NCBI GenBank assembly: GCA_025934135.1
Contig: JAICYR010000003.1
Span: 1-59,000 of the forward strand
DNA: 59,000 nucleotides
Source: Acidobacteriaceae bacterium
GTDB taxonomy: Bacteria > Acidobacteriota > Terriglobia > Terriglobales > Acidobacteriaceae
Direction of reading: 5' to 3'
Within the stretch, counting starts at the first letter, position 1, and each line of letters begins with the position of its first letter. Position numbers and translations under genes: made by a program. Below are positions 1 through 59,000 of this stretch, in pieces. A model generated the notes under the pieces. That model worked only from the letters and a program-made list of their open reading frames with translations, was not told where the DNA came from and searched no databases.

Positions 1-411
1 CGTCCGCGTGCCGCCGTCGGCCTGCAGCACGTCGCAATCGAGAATCACCGTCCGCTCGCCCAGCGCCGCCATATCCACCACGCCGCGCAGCGACCGCCCA
101 ATCAGCCGCTGAATCTCATGGGTGCGCCCGCCCACCTTGCCGCGCTCCGACTCCCGCGCCGTCCGCGTCAGCGTGGCCCGGGGCAGCATCCCATACTCCG
201 CCGTCACCCAGCCGCGCCCGCTGTTCCGCATCCACGCCGGAACCCCCTGCTCCACCGTGGCGTTGCACAGCACCCGCGTGTTGCCCACCTCGATCAGCAC
301 CGACCCTTCGGCCATGGCCACATACCCCGGAGTCAGCCGCAGGGGCCGCATCGCCGAAGGCGCGCGCCCCTCGGAGCGAAAGAACTGCTTTTCGTCTGTC
401 ATCCTCAGCAT
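1..411 (-). CDS. rph: Ribonuclease PH, N-terminal part (runs off the window)
   Basis: The minus strand encodes 137 residues beginning [19 protein letters not shown] and continuing off the left edge. RNase PH is a phosphate-dependent 3'-5' exoribonuclease that trims tRNA 3' ends in the cytoplasm. Visible family signatures are the early R-P-L-R-L-T-P-G-Y segment, [18 protein letters not shown], the [11 protein letters not shown] stretch, and R[13 protein letters not shown] followed by [11 protein letters not shown]. Full-length proteins are about 240 residues, so roughly the last 100 are outside the window. The ATG at 411 has no Shine-Dalgarno sequence but has a -10-like box six bases upstream; an in-frame ATG at 402 is the alternative. 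It is divergent from the two-component operon. Confidence 0.95.
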
Positions 412-417
412 TGTACG

Positions 418-423
418 GGTTTA
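418..423 (-). promoter_or_regulatory. -10-like box of rph, leaderless arrangement
   Basis: On the minus strand TAAACC is followed by six bases and then the ATG of rph. Transcription would start at or next to the A of the start codon. There is no purine-rich ribosome-binding site. The same spacing recurs at many other genes in this window. No clear -35 box was found. Confidence 0.5.
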
Positions 424-441
424 GCTGAACCGCCACACCCC

Positions 442-472
442 GTCCCGATACGGAATCGGCCCAAAACGGAAC
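442..472. promoter_or_regulatory. Two adjacent enhancer-like sites for the sigma-54 activator
   Basis: Two 15-mers lie 16 bp apart: GTCCCGATACGGAAT at 442-456 and GGCCCAAAACGGAAC at 458-472. Both resemble the quasi-palindrome GTCCCG-AAA-CGGAAC, a third copy of which is at 540-554 on the opposite strand. They sit roughly 160-190 bp upstream of a sigma-54-like promoter, a usual position for NtrC-type activator binding sites. The sequence match is seen directly; binding by the 1842-3296 activator is inferred. Confidence 0.4.
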
Positions 473-539
473 AGAGCCCGGAGCACAAGGCTAAATACAT
501 CATTTTAAGTGTTTTAGGTGAATGTATCGTTCCGGGGCC

Positions 540-554
540 GTTCCGTTTCGGGAC
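540..554 (-). promoter_or_regulatory. Third enhancer-like site
   Basis: Read on the minus strand this is GTCCCGAAACGGAAC, the best dyad of the three sites (arms GTCCCG and CGGAAC around AAA). It lies about 80 bp upstream of the sigma-54-like promoter at 634-648. The rest of 424-630 carries no credible gene and is partly AT-rich. Confidence 0.4.
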
Positions 555-633
555 AAGACCGCCTTCCCCTCGACCCGTCCCTATTTCCAGCTAACATATT
601 GATTTCATTCATTTTGATACTACATTTCCACTT

Positions 634-648
634 TGGCACGCCGCGTGT
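634..648 (+). promoter_or_regulatory. Candidate sigma-54 (RpoN) promoter of the two-component operon
   Basis: TGGCACGCCGCGTGT matches the -24 element (TGGCAC) with the -12 position at the correct 10-base spacing after GG. The -12 dinucleotide is GT instead of the consensus GC, so it may be weak or tightly activator-dependent. The predicted start near 660 falls just before a structured leader. The 14-base core TGGCACGCCGCGTG occurs again at 58264 before the efflux gene, there with a proper GC. Confidence 0.5.
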
Positions 649-662
649 ATTAGAAGCGGACA

Positions 663-812
663 GAAAGCCGGGACCGGCACTCCAGGGTCGGACCCCGGCT
701 TTCGGGAAGCTGCCTCATAAGCTGTTATGCGGCTTCAGTACGCAGTTTGGGGCCCCGCTCACCGGCGGGTCTCATTCGGGGCGTTCCGCACTACGCGCTT
801 ATGAGGCAGCTT
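663..812 (+). promoter_or_regulatory. Structured 5' leader with two inverted repeats
   Basis: The first repeat pairs GAAAGCCGGG (663-672) with CCCGGCTTTC (694-703). The second is a perfect 16-base inverted repeat, AAGCTGCCTCATAAGC at 707-722 and its complement at 797-812, enclosing 74 bases. The second stem closes 14 bases before the Shine-Dalgarno AAAGGA of the kinase gene. No convincing reading frame crosses the region. It could be a regulatory leader, a processed small RNA or a DNA-binding dyad; the sequence alone does not decide. Confidence 0.45.
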
Positions 813-840
813 TAAGTTCCACTTGAAAGGAATACTTCCA

Positions 841-1851
841 ATGCCTGCCCTTGCCAAAGCCCACCGAATTCTTCCCCGGTTCGTACCTCATTCCAATGGG
901 GCCGCGGCGCGGGCGGGCGCATTTAAGCCCTCCCCCAATCCGTCCTCCACCCCATCCCCGGAGCAGCGTCCATCCGAATCTCTTGATCGGCTCGCGCACG
1001 ACGCCCGCAACGTCCTCTCCGGCCTCATGCTCTACAGCGAACTGCTGGCCGCGCCCGGCATCCTCAATCCCCCGCATGGCCATTACGCCGCCGAACTCGA
1101 CGGCATAGTCCAAACCGCCACGCGCATTTTTGAAAAGATCGTCGCCGCTGCCGCCCCTAAACAAGGCCCTCCCAAATTCATCCCCATTCGCGAAACTGAA
1201 GCCCTCCCCACCGCCACCGCTGTGCCGCTTGCGCCCGTCCCCGTTACTGACATCGCCGCCGAGTTGCGCCATCTCCAGCCGCTGCTCACGGCCATCGCCG
1301 GCCCCGCGGTCAGGCTTTCCGTGGCCACCATGCCCTGTCCGGGACGCGCCTCTCTTGCCGTGGAAGACCTCACCCGTGTCCTCATTAACCTGGTCCGCAA
1401 CGCTGCGGACGCCATGCCCGGCGGCGGCCATGTCCGGATCACGGCGCAGTACCAGGACGGCCTCAGCTTCGCCACGCTCCCCGAAGAATGTGCGAATCCC
1501 GGAGCCGACCCGGTCCCGCTGCCTCTTGCCGTGCTGCTCACCGTGAGCGACAACGGCCCCGGCGTCCCACAAGAAGTGCGCGAGCAGATCTTCGATCTGG
1601 GCTTTTCAACCCGCAGGGAATCCGGCAACTGGCCCACTCCGCGCCGTCGCGGCCTCGGCCTCAGCATCGTTCGCAACCTCGTGGAAACCGCCGGCGGCTC
1701 AGTCAATTTGACGGCCTCGCACACCGGCGGAGCGCGTTTTGAGATTGTCCTGCCGGTGGACGGCATGGTTACTTCGGGAACCCTTCCCGTACCCCCAACT
1801 CGCGCCTTTTCTGCTGACTCGCGTCGGGAAGGCTGCATAGAATGCGAGTAA
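841..1851 (+). CDS. Soluble NtrB-like sensor histidine kinase
   Basis: This 336-residue protein has no membrane segment and no recognisable PAS domain. After a Pro/Ala-rich N-terminus comes a dimerisation helix with A-H-D-A-R-N, the likely phospho-accepting His being residue 53. An HATPase domain follows: N box I-N-L-V-R-N-A-A-D-A-M near 182-192, G1 box S-D-N-G-P-G-V-P near 236-243 and G2 box R-G-L-G-L-S-I-V near 270-277. It should autophosphorylate and pass phosphate to the activator encoded next, whose ATG lies inside its last codons (10-base overlap, probably translational coupling). ATG 841 was chosen because AAAGGA sits nine bases upstream; a TTG at 823 is an in-frame alternative. Without a sensor domain, the input signal probably comes from a partner protein. 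The signal is unknown. Confidence 0.85.
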   Translation: MPALAKAHRILPRFVPHSNGAAARAGAFKPSPNPSSTPSPEQRPSESLDRLAHDARNVLSGLMLYSELLAAPGILNPPHGHYAAELDGIVQTATRIFEKIVAAAAPKQGPPKFIPIRETEALPTATAVPLAPVPVTDIAAELRHLQPLLTAIAGPAVRLSVATMPCPGRASLAVEDLTRVLINLVRNAADAMPGGGHVRITAQYQDGLSFATLPEECANPGADPVPLPLAVLLTVSDNGPGVPQEVREQIFDLGFSTRRESGNWPTPRRRGLGLSIVRNLVETAGGSVNLTASHTGGARFEIVLPVDGMVTSGTLPVPPTRAFSADSRREGCIECE

Positions 1852-3296
1852 CCGATCTACACGAAATCACTATGACCGATCCCGCCCCCCGCTCCTCCCA
1901 CTCCGGCCGCATGCATGTCCTGATCGTCGATGAAGACCCCGCCGTACGCTCCGCCTGCTGCGAAATCGCGGCCTCGCGCGGCTTTGTTCCCTGCGGAGTC
2001 GACAACCTCGAAACGGCCCAGCGGCTGTTGCGCGGCAACAGCGTCGATATTCTGATTCTCGATTTAAAGTCGCCCGCCGGTTCCGGCCTCGAACTTCTGG
2101 AAGAAGTGAAGCTGCTGCACCCGGAAATCGCCGTCATCGTTGTCACTGCCCACGCCACCGTGTCCTCGGCGGTGGAGGCCATGCGCACAGGCGCGAACGA
2201 CTACCTCACCAAGCCATTCGCGCTCGAAGAACTGGCCGCCGTGCTCGACCGCGCCGCCGAACGCCGCACCGTGGACACGGCCAGCCGCCGCCTGCGCGAA
2301 AAGCTCCGCTCCGAGCAGGGACTCGGCAACCTCATCGGCAACAGCCCGGAGATGGAGCGGATCTACCGCATCCTTTCCAAAGTCTCGCAGACCACCCATC
2401 CCGTCCTGATTCTCGGCGAGAGCGGGACGGGCAAGGAACTGATCGCGCGCTCCATCCACTCCAACGGCCCCCACGCCTCGAAGCCTTTCCTCCCCGTTGA
2501 CTGCGGCTCGCTGGTGCCCACGCTGATTGAAAGCGAGTTGTTCGGATACGTGAAGGGGGCCTTTACCGGGGCCACCCGCAACAAGGAAGGCCTGCTGGCC
2601 TCGGCGGAAGGCGGCACCGTCTTTCTCGACGAAATCGGAGAGATGCCGCTCGACCTTCAGGCCAAGCTGCTGCGCGCCCTTCAGGAAAAGGAAATCCGGC
2701 CCGTCGGGGCCACGCATCGCGTTTCCATCAACTGCCGCATACTGGCCGCCACCAACCGCGACCTCGGCGTCATGGTCGAGCAGGGACGCTTCCGCAAAGA
2801 CCTTTACTACCGCCTCAACGTTGTCGCCCTCAGGATTCCGCCGCTTCGCGACCGCCGCGAAGACATTCCTCTGCTGGCGGCGCACTTCCTCGAACGCATG
2901 TCCCGCAAGTCGGAAACGAAATATGTCTTCTCCGACGACGCGATCCGCACCATGAGCGAGTATGCCTGGCCGGGCAACGTGCGTGAACTGGAAAACTCCA
3001 TCGAACGGGCCTGCGCCCTTTCCTCCGGCCCGGTGCTGCGCCTGGGCGACATGCCGACCCAGCTACAGGACTTTCATCTCCACACCCACCAGGGTGCGAA
3101 CGGCCACGCCAACGGCGCCGCCGCCTCGGACCCGGACGTTATGCCGCTGGCCGACCTCGAACGGCAGGCGATTCTCGACACCCTGCGCCAGCTCAACGGA
3201 GACAAGCTCACCGCCGCCCGCCTGCTTGGCATCGGCAAAACCACGCTCTACCGCAAGCTGAAGGAATACGGCATCGGCGATTCCGCCGGTCTGTAA
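1842..3296 (+). CDS. NtrC-family sigma-54-dependent response regulator
   Basis: A 484-residue bacterial enhancer-binding protein with all three canonical domains. The receiver domain has acidic residues E31 and D32, phospho-acceptor D74 (I-L-I-L-D-L-K) and a downstream T-A and K-P-F. The AAA+ domain has Walker A G-E-S-G-T-G-K-E near 192-199, the sigma-54-contacting loop G-A-F-T-G-A at 239-244 and Walker B V-F-L-D-E-I-G-E. A Fis-type helix-turn-helix near 445-480 ends the protein (A-A-R-L-L-G-I-G-K-T-T-L-Y-R-K-L). The intact GAFTGA loop means it should activate RNA polymerase-sigma-54. It overlaps the kinase gene by 10 bases. ATGs at 1872 and 1911 are possible later starts. Likely targets are its own promoter at 634 and the efflux promoter at 58264 (inference). 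Confidence 0.95.
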   Translation: MRVTDLHEITMTDPAPRSSHSGRMHVLIVDEDPAVRSACCEIAASRGFVPCGVDNLETAQRLLRGNSVDILILDLKSPAGSGLELLEEVKLLHPEIAVIVVTAHATVSSAVEAMRTGANDYLTKPFALEELAAVLDRAAERRTVDTASRRLREKLRSEQGLGNLIGNSPEMERIYRILSKVSQTTHPVLILGESGTGKELIARSIHSNGPHASKPFLPVDCGSLVPTLIESELFGYVKGAFTGATRNKEGLLASAEGGTVFLDEIGEMPLDLQAKLLRALQEKEIRPVGATHRVSINCRILAATNRDLGVMVEQGRFRKDLYYRLNVVALRIPPLRDRREDIPLLAAHFLERMSRKSETKYVFSDDAIRTMSEYAWPGNVRELENSIERACALSSGPVLRLGDMPTQLQDFHLHTHQGANGHANGAAASDPDVMPLADLERQAILDTLRQLNGDKLTAARLLGIGKTTLYRKLKEYGIGDSAGL

Positions 3297-3297
3297 T

Positions 3298-3319
3298 TAG
3301 GGCCTGGTAACAGGCCCTA
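3298..3319 (+). promoter_or_regulatory. Perfect hairpin just before a Shine-Dalgarno site
   Basis: TAGGGCCTG (3298-3306), loop GTAA and CAGGCCCTA (3311-3319) form a 9-bp perfect stem closed by a GNRA-type tetraloop. It starts right after the activator stop codon and ends two bases before AGAGGAG, the ribosome-binding site of the next gene. There is no U-run, so it is not a classic terminator. It may tune translation or protect mRNA ends. Confidence 0.55.
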
Positions 3320-3333
3320 TAGAGGAGTTCCCC

Positions 3334-3930
3334 ATGTCTGAAGTCAATGCCCCTGCGCGCGCCGCGTCCAAAAATGCCCCTGCCCGGATTGTGGTGGCCA
3401 ACAAACCTTCGCCCGCTCCCGCGCCCGCCAACGGCATCCTGCTCATCACCGGCATCATGGGTGCGGAAAACTGCGCCGCCGTCGTCTCCAAGCAATTCGG
3501 CCTCGCTGTCGAGTCTGTCTCCAGCCGCAAAGACGCGCTGGCCGCGCTGCGCCGCCGCGCCTACTCCATCGTCGTGCTCGACACATCCATGGCCGAATCG
3601 GTGGCGGGCGACGCCGACGCCATCTTCAAGCACTCCGGCCTGGCCATGCCGCTCGAAATCAACTTCGCCATCTCCGGATGCGGGCGTCTGGTCCGCGAGG
3701 TCCGCGCCGCGCTGGGCCGCCGCCAACTCGAACAGGCCGCCGCCGAGCGCGCCGCCGCCACCTCGCTCGAAAGCAACCTGCGCGACACCGTCGCCGGACT
3801 CCTGCTGCAATCGCAACTCGCCCTCGCCGACCCCTCCGTCCCTCCACAACTTGCGGACAAACTCAAGCTCATGGCCGAACTCGCCGGAAGCCTCCGCAAG
3901 AAACTGGATGGGGCGAACATCACGGCATAG
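3334..3930 (+). CDS. Receiver/DHp-like protein lacking catalytic residues (third member of the operon)
   Basis: This 198-residue protein begins with a low-complexity Ala/Pro region (1-33), then a receiver-like fold. The first strand reads I-L-L-I-T-G with no acidic pair, while a single Asp is kept at position 83 (V-V-L-D-T). The usual K-P motif is absent. Residues 125-195 are helical, and the segment S-N-L-R-D-T-V-A-G-L-L-L-Q-S-Q-L aligns with the kinase helix H-D-A-R-N-V-L-S-G-L-M-L-Y-S-E-L, with Ser147 where the kinase has His. It therefore looks like a pseudo-receiver joined to a pseudo-dimerisation helix. A role as scaffold or decoy for the kinase is inferred. Translation should start at the ATG eight bases after AGAGGAG, behind the hairpin at 3298-3319. 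Confidence 0.7.
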   Translation: MSEVNAPARAASKNAPARIVVANKPSPAPAPANGILLITGIMGAENCAAVVSKQFGLAVESVSSRKDALAALRRRAYSIVVLDTSMAESVAGDADAIFKHSGLAMPLEINFAISGCGRLVREVRAALGRRQLEQAAAERAAATSLESNLRDTVAGLLLQSQLALADPSVPPQLADKLKLMAELAGSLRKKLDGANITA

Positions 3931-3954
3931 CTTTTTGCATAGCTCCCTCTGCGC

Positions 3955-3983
3955 TTGACACTCCATGCCCCCGGTTCTATCTT
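3955..3983 (+). promoter_or_regulatory. Sigma-70-type promoter
   Basis: TTGACA (3955-3960), a 17-base spacer and TATCTT (3978-3983) make a near-consensus housekeeping promoter. It lies in the gap after the pseudo-receiver gene and 54 bases before the ATG of the membrane protein at 4038. Confidence 0.65.
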
Positions 3984-4037
3984 CAATCTGCCCTGAATCG
4001 CGGCCTCCCATCTCAACAGGCCTGCGGAAGAGGACCC

Positions 4038-4814
4038 ATGGGTTCAGCCATTACAGCCGCCGCCGCTACGCGCGCCGTACCGACGGAACGGAGAGAACGC
4101 CTCTTCTATCTCATCGCCTGCCTGGCCATGATCTCGGGCGTTGCCCTCGGCTTCCACATGTTCTACCTGCACGGCTTGAATGATGCGGGACAGCCGGTCA
4201 CGCGGCAAAGTGCGCCCCTCGTGTATGTTCACGCCGCACTCATGACCTGCTGGATGGCGTTTCTCCTCTTGCAGTGCGGACTGGTGGTGAAAGGCAATCG
4301 CCGCCTGCATATGCGCCTGGGACGCGCCGCCATTGCGCTCTACCTCATCATCATTCCCTTCGCCGTCATCGCCGCTCTGCTACAGGTCCATTACGCTGAC
4401 CCGCGCTCGTTTCCGCCCTTTGGCCCATATCGCTTTCTCGCGCTTCCTCTGACTGAAATTGCGAATTTCGCGATCTTTATCGGTGCCGCATTTCTGTTTC
4501 GCCGCAGAGCCGCGGTCCACCGGGCGCTCATGACCATCGGCACGCTGGCGGTCGCCCAGGCCGGCATCGGACGCATCGCTCTCTTCAGGAACGCGTTTTC
4601 TCATGCCACGCACGCGGCATTTTTCCCCACCTTCTGGGGGTCCACAGTCGTGTTCATCCTTCTCCTGTGGCTCCTCAAGCTCGGCCTCACGCGCCGCCTG
4701 GACCGCTATTTCACAGCCGCCGTCGCTCTCTTCATCGCCTCCGGCCTCCTGAGCAGCTACATCGCGATCACCGTATGGTGGCCCCAGCTTGCGCGCTACC
4801 TGACCAACTCCTAA
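4038..4814 (+). CDS. Integral membrane protein of unknown function
   Basis: The 258-residue protein has about seven hydrophobic segments and short loops. An N-terminal cytoplasmic stretch ends in R-R-E-R, and TM1 reads Y-L-I-A-C-L-A-M-I-S-G. Several His and Arg residues lie at membrane borders (G-F-H-M-F-Y-L-H-G, Y-V-H-A-A-L-M, R-L-H-M-R-L-G-R, A-V-H-R-A-L-M). This repeated H-x-x-(L/M) arrangement is reminiscent of DUF2306-like or heme-contacting membrane proteins, but no assignment is firm. The frame is open further upstream, but ATG 4038 is preferred because it follows GGAAGAGGA and the TTGACA/TATCTT promoter. It is followed after 62 bases by a lipoprotein gene on the same strand. Confidence 0.75.
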   Translation: MGSAITAAAATRAVPTERRERLFYLIACLAMISGVALGFHMFYLHGLNDAGQPVTRQSAPLVYVHAALMTCWMAFLLLQCGLVVKGNRRLHMRLGRAAIALYLIIIPFAVIAALLQVHYADPRSFPPFGPYRFLALPLTEIANFAIFIGAAFLFRRRAAVHRALMTIGTLAVAQAGIGRIALFRNAFSHATHAAFFPTFWGSTVVFILLLWLLKLGLTRRLDRYFTAAVALFIASGLLSSYIAITVWWPQLARYLTNS

Positions 4815-4876
4815 ATCGCCGGCTGACGCAACCAGCTTACCTGTCACTAAAATGCGACAGGAGGGCCGCGACTGAA

Positions 4877-5305
4877 ATGCTGAGACTCCTGTCCGCCGTA
4901 ACTCTTGGGTTTTGTCTTGGGCTTATTGGCTGCAAGACCGTTCAACCCAAAGATCTAGTCGGAACGTGGGTAATGACAGGCGACTCCCGATCGGTCCTGC
5001 CAGATGATTTGAAGAATGCCTCGGGGAAAATAATCCTCAACGCGAATGGAACTTTTTCTGCATCTGAAATGCCGGGATTGTTCTACGTCCCTGAGTTACA
5101 TGCCGCGCGGCTAGAGAACGGAACCGGTACATGGAAGCTTATGCCCGAGGATGGCGAAGAACGACTGGAACTTAATTTTCAGACAATCGCGGATTGGAAC
5201 GATGGTCCCCCGTATGAGGTGTCGATTTTCATAGGCCGAGGAAGTCTGTTCTATTTTTTGGACGACCCGGACGAGGGGCGTCGGGTCTCCTTCGAGAAGA
5301 AATAA
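4877..5305 (+). CDS. Small predicted lipoprotein
   Basis: A 142-residue protein with signal peptide M-L-R-L-L-S-A-V-T-L-G-F-C-L-G and lipobox L-I-G-C, so Cys19 is the likely lipidation site. The mature part has G-T-W, N-A-N-G-T-F and G-T-G-T-W-K features, as in small beta-barrel (lipocalin-like) lipoproteins that begin L-V-G-T-W. The function is unknown. The Shine-Dalgarno AGGAGG (4859-4864) is partly inside an inverted repeat, CCTGTC (4840-4845) with GACAGG (4856-4861), which could limit translation. Codon use looks less GC-biased than that of neighbours such as queC, which may mean recent acquisition. Confidence 0.75.
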   Translation: MLRLLSAVTLGFCLGLIGCKTVQPKDLVGTWVMTGDSRSVLPDDLKNASGKIILNANGTFSASEMPGLFYVPELHAARLENGTGTWKLMPEDGEERLELNFQTIADWNDGPPYEVSIFIGRGSLFYFLDDPDEGRRVSFEKK

Positions 5306-5406
5306 AGAAGGAACACACGGGCGCGAGCAGGAGGACTGGTCGCGTCAGAGAATTCTCAACATTACTCAGCGCCTTCTCCGCGATGGACTGAAGTTGCCTT
5401 ACAGCA

Positions 5407-5452
5407 AGAACAAGGGCGCGAGGGAGGCAGTTTCTCCTCGCGCTCTTGTTCT
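5407..5452 (+). terminator. Long hairpin, probable terminator after the lipoprotein gene
   Basis: A 17-base arm at 5407-5423 pairs with 5436-5452 with a single G-U position, around a 12-base loop. The descending arm is U/C-rich (CTCTTGTTCT), giving a weak terminator tail. It separates the lipoprotein gene (stop at 5305) from queC. The 5306-5406 stretch holds no other clear feature. Confidence 0.5.
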
Positions 5453-5501
5453 ATGCCCGTCCGGCTAGGACCGCTCGCCGCGTAGGCGCCGCCGGAGGCT
5501 T

Positions 5502-5507
5502 TAACAT
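5502..5507 (+). promoter_or_regulatory. -10-like box of queC, leaderless arrangement
   Basis: TAACAT is followed by exactly six bases and then ATG 5514. The only GGAGG nearby (5494-5498) is 15 bases from the start, too far for normal use as a ribosome-binding site. Confidence 0.5.
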
Positions 5508-5513
5508 ATTGTC

Positions 5514-6206
5514 ATGCCCCACTCCCGACCGCGCGCCGTCATCAGCCTCTCCGGAGGAATGGACTCCGCCGTCTGCGCCTCCCTCGCCGCGCGCGATTAC
5601 GACGCTTATGCCCTCCACTTCAGCTACGGACAGCGCACCGAAGGCCGCGAGCTCCAATCCGCCCGCGCCATCGCCGAAGAACTCGGCTTTCAGGACTTCC
5701 TCCACCTCAACACCGACCTCTTCCGCCGCATCGGAGGCTCGGCCCTCACCGACTCCAGCATCGCGATTCCCAGGGCTTCAGCCGGCCATCCCATCGGGGC
5801 GGAAATCCCCGTTACCTACGTTCCCTTCCGCAACGCGCACTTCCTTGCCGCCGCCGTAAGCTGGGCCGAGGTCCTCGACGCGCAGACCATTTTCATCGGC
5901 GCGGTTGAGCCGGACAGTTCCGGATACCCTGACTGCCGCCCCGCCTACTATGAGGCATTTCAGCAACTTATCCGCACAGGAACGCGCGATGGATGCATCG
6001 AAATCGCCACTCCGCTCATCCATCTCCGAAAGAAGGAGATCGTGGCGCTCGGCCTTGAACTTGGCGCGCCCTTCCATTTAACGTGGTCATGCTATTCGAG
6101 CGCCGAGGCGGCCTGCGGAGAATGCGAGAGTTGCGCGCTCCGTCTGCGGGCCTTTGCCGAGGCCGGCGTGGCCGATCCGATCCCCTATGCGCGACCGGTT
6201 CCATAG
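5514..6206 (+). CDS. queC: 7-cyano-7-deazaguanine synthase
   Basis: QueC converts 7-carboxy-7-deazaguanine to preQ0 using ATP and ammonia in queuosine biosynthesis. The 230-residue length fits the family. The N-type ATP-pyrophosphatase loop is S-L-S-G-G-M-D-S-A at 11-19. Y-V-P-F-R-N (102-107) and the G-A-V-E-x-D-S-S-G-Y-P-D-C-R segment are typical. The C-terminal zinc site has four cysteines in W-S-C-Y-S then C-G-E-C-E-S-C. No other queuosine gene (queD, queE, queF) is adjacent, so it appears to stand alone. Start ATG 5514 lacks a Shine-Dalgarno sequence but sits six bases after a -10-like box. Confidence 0.95.
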   Translation: MPHSRPRAVISLSGGMDSAVCASLAARDYDAYALHFSYGQRTEGRELQSARAIAEELGFQDFLHLNTDLFRRIGGSALTDSSIAIPRASAGHPIGAEIPVTYVPFRNAHFLAAAVSWAEVLDAQTIFIGAVEPDSSGYPDCRPAYYEAFQQLIRTGTRDGCIEIATPLIHLRKKEIVALGLELGAPFHLTWSCYSSAEAACGECESCALRLRAFAEAGVADPIPYARPVP

Positions 6207-6255
6207 AGTCGAACCAGCGCCGGAAGGGTTAAGATTCTGAAGGAGAACAAAACCA

Positions 6256-7335
6256 ATGCGTAAGACGAAACTCTGGTTGGTATTTTTGCTTTCGGCCTTG
6301 CTGGTCATGGCCGCTGTCCCATCGCTTTTGGCCCAGCAGACGGGCAAGGTCCACGGTCATGTCAACGACCCGCTCAGCGTTCCCATTCCCGACGTGCAGG
6401 TCAAGCTCATGCAAAGTGGGCAGGCGAAGTACACCTTCACCACCGACTCCAACGGCGACTACACGGGCGACAACGTGGCCCCCGGCAACTACGACTTCAT
6501 CCTCTACAACAAGAAGAACCAGACAGTGGACGCCTTCAATAATGTGAAGGTGACGGCCGGGCAGACCACCACGCAGGATTTCGACCTCTCCCGCGCCGCG
6601 TACGTCGCCAAGATGACCCCCGAGCAGAAGAAGCAGCTTGAGGAGGCCAAGAAGAAGAACGCCGGCATTCAGGCGGAAAACGCCCAGATCAAGAACCTCA
6701 ACGCCGACCTGAAGACGGCGCGCGCCGACAACCAGGCCAAGAACTACGCCCAGGCCGAGCAGTTGATGACCCGCGACACCACCGCCAAGCCCGACGCCTC
6801 CGTGCTATGGGTGGAACTGGGCAAGGCGCAGGCCGGCCAGAAGAAGGTGGACGCCGCCGAGACTTCCTTTAAGAAGGCCGTTGATCTCGAGGCCGCATCC
6901 AAGAAGCCTAACGTCGATATCGAAGCAGCCGCCGAAAATTCTCTTGGCGAACTTTACGCGGATCAGGGCAAGGTCGCCGACTCGCAAGCCGCCTATGAAG
7001 CCGCCGTCAAGGATGATCCGAAGAACGCAGCCATGTATTACGGGAATGAGGCTATCATGATGGACCGCGCTGGGAACGTAGATGCCACGGTGGCAGCCGC
7101 CGACAAGGCCATTGCCGCCGACCCCAACAAGCCCATCCCCTACTACCTGAAGGGTAAGGCGCTTATCAACAAGGCCACCGTCGATCCTAAGACGCAGAAG
7201 ATCGTCGCGCCCGACGGTACCGCCGAGGCCTACCAGAAGTATCTGGACCTGGCCCCGAACGGCCCCTTCGCCAACGACGCCAAGGCCATTCTGGCGCAGT
7301 TGGGAACCAAGCAGAAAACCGGCTTCAAAAAGTAA
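6256..7335 (+). CDS. Secreted carboxypeptidase-regulatory-like/TPR protein
   Basis: A 359-residue exported protein. A Sec signal peptide ends near A-Q-Q (about residue 24). Residues 25-110 form a CarboxypepD_reg-like beta domain (G-K-V-H-G-H-V-N-D-P-L-S-V-P-I-P-D-V). A Lys/Glu/Ala-rich coiled segment follows near 120-160, then about four tetratricopeptide-like helical repeats up to 345 (A-A-E-N-S-L-G-E-L-Y-A-D-Q-G-K-V-A-D-S-Q-style units, given here as spaced residues). The arrangement suggests a periplasmic scaffold or binding protein; no catalytic motif is present. The strong Shine-Dalgarno AAGGAG lies ten bases before ATG 6256. A good intrinsic terminator directly follows, so the gene is probably monocistronic. 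Confidence 0.8.
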   Translation: MRKTKLWLVFLLSALLVMAAVPSLLAQQTGKVHGHVNDPLSVPIPDVQVKLMQSGQAKYTFTTDSNGDYTGDNVAPGNYDFILYNKKNQTVDAFNNVKVTAGQTTTQDFDLSRAAYVAKMTPEQKKQLEEAKKKNAGIQAENAQIKNLNADLKTARADNQAKNYAQAEQLMTRDTTAKPDASVLWVELGKAQAGQKKVDAAETSFKKAVDLEAASKKPNVDIEAAAENSLGELYADQGKVADSQAAYEAAVKDDPKNAAMYYGNEAIMMDRAGNVDATVAAADKAIAADPNKPIPYYLKGKALINKATVDPKTQKIVAPDGTAEAYQKYLDLAPNGPFANDAKAILAQLGTKQKTGFKK

Positions 7336-7353
7336 AGCAGTTTCTCTTGAATC

Positions 7354-7386
7354 AAAGGACGCCCCACGCGGGCGTCCTTTCTCTTT
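7354..7386 (+). terminator. Rho-independent terminator
   Basis: AAAGGACGCCC (7354-7364), loop CACGC and GGGCGTCCTTT (7370-7380) form an 11-bp perfect stem followed by CTCTTT. It ends the TPR-protein transcript, immediately upstream of the moeA promoter. Confidence 0.85.
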
Positions 7387-7391
7387 CGGAA

Positions 7392-7397
7392 TACAAT
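7392..7397 (+). promoter_or_regulatory. -10 box of moeA, leaderless arrangement
   Basis: TACAAT is followed by seven bases and then GTG 7405, the only plausible start of moeA. The preceding terminator ends within six bases of this box, so there is no room for a 5' untranslated region. Confidence 0.55.
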
Positions 7398-7404
7398 CTC
7401 GATT

Positions 7405-8616
7405 GTGAATTCCCTCGTCCTCAGCTATGACGAAGCCGCGCGCGCGGTGCGCGAGCAAGCGACCTCCAGTCCCGCGCCGCCGACCGAGTCTGTCGCATTG
7501 CTACAAGGCCTCGACCGGACGCTCGCCCAGCCCGTCATCGCCGACCGCGACCAGCCGCCCTTCGCCCGCTCCACCCGCGACGGATTCGCCTGCCGCGCCG
7601 CCGACCTCGCCCAGCAGCCGCTCGAAATCGCGGGCCACCTCCGCGCCGGAGAAGCCTGGACAGGTCCGCCGCTCCAGCCCGGCCAGGCCATTGAGATCAT
7701 GACCGGAGCGCCCGTCCCCGTTGGGGCCGACTGCGTGCTGATGGTGGAACACGCCCGCGCCGGACAAGGCCGCGTCACTCCGCAACGCACCCTCCAACCA
7801 GGCGTGAACATTGTCCCCGCCGGGGCCGAGGCGCGCGCCGGAGCAACGCTCATCCACCCCGGCACGCGCATCGGCCCGCAACACATCGCGCTCGCCGCGG
7901 CCTGCGGATACGAAAGCCTCTCCGTCTACGCCAATCCGCGCGTCGCCATCCTCGCCACAGGAGACGAACTGGTCCCGCTCGGAGCGCAACCCTTGCCGCA
8001 CCAGATTCGTAACTCCAACAGTTACTCACTTGGCGCGCAGGTCTCGCGGCGTGGAGGCGTCCCCGTCATTCGCCCGGCCGTCGCGGACTCGCTCGAAGCC
8101 AGCGAAGCCGCCATTCGCGCCGCGCTCGACTGCGACCTGCTGCTGCTCTCCGGCGGCGTCTCCATGGGCAAATACGACTTTGTCGAGCAGGCCCTGTCCG
8201 CCTTCGACGCCGAATTTTTCTTTACCGGAGCGCGCATCCAGCCCGGCAAGCCCGTCGTCTTCGGACGCCTTCCAAAACAAAACCTCTTCTTCTTTGGACT
8301 CCCCGGCAACCCTGTCTCCACGCTTGTCACCTTCGCGCTCTTCGCCGCGCCCCTGCTCGCCGCGCTCGCCGGAGCCAAAGACCTCGGCCCCGAATTCGCT
8401 CAGGCCCGCCTCGCCCAGCCGGTCGAACCGCGCCCCGGCCTCACGCGCTTCCTCCCCGCCCGCGTCGAGTCCAGCGCCGCCGGAGCCACCATCCAACCCG
8501 TCCCCTGGCAAGGTTCCGGAGACCAGTCCGCCGCCGCCCGCACAAATTGCTTTCTCGTCGTCCCGGCTGACCGGAAGCTCGCCGAAGGCGAATCCGCCAC
8601 CTTTCTGCGGGTCTAG
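7405..8616 (+). CDS. moeA: Molybdopterin molybdenumtransferase
   Basis: MoeA inserts molybdate into adenylylated molybdopterin to complete the molybdenum cofactor in the cytoplasm. The 403-residue protein shows the family signatures in order: P-x-F-x-R-S-T-R-D-G-F-A, G-x-A-I-E-I-M-T-G-A-P-V-P, G-A-D-C-V-L-M-V-E, A-T-G-D-E-L-V (near 192), I-R-N-S-N-S-Y, L-S-G-G-V-S-M-G-K-Y-D-F (near 250) and F-G-L-P-G-N-P-V-S (near 295). The start is GTG 7405 behind TACAAT. The nearest molybdenum-cofactor relative is moaC at 8773, separated by a 156-base AT-rich gap with no clear feature, so the two are probably transcribed separately. Confidence 0.95.
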   Translation: MNSLVLSYDEAARAVREQATSSPAPPTESVALLQGLDRTLAQPVIADRDQPPFARSTRDGFACRAADLAQQPLEIAGHLRAGEAWTGPPLQPGQAIEIMTGAPVPVGADCVLMVEHARAGQGRVTPQRTLQPGVNIVPAGAEARAGATLIHPGTRIGPQHIALAAACGYESLSVYANPRVAILATGDELVPLGAQPLPHQIRNSNSYSLGAQVSRRGGVPVIRPAVADSLEASEAAIRAALDCDLLLLSGGVSMGKYDFVEQALSAFDAEFFFTGARIQPGKPVVFGRLPKQNLFFFGLPGNPVSTLVTFALFAAPLLAALAGAKDLGPEFAQARLAQPVEPRPGLTRFLPARVESSAAGATIQPVPWQGSGDQSAAARTNCFLVVPADRKLAEGESATFLRV

Positions 8617-8772
8617 CCCGATGAAAGAAGCTGTCAAGAGGTCAATCGTATAGCTCATTTAGAATCATTGGCTTGAATTTGTATTTAATTAAACCATGAT
8701 TTGCCAGGCTGCCCGCCCCTGACGACAATTGAACCCTGACCGCTGAACGCTGAACGCTGTACCCTAGCTTCT

Positions 8773-9231
8773 ATGAAGCTCTCGCACTACGACGATCAGG
8801 GTCGCGCCCGCATGGTGGACGTGAGCGGCAAACCCGGCACGCGCCGCACCGCCGAGGCCAGCGCCTTCGTGGCCATGTCCGAGAGAGTGCTCAAGGCGTT
8901 GCCGCAAAACCCCAAGGGCAATCCGCTGGAGGTCGCGCGTTTCGCCGGAATTCAGGCCGCGAAGAAGACATCGGAGCTGATCCCCATGTGCCATCCGCTA
9001 CCGCTGACGCATATAGATGTAGAGACAAGAATTTTGAAGGACGGAATCGAAGTCACGGTCACTGCCGCGACCACCGCGCAAACCGGAGTGGAAATGGAAG
9101 CCCTCACCGCTGCGTCCGTCGCCGCGCTCACCATCTACGACATGTGCAAGGCGCTGGACAAAGGAATCGTGATCCGCGAAATTCGGCTGGAGAAAAAGAC
9201 CGGTGGCAAGAGCGGCGAGTACGTGAGATAG
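8773..9231 (+). CDS. moaC: Cyclic pyranopterin monophosphate synthase
   Basis: MoaC acts with MoaA to make cyclic pyranopterin monophosphate in molybdenum-cofactor synthesis. The 152-residue length is typical. Diagnostic residues are M-V-D-V-S-G-K near the start, A-A-K-K-T-S-E-L-I-P-M-C-H-P-L-P-L near 59-75 (active-site Cys and His), G-V-E-M-E-A-L-T-A-A-S-V-A-A-L-T-I-Y-D-M-C-K-A near 106-128 and D-K-G-I-V-I. The upstream region contains short CTGAACG tandem repeats; TACCCT seven bases before the ATG could be a -10 box. There is no Shine-Dalgarno sequence. Confidence 0.95.
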   Translation: MKLSHYDDQGRARMVDVSGKPGTRRTAEASAFVAMSERVLKALPQNPKGNPLEVARFAGIQAAKKTSELIPMCHPLPLTHIDVETRILKDGIEVTVTAATTAQTGVEMEALTAASVAALTIYDMCKALDKGIVIREIRLEKKTGGKSGEYVR

Positions 9232-9256
9232 GTTGTGGTAGTTAGCCGATTTGCTT

Positions 9257-9394
9257 TTAGCCGCGCTGGCGATTTTTGATCTGATCGCGGATGTCCCGCA
9301 GCAGATTGATGCCTTTAACGCCGAGAACCATACGGATGATTGTGGCAACCACAGCAATACCCGCGCAGATTTCAGCAACCAGACGGACATTCAT
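9257..9394 (-). CDS. 45-residue small membrane-associated protein
   Basis: The minus strand encodes M-N-V-R-L-V-A-E-I-C-A-G-I-A-V-V-A-T-I, a hydrophobic middle section and a basic tail (R-D-I-R-D-Q-I-K-N-R-Q-R-G). A perfect Shine-Dalgarno GGAGG lies seven bases before ATG 9394, strong support despite the short length. One membrane helix of about 18-20 residues is likely. It sits between the convergent moaC end and a 70-residue gene on the same strand. No function is recognised. Confidence 0.65.
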   Translation of the reverse strand: MNVRLVAEICAGIAVVATIIRMVLGVKGINLLRDIRDQIKNRQRG

Positions 9395-9471
9395 CGGAAC
9401 ACCTCCAGGGTTGTCCGAATACAGTTCGCATCATACACCGCGGCCTGAACCTGCCCCGACTGGCCCTGACC

Positions 9472-9684
9472 TTAGCCCGTCTTGCGCCACGCGGCCTCGC
9501 TTTTCTGCTCAAAATGCTCATAGGCGGTGCGCAGCCCGATGAGCACCTCGGCTGTGGTCTCAAAGAGGGCTTTCGCGCTCGGATCGTCCACTTTGTTGAT
9601 ATCTTCGCGGGCGTGCTCGATCACGTTTGTCAGCATCTCCCGGATGTTGGCGCCGAGGGTGCGGGGATCATCATGGCCACGCAT
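9472..9684 (-). CDS. 70-residue conserved-looking helical protein
   Basis: The soluble, charged protein starts M-R-G-H-D-D-P-R-T-L-G and continues with amphipathic helices (N-I-R-E-M-L-T-N-V-I-E-H-A-R-E-D, then A-L-F-E-T-T-A-E-V-L-I-G-L). Start ATG 9684 follows GGGAGG with five to six bases spacing; the frame extends further upstream but without a better start. It ends 77 bases before the 45-residue gene, so the two may be cotranscribed downstream of egtD. The function is unknown. The helical pattern resembles small regulatory or antitoxin-sized proteins, but no family is assigned. Confidence 0.65.
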   Translation of the reverse strand: MRGHDDPRTLGANIREMLTNVIEHAREDINKVDDPSAKALFETTAEVLIGLRTAYEHFEQKSEAAWRKTG

Positions 9685-9718
9685 AGCATCCTCCCTTTGG
9701 AAATAAGATGCTGGTGCT

Positions 9719-10696
9719 TTATCGGCTCGCTGCCAGATACACGCCAAACCAGTCCCGTTCATCCGTCCACGATTGCGTGACCGCGAACCCGGCGCGCTCG
9801 ATGATTGCCCCGATGCTCTCCGGCGTGAATTTGTAACTGCTCTCGGTATGAATCGCTTCGCCGCGCGCGAACTTCACTTCCAGATCGAGCGCCGGAATAC
9901 TGACCCGCTGCGCGATCACGCTGTCCAGATAAATCTCGATCCGCGACTGCTCCGCGTTCCACTTCGCTCGGTGCCGAAAGAGCCGCGTGTTGAAGTTCGC
10001 TCCCAGCTCGCGGTTGATGCGGGTGAGCATGTTCTTGTTGAACTCGGCGGTGACGCCCGCCTCATCGTCGTAAGCCCGCAGCAGCGTCGGCGCATCCTTC
10101 ACATGGTCCACGCCCAGCAGCAGCAGGTCGCCGGGAACGAGCCTGCGCCGCACTTCGCGCAGCACCCGCACCCCGTCCGCAGGCTCGAAGTTGCCGATGC
10201 TCGACCCGATATAAAGCACCATCCGCCGCCGCCCCGGCGAGGGAATTTCCGCGATGCCCTGCGTGTAGTCGGCCACCCGCGCCGCCACGCGCACGCCGGG
10301 TATCTCCGCCTCAAGATGCTGCTTCGCCGCATCGAGCGCGGTCTCTGAAACATCGATGGGAACATAATCCACTCTGCTCTGGCGGCGCACGGCGGCCTGA
10401 AGCAGCAGCCCCGTCTTCTCCGCCGTGCCCGCGCCCAGCTCGACGATGGTGAGCGGGAGGCAACCGGCGTACTCCAGAATCTCGTCCGCATTCCGCGCAA
10501 AGATGCCGTGCTCGGTGCGCGTGAGGTAATACTCAGGCAGGCGGGTAATGGCCTCAAAGAGCTGCGAGCCGCGCTCGTCATAGAACAGCCATGGCGAGAG
10601 ATGCTTCGGCATGTCCGTGAGACCGCGATAGACCTCAGCCCCGATGGGAGTGGAAGCCGCTTCCGGCAGCGTGAGCACAGTAGAAGGGATCTGCAT
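9719..10696 (-). CDS. egtD: L-histidine N(alpha)-methyltransferase
   Basis: EgtD trimethylates histidine to hercynine with S-adenosylmethionine, the first step of ergothioneine biosynthesis. The 325-residue protein has the family entry L-S-P-W-L-F-Y-D-E-R-G-S-Q-L-F, then I-T-R-L-P-E-Y-Y-L-T-R-T-E (histidine-binding region), the SAM motif V-E-L-G-A-G-T-A-E-K-T near 85-95, and Y-I-G-S-S-I-G-N-F near 162-170. It ends E-R-D-W-F-G-V-Y-L-A, as expected. It lies 12 bases downstream of egtB on the same strand, forming a two-gene ergothioneine operon. No egtA, egtC or egtE is present here. Confidence 0.93.
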   Translation of the reverse strand: MQIPSTVLTLPEAASTPIGAEVYRGLTDMPKHLSPWLFYDERGSQLFEAITRLPEYYLTRTEHGIFARNADEILEYAGCLPLTIVELGAGTAEKTGLLLQAAVRRQSRVDYVPIDVSETALDAAKQHLEAEIPGVRVAARVADYTQGIAEIPSPGRRRMVLYIGSSIGNFEPADGVRVLREVRRRLVPGDLLLLGVDHVKDAPTLLRAYDDEAGVTAEFNKNMLTRINRELGANFNTRLFRHRAKWNAEQSRIEIYLDSVIAQRVSIPALDLEVKFARGEAIHTESSYKFTPESIGAIIERAGFAVTQSWTDERDWFGVYLAASR

Positions 10697-10708
10697 CGTG
10701 AGTTCCGG

Positions 10709-11977
10709 TTACTCCTGTCGATTGGCCAGCCGCACCCCGCAGAACTGCCAGCGCGACGCGGGGGCGAAGAAGTTTCTGTAGGTGGCGCGAACATGCTGGT
10801 CCGGAGTCACCGCCGAGCCGCCCCGCAACACCATCTGGTTGCTCATGAACTTGCCATTGTATTCGCCGAGCGCGCCCGGCAGCGCCGCATATCCCGGGTA
10901 ACCCAGATACGCGCTGGCCGTCCACTCCCACACGTCGCCGAACATCTGTTGCAGGCCGTCCTCCGCATTCGCCGCAATGGGATGCAGCGTGCCGGACTCC
11001 ACCAGGTTGCCGTTGACCGGCACGCCCTCCGCCGCAATCTCCCACTCCGCTTCCGTCGGTAGGCGTTTGCCCGACCAGCGGGCGAAGGCGTCGGCCTCGT
11101 AGTAGCTAACGTGGCAGACCGGCGTCGCGATCAATTCACTCAGCGCAACGGAACCTCTCAACGTGAAGACGCGCCACGCGCCGTCTTCCTCAAACCAGTA
11201 GAGCGGCGCGCGCCACTGCTGCGCCCGCACCATGTCCCATCCATCGGAGAGCCAAAGCTCGGCACGCTCGTAGCCGCCGTCGCGCATGAAGTCGAGGTAT
11301 TCGCCGCAGTTCACAAGCCGCGAGGCCAAATCAAACGGCTTAAGGAACACCTTGTGTCGGGGCAGCTCGTTGTCGAAGCAGAAGCCCTTCCCGCGGTGTC
11401 CAATTTCCACCAAGCCGCCCTCGTGCCCGATCCACTGCACGGGACGAGCCATGCCGGACTCCGGCAGTGCGCCATCGCGGTAAGCGGGATGCAGCGGGTT
11501 GGTCCAGAAGGCGTTCTTAATGTCATAGGCGAGCAGTTCCTGATGCTGCTGCTCGTGGTTCAGACCGAGCGTGATGCGCCGCTCCACTTCCGCCGGAACG
11601 TCGCCTTTCATCAGCCGCAACATGGCCGCGTCCACAAAACCGCGATAGGCGAGGATGTCTTCCAGCGAGGGACGCGAGAATGATCCGCGCAACTGCTTCA
11701 CAGGCTGCTGCGAGACGGCATTGTAGTAGCTGTTAAAGAGCCAGCGGTAATCGGGGTCAAACGGCTTGTAGCCGGAAACGAACTCGGAGAGCAGGAAGGT
11801 CTCAAAAAACCAGGTGGTATGGGCCAGGTGCCACTTGGCGGGACTCGCCTCTGGACAGGACTGCACCATCATGTCTTCGGGGGAGAGCGGCTCGCAAAGC
11901 GATTCGGTTTGCCGCCGCACATTACAGAATTGGCGATCCAGGCCGGAACGCAGCGCTTCCGCGAAAGTTGATTTCAA
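10709..11977 (-). CDS. egtB: Ergothioneine sulfoxide synthase
   Basis: EgtB is a non-heme iron enzyme that joins hercynine to a thiol with O2 to make the sulfoxide precursor of ergothioneine. The 422-residue protein has the DinB-like N-terminal domain with W-H-L-A-H-T-T-W-F-F-E and H-E-Q-Q-H-Q-E, supplying the likely three-His iron site. It then has the formylglycine-enzyme-like C-terminal domain with R-L-P-T-E-A-E-W-E, G-D-V-W-E-W-T, L-R-G-G-S and R-N-F-F. The start is TTG 11977 behind GGGGGG; no ATG fits better. With no egtA or egtC nearby, the thiol may be cysteine rather than gamma-glutamylcysteine (inference). Confidence 0.93.
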   Translation of the reverse strand: MKSTFAEALRSGLDRQFCNVRRQTESLCEPLSPEDMMVQSCPEASPAKWHLAHTTWFFETFLLSEFVSGYKPFDPDYRWLFNSYYNAVSQQPVKQLRGSFSRPSLEDILAYRGFVDAAMLRLMKGDVPAEVERRITLGLNHEQQHQELLAYDIKNAFWTNPLHPAYRDGALPESGMARPVQWIGHEGGLVEIGHRGKGFCFDNELPRHKVFLKPFDLASRLVNCGEYLDFMRDGGYERAELWLSDGWDMVRAQQWRAPLYWFEEDGAWRVFTLRGSVALSELIATPVCHVSYYEADAFARWSGKRLPTEAEWEIAAEGVPVNGNLVESGTLHPIAANAEDGLQQMFGDVWEWTASAYLGYPGYAALPGALGEYNGKFMSNQMVLRGGSAVTPDQHVRATYRNFFAPASRWQFCGVRLANRQE

Positions 11978-12214
11978 GGCAGTACCCCCCTTTAGTTAGA
12001 ACGCAGTGCGGCTATAGTGTTGCCCGAAAACGGCACCCTGGCGCTCCGCTGCTGCTCAGGGCCGCTGGTTCATCGGATGGGGAAACCCGGTCCGAAGTTC
12101 CACAGACTTACAAATTTATTTTCTGAGAAAACATTTTCAGCTACTGCGTCCCGCCGCGCGGGTTTGGCGTCTATCCCACCAGATTGCACCCTGTTCCAGA
12201 AAGTGGCCTTTCAC
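11978..12214. other. Divergent intergenic region
   Basis: This 237-base gap separates egtB from the envelope operon. It contains an AT-rich patch near 12110-12145 with the dyad TTTTC-TGA-GAAAA, a plausible site for regulators or a promoter of the 12215 gene. No reading frame here is credible and no clear -35/-10 pair was found. Confidence 0.35.
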
Positions 12215-12877
12215 ATGAAAGCGCACGTTCGCACCTTGGCTTCACTTCTCGTAGCGGCGGCATTTTGCCTTCCGCAGTTTTCCACTCAGCTCAACGCACA
12301 GATGCAGGACATGCAGGCCCGCAGCATCCAGGGAGATGTGACCGCCGTTTCCGGCAACACCATTACGGTGAAAACAAAGGAAGGAGAAGTCTACACGGTT
12401 TCGACGGGGCCGAACACGCGCTTCCGCAAGCAGCGCGACCAGATCGCGATCAGCGATCTGAATCCCGGAGACATGATCGCGGCCATGGGCGACAAGGATG
12501 CGAAGGCGCACACGGTGGGAGCGATGTTCGTGATGGTGATGGACAAGGCCCGCTACGAGCAGATGCAAGCCGAGCTTGGCAAAACGTGGACGGCGGGCGC
12601 GGTTCAATCGATCAACGGAACCAACATCACAATCAAGCGCATGGACGGTGTGACGCAGGCCGTGACGGTAGATGAAAACACCACGTTCCGGCGCCGTCGG
12701 GAAGAAATTACGCTGCCGGATATCAAGGTTGGCGACAATATCAGCGCGCGCGGCGCGCTGCACAGTGGGACCTTTGTGGCGACGGAAGTGAATGTAGGTC
12801 GCGGCGGCATGAGTATGGGCATGGGACGGCAACGCTCCGGCTCCCAAAACAGCAACGATTCCGGCACCAACAACTAA
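12215..12877 (+). CDS. Secreted DUF5666-type protein
   Basis: A 220-residue exported protein. A Sec signal peptide ends near L-N-A-Q (about residue 29). It has two tandem OB-like beta modules: first I-Q-G-D-V-T-A-V-S-G-N-T-I-T-V-K-T with R-F-R-K-Q and L-N-P-G-D-M-I, then A-V-Q-S-I-N-G-T-N-I-T-I-K with T-F-R-R-R-R-E-E-I and I-K-V-G-D. This is the usual DUF5666 pattern, a family without known function, often near outer-membrane genes. The C-terminus is Gly/Ser/Asn-rich. ATG 12215 starts the signal peptide. It is the first gene of a three-gene operon, five bases before the TonB receptor gene. Confidence 0.8.
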   Translation: MKAHVRTLASLLVAAAFCLPQFSTQLNAQMQDMQARSIQGDVTAVSGNTITVKTKEGEVYTVSTGPNTRFRKQRDQIAISDLNPGDMIAAMGDKDAKAHTVGAMFVMVMDKARYEQMQAELGKTWTAGAVQSINGTNITIKRMDGVTQAVTVDENTTFRRRREEITLPDIKVGDNISARGALHSGTFVATEVNVGRGGMSMGMGRQRSGSQNSNDSGTNN

Positions 12878-12882
12878 ATTCC

Positions 12883-15800
12883 ATGACGAAGAAATCCATC
12901 TCGCTCTCCCTGTTGCTCGCCGTGTCTCAGCTTGCCGTGCCCGCGTTTTTGGGCGCGCAAGCGCAAGGCCCAACCCCGGCGGCTGCCGCGGCGGTCCAAT
13001 CCTCATCGCCGGCCGCGACTCCGTCCTCTGTTCAGACCGGACCGGTTTCGCAGGGCGGCGTGATTCGCGGCACAGTCATGTCCGGTGCGGTTCCCCTACC
13101 CGGAGTTGCCGTGACGGCCACCAACACCCTGACCGGAAAGAAATACTCGGCGGCGACCAGCATTACCGGCGCGTACAGTCTGGCGATTCCGCAGAATGGG
13201 CGCTATGTGGTGCGGGCGGAGCTGGCGGCGTTTGCCGCGGGCACTCAGGACGCGCTGCTGAACGGCGCGGCCAACAACAAGCAGGTGGATTTTAAGCTGA
13301 CGCTGGCTTCCCGCGCGGCGCAGCAGGAACAACGCGAGCAGCGAGCCCAGGCGCGGCAGTATTCCGGACGCGGCACGGAAAGCCTTTCGCTGGAAGGCGC
13401 CGGGGCCGACCTGATCGCGGCCGCATCGTTGGGAAGCCAGGCGGGCAGCGACACCCAACTTCCTACCGTCGCGAGCAACAGTGACTTCTCGGGCGAGTCT
13501 GTCGCCGTGGCCGGAGAAACCGGCTACACCAATCCCTTTGCGGGATTCGATCGCGGCGACCGGCTCGACGCGGGCGGCCCGGATGCCTCCAGTGGCGGCG
13601 GAGGAGGAGGGGGCCGGGGTGGCAGAGGCGGCGGTGGCGGCGGCAGAGGATTCGGTGGAGGCGGTGGCGGCGGATTTCGTGGCGGACGCGGCGGCAATTT
13701 CCGGCGCTTCAACCCCAACCAGCCTCATGGAATGATTTATTGGGACGGCGGCAACTCCGCGCTGAACGCCGAGCCGTTTGCGATTCGCGGACGCGAGCTC
13801 AATCAGCCGGCGTACTCGTCGAACCGTTTTGGCGCGATGCTGATGGGCGTGCCGTATATTCCGAAGCTCATTGAAAACGACACGCACGACTTCATCTTCC
13901 TGACCCTTTCAGGTCAGCGGTCGTCTTCTCCGTTCAATCAATATGGGACCGTTCCGACGGCGGAGGAGCGCGCGGGAAATTTCCAGAACCTGACGACCCA
14001 GAGCGGCCATCCGATCACGCTCTATGATCCGGGCTGCTATGCGGGCGATCCGAACGCCGGACAGCCGTTCGCGAACAACACGGTTCCCGGGGAGTGCATT
14101 TCCACGCAGGCCACGAAGCTGCTGAGCTATGTTCCGCTGCCCAACCTGCCAGGACAGTTCCAGAACTACCGCGCGGTTTCGACGGCCCAAACCAACACCA
14201 CGACAATTGGCGCGCGTGTTGTGCATAATTTTGGCAGCGGCGGCAACAATGCCGCCATGGGCAACTTTATTCGGCGATTCACGGGAGCGGCCAGCCAAGG
14301 CATTCACCAGAATATCAATGCGAACTTCGACTACAGCCACTCGGCCAGCGACAACCTGAACATCTTTCCCACGTTGGGCGGCAAGTCGCAGAGCCACAGC
14401 TACTCGCTGGGCTTGGGCTACTCCATCAGCAAAGGCCGCATAAACGATAATGTGAGCCTGCGCTGGAACCGGAGCAACTCGCAAACGCTGAACAACTTTA
14501 CCAATGCCACGAATGTGGCGGGTGAGATAGGGCTCAACGGCCTGCCGGTCAATCCCCTGCTCTACGGGTTGCCGAATGTCACGCTCAACCAGTTCACCGG
14601 CATGAGAGAACAGCAGCCGAGCTTCCGCACGAACCAGACAATCCAGCTTTCCGAAAGGCTTTCGTGGAGGCGCAATAAGCACAACTTCCGGTTCGGTGCG
14701 GACGTGCATCGCGTGCATCTTGACCTGATGGGGCAGACCAACTCCACAGGTACCTACACCTTTACCGGCCTCTACACGGAAGCTCCCGGGACCGACCCCA
14801 ACATTCCGGCGGGCGAGGCGACCAGCGGATCGTCGCTGGCCGACCTGCTGCTGGGAATGCCGCAGCAGACAAGCCTGCAGGCGCCCTATCAGAAGTCTTA
14901 CCTGCGGGAGAACATCATCGACGCCTACGCGCAGGACGACTGGCGCCTTCGCTCGAACCTGAGTCTGAACGTCGGCATCCGCTACGAATACTTCTCGCCC
15001 TATTCGGAGAAGTACGACCACTTGGCCACGCTCGACACCGGCGACAACTTCAGCCAGGTGGCGACCGTTACGCCGAACAGCATTGGCCCCTTCAGCGGGA
15101 AGTTTCCGCGCACGCTGGTGAAGCCGCAGAGGCTCGACTTTTCGCCCCGCGTGGGGCTGGCATGGCGGACTCTTAAAGGGACAGTTATCCGCACCGGCTA
15201 CGGCATCAACTACACCAATGGCCAGTACTCAAACTTCGTGCGCTACTTCGCCTTCCAGCCGCCGTTTGCCAACGTGCAGACGAACGAAAACACCAGCACC
15301 GGCGCGCCCATGGTGACACTGGCCAACGGGTTCCCCGCTCCGCAGACGGAGGGCAACTACTCCGTGAACAAGAACTATCGGCTGCCTTACGTGCAGGTGT
15401 GGTTTCTGGACATGCAGCGCACACTGCCCATGGGCATTGTGCTGAATGTGGGCTACAACGGATCGAAGGGCACGCATCTGGACATCGTGAACGCGCCGGG
15501 GCGCACCGCGACCGAATCCCTGAGCGGCGTGCTCTACAACTACGAGGACTCGGTCGCCTTCTCCAACTACAACGCACTCGATGTGCGGCTGCGGAAGCGG
15601 ATGCAGAACGGCATTGGGCTGGGAGCGACCTATACCTATTCGCACTCCATCGACAATGCCACGTCCATTGGCGGCAACGGAGGCACCTCCGCCGGGATCG
15701 CGCAGAACTGGCAGAACCTGCTTGCGGAAGAGTCGAACTCCAGTTTCGACGTGAGACATAAGCTGAACGGCTATTTTGTTTACGAGTTGCCCTTTGGACC

Positions 15801-16293
15801 CGACCAGCACTACCTGACCAGCGGCAACTTTCTTTCGCAGGCGCTCAATGGTCTGTCCTTCTCCGGAGACTTCGGCTTCGCGACCGGCAATCCGCTGACG
15901 CCGAGCTACGAGGCCGCGATCCTTGACGTGGCGCGTGGCAGCACCGGGTCGTTGCGTCCGGACCGCGTGAAGGGCGTTTCGCTGACCAAGGGCGGCGGCA
16001 CGCTGGACAATTGGTTCAACAAGGCCGCGTTCACCACGCCGGCGAACACCTATGGCACCGCTTCGCGGTTTTCGATTCCCGGCCCGGGGACCGTGTCAAT
16101 GGACGTTTCGCTCTCCAAGACCCACCGGTTCGGCGAGATGCAGACGATGGAAGTCCGCGCGAACATCAACAACTTCTTCAATACCGTTCAGTACTCCGGC
16201 GTGGACACCTCAGTCGGCTCCGCAACCTACGGCGAAGTGACCTCCGCCGCCCCCATGCGCCAGTTCAGCTTTACGGCGCGGTACAGATTCTAA
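12883..16293 (+). CDS. Oar-like TonB-dependent outer-membrane receptor with glycine/RGG tract
   Basis: This 1136-residue outer-membrane protein has a signal peptide (cleavage near F-L-G-A-Q-A), a Pro/Ala linker, and a CarboxypepD_reg-like domain near 60-140 (G-V-I-R-G-T-V, P-L-P-G-V-A-V-T-A-T-N). A Gln/Arg-rich coil follows. Residues about 238-270 are almost only Gly and Arg with some Phe, forming RGG-like repeats. The large beta-barrel includes V-P-T-A-E-E-R-A-G-N-F, D-A-Y-A-Q-D-D-W-R-L and a final F-T-A-R-Y-R-F with C-terminal Phe, the barrel-assembly signal. The plug is atypical because the RGG tract sits where plug loops are expected. The substrate is unknown. It follows the DUF5666 gene by five bases and precedes a VWFA gene, suggesting one envelope operon. 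Confidence 0.88.
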   Translation: MTKKSISLSLLLAVSQLAVPAFLGAQAQGPTPAAAAAVQSSSPAATPSSVQTGPVSQGGVIRGTVMSGAVPLPGVAVTATNTLTGKKYSAATSITGAYSLAIPQNGRYVVRAELAAFAAGTQDALLNGAANNKQVDFKLTLASRAAQQEQREQRAQARQYSGRGTESLSLEGAGADLIAAASLGSQAGSDTQLPTVASNSDFSGESVAVAGETGYTNPFAGFDRGDRLDAGGPDASSGGGGGGGRGGRGGGGGGRGFGGGGGGGFRGGRGGNFRRFNPNQPHGMIYWDGGNSALNAEPFAIRGRELNQPAYSSNRFGAMLMGVPYIPKLIENDTHDFIFLTLSGQRSSSPFNQYGTVPTAEERAGNFQNLTTQSGHPITLYDPGCYAGDPNAGQPFANNTVPGECISTQATKLLSYVPLPNLPGQFQNYRAVSTAQTNTTTIGARVVHNFGSGGNNAAMGNFIRRFTGAASQGIHQNINANFDYSHSASDNLNIFPTLGGKSQSHSYSLGLGYSISKGRINDNVSLRWNRSNSQTLNNFTNATNVAGEIGLNGLPVNPLLYGLPNVTLNQFTGMREQQPSFRTNQTIQLSERLSWRRNKHNFRFGADVHRVHLDLMGQTNSTGTYTFTGLYTEAPGTDPNIPAGEATSGSSLADLLLGMPQQTSLQAPYQKSYLRENIIDAYAQDDWRLRSNLSLNVGIRYEYFSPYSEKYDHLATLDTGDNFSQVATVTPNSIGPFSGKFPRTLVKPQRLDFSPRVGLAWRTLKGTVIRTGYGINYTNGQYSNFVRYFAFQPPFANVQTNENTSTGAPMVTLANGFPAPQTEGNYSVNKNYRLPYVQVWFLDMQRTLPMGIVLNVGYNGSKGTHLDIVNAPGRTATESLSGVLYNYEDSVAFSNYNALDVRLRKRMQNGIGLGATYTYSHSIDNATSIGGNGGTSAGIAQNWQNLLAEESNSSFDVRHKLNGYFVYELPFGPDQHYLTSGNFLSQALNGLSFSGDFGFATGNPLTPSYEAAILDVARGSTGSLRPDRVKGVSLTKGGGTLDNWFNKAAFTTPANTYGTASRFSIPGPGTVSMDVSLSKTHRFGEMQTMEVRANINNFFNTVQYSGVDTSVGSATYGEVTSAAPMRQFSFTARYRF

Positions 16294-16304
16294 GGAGACC
16301 CGCG

Positions 16305-18371
16305 ATGAAAAAAGCATATCTCGCTCTCGCTTTGGCGCTCGCGCTGGCCCCCTTCGCAGGCGCGCAGCAGCAGCAGCCGTCCACCACGGAGTCGCAATTC
16401 ACCCTGAAAGTGAACAGCGACATCGTGCTGACCAACGTGGTGGTGCGCGACAAGAAGACAGGTGAGGTGGTCCGCGGGCTTACGGCCAAGGACTTCACCC
16501 TTCAGGAAAACGGCAAGACGCAGCGCATTTCCAGCTTTGATTTTGAAAGCGTGGACCAGGCCGCTCCGCTCAATGAGGCCACCATCAACGGCCAGAGCAT
16601 CTTCAACGCGAAGGCCGGAGTGGCAAGGCCCGAAGAGCTGCGCAATCACCGGCTGATCGTGATGTTCTTTGACCTGGTCTCCATGCAGCCCGAGGACATT
16701 GAGCGCGCGCAGGACGCGGCCCGCAACTACATCAATAAGCAGATGAAGCCCGCCGACATTGTGGCCGTGGTCTCGCTCGACACGGAACTTTCCATCGATC
16801 AGGACTTCACGCAGAACAAGCAACGATTGCTCGACGCGGTCAACCGGTATTCCGGAGCATCCGCGCAAGGATTGGGATCAGACACTTCCTCCAATCAGGT
16901 CGAGGATGCCACTTCCTACTCGCCCGACGAAAGCGAGTTCAACGACCTGAACACCGACCGCGAACTTTTCGCCATCGCCACAATTTCAAAGTCGCTCGCC
17001 GGGGTCCAGGAAAAGAAATCGATGCTCTACTTCTCGGGCGGAATCCAGCGCAATGGGATTGAAAACCAGGCTTCGCTGCGCTCGGCCATCAACGCCGCGG
17101 TGCGCGCCAACCTGTCGATCTACAGCGTGGACTCGCGCGGGCTTGAGGCCGTCAGCCCGCTCGGCGACGCCTCCACCGGAAGCCTGCGCGGCGCGAACAG
17201 CTATAACGGCACTTCGCTGCAAGGCAATCTGGACTCCAACTTCAACACGCAGGAAGTCATGGCCACGCTTTCCTCCGACACCGGCGGCAAAGCATTCTTT
17301 GACTCGAATGACTTCGGCCCGGCGTTCCAGCAGATCCAGCGCGACACTTCGGCCTATTATGTGCTCGGCTTCCGCTCCACCGATCAACGCCAGGACGGGC
17401 GCTATCGCAGGCTTTCTGTCAAAGTGGACCGCTCGGACGTGAAGTTGGAATTCCGCAAAGGCTACTACGCTCCGGCTGACTTTAAGCACTCAAACCGGCA
17501 GAACCGCGAGCAGCAGCTTGAAGACCAGCTTGCCAGCGACATGCCCGCGACCGACGTGGCGGTGTATCTGCAAGCCTGGTACTTCCGCACCGATGAGACA
17601 CACTACTACATTCCGGTTTCCATTGTGGTGCCCGGCTCGCAGATTCCGTTTGTGAATGGCGGCGACAAGGACAAGGCCACGCTCGACGTGATTGGCGAGG
17701 TGAAGGACACGGCGGGCCACGTGATTGGGCAGGCGCGCCAGACCGTCAAGCTCAATATTGACGAGTCGCAGCAGGTGCGGCAGAAGAACGTCCAGTACTC
17801 AACCGGATTTAACCTGCCGATTGGAAAGTACCACTTGAAGTTTGTGGTGCGCGAGAACGAGACCGGGCACATGGGGTCGTTCGAGACGGACATCAACGTG
17901 CCCGACCTGCGCAAGGTCCCGCTCAAGATGAGTTCAGTGCTGCTGGCCAGCCAGCGCATCACCGTTCCCAAACGCAACACCAACCCTATGGTGCATGATG
18001 GCGAGGAACTGGTGCCGAATCTGGCGCACGTCTTCCGTCAGAACCAGCATCTTTATTTTCTCTATGAGGTCTATTCGCCGGACGAATCTCCGAAGACTCA
18101 CGTGCTTACCAGCATCGAGTTTCTCCGTAACGGCGTGAAAGCTTTTGAGACGCCGCTGATTCAAGCCACGGAACTCAACGAGCCAGACCGCAAGGCCATT
18201 GTCTTCCAGTTCGACGTGCCGTTGAGCAGCTTCCAGCCCGGCCAGTACACCTGCCAGATCAACGTGATTGATGATACGGGCGGGAGCTTCAGCTTTCCAC
18301 GAACAGCAATCTTAGTTCATCCGGCGGCGGTTGCTGCGGCAGCGCCGGAAAAGCCAACGACTGGGAATTGA
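16305..18371 (+). CDS. Acidobacterial VWFA-related domain protein, secreted
   Basis: The 688-residue protein has a Sec signal peptide ending near F-A-G-A-Q. Residues 30-90 carry a beta domain with V-V-V-R-D-K-K-T-G-E-V-V and L-T-A-K-D-F-T-L-Q-E-N-G-K-T, followed by a von Willebrand A-like domain (L-I-V-M-F-F-D-L-V-S-M, I-V-A-V-V-S-L, M-L-Y-F-S-G-G). This is the layout of the VWFA-related family expanded in Acidobacteria. The C-terminal 250 residues are beta-rich and may be adhesive. The canonical D-x-S-x-S metal motif is only partly kept. Shine-Dalgarno AAGGAG lies eight bases before ATG 16305, 11 bases after the TonB receptor. The frame is open upstream but overlaps the receptor. Confidence 0.85.
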   Translation: MKKAYLALALALALAPFAGAQQQQPSTTESQFTLKVNSDIVLTNVVVRDKKTGEVVRGLTAKDFTLQENGKTQRISSFDFESVDQAAPLNEATINGQSIFNAKAGVARPEELRNHRLIVMFFDLVSMQPEDIERAQDAARNYINKQMKPADIVAVVSLDTELSIDQDFTQNKQRLLDAVNRYSGASAQGLGSDTSSNQVEDATSYSPDESEFNDLNTDRELFAIATISKSLAGVQEKKSMLYFSGGIQRNGIENQASLRSAINAAVRANLSIYSVDSRGLEAVSPLGDASTGSLRGANSYNGTSLQGNLDSNFNTQEVMATLSSDTGGKAFFDSNDFGPAFQQIQRDTSAYYVLGFRSTDQRQDGRYRRLSVKVDRSDVKLEFRKGYYAPADFKHSNRQNREQQLEDQLASDMPATDVAVYLQAWYFRTDETHYYIPVSIVVPGSQIPFVNGGDKDKATLDVIGEVKDTAGHVIGQARQTVKLNIDESQQVRQKNVQYSTGFNLPIGKYHLKFVVRENETGHMGSFETDINVPDLRKVPLKMSSVLLASQRITVPKRNTNPMVHDGEELVPNLAHVFRQNQHLYFLYEVYSPDESPKTHVLTSIEFLRNGVKAFETPLIQATELNEPDRKAIVFQFDVPLSSFQPGQYTCQINVIDDTGGSFSFPRTAILVHPAAVAAAAPEKPTTGN

Positions 18372-18384
18372 ATCGGGACCATCA

Positions 18385-18588
18385 TCACGCTTCTTTGCGG
18401 GAATCCTCTTCCGCGGGGCGCCAGGGGCAATTTCTGCATCCCGACTCGCAGCAATAGCCACGCTTCAGGTGATAGGCCGCCGTGAATACCAGGTATGGCC
18501 CCTCCATGATGTAGTCCTCACCTTCGATCAGAGGCTGAGGCAGATCAGGCAAGGGCACCGCCTCCGAACGGAAGTGAAAGTGCCCCAT
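18385..18588 (-). CDS. Small Cys-rich DUF5522-type protein
   Basis: This 67-residue protein carries E-G-E-D-Y-I-M-E-G-P-Y-L-V-F-T-A-A-Y-H-L then C-C-E-S-G-C-R-N-C-P-W. That is the DUF5522 pattern of a short domain ending in a four-Cys knuckle, probably metal-binding; no function is known. It overlaps the end of the Lhr C-terminal gene by 44 bases in another frame on the same strand, so it is likely translationally linked. Its original partner in an unbroken lhr locus would have been the full-length helicase. Confidence 0.75.
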   Translation of the reverse strand: MGHFHFRSEAVPLPDLPQPLIEGEDYIMEGPYLVFTAAYHLKRGYCCESGCRNCPWRPAEEDSRKEA

Positions 18589-19957
18589 CCGAGAGCTGCG
18601 CCGGAGCGTCGGCCGCTGTTTTCGCGGTGGGATAGCTGACGGTCCGGCCCAGAATGGCCGATTCGCGCTCGCCGGGAATCACGACTCCGACGAGATTCAT
18701 GGGGTCTGCGGCCGAATATGTAACTGTATTCGTCTCTGATTCTCGCCGCGACGCGCGCAGCGACTCCAACGCTTCAGGCAACGCGAATTGCTCGCCGCCG
18801 AAGCCGGAAACGAACCTTCCGCCGCGCACCGTGCCCCGCGCCTCCATGCGCCGGAACATTCCCAGCAGTTCGCGCCATTTGGGCATAGCGGTTTCGCGCT
18901 CCATGAGGTCGCGAAATACGACGCCGTAGCGGCGCAACAACACGTGGCAGGCCGACTCAATCGCTGATTCGCGCCACTGCGCCGATTGTTCGGCGGCGTC
19001 GGGCGCGCGCAGCAGGCTCCAGCGGCCGGCGGAAGGACGAGCGGCGCGCTTGATTCCCGCGGGCGCGGCAAACAGCTTTTTTCGCCGCGGATCGACGAGT
19101 ACGCGCAGGCTGTCGAAACCATCCGCCGTGACCAGACCAGCGGCGACAAGTTCCCACAAGGCGTGGCCCGCTTCGTCAGCGGTTGCGCCCAGCGCCCGCG
19201 CGAGATCGCCGGGAAACATAGCGCCACGCTCACCGAGATAGCTGCGCGCGCGGTTCGCGAGATCGCTGAGCGAGGCCGTGAGGTGGGCCTCGGGAACTTC
19301 GCGCCGCGCCAGGCACAAATCCATCCAGAGCGCATCTTCGCGCAGGAAAAATGTGATGGGAGCCACGCCGGTGGGAATGATGCGCTTCGGGCCGCCGCTC
19401 TCAATTGCGGCAAAGGCCGGATGCGGCGATATGCGTCCCCAACCGACGACGCCGGTCAGCGTAAGGGTATCGAGCCAGCGCGGATCGTAGTTCGCCACGC
19501 GCTGCGGCAGCAGCGACCGCTCCCATTCGACCGCCGGGGCCTCAAAACCCTCCAGCCCGCGCAGGGCTTCTAGCAGGCCGGCCTCGCCGGTAAGCTGCCG
19601 CTGAGCGCCCAGGTGCTGCCAGTTCAGGACAAAACGCATGTAGTCCGCCGGAGTGACGGGCTCAATCTGTTTCCTGAGGCTATGTAGAGTGGCTTTATGA
19701 ATGCGCTGTAGGAGGCGGCGCTCGCACCACTCGACGTCTGGGTCGGCGACCGCTCCGGACGGCCCCTCGAACGAGCCGCGTAGGATGGTGCCGGACATTT
19801 CGAGGCGCAGCATCTGCTTCCAAATTTCGCCCGCATCGATGCCCAGGCGCACGGCCAGCCCGCGCGAAGTCACCGGGCCAAGGATGGACATCCACCCCTG
19901 CACGGCCTTTCGCAGAATGTCGTCTGCAGATTTCGCTCCGGATGACTGGGCCAACAC
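18545..19957 (-). CDS. Lhr helicase C-terminal domain as a separate protein
   Basis: About 470 residues match the C-terminal module of full-length Lhr, not a stand-alone helicase. A winged-helix entry region (I-L-G-P-V-T-S-R-G-L-A-V-R-L-G-I) is followed by E-W-C-E-R-R-L-L-Q-R-I-H, I-E-P-V-T-P-A-D-Y-M-R-F, N-W-Q-H, L-E-G-F-E-A-P-A-V-E-W, V-V-G-W-G-R-I and further winged-helix repeats (G-A-M-F-P-G-D-L, E-L-V-A-A-G-L-V-T-A-D-G-F). There is no P-loop or DExH box. In E. coli this domain of Lhr has been reported to carry uracil-DNA glycosylase activity. The helicase half is 16.6 kb away at 36613-39639 on the same strand and in the correct order. GTG 19957 was chosen because GGAG lies five bases before it; the frame also runs through TTG 19975, inside a terminator U-tract, as expected of a gene broken at its 5' side. 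Confidence 0.85.
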   Translation of the reverse strand: MLAQSSGAKSADDILRKAVQGWMSILGPVTSRGLAVRLGIDAGEIWKQMLRLEMSGTILRGSFEGPSGAVADPDVEWCERRLLQRIHKATLHSLRKQIEPVTPADYMRFVLNWQHLGAQRQLTGEAGLLEALRGLEGFEAPAVEWERSLLPQRVANYDPRWLDTLTLTGVVGWGRISPHPAFAAIESGGPKRIIPTGVAPITFFLREDALWMDLCLARREVPEAHLTASLSDLANRARSYLGERGAMFPGDLARALGATADEAGHALWELVAAGLVTADGFDSLRVLVDPRRKKLFAAPAGIKRAARPSAGRWSLLRAPDAAEQSAQWRESAIESACHVLLRRYGVVFRDLMERETAMPKWRELLGMFRRMEARGTVRGGRFVSGFGGEQFALPEALESLRASRRESETNTVTYSAADPMNLVGVVIPGERESAILGRTVSYPTAKTAADAPAQLSDGALSLPFGGGALA

Positions 19958-19973
19958 CGCTACTCCAGCAAAC

Positions 19974-20004
19974 AAAAAGTCCGGAACCCGTGGGTCCCGG
20001 ACTT
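19974..20004 (-). terminator. Rho-independent terminator at the island end
   Basis: On the minus strand a 13-bp stem (arms 19992-20004 and 19977-19989, one G-U) is followed by five T. It lies 29 bases after the stop of the CE15-like esterase gene and thus closes the island transcript, directly before the open frame of the Lhr C-terminal half. A TATACT box at 20006-20011 is too close upstream to be an obvious promoter for that half. Confidence 0.8.
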
Positions 20005-20032
20005 CAGTATAGAAGGGCCAATAAGGCTACAA

Positions 20033-22228
20033 CTACACGGTCTGCTTCCGCTGCTGATCGAGCCAGTCAAAGGCCAGGTCTTGCGTTGACTTGGGAAAGC
20101 GATTGAAATCGTCCGGGCTTTCGATTTTGATTTGCGAGAACGGCTGGGCCAGTTTTTCGAGCGCCGGAAGATCGGTGTACCAGTCGTGCTTGGGGGCAAC
20201 AAGAAGGGTCTTCTTGTTGCCCATGCGCCGAAACACCTCGTCGTAGTCAAACGGAAGAGACGAGGGATTGTCCGCATAGAAGCCAAGCCGCGGCAGCAGG
20301 CCGTAAAGGTGCGAGTAGGCGCGGATTCCCTCCGTGTGCTTCGATGTGCGCAGAGGAGTGACTCCGGCGACCGAGACAATGGCCGCAGGCCTCTCATCGA
20401 GCGCGGCGGTCCACAGAGCAACGGTTCCGCCCAGCGTGTAGCCGAAGAGATAGACCTTCGAGGCATCAATATCGTCCCGCGAGGAGACGGCTGTAATGGC
20501 GGAGCGTGTATCGGCGATCATCTGGCCGAGCATCGACCATTTGGGATAGCGGTGGTAGAAGTCCTTCGCGTAATGCACGCGCGTGGCGTAACCAACCTGG
20601 TCGAAGGCGAGGACAGCGTATCCCCGGCGGGTCAGTTCTTCAAATGGCTCCTTGGCATACCGCGAATAACCCGTACTGTATGCGCGCTGATGCAGCCAGA
20701 TGACGACCGGCAGCTTCCCTTCGTGCTTGAGCGGAGTATAGAGGTCAGCTTTCTGGCTGAGACCATATCCCACGCTTTCAGCTTTCATCACGTCGCTGTG
20801 ATACGGCCGCCGCTCAAAGTAGTCAATCCAGCCGCCGCTTGCTCTTCCGTGATCGGGAAAAGGCACCTGTGCCGGCTCCTCGCCGAGCGCCCAGCGCAGC
20901 TTGTCTTCACCCGGATGGCCGGGAGATTTCTGCCCTGTCTGGGATTTCCAGTCGTCGAAGGTGTAGCCGAAAATGAAGGTCGGTTTGGCGACAGGAACCG
21001 ATGTCCGCCCGAAGACGCTGTCGAGGAAGTCCATGTAGAACTCCATCTCGCCGGAGGTCGTGGGGTGCCCTCCGTTGCGGATGCGAAGGCCCAGACGGTC
21101 CGGCGCGCCAAGGAAGTCATAAACGCGATGGGCGGAGCGGTAATTCTGCTCAAACCCAAAGTCCATGCCCTGCTCTTCCGTGCAGGAGCAGGTCATGAGA
21201 ACGGCGCGGGGCGCGACGAGCGAAAGGAAGGAATTCTGGTCGAATGGCAGTTTGTCTTCGCGCCCGGCGAAGAAGCGGATGCGCGGATGGAACCACTGCG
21301 GGAAGCTCGATGTGATCTGCTCGATGGTTTCCGTCGCAAAAGGGTCGGTGGTGTAGCGCCACGGATTGCACTCGCCGGTATTTCCGCTCGAAGGAACGGC
21401 GGCGGTGATGCGCTCGTCGTAGGCAGCAGCGATGAGCGCCATCTTCCCATTGCGCGAGTGCCCGCTGACGGCGATGCACTTGCGGTCCACTTCCGGCAGG
21501 GTATAGAGATAATCGACTGCGCGGCTGGCGGCCCATGCGCGGCGCGTCAGGCAGGAAAAGTCGTAGTCGGGATAGACCTCGATATATTTGTCGGAATCGT
21601 CCTGCTCGTCCGCCGCCATGAAGATAACGCCGATGTAGCCGCGCGCCACCGCGACCGGAGCCCACGGGCCGGTGCGTCCCTGGTTAGTGAGAAACACGGG
21701 GCGCGGGCCTTCCCCGGCCGGAATAAGCAGTTGCAGATTCAGGTAAGCGCGATGGTTCGGGCCAAATTCCAGACGCACGTCGCGAATCGTTACCTTGCCT
21801 TCCTTGGTTTCCTTGATCACGGCGGAGCGCAGGTTATCGGGCGCGGGAGGAACGCGGCCGGTCATCCAGTGCTCTGCCAGAGCCCGAATCTCGCCACGGC
21901 GCTTTGCCCAATCAGACTTGCTGTGGACGCCTTCGAGTGGGTCAGGGAGAAAGGGCTGCGACGGCATCTCAGAAAATTTTGGCGGCAGCTCGCCGGTGCG
22001 CTTCTGCCATTCTTCCCAAGTCAGGTCGTAGGCGCTGATGCGGCCATGCCGGAAGGCGCGGCGAGTGGGGGTGAGGACTTTGAGCATGAGGGCGAGGGCT
22101 TCGCGTTGCTCCTCGGTTCCCTCGGCTGCTTCAGCGGGCATGATTCCCAGGACTCCGGCCTTGGCCATCATGCTCGAACCGGCGAGCGTAGCGCCCGCCA
22201 TGCTTTGACAAAACGTGCGTCGATTCAT
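20033..22228 (-). CDS. Two-domain esterase: CE15-like glucuronoyl esterase plus degenerate alpha/beta hydrolase
   Basis: A 731-residue exported enzyme. The N-terminus M-N-R-R-T-F-C-Q is a twin-arginine signal. Residues about 150-440 are an alpha/beta hydrolase of CE15 type: nucleophile elbow G-H-S-R-N-G-K, then S-S-G-N-T-G-E-C-N-P-W and a His in N-G-G-H-P-T. CE15 enzymes cleave esters between glucuronic acid and lignin or alcohol groups. Residues about 470-725 form a second hydrolase domain with L-H-Q-R-A-Y and G-Y-T-L-G-G, where Thr replaces the expected nucleophile Ser, and K-H-D-W near the end. The second domain may be inactive or a binding module. It is the last gene of the island operon, 18 bases after the GH28 gene. 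Confidence 0.8.
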   Translation of the reverse strand: MNRRTFCQSMAGATLAGSSMMAKAGVLGIMPAEAAEGTEEQREALALMLKVLTPTRRAFRHGRISAYDLTWEEWQKRTGELPPKFSEMPSQPFLPDPLEGVHSKSDWAKRRGEIRALAEHWMTGRVPPAPDNLRSAVIKETKEGKVTIRDVRLEFGPNHRAYLNLQLLIPAGEGPRPVFLTNQGRTGPWAPVAVARGYIGVIFMAADEQDDSDKYIEVYPDYDFSCLTRRAWAASRAVDYLYTLPEVDRKCIAVSGHSRNGKMALIAAAYDERITAAVPSSGNTGECNPWRYTTDPFATETIEQITSSFPQWFHPRIRFFAGREDKLPFDQNSFLSLVAPRAVLMTCSCTEEQGMDFGFEQNYRSAHRVYDFLGAPDRLGLRIRNGGHPTTSGEMEFYMDFLDSVFGRTSVPVAKPTFIFGYTFDDWKSQTGQKSPGHPGEDKLRWALGEEPAQVPFPDHGRASGGWIDYFERRPYHSDVMKAESVGYGLSQKADLYTPLKHEGKLPVVIWLHQRAYSTGYSRYAKEPFEELTRRGYAVLAFDQVGYATRVHYAKDFYHRYPKWSMLGQMIADTRSAITAVSSRDDIDASKVYLFGYTLGGTVALWTAALDERPAAIVSVAGVTPLRTSKHTEGIRAYSHLYGLLPRLGFYADNPSSLPFDYDEVFRRMGNKKTLLVAPKHDWYTDLPALEKLAQPFSQIKIESPDDFNRFPKSTQDLAFDWLDQQRKQTV

Positions 22229-22246
22229 TCGTTGCCCTCGTAAAAA

Positions 22247-23923
22247 TCAGCTTGCAGCGGAAATGTTCCCGCTTTCGATTACGGTTTGTTGCGGCACTTC
22301 CGTCGAGACCGCGATTCCCTTCTGTGCGTTGCGCAGGTCGCAGCCTGAGACCAGCACCCCGGAAGATTCCGCTCCGCTCACGGCTATGTACTCGACAGTA
22401 TTCGCGGGCGCTGCGGACCCCGAAATCCAGGTGTCTTTGGCGTCCGTTAATTGAATGACCGGCTGAGAACCGGCGGTTGGCGAGCTTTTGATTCCTGCCA
22501 TGCGAACGCCGCTCACGTTGTCCATCATGATTGTGGAGCGGGCCTCGCGTGTTGCCGCGCGGAACGAAATGTCCCGCAGCGAGAGGTCCTGCACGTGACG
22601 CGCATACAGGCCGGAGACCGGCAACATGCCGAACATGATCGACTCCGGATACGCCGTGGGCAGTTCGGGAACCTCGCGATGAATCCATTCGGGCCGGCTG
22701 GGCAGCACGTTCTCAATGTGGATATTCGAGAGCGCTACATCGCGGACAGGCGATCCTGGGAGCCCGGTGATGGAGCTTGGAATAAGGGACTCCGAAGCGT
22801 GGATATTCTCGATGGTGATACCGCGCAGTCCATGCTTCTCCGTCTTGTGAGGGTTCGAGCGATTACCAAGCCGAATAAAAATCGGATTGCGCGCGCGCTG
22901 CATCTGGATGCCGGTAATGACGATGCCGTCGATCCAGCCGCCGTCGACGACTTCAAGTGCGATGCCGGAGACGACGCGGTTTTTGTAGTCGCCCGGCTTG
23001 CTGTAGACCACGGAATTGGAGAAGGTAATGTTTTCAAATCCGCCCTGCGAGCCGCTGCCTATTTTAAAGGCATTGCAGCAGGTGGAAAGCACGCAGTTTG
23101 TGATGGCGATGTTGCGCGCCAGCCGCGGCCCTTGTCCGGTTGGGTCCTCGCTCTTGAAAACGATGGCGTCGTCGCCCGTCTCAACGGAGCAGTCGGAAAT
23201 AAAAACATTCTGGCAGCCGTCAAGGTCAATGCCGTCCGTGTTTCGTCCGGTGACGGGGTTCTTAATCGAGACGCCGTGGATGAACAGGTTATCGCAGTTG
23301 ACCAGATTGAGCGTCCAGCCGGACGCACCCTCGATACGAAGATCTTCAAGATGGACCCAGCGACAGCTCTCGATCTGAATCATTGGAGTCGGTCGGCCTG
23401 TGGGCTTCGCCTGAAATGCGAGCGAGGCGACTTCCTTCCATTCACTGCCGGGATTCTCGTGATGCGGTGGAAAGGGCTCCCAGAATGCCGATCCTTGGCC
23501 ATTGACGCGGCCTGGTCCGGCGAGCGTAATGTTTTCGGCACCCTCCGCATAGATGAGGTGTTTGGTGCTGTGTCCGGATACGTGCATGACACGGCCCTTG
23601 GTACCGTAGTCGCTCATCTCCGTGCTGCCCACCAGCACCGCTCCGGCTTCAAGGTAGAGCGTGACATTGCTCTTGAGAACGACAGTGCCGGAGCGATAAG
23701 TCCCCGGTCGAAGATAAACCAGCCCGCCACCGGCCTTCGTGCAGGCGTCAATGGCGGCATTAATCGCGGGCGAGTCGAGGGCCTTCCCGTCCCCGACCGC
23801 TCCGAAGTGGGTCGGGTCGAACAGTGGCGCGTGGCCATTCTGCTTGCTGGGAGCCGCGTAAGCATTGACTACCGCGGAGGAGGCGAGCGCGCCGGTCAGC
23901 AACATCATTTGTCGTCGATTCAT
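22247..23923 (-). CDS. GH28-family pectinolytic glycoside hydrolase
   Basis: The 558-residue protein starts with Tat-like M-N-R-R-Q-M-M and a hydrophobic stretch. It is a right-handed beta-helix of the polygalacturonase/rhamnogalacturonan-hydrolase family. Entry motif F-G-A-V-G-D-G-K-A-L-D-S-P-A-I-N-A-A-I is followed by catalytic-region motifs N-T-D-G-I-D-L-D-G, then E-T-G-D-D-A-I, and I-F-I-R-L-G standing for the R-I-K motif. The usual G-H-G motif is not obvious (K-I-G-S-G-S instead), so the exact substrate may differ from polygalacturonan. The frame is open upstream to 24112, but ATG 23923 begins the signal peptide. It is 19 bases downstream of an esterase gene in the same operon. Confidence 0.87.
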   Translation of the reverse strand: MNRRQMMLLTGALASSAVVNAYAAPSKQNGHAPLFDPTHFGAVGDGKALDSPAINAAIDACTKAGGGLVYLRPGTYRSGTVVLKSNVTLYLEAGAVLVGSTEMSDYGTKGRVMHVSGHSTKHLIYAEGAENITLAGPGRVNGQGSAFWEPFPPHHENPGSEWKEVASLAFQAKPTGRPTPMIQIESCRWVHLEDLRIEGASGWTLNLVNCDNLFIHGVSIKNPVTGRNTDGIDLDGCQNVFISDCSVETGDDAIVFKSEDPTGQGPRLARNIAITNCVLSTCCNAFKIGSGSQGGFENITFSNSVVYSKPGDYKNRVVSGIALEVVDGGWIDGIVITGIQMQRARNPIFIRLGNRSNPHKTEKHGLRGITIENIHASESLIPSSITGLPGSPVRDVALSNIHIENVLPSRPEWIHREVPELPTAYPESIMFGMLPVSGLYARHVQDLSLRDISFRAATREARSTIMMDNVSGVRMAGIKSSPTAGSQPVIQLTDAKDTWISGSAAPANTVEYIAVSGAESSGVLVSGCDLRNAQKGIAVSTEVPQQTVIESGNISAAS

Positions 23924-23942
23924 CGCGGACCTTGCATGGATT

Positions 23943-25970
23943 TTATTTCTTATTGGACGAAGTTCCCGACGCGGAAACCGCGTCGAGTGGCTGAATGCTG
24001 AATCGTGGACCGAGGGCCTTCTCCAGGTCCGGCAGATCGAAATCGCGGAGAACCCCGGGAACAACCACATCGGGATCAAGATTGAAGCGCGTGAGCTGAG
24101 CCATCGCCACATATGTCATGGGGGCCTTGTCGCAAACGACGGCCCTGATATGCGGTTCGACCATCGCGGCAAACAAACCGAGGTTGGTGGCCTTGCCGGT
24201 GGTGCGTAGTGAAATGGAACGAGGCTGCACGTCCGGTCGCGCCTGAAGATAGCGAAATGCGCTGAGCACATCACGCGTCTGCATGGCTGGCATAGAGGTG
24301 CCGGTCAGAATCGCTTCCATGGGGATTTGGTAGGTACTCGGATATCCGGAGCCCCAGGTCAGAGGATGAGCGCTTTCGCCCCAACCGCGCGGATCAATGG
24401 CGAGAACGACATTGCCCTGCTGCACAAGGTGATCGATCGCGCTACCGGGGGCCGCGCCAGATTCCATGCCGGCTGGATTGATGTACAAGACCGCTGGCCT
24501 CCGCGGTGGCCCCTGCGACGAGCTGAAGACAAGTCCGGGAACGAGGATTCCGGGATCGGTGTGGATGTTGATTTTCTCAATGTGAACGCCGTCGCGGTCA
24601 AGCGAGCCGATTTTGTCCACGGTGGGAGTTTCACTTGTCCGAGGGAGCAAGAGCAGTTTGCGGACCAGAGCCGCGAGTTGCTTGCTGGATTTGGGCTTGG
24701 CTTCAGCCCGCAGATGCTCGGCGAGGGCCGCCGTCATGGCCTGAACCGTGGTCGCGTCAGGATAGCTTGTGAGCACCTGGCCCGTCGGAGTTACGTTGAG
24801 GTCCGCCGCAGAGCCTCGTTGCCGCGCGACGCCCTCGCCGTCATCATTGGTCCGGTCTTGAAGCCAGCGTGAAAGCCATTTGTATGCGGCTGCGCGACGA
24901 GGCGCCGACCAGCCATGCTTATCATTGGCTTCAATGAAACCGAACTTCTCTCCGGCCCCCATCAGGTTGAAGATCCGTTTGGCTTCGTCGCGGGTCTGGT
25001 GTGCGCCCGCGATGGGAAAGAAGTCCTGCGTGGCGGTTTCCATCAGTGCCGGGCGGGGAGCGATCTCGATCAGGAAATCCCCGTAATCGAGATGGTCCGC
25101 GAGAAAGTCCGGAAGCACCTGCTCTGAATCCTGCGGGCCGGGTCCACTCAACATCGCCTTCCAGGAGGTGAGATAGCAGGAGATGACTGCCACTGCGACC
25201 CGCCGGTCCATGGTGGCAATGTAAGCCGATTGAGTGCCCCCACCGGAGTTTCCGGCGGTTGCGATGCGCGATTTGTCGACGTCCGGCCTGGACTGGAGAT
25301 AGTCGATGCCGCGAATGCCATCCCAGATGAAGTAGCGGCCGATAGGGGTGCCGGTAAGCAGCGCCGGAATGCCGTCCGTCATGTGCTCCATGGTTCCATT
25401 AGGACGCAGCATGGGCTTATGCGTCGTCGGGTCGAGGTGCTCGATCCGTTCGCCTTGCCCGAGCGGATCAATGGCTAAAACAAGAAATCCGCGCTTAACA
25501 AGTGAAATCCAGACCGACTGGCCGCCCTTTTTGCCCATCTGGCTGTGCCCGGAGAGACCCAGCACCGCCGGATACGGCTTCGGCGCGTTTTTCGGAACGT
25601 AAACGTCAGCCGTCACGTAAAAATGAGGGATGCTCTGATAAATAAGCTTCTCAACGCTGTAGTCCCCGCGGTCGACGGTCCCGGTAATTTTCGCGTGCAG
25701 CGGGGTCCTGTCGGGGAAACCACCTATCTCTTTGAGAATGGTTTTTCTGATGTAAGCCTGCCGCCTTTGGACCGCTGCCTTGTCCTGAATGGCGGCGATT
25801 TCCTTCTGCCGCTCGGCGAGTTGGTGATCGGCCCTTTGGTCGAGGTAGTTCTTCACGATGTTGCCGAGATCGTTATCGACGGTGAGTGTTTGGCCTGAAG
25901 CGATTCCACCAAAACACAGTATGGATGCGGCAACGATGCCATTTATGAACATCATCGGTCGTCGATTCAT
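23943..25970 (-). CDS. Acetyl-esterase-like alpha/beta hydrolase, copy 1
   Basis: 675 residues. The first half is an acetyl-xylan-esterase-like hydrolase with S-G-H-S-Q-M-G, A-I-D-P-L-G-Q-G-E-R and the nucleophile elbow A-G-N-S-G-G-G-T near residue 238, with a likely His in D-K-H-G-W. The second half repeats an alpha/beta fold (A-I-D-P-R-G-W-G-E-S) but has R-T-T-G-K-A where a Ser nucleophile is expected, so it is probably non-catalytic. The N-terminus M-N-R-R-P-M-M-F is Tat-like and its DNA closely resembles the start of the GH28 gene. It should remove acetyl groups from an exported polysaccharide substrate. A paralogue of identical length lies 25 bases upstream. Confidence 0.83.
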   Translation of the reverse strand: MNRRPMMFINGIVAASILCFGGIASGQTLTVDNDLGNIVKNYLDQRADHQLAERQKEIAAIQDKAAVQRRQAYIRKTILKEIGGFPDRTPLHAKITGTVDRGDYSVEKLIYQSIPHFYVTADVYVPKNAPKPYPAVLGLSGHSQMGKKGGQSVWISLVKRGFLVLAIDPLGQGERIEHLDPTTHKPMLRPNGTMEHMTDGIPALLTGTPIGRYFIWDGIRGIDYLQSRPDVDKSRIATAGNSGGGTQSAYIATMDRRVAVAVISCYLTSWKAMLSGPGPQDSEQVLPDFLADHLDYGDFLIEIAPRPALMETATQDFFPIAGAHQTRDEAKRIFNLMGAGEKFGFIEANDKHGWSAPRRAAAYKWLSRWLQDRTNDDGEGVARQRGSAADLNVTPTGQVLTSYPDATTVQAMTAALAEHLRAEAKPKSSKQLAALVRKLLLLPRTSETPTVDKIGSLDRDGVHIEKINIHTDPGILVPGLVFSSSQGPPRRPAVLYINPAGMESGAAPGSAIDHLVQQGNVVLAIDPRGWGESAHPLTWGSGYPSTYQIPMEAILTGTSMPAMQTRDVLSAFRYLQARPDVQPRSISLRTTGKATNLGLFAAMVEPHIRAVVCDKAPMTYVAMAQLTRFNLDPDVVVPGVLRDFDLPDLEKALGPRFSIQPLDAVSASGTSSNKK

Positions 25971-25995
25971 ATCGGTCCTTTTCTATTGGAGGGAT

Positions 25996-28023
25996 TTACC
26001 TGAGATTAGACGAAGTTTTCGTCGCGCTGGACGCAGCATGCGATTGAATGCGAAAGCCCGGCCCCAAAGCACGCTCCAGATCGGGCAGATCGAAGTCGCG
26101 AAGGATGCCGGGAACAATCACGTCAGGATCGACTTTGCCGACCTTTTCCTGCGTCATCGCCAGATAGGTGAGCGGGGCCTTGTCGCATACGACGGCCTTA
26201 ATGCTCGGCTCGACCACAGCGGCGAACAGGGCAAGATTGGTGGCCTTGCCGGTGGTACGCAGCGAGATGGAACCAGCCTTCACGTCGGGTCTGCTCTCAA
26301 GATAGCGGATTGCGCTGAACACGTCGCGGGTCTGCATGGCGGGCATGGATGTGCCGGTCAGGATCGCGCGCATCGGAAGTTGATAAGTGCTCGGGTATCC
26401 GGAGTCCATCGTCATTGGCGGCGCGCTTTCGCCCCAGCCGCGCGGATCAATGGCGAGAACGACGTTGCCCTGCCGCACGATTTGGTCGATTGCGCCGCCG
26501 GGGGCCGCACTCGCGGCCATTCCGGCGGGGTTAAGATACAGGACCGCTGGGTTGCGGCCGGATGAGTGGGGAGGGCTGAAAACGAGTCCGGGGACAAGGA
26601 TTCCGGGTTCGGATTGGATGTTGATTTTTTCAATGTGAACGCCGTCGCGGTCGAGCGAGCCGACCGTGTCCACGGCGGGGGCTTCGGTTTGCCGCGGAAG
26701 GGAGAGTAATTTGCGGACGACAATCGCCAGTTGCTCACGGCTTTTTGGCTTGGCTTCGGCGCGGAGGCGGTCGGCGAGAGCGGCCGTAATGGATTGCACA
26801 TTTTTCGCGTCGGGATAGCTTGAGAGTACTTGGCCGGTCGGTGTCGCGTTGAGATCGGCTGGCGTGTTCAGATGCTCAACGAGGTCCTTGCCGTCGTCGT
26901 TGGTGCCGTCCTTGAGCCATCGGGAGAGCCATTTGTATGCGGCCCCACGGCGCGGCGCGGACCAGCCGTGCTCGTCCGCATACTCAAAGTAGCCGAACTT
27001 CTCACCGGCCCCCATCAGGTTGAAAATCCGCTTGGCTTCATCACGTGTCTGACGCGCGCCCGCGATGGGGAAAAAATCATACGTGGCGGTCTCCTCAAGG
27101 GCCGGACGCGGGGCAATCGCAATCAGAAAATCGCCAAAGTCAAGATGGTCCACGAGGAAATCTGTGAAGACCTGCTCGGAGTCCTGCGGGCCGGGTCCAT
27201 CCCAGATGGCCTTCGACGAATTGAGGTAGCAGGAAATAACGGCCGCCGCCACGCGCTGGTCCATGGCCGCGATGTAAGCCGATTGCGTGCCGCCACCGGA
27301 GTTGCCGGCGGTCGCGATGCGGGACTTATCCACGTCCGGCCGCGACTCAAGGTAATCGATGCCGCGAATGCCGTCCCAGATGAAGTAGCGGGCAATATCT
27401 GTCCCGGTGAGAAGGGCCGGCAAGCCGTCGGTCATGTGGGCCATGGTCCCGCCGGGGCGCAAAAACGGCCGACGCGTTTTCGGGTCCAGATGCTGGATGC
27501 GCTCCCCTTGACCCAGCGGATCTATGGCAAGCACGAGAAAGCCACGCTTGGCGAGGGAAATCCAGACCGTCTGGTAATTGCTGAATTCTTTGCCGTCAGG
27601 GCTGTGTCCCGCGAGGCCCAGCACAGCGGGGTAGGGTTTGGGTGCGTTCTTTGGAACGTACACGTCAGCTGTCACATAAAAATGGGGAAGGCTCTGGTAA
27701 ACAAGCTTTTCAATCGTGTAGCCGGGGCGGTCGACGGTTCCGGTGATGGTGGCGTGCAGCGGAGTCTTGGCGGGAAAGCCGCCGATCTCTTTGAGAATGG
27801 TTTTTCTGATGTAAGCCTGGCGCTTTCGTACCGCCACCTTGTCCTGAATGGCGGCAATTTCGTTCTGACGCTCGGCAAATTGGTGGTTGGCGCGCTGGTC
27901 GAGATACTTCCGGACCATGTGGCCAAGATTGTTGTCGACAGTGAGCGATTGGCTTGAAGCCGTGCAACAAAAGACAAAGGCGAAGGTGAGGGTGAAAACC
28001 AAAAGAGACTTAGGCAGTTTCAT
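25996..28023 (-). CDS. Acetyl-esterase-like alpha/beta hydrolase, copy 2
   Basis: A 675-residue paralogue of the 23943 gene, alike over almost the whole length (shared L-T-V-D-N-x-L-G, A-G-N-S-G-G-G-T-Q-S-A-Y, Y-F-I-W-D-G-I-R-G-I-D-Y-L and the same C-terminal domain with R-T-T-G-K-A). The difference is the first 25 residues: here M-K-L-P-K-S-L-L-V-F-T-L-T-F-A-F, a Sec signal peptide without twin arginines. GAGGTGA lies directly before ATG 28023. A terminator for the upstream receptor gene lies between the two genes, so either readthrough or a separate promoter is needed. Tandem duplication with change of export route is inferred. Confidence 0.83.
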   Translation of the reverse strand: MKLPKSLLVFTLTFAFVFCCTASSQSLTVDNNLGHMVRKYLDQRANHQFAERQNEIAAIQDKVAVRKRQAYIRKTILKEIGGFPAKTPLHATITGTVDRPGYTIEKLVYQSLPHFYVTADVYVPKNAPKPYPAVLGLAGHSPDGKEFSNYQTVWISLAKRGFLVLAIDPLGQGERIQHLDPKTRRPFLRPGGTMAHMTDGLPALLTGTDIARYFIWDGIRGIDYLESRPDVDKSRIATAGNSGGGTQSAYIAAMDQRVAAAVISCYLNSSKAIWDGPGPQDSEQVFTDFLVDHLDFGDFLIAIAPRPALEETATYDFFPIAGARQTRDEAKRIFNLMGAGEKFGYFEYADEHGWSAPRRGAAYKWLSRWLKDGTNDDGKDLVEHLNTPADLNATPTGQVLSSYPDAKNVQSITAALADRLRAEAKPKSREQLAIVVRKLLSLPRQTEAPAVDTVGSLDRDGVHIEKINIQSEPGILVPGLVFSPPHSSGRNPAVLYLNPAGMAASAAPGGAIDQIVRQGNVVLAIDPRGWGESAPPMTMDSGYPSTYQLPMRAILTGTSMPAMQTRDVFSAIRYLESRPDVKAGSISLRTTGKATNLALFAAVVEPSIKAVVCDKAPLTYLAMTQEKVGKVDPDVIVPGILRDFDLPDLERALGPGFRIQSHAASSATKTSSNLR

Positions 28024-28041
28024 GTCACCTCGTATCTTAAT

Positions 28042-28076
28042 AAAAAGGGACCTGGCCCCACGAAAGAGGCCAGGTC
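28042..28076 (-). terminator. Rho-independent terminator of the TonB receptor gene
   Basis: On the minus strand GACCTGGCC (28068-28076) pairs perfectly with GGCCAGGTC (28049-28057), followed by CC and five T. It lies 16 bases past the receptor stop codon and just upstream of esterase copy 2, separating receptor from enzyme expression at least partly. Confidence 0.8.
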
Positions 28077-28092
28077 ATTCGGCTCCAAACTA

Positions 28093-31000
28093 CTAAAAAC
28101 TGTACTTGGCTGAGAGTTGGAAGTTGCGCGCACTCGAGCGTACGCCGGTGATTCGCCCGAAATCCGCGGCCCCAATTTTATCGTTCGGATTTCCGTAGCT
28201 CACGATGTTAAATACATTGAACGCCTCGGCGCGCAGCGCAAGGCGCTGACGCTCGGTGATGGCAAACGATTTGAATGCCGCGGCGTTGTAGGACTGGTAG
28301 CCGGGAATGCGTTCAGACCTCGGCCGCGCATTATCGATGATTCCGATGGGAGGAGTTCCGTACGCGCACACCCCGTCGTCCACTCCAGGGTTCGTGCATC
28401 CATCCGTGGAAGGATCATCGCCCCACCACTGATCAATCGACCGATTGTGAATCTTAAATGGCCGGTAGTGAACTGCGCGGTTCTGTCCTGTGCGCGTACC
28501 GGCGTAATTCTTGGCGGCCACTATCGTCTCCGGAAGCCCAGTGAAGGCCGAGCCGGTCATTGAGACCTTCCATCCGCCGATAATCTCATCCGCAAAACGG
28601 TTGACGTTGGCTCCAAACATGCGTCCGCGGCCGAGCGGCAGTTGGTACACCATGTTGAAGTTCACGTTGTGGGTCGCATCCGTTGGAGCAGGTGAATACT
28701 CCCAGCCGAGGTGTCTTGGATCCGCCGGGAACGAACCATTGCCGGTCAAGGCGAGCTCACTGCCAAAGTAGCCGGTGGAATTCGTCATGGATTTGCTATA
28801 GGTGTAGTTGACGGTGAACTGCAGCCCGTTCGCCAACCGCTGCCGGAATGTTGACTGGAGCGCGTTGTAGTTCATCATGCCCTCTGAGTCCGTGATGCGC
28901 AGGAACCCGGTCTGGCCGACCAACTGGTAGTAAGGTGTCTTGTTCACAGCAAAGCACGCGGGGCTGTTGTAGGGCAACAGGCTGTCGCCGTTCCAGCAGG
29001 GCTGAGTTTGCTGATTGCCGTTGTTCGCGTTGATGAGGTGGACCCCAGTCTCGCCAAGATAGCCGATCTGGAGTGATGTTGTGTTGGTGAATTGATATTC
29101 CGTCGTCAGACTGAATTCGTTGATATTGGAAGAGCGGAGATGGTGACTCCAGGCACGGACCGTGATCCCGCACTTCGGGTCATTGATCGTGTCGCAATCA
29201 GGAGTGTGGGCGGAGAATGCCGTCTCCGCCGGGGTGAACTCCCCAGGGTCGCTGAGGCTGGTCGGCGCCGAACCTGAGAAGTTGACTGCCGTCTGGAAAG
29301 GAGGATTGATGATAAGCCGCAGATTGGCGCCCGTTCCCGCCAGGAAGGTTGTAGTGCCAAAGCCTCCTCGAACCACAAGCCGCCGAATTGGATTGTAGGA
29401 AAAGCCAACGCGAGGCATGAAATTGGTCCAGACTGAATCATAGAGGGCGCGGCTATTGCCATTCTTGCCCGCCAGTTCCAATTCGCCAGTCGCCAGATTT
29501 ACGTTCGATTGCTTGTCGTGGGCTTCGTAGATCGGCTGGTCATACTCCCAGCGCAGGCCGAGGTTGACAGTAAGGTTCGGACGGAGCTTCCAGTCATCCT
29601 GAGCAAAGACGGCGTCGCGCCACTGGCGCTGGCCCGCATACCCGGCCACCGTGCCGCGGCCCACACTGAATGCACGGTCCATGTTGAAATCCGCGACTCC
29701 GTAGCCGTTAACGTTCGGCGTGCTGGTATTGGATTTGATGAGCGGGTTGGAGGTGAAGTCGCCATTGTAGGTGATGGAACCTGACGCTCCGCTGAGGCCG
29801 CTATAGATGATGTTCTGCTGATAGCGGATGAACTGCGCGCCAAACTTGAACAGATGGCGGCCTTTCTGCCAGGTGAGGTTGTCTCCGTAGGTAAAGTTAT
29901 TCTCCACTAGATCGGAGTAGGTTCCCGTGCTCCCCAAAGAGGTAATGCCGCTGATGCTCTCATTGGCAAAACCGGGAGTCTGGTTGCCGCCCTGGATGCC
30001 AATAACCGCATTGCCATTCATCCCGAACACGCCGGTCGAGTCATAGGGAACGCCCTGGTTCCAGATGGTGCGGAGAAACCCGGCGCGAAACTCGTTGAGC
30101 ACCGCCGGTGTGAACGTGTGGACAAAGTTGAAAGTGAAGAGTTTGGTCGGGTACGTATCGGCGCCGGGGAAGCTAATCGCCAGCGGGGCCACGTCCACAT
30201 CCCCCGAAGTGCTTTGGCTATAGGTGCCAAAGAAGCTGTCCTTGTTGTTGGCCTTGTAGTCGAGGCGGACATCAAATTGGTCGTTGTATGTCCGGCTTTT
30301 CGTCAGTCCATGATAATTGCCGCTGGTCGCACTTCCCGGATTGGGAGCATGATTCGGCAGTGGATATACCTCCGGATGCGCGTACATGAACTGCGCCACT
30401 GGATTGGTGATGGGCACGTTCTGGTTGTCCACAAATGGAGCATAGCCATTCTGTGAATCATAGAGCTGAATCATGCGGTTGGTTTTGCAGGCAACCCCAG
30501 GAATGCACATGATGGCGGGGTCGAGCAACTCGGAGAAGTCCCCCTGACGCATCTTGGCGGTGGCAACGGACACAGCTCCCTGGCCGCCTGAATGGGACCG
30601 GACACCTTCGTAATCAACGAAGAAGAACAGCTTGTCGCGAAGAATGGGGCCGCCAAGAGTGGCTCCAAAGAGGCTGTTGGTTGCGCTGTGCCGGGCAATG
30701 CCGTTCCGGTTATTGGTCCAGCTATTGGCGTTGAAGATGGCGTCGTGTCCAAAGTAGTACATGCTGCCGTGAAACTGGTTGGTGCCATTGTTGAGCAGGC
30801 CAACTACAGCACCGCCGTTTACGTTGCCCCATTCAGCCGGAGCATTTGCGGAGATGACGCGCACCTGAGAGAGAGCGTTGGGCGCGACGTTATAACTTAC
30901 GAGGTTGGCGACGGTCTCGTTGATTTCAATGCCGTTGAGCAGGAAGTTATTGGATTGCGCGCGATTGCCGTTGATGGACAGCACGGAGCCGCCAATCACG

Positions 31001-31545
31001 TCGCGCACCTCTGCATTGCTTCCGGCAAAGCTGCCGGGAGCCGTGGTAATCGCACCGGGAGTGTACAGTGCGAGTTCCTGGAAATTGCGGCCCGCGAGGG
31101 GGATATTCTCGATGGCGTTGTTATCGAGCGTAGTGGCCAGTTCGCCATTTTCGGTATTGAGCAGGGGAGCCAGGTTTCCATTTACTGCAATGCTCTGGGT
31201 GGAACCGGCGACCGCCAGCTTGGCGTCGAACTTCGCCACCTGGCCGGCTTCCAGCGCGAAGGGCCCGAGCGCCTGGGCGGTAAACCCATTCGCCGTCACC
31301 GACACTCTGTACTGGCCGATGGTGAGGAATCGGATGCTATATACGCCATCCTTGTTGGTAGTGGTCTTTGTTTCGACGCCAGTGGCGATGTCGGTCGCCG
31401 TCACGGTCGCGCCGGGAACCACAGCGCCCGATGGGTCGGTCACGATGCCGCTGACGGCGCCGGTGATGGTCTGGGCCAGTGCGCCCGCGCAACACAGCGC
31501 GAGCAGGCCTATGGCTAGATACTGGAGAAATCTTGAAACACGCAT
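28093..31545 (-). CDS. Oar-like TonB-dependent receptor of the carbohydrate island
   Basis: 1150 residues. The signal peptide ends near A-G-A-L-A-Q. A CarboxypepD_reg domain (A-V-S-G-I-V-T-D-P-S-G-A-V-V-P-G-A) covers about 28-115. The plug has N-I-P-L-A-G-R-N-F-Q-E-L-A-L-Y-T-P-G and N-G-N-R-A-Q-S-N-N-F-L-L-N-G-I-E, then L-N-N-G-T-N-Q-F-H-G-S. The barrel has F-F-F-V-D-Y-E-G-V-R, V-F-A-Q-D-D-W-K-L and ends L-S-A-K-Y-S-F. There is no SusD partner, in line with acidobacterial systems. It should import oligosaccharides released by the neighbouring enzymes (inference). Shine-Dalgarno AGGAGG precedes ATG 31545. A sigma-70 promoter and a ROK-type dyad lie upstream. Confidence 0.92.
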   Translation of the reverse strand: MRVSRFLQYLAIGLLALCCAGALAQTITGAVSGIVTDPSGAVVPGATVTATDIATGVETKTTTNKDGVYSIRFLTIGQYRVSVTANGFTAQALGPFALEAGQVAKFDAKLAVAGSTQSIAVNGNLAPLLNTENGELATTLDNNAIENIPLAGRNFQELALYTPGAITTAPGSFAGSNAEVRDVIGGSVLSINGNRAQSNNFLLNGIEINETVANLVSYNVAPNALSQVRVISANAPAEWGNVNGGAVVGLLNNGTNQFHGSMYYFGHDAIFNANSWTNNRNGIARHSATNSLFGATLGGPILRDKLFFFVDYEGVRSHSGGQGAVSVATAKMRQGDFSELLDPAIMCIPGVACKTNRMIQLYDSQNGYAPFVDNQNVPITNPVAQFMYAHPEVYPLPNHAPNPGSATSGNYHGLTKSRTYNDQFDVRLDYKANNKDSFFGTYSQSTSGDVDVAPLAISFPGADTYPTKLFTFNFVHTFTPAVLNEFRAGFLRTIWNQGVPYDSTGVFGMNGNAVIGIQGGNQTPGFANESISGITSLGSTGTYSDLVENNFTYGDNLTWQKGRHLFKFGAQFIRYQQNIIYSGLSGASGSITYNGDFTSNPLIKSNTSTPNVNGYGVADFNMDRAFSVGRGTVAGYAGQRQWRDAVFAQDDWKLRPNLTVNLGLRWEYDQPIYEAHDKQSNVNLATGELELAGKNGNSRALYDSVWTNFMPRVGFSYNPIRRLVVRGGFGTTTFLAGTGANLRLIINPPFQTAVNFSGSAPTSLSDPGEFTPAETAFSAHTPDCDTINDPKCGITVRAWSHHLRSSNINEFSLTTEYQFTNTTSLQIGYLGETGVHLINANNGNQQTQPCWNGDSLLPYNSPACFAVNKTPYYQLVGQTGFLRITDSEGMMNYNALQSTFRQRLANGLQFTVNYTYSKSMTNSTGYFGSELALTGNGSFPADPRHLGWEYSPAPTDATHNVNFNMVYQLPLGRGRMFGANVNRFADEIIGGWKVSMTGSAFTGLPETIVAAKNYAGTRTGQNRAVHYRPFKIHNRSIDQWWGDDPSTDGCTNPGVDDGVCAYGTPPIGIIDNARPRSERIPGYQSYNAAAFKSFAITERQRLALRAEAFNVFNIVSYGNPNDKIGAADFGRITGVRSSARNFQLSAKYSF

Positions 31546-31684
31546 CCTTGCCTCCTAAGGATTGTTGGGGTGGCATCTCATTTTTCGAGACACCTTCCGT
31601 TTTTTTGCGCGACCGGCGGCAAAGGGGGAAGGCCATATGCGGGTCGAACGAGGTCAGTGTTCAAATGAGTTGGGCCAGATTGTT

Positions 31685-31710
31685 TTCATTTAGTTCTCTT
31701 ACTAAATGAA
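31685..31710. promoter_or_regulatory. ROK-type operator in the receptor leader
   Basis: TTCATTTAGT (31685-31694), a 6-base spacer and ACTAAATGAA (31701-31710) make a perfect 10-bp dyad. ROK repressors such as XylR bind dyads with TTAGT/ACTAA arms. It lies about 60-85 bases downstream of the predicted transcription start of the receptor gene, fitting a roadblock mode. A related dyad with the same spacer is beside the ROK gene at 33083-33108. Confidence 0.65.
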
Positions 31711-31776
31711 TGAGCCGCAAAGGCCACTCGCCTGGAAACCTGATTACATCGCACTTGATTGCTACGATTTCTGAAC

Positions 31777-31806
31777 TATATATCCAAACGTGCGGAAGGG
31801 TGTCAA
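31777..31806 (-). promoter_or_regulatory. Sigma-70-type promoter of the receptor gene
   Basis: On the minus strand TTGACA (31801-31806), an 18-base spacer and TATATA (31777-31782). The resulting leader of about 225 bases contains the ROK-type dyad. The rest of 31546-31871 holds no credible gene and is AT-rich compared with its surroundings. Confidence 0.6.
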
Positions 31807-31871
31807 GCTAAATTTTCAACTGGTTTGTTTTCAATAATTTATTCGCGTGACATCGTTGCCGCGTCGAGGCT

Positions 31872-33035
31872 TTAGAGTGACGCCTGCGTTCGCAGGAATT
31901 CATGCGCGGCAATGCTTGCCGCCCCTCTTGCCCAAAAGCTTTTCGCCGCTCTGTGGAAGAGCAATTTTGTGGAGGGAAGGAAGCGAGGCAGAATATTATT
32001 TTCGATTGCCTGGCGGACCGCGGTCAGGAAAATGCCGCCCTCGATATCTTCCGTAAAAGCGAAGAGAACCGCCTCAGGATTATTTGTCTGAATCAAATAA
32101 GAAACCGCCAGCCCAAGCGCCTGGCCGGCGTTGCGCAGAATGCCGGTTGCCGCCGTATTTCCCACTGAAGCGAGCCGCTCGATGTCCTGCAAATTTTCCA
32201 CCGCGAGGGATTGGTTCCGCGCCAGATCCACCATGGCGGCGATGCCACTGATGGTATCCAGGCAGCCCTTTTTCCCGCAGCGGCAGGAAAGACCGTTCGG
32301 GTCCATGGTGTAATGTCCAATTTCGCCGGCGCCGCCGCTTGCCCCTCTATAAAGTCTTCCACCAATGTAGTGCCCGGCCCCAATCGCATAGCTGAGCGTC
32401 ACGATGGTGAAGTTGCGCAGCTTGCGGGTGTTTCCAAAAAGCTTTTCGCCGGTCGCCACAGCGTTAGCATCATTCTCCAGATAAGTGGGGACGCCGGTCA
32501 CTCGCTGGACCACGCTAACGATGGGAACATCGGACCAATCCAGTTCGTTGGAGCGTATGCAGACGCCCGAATGAGGATCAACGAATCCAGAGATGGCCAG
32601 CCCGATCCCGAGCAGATTTTTCTTCTGAATGCCTTTGTTTTGAAGAATATATTTCATTCCGTCGCGTATAGCCGCAGCGCAAGCCTCCGGACGGGTTGTG
32701 AGCTCAAAGCTGTGGTTCTGTAGAACATTGCCATGTATATCGCAGAGCACCAGCAAGGCGGTCTCGTCCTGAAGAGAGACGCCCAGCACGTATCCGCGAT
32801 TCTCATTCAGGGCAAGCAGAACGGATGGCCTTCCCTGGCGCTGGCCATCATGAACGACCGAGGTTTCGCGAACCAGGCCGGCTTCGATCAACTCCCGGCT
32901 CAGTTCGGTAAGCGCGGAACGGCTCAGGCCAATCTTCTCCGCGAGATCGGAACGCGACATGGCGCCCGACTCGATCAGCGATTCGATTACCGACAGTTTC
33001 GATGATTTTGCCGCGTACTCTTCGAGTTGACGCAC
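31872..33035 (-). CDS. ROK-family transcriptional regulator
   Basis: A 387-residue NagC/XylR-type protein. An N-terminal winged helix (residues 10-65: M-S-R-S-D-L-A-E-K-I-G-L-S-R-S-A-L-T-E) precedes a sugar-kinase-like ROK domain. E-N-D-A-N-A-V-A-T-G-E and the zinc motif G-H-Y-T-M-D-P-N-G-L-S-C-R-C-G-K-K-G-C are conserved. The ATP-binding D-I-G-G-T-type loop is replaced by G-V-S-L-Q-D, so it should be a sugar-responsive repressor, not a kinase. It most likely controls the island through dyads at 31685 (receptor) and 33083 (its own 5' side). The gene lies between the receptor and lyase genes on the same strand. The ligand is unknown. Confidence 0.9.
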   Translation of the reverse strand: MRQLEEYAAKSSKLSVIESLIESGAMSRSDLAEKIGLSRSALTELSRELIEAGLVRETSVVHDGQRQGRPSVLLALNENRGYVLGVSLQDETALLVLCDIHGNVLQNHSFELTTRPEACAAAIRDGMKYILQNKGIQKKNLLGIGLAISGFVDPHSGVCIRSNELDWSDVPIVSVVQRVTGVPTYLENDANAVATGEKLFGNTRKLRNFTIVTLSYAIGAGHYIGGRLYRGASGGAGEIGHYTMDPNGLSCRCGKKGCLDTISGIAAMVDLARNQSLAVENLQDIERLASVGNTAATGILRNAGQALGLAVSYLIQTNNPEAVLFAFTEDIEGGIFLTAVRQAIENNILPRFLPSTKLLFHRAAKSFWARGAASIAAHEFLRTQASL

Positions 33036-33082
33036 GTTGCAGCCTGCCTCTTCGCCTCAAATGTGGAATGGCGGCTCTCATT

Positions 33083-33108
33083 TAAATTTATTTTCAAAAC
33101 TAAATCAA
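33083..33108. promoter_or_regulatory. Second ROK-type operator, beside the regulator gene
   Basis: On the minus strand TTGATTTAGT, a 6-base spacer and AATAAATTTA. Against the perfect dyad at 31685 the arms match 9/10 and 7/10 with the same spacer. It is 48 bases upstream of the ROK start codon, suggesting autoregulation. The surrounding 33036-33169 gap is AT-rich and otherwise empty. Confidence 0.5.
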
Positions 33109-33169
33109 GTAGGGGTAGAGCAGGTATCCGGCTGCGGTGTCTTGGTTATAACCTCCGCTTTGGTCCAGC

Positions 33170-35053
33170 CTATTTCCAGTCCTTTAGATCGCGCATCGGG
33201 ACGGTTCCAGCCTCCCCAGTCCGGGAAAAGATGACAGTAATCTTCTGAGGCGCGTCGCCACCGGGAATGTCGATCACCAGGTCTGTGACACCGGGGTTGG
33301 GAGTTTCGGCTGGAGTGATGTGTTCGGCGAGGATACTGAAACGGATTCCGGCAGGGGAGACAATAGCAGCCCGCAGGGTCTTACCATCCTGAGTCAGCGT
33401 GGCGGAGCGCCCGTCGGACGCGACAGCCACCATCGCCCTGGTTTGAAAATGCCAGATGAGATTGTCCGCCGTCGCGGGGGTGATTTCATCCTGCACCAGC
33501 ACTCTTCGGCCATCGAGAATGGCGACGCCGCGCTTCCAAGATTTCAGCTTGCCCTTGTAGACATTGTCGAGGTCGAGGACCGCGAATTCATTGTTGCCCC
33601 GGCTTTCGGCGAAGAGCAGCTTGGCTGTGCCGTCGGTGTCCTGGTTCTTATCGCCGACCGCGATGGTATTGTGGGACCGGGTTTGCGTGCGATAGTAGTT
33701 CCAGCGCTTTTTGGCAAAATAGCCGGGGAGGCCATAGGTATCCGGCCCCAGATCAATCGCCCAGCGCTGGCCGAGCGCGTCCATTACAAAGGAGCCCGAG
33801 TCAAGATGAGAGTGGCTCACCCCGTTTTTACCGCCCTTGAAGCCGATATACCAGGCATCCGGATCGCCCCACGCGGTCCGCATATAGGTCTGGTCTATAC
33901 GGGAAAAGCTTTCGACCAATGGCAGCGGCTTTGCGTTAACGGGCTCCGGCGCGAGGGCGTACCAGAGCAGGCCCATCATCTCGAAGCGAGAAAGCCCCCG
34001 GTACGGTTCCATGGTGTCGATCCGCTTTTGTAAATGAATCTCCAGGTTCCTCTCATGCACCGCGTCCAGCGGTTGATGAAAGCGTCGGGCGAACCATAAC
34101 ATCTGCGGCGAAGCTGAATATGCATCGACGTGCGCATCTCCGAAATTCGTGTACAGATAGAGCGGGTCATTCGCCTGTAGCTCGTATTGCGGAGTTTGCT
34201 CAAAGCCGGGCATTGTTGACGCACCACAGTCCGTGTCGAGCGCCGACTCTAGCGAAGCGATGTAGAGGACGTTGTAGATGGTCGCGTAGTTCCAATAGAC
34301 CGGGCCTTCCTCGAATCCGCCGTCCGGCGCGAAGAGCTTCATCGCAGCGGCAATGCCGGGCCTGGCATAGCCAATCATTTTTTGCGCGATGGCTTTGGTG
34401 GTGTCATCATCGGCGATGGCGAGCGCGCCCACGGTCTCGCCGCCATAGATTACCTGCGCCCAGTTGTTGGTCATGTGAAACCGATTGTGGCTTAGAACGT
34501 TCATCCAGGGGCTGATGCCCTTCTCGACGATGGCGAATTTGATTGTGTCGCGCTGCTCCGGCGTCAGCACCGGATAGAGCCAGTCATAGCCAATGCCCAG
34601 CGCCGCCGTCATTTCGCCCGTCGAGAGAGGGTGCCGGATGTCCCAATCGGGGAAGCCGGCGGCGGCGAGCATCTCGGCGGTGGCGCGGTCTGCAAAGCGG
34701 CGGTCTCCTGTGAGCCGATACATGCCGGCGAGCGTGAGGACCCGTTTCTCCACAATGCGGACGGTCCACAAGAGCGTGCCCCTGGGGCCGTTGATGACAT
34801 AAACTTCAGGCTTCTCGGAGAGAAGAGATTCCGACTCGGCAAGCATCGCGTCGTAGCGGGATTTTGCGAATGAGTCCGACGCGATACGCGCCTTGATCGT
34901 GGGAAGGTCGGAGTCGAGAATCATGAGCCTCGGATGCGCAGCCCTGAGCGTCTTCAGCGACGTGGGCACGGGTGGGCCTTCCTGAGCGGCGAGCGGCAGG
35001 AAGGAAACGAACAACAGTGCAGCGCATAACAGAAGCAGATTCAAACGGCGCAT
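33170..35053 (-). CDS. Heparinase II/III-like polysaccharide lyase
   Basis: A 627-residue secreted protein with a Sec signal peptide ending near P-L-A-A-Q. Residues about 30-330 form the alpha/alpha toroid domain of uronate lyases (H-P-R-L-M-I, W-D-I-R-H-P-L-S-T-G-E-M, H-M-T-N-N-W-A-Q-V, P-D-G-G-F-E-E-G-P-V-Y-W-N-Y). The C-terminal half is a beta-sandwich of heparinase II/III type with H-S-H-L-D-S-G-S-F-V and R-S-H-N-T. Asn in N-N-W, Tyr in Y-W-N-Y and the His residues are the likely catalytic set, though its exact PL family is unclear. It should cleave a uronic-acid-containing polymer by beta-elimination. It is divergent from the sulfatase across a 174-base gap in which no clear promoter or operator was found. 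Confidence 0.85.
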   Translation of the reverse strand: MRRLNLLLLCAALLFVSFLPLAAQEGPPVPTSLKTLRAAHPRLMILDSDLPTIKARIASDSFAKSRYDAMLAESESLLSEKPEVYVINGPRGTLLWTVRIVEKRVLTLAGMYRLTGDRRFADRATAEMLAAAGFPDWDIRHPLSTGEMTAALGIGYDWLYPVLTPEQRDTIKFAIVEKGISPWMNVLSHNRFHMTNNWAQVIYGGETVGALAIADDDTTKAIAQKMIGYARPGIAAAMKLFAPDGGFEEGPVYWNYATIYNVLYIASLESALDTDCGASTMPGFEQTPQYELQANDPLYLYTNFGDAHVDAYSASPQMLWFARRFHQPLDAVHERNLEIHLQKRIDTMEPYRGLSRFEMMGLLWYALAPEPVNAKPLPLVESFSRIDQTYMRTAWGDPDAWYIGFKGGKNGVSHSHLDSGSFVMDALGQRWAIDLGPDTYGLPGYFAKKRWNYYRTQTRSHNTIAVGDKNQDTDGTAKLLFAESRGNNEFAVLDLDNVYKGKLKSWKRGVAILDGRRVLVQDEITPATADNLIWHFQTRAMVAVASDGRSATLTQDGKTLRAAIVSPAGIRFSILAEHITPAETPNPGVTDLVIDIPGGDAPQKITVIFSRTGEAGTVPMRDLKDWK

Positions 35054-35227
35054 TCAGGCTCCATGAACAAAAGAGGACGTCGATTTGCGAATGTTCGATT
35101 CATCATAATGGCAACAACGGATGAGGGCACGTCAACGATCAACCTCGTATAGATACTGGTCAAATAGGCACATGATCCCACCTCAAACAGCTTGTGAAGC
35201 TGCGCTCACCGCGACGAGTCTGAGAGG

Positions 35228-36616
35228 ATGATGACAATGAACCGACGCGAATTTTTGCTGACGGCCGGTGCGGCGGCCTGCGCTGCTGGCCTGCCGGCGT
35301 ATGGCGCTGAGAAGCGCCGGCCGAACATCGTCATTATCACCACCGATGAGCAGTCCTTCGATGCGGTGAGCCACCGCATCGGGACCCGGTATCTCCATAC
35401 GCCCAATGTCGACGGCCTAGCCGCGAATGGAGTCGTGTTTAACCGAGCTTACTGCGCGGACCCCATCTGCGTGGCCTCGCGCACGGCGATGTTCACGGGG
35501 CGCTATCCCACGGAAACCAGCGTGGTCGATAACAGCGATCTGACCCGCGTCCATCTCGATCCGCGCAGGTTCCCCATCATGGGAAAGATTTTTCGCCGCA
35601 GAGGCTACAACACCGCCTATTTCGGCAAGTGGCACATCGCCTGTTCCAAAGATGATGTGGATGTCCACGGCTTCACCACCATCGCTACGACGCTCAAGGA
35701 TGATGTGGCCACCGCGAATGCCGCGGCCTTTCTAAGGTCAAAGCCAAAGGGTCCGTTCCTGATGGTCGCCTCGCTTCTCAATCCGCACAACATTTGCGAG
35801 TGGGCGCGCGGACAGAAGCTTCCACTTGGCCCTATCGGCAATCCGCCGCCGGTGGACCAATGCCCTCCCCTGCGCCCCAACCACGCTCCACAACACAACG
35901 AGCCGGACATCATTTCGCTCATGCGCCGCTCCTACCACGACACGCGGATGTTCCCCGTCGGCAACTACAGTGACGCGAAATGGCGCGAATACGAATGGGC
36001 CTACTATCGCCTCGCCGAAAAGGCAGACGCGCACGTCGGGGCCGTGCTCAAGGCGCTCAGGGATTCCGGGCTGGAGCAAGACACGCTGGTGGTGTTCCTC
36101 TCAGACCACGGAGACTGCCAGGGCGCGCACGGCTGGAACCAAAAGACCGTCTTCTACGATGAAGCCTCGCGCGTGCCGCTTATCCTGAGCCACAAGGGTG
36201 TGCTGCAGCCGGGCAAATCGAACCGTCTCGTCAATACGGGTATCGATCTGATCCCGACGCTTTGCGATTACGCCGGCATTGCCGCTCCCCCGGGACTGCC
36301 GGGCATCAGCCTGCGACGTACCGAGACGCGCCCGCGGCGGTATGTGATTTCAGCCAACAAGCTGGTGCAGGGCGCGCCTGTTGATGGCAAAAAGCCCACT
36401 CCCAGCGGTCGCATGTTGCGCAGCCAACGGTTCAAGTATTGTGTCTACGACCAGGGCATGCGCAGAGAATCTCTCGTGGACATGGAAACGGATCCCGGAG
36501 AAATGTGGAACCTGGCCTATGAGCCTCGCTACCAAAGCGTGCTTCACCAGCACCGGGCCATGCTGCGAGAGTGGTGCGCTGGCACGCCCGACTCGTTCCC
36601 TGTTCCGGCAGCTTAG
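35228..36616 (+). CDS. Tat-exported type I sulfatase
   Basis: A 462-residue protein starting M-M-T-M-N-R-R-E-F-L-L-T-A-G, a good twin-arginine signal. The sulfatase fold begins R-P-N-I-V-I-I-T-T-D-E-Q. The modification motif is C-V-A-S-R-T-A-M-F-T-G-R-Y-P, so the catalytic Cys must become formylglycine; Ala replaces the more usual Pro but fits the wider C-x-(P/A)-x-R pattern. H-D-G-type metal residues appear as L-S-D-H-G-D. No maturase gene is in the window. The enzyme may desulfate sugars from the same polysaccharide. ATG 35237 (directly M-N-R-R, eight bases after GAGAGG) may be the true start. The stop overlaps the end of the opposing Lhr core gene by a few bases. Confidence 0.9.
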   Translation: MMTMNRREFLLTAGAAACAAGLPAYGAEKRRPNIVIITTDEQSFDAVSHRIGTRYLHTPNVDGLAANGVVFNRAYCADPICVASRTAMFTGRYPTETSVVDNSDLTRVHLDPRRFPIMGKIFRRRGYNTAYFGKWHIACSKDDVDVHGFTTIATTLKDDVATANAAAFLRSKPKGPFLMVASLLNPHNICEWARGQKLPLGPIGNPPPVDQCPPLRPNHAPQHNEPDIISLMRRSYHDTRMFPVGNYSDAKWREYEWAYYRLAEKADAHVGAVLKALRDSGLEQDTLVVFLSDHGDCQGAHGWNQKTVFYDEASRVPLILSHKGVLQPGKSNRLVNTGIDLIPTLCDYAGIAAPPGLPGISLRRTETRPRRYVISANKLVQGAPVDGKKPTPSGRMLRSQRFKYCVYDQGMRRESLVDMETDPGEMWNLAYEPRYQSVLHQHRAMLREWCAGTPDSFPVPAA

Positions 36617-39600
36617 CCAGCCAGAGACATTTGGTCGACAGGGCGAGGCTGCATGGTTTCACTCGCGAAAACGGCAGAGGGAAAGAGCAGACGAAACTCC
36701 TCAACTCGTTCAGCCGCAGCACAATATGCGCGTCCGTCCACTGACGCAAGCAAGATGCGGCCGCTCCGAATGAGCCCTTCCAGAAACGCATCCCACCCAT
36801 TTCCCTGCGCAAAATCCGCCGGAACCACCACCATCGAGCAGAGCAAATCATGCAGTTCGTGCTCATCGCGAATGTCGGGCTGAATCTGCGCGCGGACCTC
36901 CGCTATGGCTTCGGGAGATAGCCGCCCCGCCTCGCCCAGCAACTCATCCGGCAACCGACCGCGCATGGCCACGGCGCGCGCGCGGCGCTCCTCGAGCGGA
37001 GCATCGTCGAGAAACGCATACGGATTCGCGTTCAGAATTTCGTGCGCGAAGGCCGAAGGCGTGGCAGTATCAACGGCGAGGCATTGGATGCGACCCAAGT
37101 GCATGGCCTCGATCACAGCCTTCAGGCCATCCAGATCCATCGCCTCGCCCAGCACGTCCCGCATCACTTCACGAATCAGCGGATGGTCGGGAATCTGGAT
37201 ATCGCCCTCGACGTTCTCCTGACAGGCGGCCACCTGCGGAAAAACGCTGGCCAGCAGATCGTCCGAGCGCGTGCGCTGAATCTGCGGCGGAACTTTTTTG
37301 CCTCTTTGAAAACGCAGCAATTGCAACGCCCGCCCCGCGCCCCAGCGCCACCGCGCCTTGAAGATGGGGGAAGCGAGCGACGCCTGCTCCAGAAGCTCCG
37401 TTACGGTCTGTGCGGTCAAAAACTGAAACACATCACTCAGCGGAAAGCTGTGCTGCTCAGCCAGCGAAATGTTCAGCCCGTTGTCCGTGGCCGCCGCCTG
37501 CAATTCAAAATTAAATCCGCGACAGAAGCGCTTCCTCAGCGCCAACCCCCACGCTTTATTGACGCGACCGCCGAACGGCGCGTGAAGGATCAACTGCATT
37601 CCGCCGCCCTCGTCGAAAAACCGTTCCGCAACAATCGTTGTTACAGAAGGAACCGTGCCCAGCACGGCGCGGCCTTCGACAACATAGGCAATCATCTGTT
37701 CCGCGCCTGCGTCGTCCACGGCGCACTCGCGCTTAAGCCAGGCGGCGGTTTCCGCCACTATCGGATCCGTCTGGCTCACGCGACCGGGCACAACCTCCCT
37801 CGTGTGGCCGTCGATTTCCAGCCGCAGATCCGAGACAAACTCCGAAAGCTCGCGCGTGCGCTGCGGCGCCTCGCCCGCCCAGAAAGGCAGCGTCGGCGGC
37901 TGCCCCTGCGCATCTTCCACCAGCACGCGCCCGCTCGCCTCAATCTTCTGAATACGCCAGCTTGAGTTCCCCAGCAGAATCACATCACCCGACGATGAGT
38001 CGATCGCGAAGTCTTCATCGAGTGTGGCAATCTGCACGCCATCTGGCTGCAGAATAACCGGCATCAGCGCGGTGTCGGGAATCGTGCCGCCGTTCGTCAC
38101 CGCCGTCATGCGCGCGCCGCGCCGCGCCTGAATGCGCCCGTTGACGCCGTCGCGCAGCAGATAGGCACCAAAGCGCCCCCGGCTCGACTCAATGCCTTCG
38201 GTCAGCAGGCACAGCGCTTCTTCAAATTCTTCCCACCTCAACTCGCGATACGGCTGCGCGCGCCGCAACACCTCGAACAACTGCCGCTCTTCCCATGGCT
38301 CGGCGGCGCAGGCGGCCACAATCTGCTGCATCAGTACGTCGAAGGGTTTCGGCGGAATCTCCAGCCGGTCGAGCACGCCGCTGCGCATGGCGCGAATGGC
38401 CGCCGCGTTCTCCATGAGGTCATCGCGTGTGGTAACAAAAAATCTGCCTTTCGGCGTTGCCCCACGCCAGTGTCCCGCTCGTCCCACGCGCTGCATGGCC
38501 ACTGATATAGCGCGCGGCGAGTTGATCTGGCAAACCAGGTCGACTGTCCCAATGTCGATGCCCAATTCCAGAGAGGCAGTTGCGACCAGCATCCGAATTT
38601 CGCCTGCTTTCAGCCGCCGCTCGGCTTCGAGGCGCAGCTTGCGCGACAACGACCCATGATGCGCGGCCACCTGCTCCGCGCCCAGCCGCGCGGAGAGGGC
38701 AAACGCCAGCCGTTCGGCCATACGCCGCGTGTTCACGAAAACCAGCGTCGAGCGATGCTCCAGCGCAAGTTCAGCTAACCGCGCGTAGACGCTCTCCCAC
38801 ACAGCTTGCGTTGCTACAGCGCCCAATTCATCGCTTGGAACCTCAATCGCCAGGTCCAACTTGCGCCGCTGCCCTGCTTGCACAATCTCGACTTCCGCCG
38901 CGCGCGCGCCGCCAAGAAACTCCGCAATCGCCTCGATGGGATTCACCGTGGCAGAAAGCCCAATGCGCTGCGGTGCATTGTGTCCAGAAATCAGGTCCGC
39001 CGCGTTCAGCCGGTTCTCGCCGCGAGCCAGCGCATCCAGCCGCTCCAGCGTGAGGGCCAGATGTGAGCCGCGCTTGTCATCCGCAATGGCGTGAATTTCG
39101 TCCACGATTACGGTGCGCACGCGGCGCTGGTTCTGGCGGCTCTTCTCGGCGGTCAAGATAATATAAAGCGACTCCGGGGTGGTAACCAAAATGTGCGGCG
39201 GCGACTTCAGCATGGCCACGCGTTCCTTGGGCAGCGTGTCTCCAGTGCGAACCGCAGTGCGAATCGGCGGACAGAGATAACCGCGCTCCAGCGCCAACTG
39301 CTGAATTTCGCGCAGCGGGGCCTCTAAGTTTTTCTGGACATCGTTGGACAGCGCCTTGAGCGGCGAGACGTAGACGACCTGCGTTGCACTCTCCAGCCGC
39401 CCTTCAATGGCCTGGCGCAGCAGCACGTCAATGGCGATAAGAAACGCCGCCAGCGTTTTGCCCGAACCGGTCGGCGCGCAGATGAGCGCGGGCCTTCCGC
39501 CGAGAATGTGCGGCCAGCCCAGTTCCTGTGGCTCCGTCGGCGTCGAGAAGCGGCGCACGAACCACTCCCGCACCACCGGATGCGCCCAGCCGAGGCCCTC

Positions 39601-39639
39601 CGGCGCAAGCCCGCACTCGGGAATCACGGCAGACAGCAT
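36613..39639 (-). CDS. lhr: Lhr-type large DExH helicase, helicase half
   Basis: 1008 residues with all superfamily 2 helicase motifs: A-P-T-G-S-G-K-T near 55-62, S-P-L-K-A-L-S-N-D, T-T-P-E-S, V-D-E-I-H-A, L-S-A-T-V-N, V-F-V-N-T-R, H-H-G-S-L-S, then A-T-A-S-L-E-L-G-I-D-I-G and Q-R-V-G-R-A-G-H. The winged-helix and DEAD/H-associated region follows up to N-P-Y-A-F-L-D-D-A-P-L-E-E-R-R-A-R-A-V and R-A-Y-C-A-A-A-E-R-V. Lhr is a 3'-5' DNA-repair helicase, about 1500 residues when full length. Here it stops in the linker, and the missing C-terminal domain is the separate 18545-19957 gene. The start ATG has TACAAT five bases upstream and appears leaderless. The stop codon overlaps that of the sulfatase. 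Confidence 0.93.
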   Translation of the reverse strand: MLSAVIPECGLAPEGLGWAHPVVREWFVRRFSTPTEPQELGWPHILGGRPALICAPTGSGKTLAAFLIAIDVLLRQAIEGRLESATQVVYVSPLKALSNDVQKNLEAPLREIQQLALERGYLCPPIRTAVRTGDTLPKERVAMLKSPPHILVTTPESLYIILTAEKSRQNQRRVRTVIVDEIHAIADDKRGSHLALTLERLDALARGENRLNAADLISGHNAPQRIGLSATVNPIEAIAEFLGGARAAEVEIVQAGQRRKLDLAIEVPSDELGAVATQAVWESVYARLAELALEHRSTLVFVNTRRMAERLAFALSARLGAEQVAAHHGSLSRKLRLEAERRLKAGEIRMLVATASLELGIDIGTVDLVCQINSPRAISVAMQRVGRAGHWRGATPKGRFFVTTRDDLMENAAAIRAMRSGVLDRLEIPPKPFDVLMQQIVAACAAEPWEERQLFEVLRRAQPYRELRWEEFEEALCLLTEGIESSRGRFGAYLLRDGVNGRIQARRGARMTAVTNGGTIPDTALMPVILQPDGVQIATLDEDFAIDSSSGDVILLGNSSWRIQKIEASGRVLVEDAQGQPPTLPFWAGEAPQRTRELSEFVSDLRLEIDGHTREVVPGRVSQTDPIVAETAAWLKRECAVDDAGAEQMIAYVVEGRAVLGTVPSVTTIVAERFFDEGGGMQLILHAPFGGRVNKAWGLALRKRFCRGFNFELQAAATDNGLNISLAEQHSFPLSDVFQFLTAQTVTELLEQASLASPIFKARWRWGAGRALQLLRFQRGKKVPPQIQRTRSDDLLASVFPQVAACQENVEGDIQIPDHPLIREVMRDVLGEAMDLDGLKAVIEAMHLGRIQCLAVDTATPSAFAHEILNANPYAFLDDAPLEERRARAVAMRGRLPDELLGEAGRLSPEAIAEVRAQIQPDIRDEHELHDLLCSMVVVPADFAQGNGWDAFLEGLIRSGRILLASVDGRAYCAAAERVEEFRLLFPSAVFASETMQPRPVDQMSLAG

Positions 39640-39644
39640 TCCTT

Positions 39645-39650
39645 ATTGTA
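39645..39650 (-). promoter_or_regulatory. -10 box of lhr, leaderless arrangement
   Basis: On the minus strand TACAAT, five bases (AAGGA) and ATG. The AAGGA directly abuts the ATG and so cannot work as a normal Shine-Dalgarno site. Confidence 0.5.
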
Positions 39651-39687
39651 AGGCAGCTTTCGCCTTGTCTTTGCCTGAATAAGGCAA

Positions 39688-41091
39688 TTGCACGGCCACG
39701 GCCCGAAGCCCAGATACCGCTACAATGTCCCCATAACCTCAAGGGACACCCTCCTGACCACGTTCCGCGCCATTCCGCAGTCCGCACGCGCCCGGAAAAT
39801 TATTTCTTCTATGCAGGCCGTCTTCTGGGTCGGTCTGTTTCTCCGCGTCTTTTACATCACCGTCGGACATCGCTACATCATCACTCCCATCGCTGGTCAT
39901 TTCATGTTCGGCTATGAAATGGCTCGCGTTGCGCGTGCGCTCGTCACCGGATACGGCTACGCCGATCCATTCAACGGACACACCGGCCCCACCGCCTGGG
40001 TCTCGCCGCTTTATCCGATGCTCATCGCCGGCGTGTTCAAGCTCTTCGGCATCTACACGGCGCTCTCCGCCTGGATGCTGCTTACGCTGAACAGCGTCTT
40101 CTCGGCGGCCACGGCGGTTTTCATCTATCACATCGCCAATCGCTGCTACGGCCGCAAGGTCGCGCTGTGGTCCGCGTGGATATGGGCGCTCTATCCCGCC
40201 GCCATGCAGTACGCCGTGCGCTGGATATGGGAGACATCGCTGAGCTGCATGTTGATCACCGCCGCCATCGCGCTGGCGGTCGCGATGCGCGGCTTGACGC
40301 CCGATGAACAGGAAACCGCTGATCTTCCGCGCGAAACGCCCCGGCAAACCACAAAACAGTGGCTTCTTTTTGGCCTGCTGTGGGGACTCATCGGCCTCTC
40401 CAACCCCGCGCTGCTCATCTTTCTGCCTGCCTGCGGAATCTGGGTCCTGCTCGGTTCGCCAACCAGGGCCGTATGGCTGCGCGCCGTTGCCTCCGGACTT
40501 GTATTTATCGCCGTGGTCTCGCCGTGGATGGTCCGCAATTATCGCGTCTTTCACGCCTTCGTTCCCTTCCGCGCCAACTTCGGGGCGGAGTTCTACATGG
40601 GGAACAATCCTGAATCGGATGGATTTAAGTGGGGCAAGACCGTCAATGGACAATACCAGGTCAGCCAGTACAAGAGCATGGGCGAGTACCGGTATTCAAA
40701 GCAGCAAGGCGCGCTTGCCATGGCATGGATTCGCAACAACCCAGGGCGTTTTGCCAAACTCTCTCTCAAGCGATTCTATTTTTTCTGGGGCACGGCCACC
40801 CATCCGGGAACCAAACATTGGTTCCTGCTCTTCGTCCGGAACGTCAACTATTGCGTCCCTAACATTCTGGCCATCCTGGGACTCGCGCTGGCCCTGCGCC
40901 GCCGCAAACCTGCCGCCTGGCTTTTTCTGTGGGCATTCATTTTGCTGCCCTTCACCTTTTACTTCGTGGTCATTGAAGCACGCCAACGCCATCCGCTGGA
41001 ACCGCTCATCGTGATCCTCAGCGTGTTTCTAATCCGGTCGGCGCAGCCGCGACGCCGCGCGACGCTTGCGCATTCGGCGTCGGTTCATTAG
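39688..41091 (+). CDS. GT-C-fold membrane glycosyltransferase, copy 1
   Basis: An integral membrane protein of up to 467 residues with about 9-10 hydrophobic helices, like PMT/ArnT-type transferases that use polyprenyl-phosphate sugars. The first periplasmic loop has E-M-A-R-V-A-R-A-L-V-T-G-Y-G-Y-A-D-P-F, then W-V-S-P-L-Y-P and L-N-S-V-F-S-A-A-T-A. It is clearly paralogous to the 42860 gene. The start is uncertain: ATG 39688 opens the frame but lies before a TACAAT box (39721-39726); ATG 39811 would remove residues that align with the paralogue's start. A non-ATG start after AAGGGA near 39750 is possible. The acceptor is unknown; lipid or protein glycosylation is inferred. Confidence 0.8.
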   Translation: MHGHGPKPRYRYNVPITSRDTLLTTFRAIPQSARARKIISSMQAVFWVGLFLRVFYITVGHRYIITPIAGHFMFGYEMARVARALVTGYGYADPFNGHTGPTAWVSPLYPMLIAGVFKLFGIYTALSAWMLLTLNSVFSAATAVFIYHIANRCYGRKVALWSAWIWALYPAAMQYAVRWIWETSLSCMLITAAIALAVAMRGLTPDEQETADLPRETPRQTTKQWLLFGLLWGLIGLSNPALLIFLPACGIWVLLGSPTRAVWLRAVASGLVFIAVVSPWMVRNYRVFHAFVPFRANFGAEFYMGNNPESDGFKWGKTVNGQYQVSQYKSMGEYRYSKQQGALAMAWIRNNPGRFAKLSLKRFYFFWGTATHPGTKHWFLLFVRNVNYCVPNILAILGLALALRRRKPAAWLFLWAFILLPFTFYFVVIEARQRHPLEPLIVILSVFLIRSAQPRRRATLAHSASVH

Positions 41092-41103
41092 CCTGAGAGC
41101 CAC

Positions 41104-42141
41104 ATGCCCCACATCCTTATTACAGGCGGGTCGGGATTCTTCGGTGGAATCCTTAAGCGCCGCCTTCTCGACGAAGGCTATGCCTGCATCAATCTCGATC
41201 TAGTGCCGGACGCCGACCATCATCCGAACCTCATCAGCATTCGGGGGGACCTGCGCGATAAGAAGCTGCTTGCCGCAACGTTTCGCGACTATGAAATTTC
41301 CGCCGTGATGCACTGCGCCGCGCTGCTCGCGCACGGCTCCGTTGACGAGAAAGATCTATGGACTTCCAACGTGGACGGCACGCGCAACCTTGCCGAAGCC
41401 TGCCGCGCCGCCGGAGTCCGCAAGCTCGTCTTCACCTCGACGAACTGCCTGTGGGCGTCGAACCTCGGTCATGCCGTCCGCGAAGACGATCCGCCCGCAC
41501 CGGTGGAAGTCTACGGACGCTCGAAGCTTGCCGGCGAGCAGTTGCTGGCCGAATTCACTAATGGCCTTCATCCCGTAATTCTGCGCTGCCCCACCATCAT
41601 TGACAGCGGACGCCTCGGCCTGCTCGCCATCCTCTTCGAGTTCATTCAGGAGGGAAAGAAAATCTGGGTCGTGGGCGACGGCGGTAACCGCTATCAGTTC
41701 GTCTACGCGCAGGATTTGGCCACCGCCTGCATCCTCGCCATGCGGTACGACGGCGCGGGCATCTTTCACGTCGGGTCAGACAATGTGCGTACCCTGCGCG
41801 AGGTTTACCAGGCCGTCATCGACGCGGCCCACAGCTGTTCGCGCGTCGCATCCCTGCCCGAAGCGCCTACCATTGCCGCCATGAAGCTGGCGCACGCGCT
41901 GAAGATTTCGCCGCTAGGCCCTTACCACTATCGCATGATCGCGGAGGATTTCGCCTTCGACACAACGAAAATCCGCGAGGCCATGGGCTGGCGTCCCACG
42001 CTTTCAAATGAAGAAATGCTCACCCGAGCCTATGAGTATTATGCGGTGCAGCGCGAGGAAATTCATGCCCGTACAAATGTCTCCGCTCATTCCAAACCGG
42101 CATCGATGGGCGTGATCCGGCTGCTGAAATGGGTTTCCTGA
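41104..42141 (+). CDS. NAD-dependent epimerase/dehydratase (extended SDR)
   Basis: 345 residues. A Rossmann fold opens with I-L-I-T-G-G-S-G-F-F-G-G (residues 4-15). It has M-H-C-A-A-L-L, a Ser/Thr region F-T-S-T-N-C-L-W, and the active-site Y-G-R-S-K near residue 138, so it should oxidise/reduce a nucleotide sugar at C4 or similar. R-C-P-T-I and Y-Q-F-V-Y-A-Q-D fit the GalE-like subgroup. It begins 12 bases after the glycosyltransferase stop, with a weak GAGAG site, so the two genes probably form an operon in surface-glycan precursor supply. The exact substrate is unknown. Confidence 0.88.
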   Translation: MPHILITGGSGFFGGILKRRLLDEGYACINLDLVPDADHHPNLISIRGDLRDKKLLAATFRDYEISAVMHCAALLAHGSVDEKDLWTSNVDGTRNLAEACRAAGVRKLVFTSTNCLWASNLGHAVREDDPPAPVEVYGRSKLAGEQLLAEFTNGLHPVILRCPTIIDSGRLGLLAILFEFIQEGKKIWVVGDGGNRYQFVYAQDLATACILAMRYDGAGIFHVGSDNVRTLREVYQAVIDAAHSCSRVASLPEAPTIAAMKLAHALKISPLGPYHYRMIAEDFAFDTTKIREAMGWRPTLSNEEMLTRAYEYYAVQREEIHARTNVSAHSKPASMGVIRLLKWVS

Positions 42142-42142
42142 G

Positions 42143-42784
42143 CTAAACCCGCCCCTGCCGCTTCTGCGCCACAACCAGCCCGCGCGGCGTGGGCAGCAGC
42201 ACAACGGAAATCAGCCCTTCCACCTCCATCTTCAGCGCGGCTTCGCGCACGGTCTTCATGTGCGAGCTGGCGTCGTGCATCAGGATCAGCCCATTGGGAT
42301 TGATCTGCGGCAGATAGTGCCGAATCTCCTGCTCGCGTACCGGGGGGTCGCTGTCGCTGAAGAAAAGATCAATGGTTCCCTCAACCTTCATCTCCAGGCT
42401 CGACTCCTGCCGCAGGTCGATCAGCGGCGCCAGCTCCGACGCCGCGATTTTTTCCTTCGCCTTGGTAAAGACCACTGGGTCAAGCTCGCAACTCACGATG
42501 CGCCCGCGCCCGTTCATCTTCAGCCCTTCGGCGATCCAGAGCGTGCTGACGCCGAGAAATGCACCCGTCTCGACGACCAGTTCCGGCTTGATGGTTGTGA
42601 CCAGAGTCCGCAGAAACTCCAGCACCTCGGCCTCGGCGGTCATGGAGTCGTACATGCTCCAGCGCTCTGGATGCGGGCACTCCGGCGTAGCGCGGTGATA
42701 CTCCGGCAGCAGCGCGCCTTTGGCCCGCTCGGCCTGCAACATGATCTTGTGTTCCTGCTTCAGCTTCTTGCCAAATAGCCCCAT
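42143..42784 (-). CDS. SAM-dependent O-methyltransferase-like protein
   Basis: A cytoplasmic class I methyltransferase of 213 residues. V-V-E-T-G-A-F-L-G-V-S-T-L-W-I-A is motif I for SAM binding, followed by I-V-S-C-E-L-D and D-L-F-F-S-D-S-D-P-P (motif with D-x-D). L-I-L-M-H-D-A-S-S-H is typical of the catechol/CmcI-like O-methyltransferase group. It may methylate a sugar or lipid in the local glycan pathway (inference from context). The start ATG 42784 (M-G-L-F-G-K-K) was chosen; ATG 42817 would add 11 residues and itself overlaps a TAGAAT box. It is convergent with the epimerase (stops one base apart). Confidence 0.75.
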   Translation of the reverse strand: MGLFGKKLKQEHKIMLQAERAKGALLPEYHRATPECPHPERWSMYDSMTAEAEVLEFLRTLVTTIKPELVVETGAFLGVSTLWIAEGLKMNGRGRIVSCELDPVVFTKAKEKIAASELAPLIDLRQESSLEMKVEGTIDLFFSDSDPPVREQEIRHYLPQINPNGLILMHDASSHMKTVREAALKMEVEGLISVVLLPTPRGLVVAQKRQGRV

Positions 42785-42859
42785 GGCCACCGTCCCGCGC
42801 AGCCGCGCGTCTTTCATTCTAGCGGCAGGGTGAACAAAACTCCGGCACAATAAAGACTC

Positions 42860-44179
42860 ATGGCTTTTTCCATCACCCGCGACAGGCGCGCCGCCCACAA
42901 TCTCTGGATCATCTTCTGGGTCGCCTTCGCCGTGCGCGTGCTCTACATCACGCTGGCGCACACCTATCACATCCGCCCGGCGCAAGACCACTTCCAGTTC
43001 GGATGGGAGATGGGCCGCGTGGCCCGCGCACTCGCCACCGGGCACGGCTACGCCGATCCATTCGTTGGACACACCGGCCCCACGACGTGGGTTCCGCCGC
43101 TTTATCCGCTGGTGCTGGCCGGGGTTTTCAAGCTCTTCGGCGTATACACCGCGCTTTCGGCATGGGTCATCCTCACCATCAACAGCGTTTTCTCCGCCGC
43201 CACCGCGCCGCTTATTTATCGAATCTCCACTCGCTGCTACAGCCGCAAGGTCGCGGTGTGGTCCGCGTGGATATGGGTGCTCTACCCGGCGGCCATGCAG
43301 TACGCCGTGCGCTGGGTGTGGGAGATGTCATTCACAGCATTTCTCTTCACGGCCGTTCTGCTGCTTGCATTGCGAATGCGCAATATAGGCGACCCTCCCG
43401 GCGAAAACCCACACCAGACCACTACCCAATGGCTGCTTTTTGGACTGCTGTGGGGACTCATCGCCCTTCTGAATCCAACGCTGCTGCTCTTTCTACCCGC
43501 GTGCGGCATCTGGATCCTGACTGGCGCGCGCTCGCTCGCCGCCGGATTCGGAAAGGCGGCTCTGGCCGCGCTTCTTTTTATCGCCATCCTCGCGCCGTGG
43601 GTTGTCCGCAATTGGCGCGCTTTTCACGCTTTCATTCCCATTCGCGACAACTTAGGAGCGGAACTCGAAGCAAGCAACGGCCCGGGCTCCAACGGATTCC
43701 CCGTAATGGCCACGCTCCCGCTGGTCGCCAACGCGCCGCGAACCCTGCTCTACAAATCGCTCGGCGAGCTTCGATACGTCCGCCTCAAAGGAGCAAAGGC
43801 AAAGCGGTTCATTGCCGCGCACCCCGGCCATTACGCGTTCATCTCGCTTAAGAGGCTCTATTTTTTCTGGGTCAGCGTGCCGCATCCGGAGACCTCGGCA
43901 TTCAATGAATTCTTCCGCGAGCTGAACTACTGCATTTTCAGCATCACCGGAATCCTTGGCCTCGCGCTTTCGCTCAAACGCCGCGTGCCAGCCGCCGGAC
44001 TTTTCGCCTGGGCCTTCGCGCTCGTGCCGCTGACCTACTATCTGGTCACGGCGAACGCGCGCTTCCGGCATCCGCTGGAGCCGCTCATCGCCATCTTCAC
44101 CGTTTACCTTTTTCGGTCGGCGGAGCCGCGACTGCGGCGCAAGAAAACGCTGCGAAACCCGGACCACCTTACAGCTTGA
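42860..44179 (+). CDS. GT-C-fold membrane glycosyltransferase, copy 2
   Basis: A 439-residue paralogue of the 39688 gene, similar along the full length: F-W-V-A-F-A-V-R-V-L-Y-I-T, E-M-G-R-V-A-R-A-L-A-T-G-H-G-Y-A-D-P-F, then P-P-L-Y-P and L-L-W-G-L-I-A-L-L-N-P. Both end with a short Arg-rich cytoplasmic tail (R-S-A-E-P-R-L-R-R). Charged residues in the first loop (E, R, D) may be the catalytic and metal site of this fold. CACAAT lies eight bases before the ATG and there is no Shine-Dalgarno sequence. It overlaps the end of the opposing LytTR gene by 11 bases. Confidence 0.82.
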   Translation: MAFSITRDRRAAHNLWIIFWVAFAVRVLYITLAHTYHIRPAQDHFQFGWEMGRVARALATGHGYADPFVGHTGPTTWVPPLYPLVLAGVFKLFGVYTALSAWVILTINSVFSAATAPLIYRISTRCYSRKVAVWSAWIWVLYPAAMQYAVRWVWEMSFTAFLFTAVLLLALRMRNIGDPPGENPHQTTTQWLLFGLLWGLIALLNPTLLLFLPACGIWILTGARSLAAGFGKAALAALLFIAILAPWVVRNWRAFHAFIPIRDNLGAELEASNGPGSNGFPVMATLPLVANAPRTLLYKSLGELRYVRLKGAKAKRFIAAHPGHYAFISLKRLYFFWVSVPHPETSAFNEFFRELNYCIFSITGILGLALSLKRRVPAAGLFAWAFALVPLTYYLVTANARFRHPLEPLIAIFTVYLFRSAEPRLRRKKTLRNPDHLTA

Positions 44180-44978
44180 ACAACTCCCGCAGCCGCTTTG
44201 TTTGCGCGCGGCTCACCGGAATTTCCGTCTGCTTTTTGTCATCCATGCGAAGCTGATAGCTGCTCTTGAACCACGGCACCACTTCCTTGATGTGGTTGAT
44301 GTTCACCACAAAAGACCGGTGCGCCCGCCAGAACATATTCGGATCGAGCAACTCCAGCAGTTCTTCCAGTGTGCGGCACTTGGAGTGGCCCTCCTGCGTC
44401 GGCGTCACCACGGAAATCACGCCGTCCTCAATCGCAGCAAAGCAAATGTCTTTCTGGTCGGCCAGCAACAGGCGGCTGTGCGCCTCCAGCACAATTTTCG
44501 CGCTTTGGTGACGCGGCGTTTGCTGCTGTTCAATCAGGCGCAGCAGTGAGTCCAGCCCCACTTCGCCTCGCAGCCCGCCTTCGGCCTGCGAAGTCTCCAG
44601 CAGACGCAACCGCGCCCGCTCCAGCGCCTGCATCAGCCGATGCTTGTCGAAAGGCTTCAGCAGATAATCGATGGCGTTCACGTCGAACGCACGCACGGCG
44701 TACTGGTCAAATGCCGTGGCGAAAATGATCTGCGGCAGCCGGTCCTTGTGCTCAATCAGTTTCTTCAGCACGGCGAAGCCATCCAGCCCCGGCATCTGCA
44801 CATCCAGGAAAACCACGTCCGGCTGATACTCGCGAATCAGTTCCACGGCCTCAATGCCGTTCGCGCCCTCCGCCAGCACTTCCACGCCGCCGGTGTCTTC
44901 CAGCAGATACTTCAGTTCTTCGCGGGCAAGCTGCTCGTCGTCAATAATCAGCGCGGAAATCGTCGCGGTCACGGCCAT
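44169..44978 (-). CDS. LytTR-type response regulator
   Basis: 269 residues. A receiver domain (I-I-D-D-E-Q at 11-16, phospho-Asp in V-V-F-L-D-V-Q-M-P-G, F-A-T-A-F-D, L-L-K-P-F-D) covers the first 125. A LytTR DNA-binding domain covers about 165-269 (I-C-F-A-A-I-E-D-G-V, F-W-R-A-H-R-S-F-V-V-N, I-P-V-S-R-A-Q-T-K-R-L). It should act with a LytS-type kinase, which is not in the window. ATG 44978 was chosen over an upstream start at 45014 because TATACT lies exactly six bases before it. It is convergent with the glycosyltransferase gene and divergent from the Nudix gene. Confidence 0.93.
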   Translation of the reverse strand: MAVTATISALIIDDEQLAREELKYLLEDTGGVEVLAEGANGIEAVELIREYQPDVVFLDVQMPGLDGFAVLKKLIEHKDRLPQIIFATAFDQYAVRAFDVNAIDYLLKPFDKHRLMQALERARLRLLETSQAEGGLRGEVGLDSLLRLIEQQQTPRHQSAKIVLEAHSRLLLADQKDICFAAIEDGVISVVTPTQEGHSKCRTLEELLELLDPNMFWRAHRSFVVNINHIKEVVPWFKSSYQLRMDDKKQTEIPVSRAQTKRLRELFKL

Positions 44979-44984
44979 TTTCTG

Positions 44985-44990
44985 AGTATA
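44985..44990 (-). promoter_or_regulatory. -10 box of the LytTR gene, leaderless arrangement
   Basis: On the minus strand TATACT, a near-perfect -10, then six bases and ATG. It is the clearest case of the recurrent arrangement in this window. Confidence 0.6.
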
Positions 44991-45043
44991 GGGAGCGGCA
45001 GAAAGCGGGGTCAAACGTGCTCCAGACCGATAATGCTCGCCTG

Positions 45044-45049
45044 TAACAT
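45044..45049 (+). promoter_or_regulatory. -10-like box of the Nudix gene, leaderless arrangement
   Basis: TAACAT, six bases and then ATG 45056. The GGAG inside the spacer is too close to the ATG to serve as a Shine-Dalgarno site. Confidence 0.5.
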
Positions 45050-45055
45050 GGAGCC

Positions 45056-45508
45056 ATGCCCAATCGAAGCGCGGGACTCATGATGTACCGGCGCGCCGGA
45101 ACTGCGATTGAGGTCTTTCTGGTCCACCCCGGAGGGCCATTCTGGACGAAGAAGGACAAGGGAGCATGGACCGTTCCCAAGGGCGAATATGGATCTGACG
45201 AAGATGCGCTTCGGGCTGCATGCCGCGAGTTCAAAGAAGAAACCGGATTCGCAGCAACCGGCCCGTTCGTAGAACTCGGCACAGTTCAGCAAAAGAGTGG
45301 GAAGATGGTAACGGTCTGGGCCTTTGAAGGGGATTGCGACCCGGACCAACTCATCAGCAATACCTGCGAAATTGAATGGCCGCCCCGTTCCGGCCGGCGC
45401 ATGGAAATTCCTGAAATCGATCGCGGACGCTGGTTCACTATCCAACAGGCGCGCGAATCTATCCGCGAAGAACAGCGCCCGCTTCTGGTCGCGCTCCTTG
45501 CCCTATAG
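45056..45508 (+). CDS. Nudix hydrolase
   Basis: A 150-residue cytoplasmic Nudix protein. The Nudix box G-E-Y-G-S-D-E-D-A-L-R-A-A-C-R-E-F-K-E-E and the following T-G-F fit G-x5-E-x7-R-E-U-x-E-E-x-G-U completely, so metal-dependent pyrophosphohydrolase activity is expected. The sequence P-N-R-S-A-G-L-M-M-Y-R-R, P-G-G-P-F-W and W-T-V-P-K-G resembles the subgroup acting on diadenosine polyphosphates or NDP-type house-cleaning substrates. The substrate cannot be fixed from sequence. The gene is divergent from the LytTR regulator and convergent with the cyclophilin gene. Confidence 0.93.
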   Translation: MPNRSAGLMMYRRAGTAIEVFLVHPGGPFWTKKDKGAWTVPKGEYGSDEDALRAACREFKEETGFAATGPFVELGTVQQKSGKMVTVWAFEGDCDPDQLISNTCEIEWPPRSGRRMEIPEIDRGRWFTIQQARESIREEQRPLLVALLAL

Positions 45509-45530
45509 AGGCCGAGGACGCATTCAATAC

Positions 45531-46136
45531 TCACGGAAGCACAACCGCCCGCACCAGCTTGTCCAGCTTCGGATACTTCCGGTCCATATAAGCGTTTCCT
45601 CCGGCAAACATCGCATCCTGATGCCCGGCCCGCATTCCGCCTCCGGAATGCTCGCCATACCCGCCGTACAGATGCTCCACTACATCCATCCCTTCGATCA
45701 CCTTTCCGAATGGAGCGAAGCCGTTTTCCTTGTCATTGCGCGAATTGTCGCCGGTATTGATATAGACCTCGGTCGAGCGCGTGTTTGGCCCCGTATTCGC
45801 GAAGCCTATAAAGCCCGCCGTGTTGTGCTGCACCAGAGTATCGTCGGGAATCACCCGATGCCGCCACTCCTTCGCTGTCTTCGGATCGCCGCTGATGCCG
45901 AACTGCACCCAGCGTCCGGGCACCACGCGAAAGAACCGCGAATCGTTGTAATAGCCATCCCGCACGAGTTGGTAAAAGCGGTCCGCGCCGTGCGGCGACC
46001 AGTCCCGATGGACTTCGATGACGAAGTTCCCAGCCGTCGTCTCAATCTTCACCCGGTACTGGTCCGGCGACCGGCGCGAATGTGTAACAGAAAAAAACAG
46101 CAGCAGACATAGGAGTGGCGTGAAGAGCAGGCGCAT
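45531..46136 (-). CDS. Exported cyclophilin-type peptidyl-prolyl isomerase
   Basis: 201 residues. A Sec signal peptide (M-R-L-L-F-T-P-L-L-C-L-L-L-F-F-S-V) is followed by the cyclophilin core: V-K-I-E-T-T-A-G-N-F-V-I-E-V, D-R-F-Y-Q-L-V, R-F-F-R-V-V-P-G-R-W-V-Q-F-G (catalytic Arg and Gln-type positions), G-F-I-G-F-A-N-T-G and F-G-K-V-I-E-G-M-D-V-V. The usual Q-G-G-D after the Arg segment reads Q-F-G-I-S-G-D, a short insertion. It should help fold periplasmic proteins. It is followed by the zinc-ribbon/anti-sigma/sigma cluster upstream on the same strand, with a 35-base gap, and may be the last gene of that operon. Confidence 0.9.
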   Translation of the reverse strand: MRLLFTPLLCLLLFFSVTHSRRSPDQYRVKIETTAGNFVIEVHRDWSPHGADRFYQLVRDGYYNDSRFFRVVPGRWVQFGISGDPKTAKEWRHRVIPDDTLVQHNTAGFIGFANTGPNTRSTEVYINTGDNSRNDKENGFAPFGKVIEGMDVVEHLYGGYGEHSGGGMRAGHQDAMFAGGNAYMDRKYPKLDKLVRAVVLP

Positions 46137-46171
46137 AGTCGAACACCACCTTAGCGCTTTCCGCGCAAAAC

Positions 46172-46723
46172 CTAATTGCTGAAGGCGTGCAACCGCGCCG
46201 GCGGATGGTCCGCCGCAAGCTCATGTCCGCAGTGGACGCAATAAATGTCCGTGATGCGCGCGCTGCGATGGCAATTCCCGCAGCACGGAGTCACCTGATA
46301 AGCGCATTGCGGGCAGTAGTGATACTCGCCGTCAATATGCGCGCCGCACGAGGGACATGCGGCCAGAATAGGCTGGCGCAGCAGGAAATACAGAGCCACC
46401 CCGATGCCGCCGGGAACCACAACACAGATCATCCACAGCCGGGCGCTCATATCACGGCGCGGCGCATCGTTGCTGATGTAGCCCATGATGAGCACCGACA
46501 GCGCGGCCAGCGCGCCCAAGGAAAGCAGAAGGTAAAAATGGAGCGGGGCCGGCAGACGGCTGGGATGATGGCTGATGCGGGGCAAAGCAATCCAGAAGTA
46601 GTACTCGACCAGAGCAAAGGCCAATAGCGCGCCCACGATGGCCCAGCGCGGAATCAGGCGCAACTCATCTGAGAAGTGTGACTCGCCACACGGATTTGCC
46701 GCTTTGTTTCCGGACTGCGTCAA
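46172..46723 (-). CDS. Membrane protein with C-terminal double zinc ribbon
   Basis: 183 residues from TTG 46723. It has three or four hydrophobic helices (A-I-V-G-A-L-L-A-F-A-L-V-E-Y, L-L-L-S-L-G-A-L-A-A-L-S-V-L and I-C-V-V-V-P-G-G-I-G-V-A). The cytosolic tail has four Cys pairs, C-P-S-C-G, C-P-Q-C, C-G-N-C and C-V-H-C-G, forming two zinc ribbons. Length and layout suit a membrane sensor or scaffold, but no function is known. TTG 46723 is chosen because GAGGG precedes it and it follows the anti-sigma-like gene by ten bases; ATG 46786 would overlap that gene by 53 bases. Confidence 0.75.
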   Translation of the reverse strand: MTQSGNKAANPCGESHFSDELRLIPRWAIVGALLAFALVEYYFWIALPRISHHPSRLPAPLHFYLLLSLGALAALSVLIMGYISNDAPRRDMSARLWMICVVVPGGIGVALYFLLRQPILAACPSCGAHIDGEYHYCPQCAYQVTPCCGNCHRSARITDIYCVHCGHELAADHPPARLHAFSN

Positions 46724-46733
46724 CGCGCTACCC

Positions 46734-47084
46734 TCATGCGCTCTCTCTGCGCGACTGCTTGCGCCACTGCGCTGCCAGCGCCGCAAAAATGCTAAAGGCC
46801 ATGGTCGCGACCAGCAACGATGTCAGCCCGGAAACATCCAGCCAACTTTCATCGCTGAACGCCTCTTCGGCAATCACCCAAAGCATCGGGGTTAGAAACG
46901 TAAACAGCGCTACCAACCCAACCAGCACCATTGCCATCTGCCGGCGCGCATGGCTACGCGCCTCGCGCATATGGTTCGCCTTTTCCATCACGGCGCGCCT
47001 CGTGCGCTGCACCACGGCCATATCAGCCTCGGCGTCCAGCCCAGCCAGCGCGTCCAGCAATTTCACGTCCGGAGAATCGCTCAC
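46734..47084 (-). CDS. Small membrane protein, putative anti-sigma factor
   Basis: 116 residues. The N-terminal cytosolic part (about 50 residues, rich in Asp, Ala and Arg) precedes two membrane helices (M-V-L-V-G-L-V-A-L-F-T-F-L-T-P and L-L-V-A-T-M-A-F-S-I-F-A-A-L). No zinc-binding anti-sigma motif (H-x3-C-x2-C) is present. Its ATG overlaps the stop of the sigma-factor gene as ATGA, the usual coupling of a sigma factor with its membrane anti-sigma factor. The role is inferred from position and topology only. Confidence 0.65.
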   Translation of the reverse strand: MSDSPDVKLLDALAGLDAEADMAVVQRTRRAVMEKANHMREARSHARRQMAMVLVGLVALFTFLTPMLWVIAEEAFSDESWLDVSGLTSLLVATMAFSIFAALAAQWRKQSRRESA

Positions 47085-47770
47085 TGCGCCTCCTTCTCTA
47101 GATGCGGCTTCAGCGCCGCCATCCCGCGGTACAGGCGCGATTTCACGGTCGAGAGCGGCGAGTGCGTAACTTTGGCGATTTCCTCCAGCGAAAGCTCCTC
47201 GTGGAAGCGCAGTGCCAGCACCTCCCTGTGCAGAGGATCGAGCAGCAGCAGCGCCGCCGCAATCTTCCGCGCCTCCTCTCGGCTGCGGCAGTGGTCAAAC
47301 GGATTCGGCCCCCCACTGGGAATTTCAAAAACAAAGCCTTCGTCCTGGCCCGCGCACAAATCTTCCAAGCTGGACATGGTCCGCTTGCGCCGCAGGTCGA
47401 TCAGCAGGTTCCGCGCCACGGTAAACAGCCAGGTATCAAAGCGCGCCGCGCCGTTGTACTGCGAGCCGCGCGTCAGCACTTTCATCCACGTTTCCTGGAA
47501 GAGGTCTTCAGCCATCTCGCGATCGCCGGTCAGGAACAGCAAGTAGCGCATCAGCCGGTGCTGATATTGGACAATCAGGCGGTCTACCAACCCGGCGTCA
47601 TGGCGCTTCAGTCCCTGCGCCACGGCCATGTTCTCCGCGCGCGCCTGGTCGGCCAATGCCCGGTCTGTCAGTCGTAGCGCCGACGTGCTCATCTCACTTC
47701 CAGAGACGGAGGAACCGCCGGGAAAGACGCTTTTCGCCACCAGATTTTCGACATTGCGCGCGAGTCCCAT
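47081..47770 (-). CDS. ECF-type RNA polymerase sigma factor
   Basis: 229 residues from ATG 47770. Sigma region 2 is seen in L-I-V-Q-Y-Q-H-R-L-M-R-Y-L-L-F-L-T-G-D, A-E-D-L-F-Q-E-T-W-M-K-V and F-D-T-W-L-F-T-V-A-R-N-L-L-I-D. Region 4 is L-D-P-L-H-R-E-V-L-A-L-R-F-H-E-E-L-S-L-E-E-I-A with S-T-V-K-S-R-L-Y-R-G. It should direct transcription of an envelope or stress regulon. TACCAT sits six bases before ATG 47770; the shorter start at ATG 47692 has a weak GGAAG site. Three genes follow on the strand: putative anti-sigma (4-base overlap), zinc-ribbon membrane protein and cyclophilin. The whole set may answer envelope stress. Confidence 0.93.
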   Translation of the reverse strand: MGLARNVENLVAKSVFPGGSSVSGSEMSTSALRLTDRALADQARAENMAVAQGLKRHDAGLVDRLIVQYQHRLMRYLLFLTGDREMAEDLFQETWMKVLTRGSQYNGAARFDTWLFTVARNLLIDLRRKRTMSSLEDLCAGQDEGFVFEIPSGGPNPFDHCRSREEARKIAAALLLLDPLHREVLALRFHEELSLEEIAKVTHSPLSTVKSRLYRGMAALKPHLEKEAQ

Positions 47771-47776
47771 GCCGCT

Positions 47777-47782
47777 ATGGTA
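47777..47782 (-). promoter_or_regulatory. -10-like box of the ECF sigma gene
   Basis: On the minus strand TACCAT, six bases and then ATG 47770, the recurrent leaderless spacing. No strong -35 was found, so recognition by an ECF sigma or an extended element is possible. Confidence 0.45.
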
Positions 47783-47869
47783 GTCAAAACAGTGCTCAAC
47801 GGCACAGGAAAAGTTGAGGTCGGGAGTATTCCGGCACCCTTGCTCTCCGGCCCAGCCCCGACCACCCGG

Positions 47870-47875
47870 TAAACT
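47870..47875 (+). promoter_or_regulatory. -10-like box of rlmB, leaderless arrangement
   Basis: TAAACT, six C-rich bases and ATG 47882. The spacer contains no purine tract, ruling out a conventional ribosome-binding site. Confidence 0.55.
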
Positions 47876-47881
47876 ACCCCC

Positions 47882-48664
47882 ATGGACATCCTGTACGGCC
47901 TGCACCCGGTCGAGGAGGCTCTCCGCTCCGGCAGCCGCAAGTTCGACCACCTGTGCATTGCCCGTGAACGTCATGACGCCCGGCTGCAAAAAATCATCGA
48001 CACCGCCCGCGAAAACGCCGTCCGGCTGCGCTTTGAGCCTCGTGAAGAGCTGACCCGGCTGGCCCGCACCGCCGCCCATCAGGGAGTCGTCGCCGTTGTC
48101 CGCACCCGCGAATTTCTTGATCTGGAAGACCTGCTGGCCAGCCCTGAACCCCGCCTGCTGCTCGCCCTCGATGGCATTGAAGACCCGCAGAACCTGGGTG
48201 CGCTGCTCCGCACCGCCGACGCCTCCGGGGTTGACGGCGTCATGCTCACCGAACGCCGAGCCGCGCCCCTCAGCCCCGTGGCCGTAAAAGCCTCCGCCGG
48301 GGCCGCCGAGCACGTCCGCATCGCCCGCGTCGTCAACCTGGTCCGCGCCCTCGAACAGCTCAAGCAACAGAACATCTGGTGCGTTGGGCTCGATGAGCAC
48401 GGCACAACCGGTTACGACGAGTACGATTTCACGTCCAATACCGTAATCGTCCTTGGACGCGAGGGCAGCGGCCTACACGACCTGGTTCGCCGCACCTGCG
48501 ACCACCTGCTGCGCATTCCCATGGCCGGGGGTGTCTCATCGCTGAACGTATCCGCCGCCGGGGCCGTCGTTCTGTTCGAGGCTGCCCGGCAGCGCCGCGC
48601 TCAAACCCAAACAAAACCCGTAGAGACCGCACCCCACAAAAGGCAAAAAGGTTTAGGTTCCTGA
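47882..48664 (+). CDS. rlmB: 23S rRNA (guanosine-2'-O)-methyltransferase, TrmH/SpoU family
   Basis: 260 residues. The N-terminal RNA-binding domain opens G-L-H-P-V-E-E-A-L and includes A-H-Q-G-V-V-A-V-V. The SPOUT catalytic domain has L-D-G-I-E-D-P-Q-N-L-G-A-L-L-R-T-A-D-A-S-G-V-D-G-V near 107-130, then V-I-V-L-G-R-E-G-S-G-L and I-P-M-A-G-G-V-S-S-L-N-V-S-A-A, the SAM-binding knot. It methylates the 2'-O of a 23S rRNA guanosine, or is the closely related TrmH-type paralogue. The last 20 residues are a basic Gln/Lys tail. The next gene starts directly after the TGA. Confidence 0.92.
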   Translation: MDILYGLHPVEEALRSGSRKFDHLCIARERHDARLQKIIDTARENAVRLRFEPREELTRLARTAAHQGVVAVVRTREFLDLEDLLASPEPRLLLALDGIEDPQNLGALLRTADASGVDGVMLTERRAAPLSPVAVKASAGAAEHVRIARVVNLVRALEQLKQQNIWCVGLDEHGTTGYDEYDFTSNTVIVLGREGSGLHDLVRRTCDHLLRIPMAGGVSSLNVSAAGAVVLFEAARQRRAQTQTKPVETAPHKRQKGLGS

Positions 48665-50527
48665 ATGATGTTGAAATTGTTCGCCGCACTCCTTCTCTGC
48701 GGCGCCACAATGGGCGCATTCGCGCAGCAGAAATCCGCGCCCCAAAACACTCCGCCCGCGACACCCCCCAACACCACGGTCCTCTTCTCGCGTTCGGATG
48801 ACCAGACCTCGGCCCAGCCGTCCCAAACCACGCCTCAGTTCCCTGCAACCGCGCCCAAAGTCACGGACGCCGAACGCTCCGCCGTCACCTTTGCCTCCTA
48901 TAACCTCGACCTCCACCTCTCGCCCCGCGACCACGCCCTCGCCGCCCGCGCCCAGCTACAAGTCCGCAATGACGGTTCCCAGCCGCTCACCGTGCTGCCC
49001 ATCCAGCTTTCCTCCTCGCTCCACTTCGACGGAGCAAGCGCCAACGGGCAACGCCTCACCTTCACGCAGCAGACCCTCAACAGCGATACCGATCACACCG
49101 GCCTGCTCCACGAAGCCGACATCCACCTTCCTACGCCTATCGCGCCCAAGGCCACGCTGTCGCTGGAAGTCCTCTACAGCGGAGAAATCACGTTGGACGC
49201 CCGCCGCCTGCTCCAACTCGGCACGCCCACCGAAACCGCCGAGCACTCCGACTGGGACCGCATCTCCGAGGACTTCACCGGCCTTCGCGGATTCGGCAAC
49301 GTCCTCTGGTATCCCGTCGCGTCCGTCCCCGCGCTGCTCGGAGACGGCAACAAGGTGTTCGCGGAGATTGGCCGGCAGAAGCTCCGCGAATCCGATGCCA
49401 CCGTCGCGATTCGCCTGACCATCGAATACTATCTAGCGACGCCGTCCATCATCGCGCTCGACGGCCACTCCGTTGCCATCCCCAAGCCCGCCGTACCACC
49501 CACTGGAAGCTATCCCGGCGTCCTCACCTGCTCGCTGCCGCCCACGCGCCTCGGCTTCGCCGCGCCTTCGCTCTTCATAGCGAATTGGGTCCCATCCTCG
49601 GGCAGCGGCGTCCAAGTCTATTCGCGCCCGGACGACCAATCCAACGCACAGGCCCTGATGACCGCCGCCACCATGGTCCAGCCGCTCGTCTCCAAATGGC
49701 TTGGTGCGGATGAGAAAGAACCCGTCAACGTCATCGACCTGCCAGAAGCGCAGGACCTCACCTGGGAGCAGGGTCCGCTGCTGGTGACCTCCGTCGCCAA
49801 TCGGCCGCCCGACAGCTATGCCGAAGCGATGAGCCGCGCCTTGGCCCACGCGTACTTCCAATCGCCCCGCGAATGGCTCAACGAAGGTGTGGCCACCTTC
49901 CTTCAGACGCTCTGGATCGAGCAATCGAGCACCCGCACTCATGCGCTGGAAATGCTGGAGTCGCAGCGCAATGCGCTCGCCCTGGCAGAACCCGCCACTC
50001 CCGGCGTTGCGACGGGCGAGCCTCTCATTCACGCATCAGACCCCATCTACTACCGCACCAAAGCGACTTATGTCTTATGGATGCTCCGTGACCTTGCCGG
50101 TGACCAGCAGCTTCAGTCCGCGCTCCAGGCCTATAATCCTGCGGCAGACACCACGCCCAATTATTTCCAGAAGCTCGTCGAGCGCGCCTCAGCAAAAGAT
50201 CTGCAATGGTTTTTTGACGACTGGGTGTACCACGACCGCGGTCTGCCCGACCTCTCCATCTCGGGGTTCCACGCCAGCCCCGCCGCCTACAAAGGCCAGT
50301 ACCTGGCGGCGGTGGACATCATGAATAGCGGCTTCGCCGAAACCGAAGTCCCCGTCACCGTGCGCTCCGGCAGCAACACGCTGACCAATCGCGTGCGCCT
50401 GCCCGCCAAGACCCGCACCGTATACCGAATGTTGGTCCAGGGGCAGCCCACCCAAGTCATCGTGAATGACGGGACTGTCCCTGAAATCCAAGCCGACATC
50501 CACAAACGAGACATTACGAATCAGTAG
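48665..50527 (+). CDS. Secreted M1-peptidase-like protein lacking the zinc-binding motif
   Basis: 620 residues with a Sec signal peptide (cleavage near M-G-A-F-A-Q) and a Pro/Gln-rich linker. The N-terminal beta domain matches aminopeptidase N-like proteins (Y-N-L-D-L-H-L-S-P). The expected H-E-x-x-H zinc motif is replaced by R-A-L-A-H, while the downstream W-L-N-E-G-V-A-T-F survives. The protein therefore looks like a gluzincin pseudo-peptidase: fold kept, first His and catalytic Glu lost. The C-terminal 150 residues are a beta-sandwich. It begins immediately after the rlmB stop, so it is probably cotranscribed. Peptide or glycan binding instead of cleavage is inferred. Confidence 0.8.
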   Translation: MMLKLFAALLLCGATMGAFAQQKSAPQNTPPATPPNTTVLFSRSDDQTSAQPSQTTPQFPATAPKVTDAERSAVTFASYNLDLHLSPRDHALAARAQLQVRNDGSQPLTVLPIQLSSSLHFDGASANGQRLTFTQQTLNSDTDHTGLLHEADIHLPTPIAPKATLSLEVLYSGEITLDARRLLQLGTPTETAEHSDWDRISEDFTGLRGFGNVLWYPVASVPALLGDGNKVFAEIGRQKLRESDATVAIRLTIEYYLATPSIIALDGHSVAIPKPAVPPTGSYPGVLTCSLPPTRLGFAAPSLFIANWVPSSGSGVQVYSRPDDQSNAQALMTAATMVQPLVSKWLGADEKEPVNVIDLPEAQDLTWEQGPLLVTSVANRPPDSYAEAMSRALAHAYFQSPREWLNEGVATFLQTLWIEQSSTRTHALEMLESQRNALALAEPATPGVATGEPLIHASDPIYYRTKATYVLWMLRDLAGDQQLQSALQAYNPAADTTPNYFQKLVERASAKDLQWFFDDWVYHDRGLPDLSISGFHASPAAYKGQYLAAVDIMNSGFAETEVPVTVRSGSNTLTNRVRLPAKTRTVYRMLVQGQPTQVIVNDGTVPEIQADIHKRDITNQ

Positions 50528-50529
50528 TG

Positions 50530-51081
50530 CTACTTCCCTCTCTCAAACTCCACATAATTCCGCCCAAAATACAGTCGATAGCTTCCCGCTCTGCTTCCCG
50601 CCATCATCTGTAGCGGCACCGGACGATGCAGCACCGCGTCATGCTTCGCGGGTGCCTCGAACAGGTCGTGCGCGCCGAGATCTTGAATCACGAAATGCAG
50701 CCCCGGCCCTCCGTTCACAATTCCCGCGCCGTACGCTCCCGGCGCGAGCCGGTGCCCTTCAATCTCCAGCGGAACCTCTGTAATGAAGTACGCCTGATAT
50801 TTCTGCTGAATGCCCGTCGAATACCCGGAGTTGTCCACCAGTGTTGCGAACATCAGGTATCCGTTCGCAAACCGCACGCCGACCGAGTTGCGCAACTGCG
50901 TGGTGGCCGACTGGCCGCGAAAGAACACCGAGCCTGGAACCACTTTCGCCAGGTCCGCGGAATGCAGAATTGCCGCCTTCTGCGCCACCACGTCCTCGGG
51001 CGTCCGCTGCGCCAACATCGCTGAAGGAAAAACAAAGCAGGTAGCAGCAGCCGCCATAATCAACACTCGAAGCAATCTCAC
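50530..51081 (-). CDS. Secreted protein of unknown function
   Basis: 183 residues from GTG 51081. The signal peptide M-R-L-L-R-V-L-I-M-A-A-A-A-T-C-F ends near M-L-A-Q. The mature part has no recognised domain; it has T-P-E-D-V-V-A-Q-K, G-V-R-F-A-N-G-Y, and A-P-G-A-Y-G-A-G-I-V-N near residue 120, suggesting a beta-rich fold. GTG 51081 was chosen because GGAGG lies seven bases before it; an ATG at 51096 would place that Shine-Dalgarno inside the gene. It ends two bases from the convergent pseudo-peptidase gene. A small inverted repeat CTTCAG/CTGAAG lies at 51098-51115. Confidence 0.72.
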   Translation of the reverse strand: MRLLRVLIMAAAATCFVFPSAMLAQRTPEDVVAQKAAILHSADLAKVVPGSVFFRGQSATTQLRNSVGVRFANGYLMFATLVDNSGYSTGIQQKYQAYFITEVPLEIEGHRLAPGAYGAGIVNGGPGLHFVIQDLGAHDLFEAPAKHDAVLHRPVPLQMMAGSRAGSYRLYFGRNYVEFERGK

Positions 51082-51127
51082 GTATCTTCCTCCCATGCTT
51101 CAGAAATCGCTGAAGAAGTATAAACCC

Positions 51128-51160
51128 CAAAAAAAGAAGGCGGCCATTGCGCAAGCCGCC
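51128..51160 (-). terminator. Rho-independent terminator of the GH1 gene
   Basis: On the minus strand GGCGGC (51155-51160) pairs with GCCGCC (51139-51144) around a ten-base loop, followed by TTCTTTTTTT. It lies about 35 bases past the GH1 stop codon. Confidence 0.75.
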
Positions 51161-51196
51161 CCGGAAAAACTCCAAACTTATCTCGACTTATCTTGG

Positions 51197-52678
51197 CTAT
51201 ACTTCCAACTTCCCGCTCGCCGCCACCCTTCCATACCAGTGGCCGGAGTCCTTCACCGTTCTCTTCAAATCGCGGAAGTCCACATACGTCATCCCAAAGC
51301 GCTGGCTGTAGCCCTCAGCCCACTCAAAATTGTCCAGCAGGCTCCACGCATGGTAGCCGCGAACGTCGGCCCCATCCTTGATGGCTCGCGCCAGCTCCGC
51401 CAAGTGGCCTTTGTAAAACTCAATCCGCCGCGCATCGGGCACCTTGTTCGCATCATCCGGCAGAGGCGCGTCCGAGTACGCACAGCCGTTCTCGGTAATC
51501 TCGATGATCGGCCGGTTGTACTCCTTTGAAATCCGCATCACGATGTCATATAGACCACGCGGCCATACTTCCCATCCGTTGTAGGTGATGGGCCCCACCG
51601 TCGGCATGTACTCCGTAAGGTGGGTAAGCGGCTCACCGCCCTGGCCGGCATCCGCCACAATGTGCCGGTTGTAGTAATTGATTCCGATCCAGTCCAGCGG
51701 CGCGCGCATAATCTTCTCATCGTCTGGCCGCAGGCCCATTGTCTCGAACGGCCGCTGGTTGCCCTCAAACGGATCGGGATACTTTCCTTTCAGCGCCGTG
51801 TCCAGGAAGAAGATGTTGTTGATGGCGTGGTAACGCTCGGCCGCCGCCTTGTCCGCCGCGCTGTCCGTTGCCGGAGCGCCCGGAGACATGCTGAAAGCCG
51901 TCCCAACCTTCGCGCGTGGCGACGCCGCCTTCATCGCCCTGAACGCCTCGCCCTGCGCCAGATTCACAGTGTGCGCAGCCTTCAGAAACAGGTTTATGTC
52001 CTTCTTGCCTGGCGCATGAACTCCGGTTCCGTAGCCCAGGCTGGTGAAGATGAACGGCTCGTTGAAAATCGCCCACGTCTCCACGCGGTCGCCCAGCGAC
52101 TTGGCCAGAATCGCCGAATAGTCGGCGAACTTATTGTACACATCGCGATTGGGCCAGCCGCCCTGATCTTCCAGCGCCTGCGGCAGGTCCCAGTGGAAGA
52201 CGGTACACATGGGCCGAATCCCCGCCGCCAGCATCTCGTCCACAAAACGGCTGTAAAAGTCCAGCCCCTTTTGGTTCACCGCTCCCGTGCCCGTCGGCTG
52301 AATCCGCGTCCACGCCACGGAAAAGCGGCAGCTCTTCTGGTTGAGCTGCTTCATGATCGCCACGTCTTCCTTGTAGCGATGGTACGTGTCGCAGGCCGTG
52401 TCGCCTGTGTCGCCACCCTTGATTTTGCCTTGTGTGTGAGCAAAGTGGTCCCAGATGGACTCGCCCTTCCCATCGGCTTTCCACGCGCCTTCCACCTGGT
52501 AGGAGGCCGTCGCTGTGCCGAACAAAAAGTGCTCCGGAAAGCGCGCCCCCGCAATGTCAACTTCCGGAACGCCCGCTTCCGGCTGCGTGTAATAGCGTTC
52601 GGCGGCGATGGAATACCGCGAGAAAGCGGTCATTGCGGCAAAGGCCGCTGAATAGTTCAGGAACTGGCGTCGGTTCAT
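51197..52678 (-). CDS. GH1-family beta-glucosidase, Tat-exported
   Basis: 493 residues. The N-terminus M-N-R-R-Q-F-L-N-Y-S is a twin-arginine signal. The TIM barrel has F-L-F-G-T-A-T-A-S-Y-Q-V-E-G-A, the acid/base Glu in W-A-I-F-N-E-P and the nucleophile Glu in I-E-I-T-E-N-G, plus H-W-D-L-P-Q-A-L and S-L-L-D-N-F-E-W-A-E-G-Y, all standard for retaining GH1 enzymes. The enzyme should hydrolyse beta-glucosides or similar, here in the periplasm, which is unusual for GH1. AGGAG lies before ATG 52678. It is preceded on the strand by a LacI-type regulator that probably controls it. Confidence 0.95.
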   Translation of the reverse strand: MNRRQFLNYSAAFAAMTAFSRYSIAAERYYTQPEAGVPEVDIAGARFPEHFLFGTATASYQVEGAWKADGKGESIWDHFAHTQGKIKGGDTGDTACDTYHRYKEDVAIMKQLNQKSCRFSVAWTRIQPTGTGAVNQKGLDFYSRFVDEMLAAGIRPMCTVFHWDLPQALEDQGGWPNRDVYNKFADYSAILAKSLGDRVETWAIFNEPFIFTSLGYGTGVHAPGKKDINLFLKAAHTVNLAQGEAFRAMKAASPRAKVGTAFSMSPGAPATDSAADKAAAERYHAINNIFFLDTALKGKYPDPFEGNQRPFETMGLRPDDEKIMRAPLDWIGINYYNRHIVADAGQGGEPLTHLTEYMPTVGPITYNGWEVWPRGLYDIVMRISKEYNRPIIEITENGCAYSDAPLPDDANKVPDARRIEFYKGHLAELARAIKDGADVRGYHAWSLLDNFEWAEGYSQRFGMTYVDFRDLKRTVKDSGHWYGRVAASGKLEV

Positions 52679-52730
52679 ACGGTGCTTCTCCTGGGCAGGA
52701 CGAAGACATCCTAGCACCCCGACATCAATT

Positions 52731-52746
52731 TAGTAAAACTGTTTAG
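52731..52746. promoter_or_regulatory. Possible LacI-type operator upstream of GH1
   Basis: The core TAAAACTGTTTA (52734-52745) contains the dyad AAAC-T-GTTT, similar to LacI-family half-sites but with odd-length centre rather than CG. It lies 53 bases upstream of the GH1 start and 33 bases past the end of the regulator gene, in a 100-base AT-rich gap. Confidence 0.35.
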
Positions 52747-52778
52747 CTCTGGATAATTTAAATGGCAACCAACGGCCT

Positions 52779-53861
52779 TCAACCGTGGCGCACCATCCGT
52801 TTCGGGTTCGGCGGAATCGTCGATTCGCGAATAATCAGTTCCGGAACAATCGCGATCTCCTCCGGATAGTCCTTCTTGCCGCGCAGCCGCTCCAGCAGCA
52901 CCTGGGCGGACGTTATTCCCATCTTGTCCAACGGCTGCCGGATCGTCGTCAGGCTCGGGTTGTGATACGCCGCGCCCTGAATGTCGTCAAAGCCAATCAC
53001 GGAAACGTCTTCGGGCACACGAATGTTATGGTCGCGAAAGCCCCGAATCGCGCCAATTGCTGCCACATCGTTGAACGACACCAGCGCCGTAAACGGCCGC
53101 TTGGTCGCCAGCAACTGCTGCGGCACGGGATAACCAAGCTCCGGCGAAGAAAGGTTCAACTCAAGCCGAATCACAAGCTCGGGACGGACCTCCAGCCCCA
53201 GCTCCTTCGCAACCGCCATAAAGCTCTTCCAGCGATCGTCCGAGTCTGAACTGAAAGTCTGCCCTCGCATGAAGGCGATATGCCGGTGTCCCAGCTGATA
53301 CAAATGCCGGAGCGCCAGCTCCGCCGCCCGCCGGTGGTCCAGCAGGATATTGGTGACGCCCTCAATTTTCCGGTGCCCCGCCACCGCCACCACAGGCAGC
53401 GGAAGCGAATGCTGCAACGCCGTATCAATGGCGATGAACCCCTCGACCGAGCGGTCCATCAGCAGCCGCGGATATTCCTCGATGAGGTCGGCTTTCCGCC
53501 GATGGCTCGCCGTGAGGTAGAAGTACCCCTCCTCGATCAGCACCTCTTCAATGCCGTTCATCACCAGCACTGAATAGCCATCGCTTAACTCGGGGACCAT
53601 CACGCCAATGGAAAAACTCTGCCTTCGCCGCAGCGACCGCGCATAAAAGCTGGGCCGGTAGTCGAACTTCTTGGCCGCCGCGGTCACACGGTCCCGCGTC
53701 TCCTGCGGAATCGACCGCACCCCCGGAGCATTGTTCAGCACCAGCGAAATGGTCGCCGGAGAAAGATCCAGATAATCGCCCAGCGTCTTCAGGCTGATGG
53801 GCCGCCCGGGCAGGAACCCGCTCTTGTCCTTTTGGGACTCTGGCTTCTTTCGTTTCGGCAT
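52779..53861 (-). CDS. LacI-family transcriptional regulator
   Basis: 360 residues from ATG 53861. The DNA-binding domain is I-S-L-K-T-L-G-D-Y-L-D-L-S-P-A-T-I-S-L-V-L, followed by the hinge region R-V-T-A-A-A-K-K-F-D-Y-R-P-S. It has a periplasmic-binding-protein-like ligand domain (I-G-V-M-V-P-E, V-N-x-L-L-type D-H-R-R-A-A, V-S-V-I-G-F-D-D, L-T-T-I-R-Q-P). The N-terminus has an unusual basic extension (P-K-R-K-K-P-E-S). It is probably a repressor of the GH1 gene and sugar uptake genes elsewhere. The frame is open further upstream, but ATG 53861 has TACAAA six bases upstream. Confidence 0.92.
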   Translation of the reverse strand: MPKRKKPESQKDKSGFLPGRPISLKTLGDYLDLSPATISLVLNNAPGVRSIPQETRDRVTAAAKKFDYRPSFYARSLRRRQSFSIGVMVPELSDGYSVLVMNGIEEVLIEEGYFYLTASHRRKADLIEEYPRLLMDRSVEGFIAIDTALQHSLPLPVVAVAGHRKIEGVTNILLDHRRAAELALRHLYQLGHRHIAFMRGQTFSSDSDDRWKSFMAVAKELGLEVRPELVIRLELNLSSPELGYPVPQQLLATKRPFTALVSFNDVAAIGAIRGFRDHNIRVPEDVSVIGFDDIQGAAYHNPSLTTIRQPLDKMGITSAQVLLERLRGKKDYPEEIAIVPELIIRESTIPPNPKRMVRHG

Positions 53862-53867
53862 ATCTGT

Positions 53868-53873
53868 TTTGTA
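53868..53873 (-). promoter_or_regulatory. -10-like box of the LacI gene, leaderless arrangement
   Basis: On the minus strand TACAAA, six bases and ATG. The last base departs from TANNNT, so this is one of the weaker members of the set. Confidence 0.4.
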
Positions 53874-53941
53874 GCGGTTCACGATGAAATGTACAAGAGA
53901 GATCGCGCTTTCCACGAACCTTTCCCCGCCATTGCCAGACT

Positions 53942-53980
53942 AAAAAGGAAAGGCCCTCGATTCAGGATCGAAGGCCTTTT
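53942..53980 (-). terminator. Rho-independent terminator of the pirin gene
   Basis: Arms 53949-53961 and 53967-53979 pair over 13 positions with one mismatch; on the minus strand they are followed by CCTTTTTA. It lies just past the pirin stop codon (54001) and could also slow plus-strand transcription because it has U/A tracts on both sides. Confidence 0.75.
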
Positions 53981-54000
53981 CGCCACAAAGCGAGTTTTCC

Positions 54001-54882
54001 TTATCCCAGGTGCCCCATCTTCCCGCTGCGGTAATCCGCCACAGCCTGCGCCAGTTCCTCCTCCGTATTCATCACGAAGGGGCCATAGCTTGCCACAGGC
54101 TCGTTGATCGGCTCACCGCTCAGCACCAGAAGCGTCGAGTCCTCGGCAACATCAACCGACACGCCGCTTCCATCCAGATCCACTACCGCGATCTGCGCCT
54201 CTTCCAGCGTTGTCTCGCCGTTCAGCCGGATTTTGCCCTTCAGCAGCACCACTGCCGAGTTCTGCCCCTCGGGAAGAGCCAGATCGAACTGCTCTCCGGC
54301 TTTGGCGCGAACATCGAACACGTTCACCGGAGTGAACGTCTTCGCCGGGCCTTTCACGCCATTCAACTCGCCCGCAATTACACGAGCATAGCTCTCCGCG
54401 CCGAGCTTCACTGAAGGGATCTGCTCCTTCGCAATAGCCTGGTAGCGCGGCGTGGACATCTTCTCCTTGGCCGGCAGATTGACCCACAACTGCACCATCT
54501 CGAACGTGCCGCCTTTTTCGGCGAAGGCACGCTCGTGCTTCTCCTCGTGGACCACGCCCGAAGCGGCCGTCATCCACTGCACATCGCCGGGGAAAATCGT
54601 GCCCGCGTTCCCAGCCGAGTCTCGATGGTCCACCGCGCCTTGATAAGCAATCGTCACCGTCTCGAATCCGCGATGCGGATGCTCGCCCACTCCCTGCCGC
54701 TTCTGCGTAGGCTTAAACTCCAGCGGCCCCGCATAATCCAGCATCAGGAACGGGTTCACTTGCGCATCAATTCCATTCGACGGAAAAAGGTTCCGCACGG
54801 GAAACCCGTCTCCAACCCAGTGGTTCGATCCTGGCCCTCGCACCGCCAGCACCTTTTTTGTTTTCAATGTAGTCGTCGTCAT
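54001..54882 (-). CDS. Pirin-family cupin protein
   Basis: 293 residues, typical bicupin pirin length. The N-terminal cupin has G-E-H-P-H-R-G-F-E-T-V-T, D-V-Q-W-M-T-A-A-S-G-V-V-H-E-E and Q-L-W-V-N-L-P, giving the conserved His/Glu metal set. The C-terminal cupin has V-V-L-L-K-G-K-I. Pirins are iron-binding proteins; several bacterial ones have quercetin-dioxygenase activity, others act as redox sensors. GGAGGA precedes ATG 54882. It lies 35 bases downstream of a MarR regulator on the same strand and is probably regulated with it, a frequent association. Confidence 0.93.
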   Translation of the reverse strand: MTTTTLKTKKVLAVRGPGSNHWVGDGFPVRNLFPSNGIDAQVNPFLMLDYAGPLEFKPTQKRQGVGEHPHRGFETVTIAYQGAVDHRDSAGNAGTIFPGDVQWMTAASGVVHEEKHERAFAEKGGTFEMVQLWVNLPAKEKMSTPRYQAIAKEQIPSVKLGAESYARVIAGELNGVKGPAKTFTPVNVFDVRAKAGEQFDLALPEGQNSAVVLLKGKIRLNGETTLEEAQIAVVDLDGSGVSVDVAEDSTLLVLSGEPINEPVASYGPFVMNTEEELAQAVADYRSGKMGHLG

Positions 54883-54917
54883 ATTTCCTCCTCTCCTGCA
54901 CGTCTCCGCGCTAATGC

Positions 54918-55361
54918 CTATTGCCTGTTGCCTGCCTTTCGCAGCAGCCGCATCAACTCCGCTCGCTCGCTGAGGCTCAGCCGCGCGGCGGCCTGTTCCA
55001 TGTCGCGCTCGTGCGTGCGGAACAGCACCTGAATCGTCTTTCGCCCCTCCGGAGTGAGACGCACAATCCGGCTGCGCCGGTCGCGAGGATCATCTCCGCG
55101 TGCGACCCAACCGCGACGTTCCAGTCGATCAATGGCCGCCGTCATGGACCCACTGGTCAGCAGGACCTTTTCTCCCAGCGCCTTCACCGGCAGCGGCCCC
55201 TTATGCGACAGGGCTTCCATCACCCCAAAGTCGCTCTGGCAAAGCCCCAGGCCCGCTATGCTCCGCCCCGCCTGCGCTTCCATTGCCCGGAAGGCTTTCC
55301 ACAGCACCAGCCACAAATGGACCCCGCTAGTGTCCGCCGCCCTGTTTGACGTCGCTTTCAT
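54918..55361 (-). CDS. MarR-family transcriptional regulator
   Basis: 147 residues. A winged-helix domain of MarR type: L-G-L-C-Q-S-D-F-G-V-M-E-A-L, K-G-P-L-P-V-K-A-L-G-E-K-V-L, T-S-G-S-M-T-A-A-I-D-R-L-E-R-R-G-W-V and D-P-R-D-R-R-S-R-I-V-R-L-T-P-E-G. Members without a conserved Cys redox pair bind phenolic ligands; here a single Cys lies at about residue 41. Two tandem near-dyads lie directly upstream of ATG 55361. It probably represses itself and the pirin gene. TATATC seven bases before the ATG suggests a leaderless mRNA covered by the operator. Confidence 0.93.
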   Translation of the reverse strand: MKATSNRAADTSGVHLWLVLWKAFRAMEAQAGRSIAGLGLCQSDFGVMEALSHKGPLPVKALGEKVLLTSGSMTAAIDRLERRGWVARGDDPRDRRSRIVRLTPEGRKTIQVLFRTHERDMEQAAARLSLSERAELMRLLRKAGNRQ

Positions 55362-55365
55362 TTAT

Positions 55366-55392
55366 CTTGATATAGAGATGCTTGATATCGAG
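55366..55392. promoter_or_regulatory. Tandem MarR-type operator over the promoter
   Basis: CTTGATATAGAG (55366-55377) and CTTGATATCGAG (55381-55392) are the same 12-mer with one difference, repeated with a 15-base period. The second is a near-palindrome of the CTTGATATC(A/G)AG type common for MarR proteins. The site starts four bases before the MarR ATG and overlaps the -10-like TATATC. Confidence 0.6.
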
Positions 55393-55441
55393 TGAAAGAT
55401 TCAGGCCGCCTCACCGGCCTTATCTCGGTCAGCGCAGAAAT

Positions 55442-56767
55442 CTACAGCCGCGGCCACTCGAAAGGAAAGAGCTTACCTGCTGCGACCGGATCCAGCTTCG
55501 CGCCGCCCACCTCAACCGCGTGGGACATGACCGGGTCCCTTCCCGCCGCCAAGTCCGCCGCCGTGGGCAGCATAAGCTCATCGGGCGTGACTCCGACATG
55601 TTCGATGCTCTTGCCGTCGCTCATCAGCAGGTTGGCGGAAGTAATGGAAACACCGTAGTTAATCGAAATTCCCATCCCGAGCGATTCACCGTAGTGGCGC
55701 GCCTCCATCACGGCTCCGGCGGAGCGGTCCCCGATCACCTCGCCCCTGTGTTCCAACTGGATCACCCGCGCAAACAGCTCTGCCGCTGAAGCGGACCGGC
55801 TGTCGACAAGCACGATTAGCTTGCCCGTAAACGGCCTGCCTTTCGGCTTCACAATCTCCTTTTTGGATTCCTTTCTCGAAACCTCGGTGTAGAGCGGCAC
55901 CGGATGATCAAAAACTCTCGAGACCATTCTTTTGAGCGTATCGACCGCTCCTCCGGGATTTCCTCGAAGGTCCAAAACCAGGGCTTTGTGCTTCCGCGCT
56001 TTGGAAAATGCCGAATCCACCATGTCTTGATCGGCGACAAAAGACGGCATTTTCCAGATCAGCACGTCGCCGACAACGGTCGTGCGTTCCCGGTTCAGGT
56101 GGTCCTCCTGCTCACCTTCACGCACGATGTTCCAAAAATCGCCACCGTCACCTCCGGTCAGGTCGAGGACAGCCTTGCCTGTCCGCCACATGCTTTGGAC
56201 CGTCTCCTGCCGCACCGCCCCATCCAGACTTTTCACCGCGACCGTCTCCGTCGGAGCTGGCGACAATATCTGAATGAAGTAATACAGCGGATCGTAATCC
56301 TTCCGCGTCACCTTATAGCCGTCCAGTGCGAGCACCTGGTCGCCCACATGCAGCTTCTTCGCGGCGTCGGAGCCGGGCCGTATTCGCGTAACGAAACACT
56401 GGTCGCCCACCATCTCTATCGCAAAACCCGGCGTCGAAGGGTTCACGCGCTGCGGAGGCATGAAGAAGGTATGGGAATCATGCAGCTCCTGCAGGAATGC
56501 TGCAATCACGCGAAAGGTGGCGTTCACAGACTGGGCCGAGTCCATGATCTTGTCGTATTTTTGGTAGCTGGCCTTCAGATCGACGTCGTGATAGGTGGGG
56601 TCATAGTAGTGATCTTTCACCTCGTCGTACACCGATTGAAGCATCAGGTGGGCCCGCTGCATGGCGAACCTGTCGAGCTTCTGGCTCTGCTGCCCGCGCA
56701 CACGGCAAGGTAGGACCGCCACCACAATCATCAGTAACGCAATAGAACAAATCCGGATGACCCGCAT
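55442..56767 (-). CDS. Exported S41-family (C-terminal-processing-like) peptidase
   Basis: 441 residues from ATG 56767. The signal/anchor I-R-I-C-S-I-A-L-L-M-I-V-V-A-V-L is followed by a helical N-terminal domain, a PDZ domain (F-V-T-R-I-R-P-G-S-D-A-A-K-K-L-H-V-G-D-Q-V-L-A-L-D-G, about 125-155) and the S41 catalytic core: V-L-D-L-R-G-N-P-G-G, I-V-L-V-D-S-R-S-A-S-A-A-E-L-F (likely nucleophile Ser) and E-V-I-G-D-R-S-A-G. It should degrade periplasmic proteins or peptides. GGAAGG lies just upstream of ATG 56767; the frame continues to 56815 without a better start. It is divergent from the MscS gene. Confidence 0.88.
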   Translation of the reverse strand: MRVIRICSIALLMIVVAVLPCRVRGQQSQKLDRFAMQRAHLMLQSVYDEVKDHYYDPTYHDVDLKASYQKYDKIMDSAQSVNATFRVIAAFLQELHDSHTFFMPPQRVNPSTPGFAIEMVGDQCFVTRIRPGSDAAKKLHVGDQVLALDGYKVTRKDYDPLYYFIQILSPAPTETVAVKSLDGAVRQETVQSMWRTGKAVLDLTGGDGGDFWNIVREGEQEDHLNRERTTVVGDVLIWKMPSFVADQDMVDSAFSKARKHKALVLDLRGNPGGAVDTLKRMVSRVFDHPVPLYTEVSRKESKKEIVKPKGRPFTGKLIVLVDSRSASAAELFARVIQLEHRGEVIGDRSAGAVMEARHYGESLGMGISINYGVSITSANLLMSDGKSIEHVGVTPDELMLPTAADLAAGRDPVMSHAVEVGGAKLDPVAAGKLFPFEWPRL

Positions 56768-56889
56768 TCGCAACCTTCCTGAAATGTAGGTGAAAAGCAG
56801 ACGCAGTATACCCACGAAGCTGCGCTACTTCCAGACTTTTCTGTTCTTTACCTCGCGGCGGCAGCCAGCAATTCGCGCGACCCGGCATC

Positions 56890-56895
56890 TAAACT
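56890..56895 (+). promoter_or_regulatory. -10-like box of the MscS gene
   Basis: TAAACT followed by eight bases and ATG 56904, the widest spacing in the leaderless-like set. A GGGAAA lies within the spacer, but only four bases from the ATG. Confidence 0.4.
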
Positions 56896-56903
56896 GGGAA
56901 ACT

Positions 56904-58106
56904 ATGGCTCATTACTTCATGCAGCACTGGCACGATCTTCTTATCGCGGCCGCGTTCCTTGCCGGCGCCATCATCGTCGCGCTCATCATACATGCCATTG
57001 TCTTCTGGGTCTTGCGCCGAGTCGCGCATCGCAAATCCGCCGTGCTCGGCCAGTCGCTGGTCAGGCACGCGCAGGGGCCCAGCCGATGGATTTTCCCGCT
57101 GCTCGCCGTGCTCATCATTCTTCCCGGGCTTCCGCTCACGCCCAAGGTCATGGCCGCCCTGCAGCACATTGTCGGGCTTGGGCTGATCGCCGCCGCCGCG
57201 TGGCTTGTGATCCTCTGCATTGAAATCTTTTCCGACGTCATCTCGGGGCGCTACCGCATCGACGTCAAGGACAATCTGGAAGCGCGCCGGATTCAGACGC
57301 AGTTCAAGATGCTGCACCGCATCGTCGTTGTGTTGGTCGTCATCGTCACGTTGGCCATCATGCTCATGACCTTTCCGGCCATCCGGCACATCGGCGAAAG
57401 CGTTCTCGCCTCCGCGGGACTCGCCAGCTTGATCGTGGGCCTCGCCGCGAAAGGGACCCTCTCCAACCTCGTGGCCGGCGTTCAAATCGCATTCACGCAG
57501 CCCTTCCGCATAGAAGACGCCGTGGTCATCGAAGGCGAGTGGGGCTGGATCGAAGAGATCGGCACCATGTATGTTGTGGTCCGCATCTGGGACCTGCGCC
57601 GCCTCGTCCTCCCGCTCTCCTACTTCCTCGACCACCCTTTCCAGAACTGGACCTACAAGAGCGCTGACCTGCTCGCGCACTGCTACCTTTACACCGATTA
57701 CAGCGTTCCCGTGCAGGCGCTGCGTGACGAATTGGGCCGCATCCTCAAGTCCACTCCGCTCTGGGCGGGCAAAGTCTGCGTACTCCAGGTTTCGCAGCTT
57801 CAGCAGTTCGTTGTGCAGATTCGCGCGCTCATGGACGCCCGCACCTCCGGCGATGCCTGGGACCTGCGCTGCGTCGTCCGCGAACAGATGATCGACTTCC
57901 TTACTAAGAATTACCCCGGCAGTCTGCCTCGCTATCGCGGCGAGTTTCAGACCGGGAATGGAAACGGTTCCGGACGACTGCTCGAAAATCCCCAGGAGCG
58001 AATCGATGATCCGCGCCTCCCCGAAACCGGCAGTACCGGAGGCACAGACCACGACGGACAGCACATCCCCACTCCGGCCGAGCCAAAAGAACCCATCCGG
58101 CGTTGA
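56904..58106 (+). CDS. MscS-family mechanosensitive channel
   Basis: 400 residues. Four or five transmembrane helices are followed by the pore helix and MscS core: G-E-S-V-L-A-S-A-G-L-A-S-L-I-V-G-L-A-A-K near 168-187, then T-L-S-N-L-V-A-G-V-Q-I-A-F-T-Q-P-F-R-I-E-D-A-V. The beta domain has G-E-W-G-W-I-E-E-I-G and L-P-L-S-Y-F. It protects against osmotic downshock. The C-terminal 45 residues (after R-Y-R-G-E-F-Q) are Gly/Asn/Pro-rich and disordered, an unusual tail. The frame opens at 56790, but ATG 56904 is chosen because the upstream part is basic and lacks membrane features. Confidence 0.9.
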   Translation: MAHYFMQHWHDLLIAAAFLAGAIIVALIIHAIVFWVLRRVAHRKSAVLGQSLVRHAQGPSRWIFPLLAVLIILPGLPLTPKVMAALQHIVGLGLIAAAAWLVILCIEIFSDVISGRYRIDVKDNLEARRIQTQFKMLHRIVVVLVVIVTLAIMLMTFPAIRHIGESVLASAGLASLIVGLAAKGTLSNLVAGVQIAFTQPFRIEDAVVIEGEWGWIEEIGTMYVVVRIWDLRRLVLPLSYFLDHPFQNWTYKSADLLAHCYLYTDYSVPVQALRDELGRILKSTPLWAGKVCVLQVSQLQQFVVQIRALMDARTSGDAWDLRCVVREQMIDFLTKNYPGSLPRYRGEFQTGNGNGSGRLLENPQERIDDPRLPETGSTGGTDHDGQHIPTPAEPKEPIRR

Positions 58107-58150
58107 TCATCCTTCCGCCGCGCCCGGTGCCTGCAAGACGGGCTCCGGGC

Positions 58151-58165
58151 CGTCCATTTCCGGAC
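58151..58165. promoter_or_regulatory. Possible enhancer site for the right-hand sigma-54 promoter
   Basis: Read on the minus strand it is GTCCGGAAATGGACG, matching the left-hand 15-mer GTCCCGAAACGGAAC at 11 of 15 positions and containing its own GTCC/GGAC dyad. It lies about 100 bases upstream of the promoter at 58264. The match is moderate and could be chance. The rest of 58107-58260 has no gene. Confidence 0.3.
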
Positions 58166-58263
58166 ACTCATTTTCAAAACCGGTCACTCCACCCAGAGCG
58201 GCGTAAAATCCAGCAATGGCCTAACCTTCGCGTTATGCTGCGTTTACAAGGATTATTCCGGCT

Positions 58264-58278
58264 GGCACGCCGCGTGCA
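58264..58278 (+). promoter_or_regulatory. Sigma-54 (RpoN) promoter of the efflux gene
   Basis: TGGCACGCCGCGTGC has the full -24 element and the invariant GC at the -12 position with correct 10-base spacing after GG. The first 14 bases equal those of the candidate promoter at 634. The predicted start near 58290 leaves a leader of about 23 bases containing a small CGGCA-TAT-TGCCG dyad. Confidence 0.7.
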
Positions 58279-58312
58279 ACAAATTGCGGCATATTGCCGT
58301 ATTGATTGCTTA

Positions 58313-59000
58313 TGGATATTGAACGTCCCGACCTTAAGAAGAAGAAGCGCCGCCGCAACATTCTCTTCGCCGCTATTGGCGTCCTTGTTGTGGTCGGTGT
58401 CGCGTTCGCCGTCTCGCGCCTGAAGCCGGCCATTCCCACTGTGGACGCCAGCACCATCTATCCCGACACGGTGAAGCGCGGCAATCTTATCCGTCAGGTC
58501 CACGGTCTCGGCACGCTGGTCCCCCGCGAGGACTCCATCCAGCTCATCCCCGCGCAGACTGACGCCACAGTTGTCCGCATCCGCGTGCTGCCCGGCGCCA
58601 AGGTCACGCCGGACACCATCCTGATGGACCTCTCCGACCCCGAACTACAGCAGAAGCTGCTGGACGCGCAGTTGCAGCTTAAGCAGGCGCAGGCCGACTA
58701 CAAGAGCCAGCAGGCCACCCTGCAAAGCACGCTCATGGACAAGAAGACCGCCGCGGCCGCCGTTGATGCCGATTACGCGCAAGACCAGCTTCAGGCCCAG
58801 ACCGACAAACAGCTTTATCAGCTTGGAGTCATCTCCGGCCTGGCCTACAACAAGTCAAAAAGCACCGCCGATCAGCTCACTACGCAGCACCACCTGAGCC
58901 AGCAGCAGCTTGAGGTCAACGAGAAGGCCATTGAGGTTCAGCTTGCCTCATCGCAAACCAAAATCGACCAGGCCCGCGCCTTGCTTGCTCTCTACCAGAA
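58313..59000 (+). CDS. Efflux membrane-fusion (HlyD/RND adaptor) protein, N-terminal part
   Basis: 229 complete codons before the window ends. The sequence opens M-D-I-E-R-P-D-L-K-K-K-K-R-R-R and a single membrane helix (I-L-F-A-A-I-G-V-L-V-V-V-G-V). A barrel-sandwich half follows (Q-V-H-G-L-G-T-L-V-P, P-A-Q-T-D-A-T-V-V-R-I-R-V-L-P-G-A-K-V), then D-L-S-D-P-E-L and a long alpha-helical hairpin rich in Gln and Ala. This is the adaptor of a tripartite or MacA-like efflux system, or a related ABC exporter; the pump gene should follow outside the window. No Shine-Dalgarno sequence is evident. The sigma-54 promoter lies 35 bases upstream, suggesting control by an enhancer-binding activator such as that at 1842-3296. 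Confidence 0.88.

Follow-up and report, generated by a model that had tools for sequence, protein, structure and literature searches.

A 16.6-kb polysaccharide-utilisation block separates two parts of an lhr gene in an acidobacterium

The lhr gene of a soil Acidobacteriaceae bacterium (assembly GCA_025934135.1) is found in two pieces, set apart by a 16.6-kb polysaccharide-utilisation block of eight genes. Disruption of lhr by this block at a domain boundary is well supported; that the two pieces make up a two-subunit enzyme is a minority hypothesis. The window, i.e. the whole stretch of DNA analysed, spans 59,000 nucleotides of contig JAICYR010000003.1. On its minus strand, positions 36613–39639 encode the helicase half of Lhr, an open frame of 1,008 aa including the RecA domains, WH_Lhr, DEAD_assoc and winged helix 1 of the C-terminal domain (CTD). 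The C-terminal half (18545–19957, minus strand) measures 470 aa, is read from a GTG at 19957 down to 18545, and includes winged helices 2 onward and the domain end. No stops interrupt either frame. Pfam families DEAD, Helicase_C, WH_Lhr and DEAD_assoc were identified in the former, WH3_Lhr and WH4_Lhr in the latter. Aligned to M. smegmatis Lhr (7lhl, 1,508 aa), the helicase half reaches residue 975 and the C-terminal half covers residues 995–1402 with zero overlap, and the two frames are thus successive parts of one protein. They sum to 1,478 residues, vs 1,482–1,494 in the intact lhr of four genus relatives. The original prediction, which had viewed the two minus-strand genes as complementary Lhr parts and the 18545 protein as Lhr CTD sequence, holds on both counts.

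The motifs APTGSGKT, VDEIHA and QRVGRAGHW are all present in the helicase half, and the GRW motif is retained in the C-terminal half. Two residues named for the M. smegmatis Lhr CTD in the available text of PMC11323726, R1206 and R1286, bear on the CTD-nucleated oligomer. By counting on the alignment, the arginine of GRW probably corresponds to R1286, and the position of R1206 is probably occupied by a residue other than arginine. In a structure search (Foldseek, VIA), rows below 7lhl, 9zd6 and 5uuj were mostly single winged helices, and uninformative.

The break falls inside the CTD, between winged helices 1 and 2. It had been placed at the interdomain linker, and is actually located ~115 residues beyond the helicase/CTD boundary. 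The last ~13 residues of the helicase half (MQPRPVDQMSLAG) are a new tail, without counterpart in aligned relatives. Both island edges touch the lhr halves, as had been noticed before. At one edge the TAG of the sulfatase gene (36614–36616) overlaps the TAA of the helicase half (36613–36615), the two genes being convergent. At the other, a terminator-like hairpin (19976–20005, minus strand), located after the last minus-strand gene of the island and before the C-terminal half, ends 18 nt from the C-terminal GTG. The hairpin features, from 20005 to 19976, an uninterrupted stem of 13 pairs, including two G-U pairs, and a U tract (UUUUUGUUU). The 71-nt terminator stretch folds at −30.4 kcal/mol (z −2.86), 6 of 200 shuffles being equally stable. 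Along the gene strand, this junction reads as the stop of the glucuronyl-esterase-like gene, the hairpin, GGAG, five bases and GTG. In-frame starts with GGAG, GAGG or AGGA at such spacing are rare (5 in the 1,008 helicase codons, 0 in the 470 CTD codons), hence a GGAG/GTG start exactly at the junction is mildly unusual. Scanning of the region 18400–20700 for promoters revealed none between terminator and GTG; a single promoter-like match, against 0.5 expected, occurs on the gene strand, and it lies within the frame.

Neither direct repeats nor an integrase had been seen in the original prediction, and the search for them gave the same answer. The longest direct word common to both junctions measures 5 nt, a length attained or exceeded in 300 of 300 shuffles; the longest inverted word measures 8 nt, and was matched by 76 of 300 shuffles. 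Analysis of common words and gapless matches gave nothing above chance as a target-site duplication at the junctions. One direct match (13/16) brackets the terminator; as the two places that it pairs are on the same side, it was discarded as a repeat and is treated as chance. Integrases and transposases are missing among the eight island genes scanned, and neither tRNA genes nor runs of N were found in the window.

Eight other genomes of the genus (G001 to G008) were searched and compared at this locus. The lhr gene is in one frame of 1,482–1,494 aa in G001, G002, G006 and G008. In G007 the gene is joined across the junction, the contig starting at about residue 800. In G004 a native-type linker is readable, although the contig breaks off 13 codons ahead of CTD residue 10. 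The junction is not visible in the remaining two: the contig of G005 stops shortly beyond residue 944, and a CTD match was not obtained in G003. A joined lhr, bordered by the same genes and free of the island, is found therefore in 5 of the 8 genomes. The flanks of the split gene are collinear with those of relatives, and include a DUF5522 gene and a gene weakly matching VWA downstream, PMT_2-like genes upstream. Because relatives have a joined gene, the same flanks and no island, entry of the 16.6-kb block into a formerly intact lhr, as originally proposed, is well supported by sequence comparison.

The survey was extended to 300 genomes of the family. The C-terminal half was matched at E 1e-60 in 232, and 150 matches, counted by hand, were listed. 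In 146 of the 150 the frame exceeds 600 aa and runs upstream past the break; the remaining four are the window and three genomes (G004, G557, G567) whose matches sit at contig ends. Among the 150 listed matches the window alone breaks here away from a contig edge. Frames measure at least 1,300 aa in 132 of them. The other 18 include the window, and 14 are frames longer than 600 but shorter than 1,300 aa, which run past the break (G007 is at a contig start, G160 contains a run of N) and may otherwise be short through contig ends or other breaks. In the phylum, 166 of 396 genomes matched WH4_Lhr. Among the matches listed, none of the eight short-frame genomes inspected has a C-terminal gene standing apart elsewhere than at a contig end; the short-frame rows G073, G135 and G296 are outside these eight. 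In G061, G258 and G375 a frameshift interrupts lhr, each time at another point and with the parts adjacent, which may denote either sequencing error or decay. The other short rows correspond to a run of N (G160), contig ends (G371, G437, G228) or a gene without the N-terminal part (G388). Altogether, the same split was sought in 60 relatives, 300 family and 396 phylum genomes, and none was found among the matches listed. Relatives featuring the same split but no island, which had been indicated beforehand as evidence against insertion, were found neither in the genus nor among the family matches listed.

The island had been described as made of polysaccharide-degradation genes. Of its eight genes, seven are oriented as lhr, and the sulfatase gene is opposite, directed toward the helicase half. 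Moving from the C-terminal half of lhr, the minus-strand genes encode a glucuronyl-esterase-like protein with a second alpha/beta hydrolase domain (20033–22228), a GH28 polygalacturonase/rhamnogalacturonidase-like protein (22247–24112), the double alpha/beta-hydrolase esterases A (23943–25970) and B (25996–28023), which are 77% identical, a TonB-dependent receptor-like outer membrane protein (28093–31545), a ROK-family regulator (31872–33035) and a heparinase II/III-like lyase (33170–35053). The sulfatase gene (35228–36616) is on the plus strand. The association of a TonB-type receptor, polysaccharide-active enzymes and a regulator is that of a polysaccharide utilisation locus. The called GH28 and esterase A frames (22247–25970) overlap by 170 nt, and the true GH28 start may be downstream.

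Relatives of the island esterases, 57–60% identical, reside in other family members (G351, G094, G335). In G335, a receptor (64%), an esterase (60%) and a GH28 protein (61%) are found in the order of the island. Within the genus, the sulfatase and the glucuronyl-esterase-like gene have only remote and partial best matches, 35% (G002) and 40% (G001) identical, respectively. The esterase search gave no match at E 1e-30 in G001, the sole other genus member seen in the sample. GC and GC3 of the island are only slightly below those of the flanks, and hence do not clearly mark it as foreign. The block probably came from a polysaccharide locus of another acidobacterium. Movement of the block within the genus was considered and is unlikely, the two edge genes, the only two searched in all members, having no close genus relatives.

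Selection acting on the halves was measured by a codon model of our own (GY type, F3x4, fixed FastTree topologies), using nine sequences each and 447 (CTD) or 837 (helicase) ungapped codons. On the window branch, omega is 0.052 for the C-terminal half vs 0.094 elsewhere (2dlnL 5.7 for the difference); fixing omega at 0.03 or 0.08 costs 4.5 or 3.5, respectively, and omega = 1 costs 82. For the helicase half, omega is 0.056 vs 0.054 elsewhere, and omega = 1 costs 103. Single-branch values for other taxa range between 0.049 and 0.109 (C-terminal half), and between 0.029 and 0.082 (helicase half). The Ka/Ks check suggested in the original prediction detected relaxed selection in neither half. When columns in which at least 90% of the other 35 sequences of the alignment have a residue are counted, 69 are invariant among these 35, and the C-terminal half keeps 69 of 69. 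In the helicase half, 617 columns are invariant in six relatives, and the window differs at 25. Five departures are within the new tail; the 20 outside it compare with 6–16 in four genus members and 27–30 in two outgroups. Omega values show no decay, yet they are no proof of function after the break, since these branches carry much synonymous change. The absence of relaxed selection fits a recent break or retained function equally. Neither stops, frameshifts nor relaxed selection mark the halves as pseudogenes, and a recent pseudogene would look identical.

A second lhr resides on contig C80 of the same genome, as a single open frame of 1,585 aa. An intact second copy had been indicated as a point against insertion. 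The full-length gene does exist; it is a divergent paralogue, pieces of which are 37–50% identical to the split lhr, and insertion is not refuted by its presence. Counterparts of the paralogue were found in 7 of the 8 other genus genomes searched: G001, G002, G005, G006, G008 and, with frames that are shorter, G004 and G007. Of the 300 family genomes, incomplete ones included, 68 gave no match at E 1e-60 to the C-terminal half of the split gene. Because a full-length paralogue exists and these 68 genomes have no C-terminal match, loss of the split lhr seems tolerable. The second full-length lhr weakens the need for a working split product.

The data are best explained by a recent insertion into lhr that leaves a stand-alone motor and a poorly expressed C-terminal fragment, a reading that we hold as probable as a whole. 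The insertion is most likely fairly recent. Comparison with relatives shows that the 16.6-kb block entered an intact lhr after the split from the sampled sister species, within the codons for a CTD loop of ~13 residues that links winged helix 1 to winged helix 2. Illegitimate or homologous recombination would be a likelier route than an integrase, since neither repeat nor integrase was found. The helicase half retains the native start and all motor domains, and its stop codon falls at the island edge; by analogy with other Lhr proteins, it most likely still yields a stand-alone motor covalently uncoupled from the oligomer-forming domain. The Lhr motor has been reported to function without the CTD, which nucleates the tetramer (PMC11323726), and the likely outcome is therefore a motor that is made, but is uncoupled from the oligomer and the glycosylase-like module. 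The C-terminal half, which includes the AlkZ/AlkX-like module, has kept its frame open and its start is plausible, but it lies behind a terminator; most likely it is poorly expressed, and persists mainly through recency of the break. The GGAG/GTG start at the junction argues against this explanation, as it exceeds what a dead fragment needs, and so do the low omega values and the 69 kept CTD columns, though these suit a recent break as well. In mycobacteria, the Lhr CTD, or tetramer, is reported to be necessary for crosslink repair in vivo (PMC11323726), and the C-terminal fragment of E. coli Lhr is described as having, by itself, less uracil glycosylase activity than full-length Lhr (PMC10953399). 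In the titles and abstract beginnings of the papers found on Lhr and its parts, mostly open ones, a natural split is not mentioned, and a search on gene fission brought up nothing related.

Both halves might instead be made, and either reassociate via the winged helix 1/2 surface or work separately, as a motor and a DNA-binding/glycosylase-like protein. The halves might re-dock. The open and conserved frames fit the two-subunit enzyme suggested at the outset; the omega values are equally expected if the break is recent, and the full-length paralogue and the strong terminator-like hairpin directly upstream of the C-terminal frame, which sets it apart from upstream transcription, are against two functional proteins. 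The sole promoter-like match in 18400–20700, inside the frame and one against 0.5 expected, and the finding of this split in no other genome among the listed matches point in the same direction, and we regard two functional products as unlikely. Also unlikely is the specific version in which a natural two-gene Lhr consists of a motor with one winged helix and a separately translated winged-helix/AlkX-like protein docking back, the coupling of the motor to the oligomer and to the glycosylase-like module being set by relative expression, and the C-terminal half by leakage through the terminator of the sugar operon.

Two further explanations were considered. An unrelated 16.6-kb segment could have been misplaced inside lhr during assembly, and the genome is indeed fragmented (300 contigs, 88% complete, 3.5% contamination). 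However, two false joins would be needed in one loop of ~13 codons, and these would have removed hardly any lhr sequence, if any; synteny with relatives extends to both flanks, the window contains no N, and no common direct word longer than 5 nt could drive a repeat misjoin; an artefact is very improbable. The gene could have been split ancestrally, the island being placed later between two existing genes. Frame breaks do occur in the lhr of other members of the phylum (G061, G258, G375), but they are placed elsewhere in the gene and leave the parts next to each other, and the gene is joined in the closest relatives, G007 included. We give this order of events hardly any credit.

Compared to known systems, the two genes carry, in the same order, the domains tested of bLhr-HTH proteins (M. 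smegmatis Lhr, 7lhl/5v9x; E. coli Lhr), as denoted by sequence and fold matches. An SF2 motor with WH_Lhr and DEAD_assoc is present, as is the C-terminal winged-helix array, though over two frames. The single polypeptide is lacking, as a stop follows the helicase half and the frames are 16.6 kb apart. Like stand-alone Lhr-Core bLhr of the P. putida type, the helicase half would act as a motor without most of the CTD. It differs in having one extra winged helix, and by sequence and synteny is part of a gene whose relatives carry it at full length. Genes encoding bLhr usually adjoin a metallophosphoesterase gene, according to the available text of PMC8301817; none was found among the six window neighbours scanned. 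The C-terminal half is 13–14% identical to AlkZ/AlkX (YcaQ) HTH_42 glycosylases, and any glycosylase activity is putative. E. coli Lhr-CTD has been reported to be devoid of the AlkZ QxQ motif (PMC10953399). As in gene-disrupting genomic islands, an accessory block is flanked by DNA syntenic with relatives lacking it; in contrast to integrase-borne islands, no integrase in the genes scanned, no tRNA and no flanking repeat were found. The locus amounts to a clean experiment of nature in which Lhr domains are separated. A split gene that is still in use would reveal which Lhr interface can be cut; an unused one would be a good example of how a polysaccharide block can spread at the cost of a gene with a paralogue.

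The DUF5522 gene (18385–18588, minus strand) overlaps the 3′ end of the C-terminal half of lhr, its start being located 44 nt inside the frame. To be expressed, this gene may thus need transcripts that run through lhr, a route that the island now interrupts. A different insert of ~7.3 kb, encoding a GH5 cellulase, a GH42 beta-galactosidase and a protoglobin, was found in a sister species, G008 (L066, 3640–10900), between the VWA-like gene and DUF5522/lhr, ~1.6 kb from the break of the window. This type of insert is absent in G002, G004, G006 and G007, and G001 has ~1.4 kb extra there. The nearby glycoside-hydrolase insert hints at a site tolerant to insertion. Upstream of lhr, positions 39688–44179 host two PMT_2-like genes around an epimerase gene. 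Each matches several places in the loci of relatives, and the copy number of the PMT_2-like/epimerase family may therefore vary at the locus.
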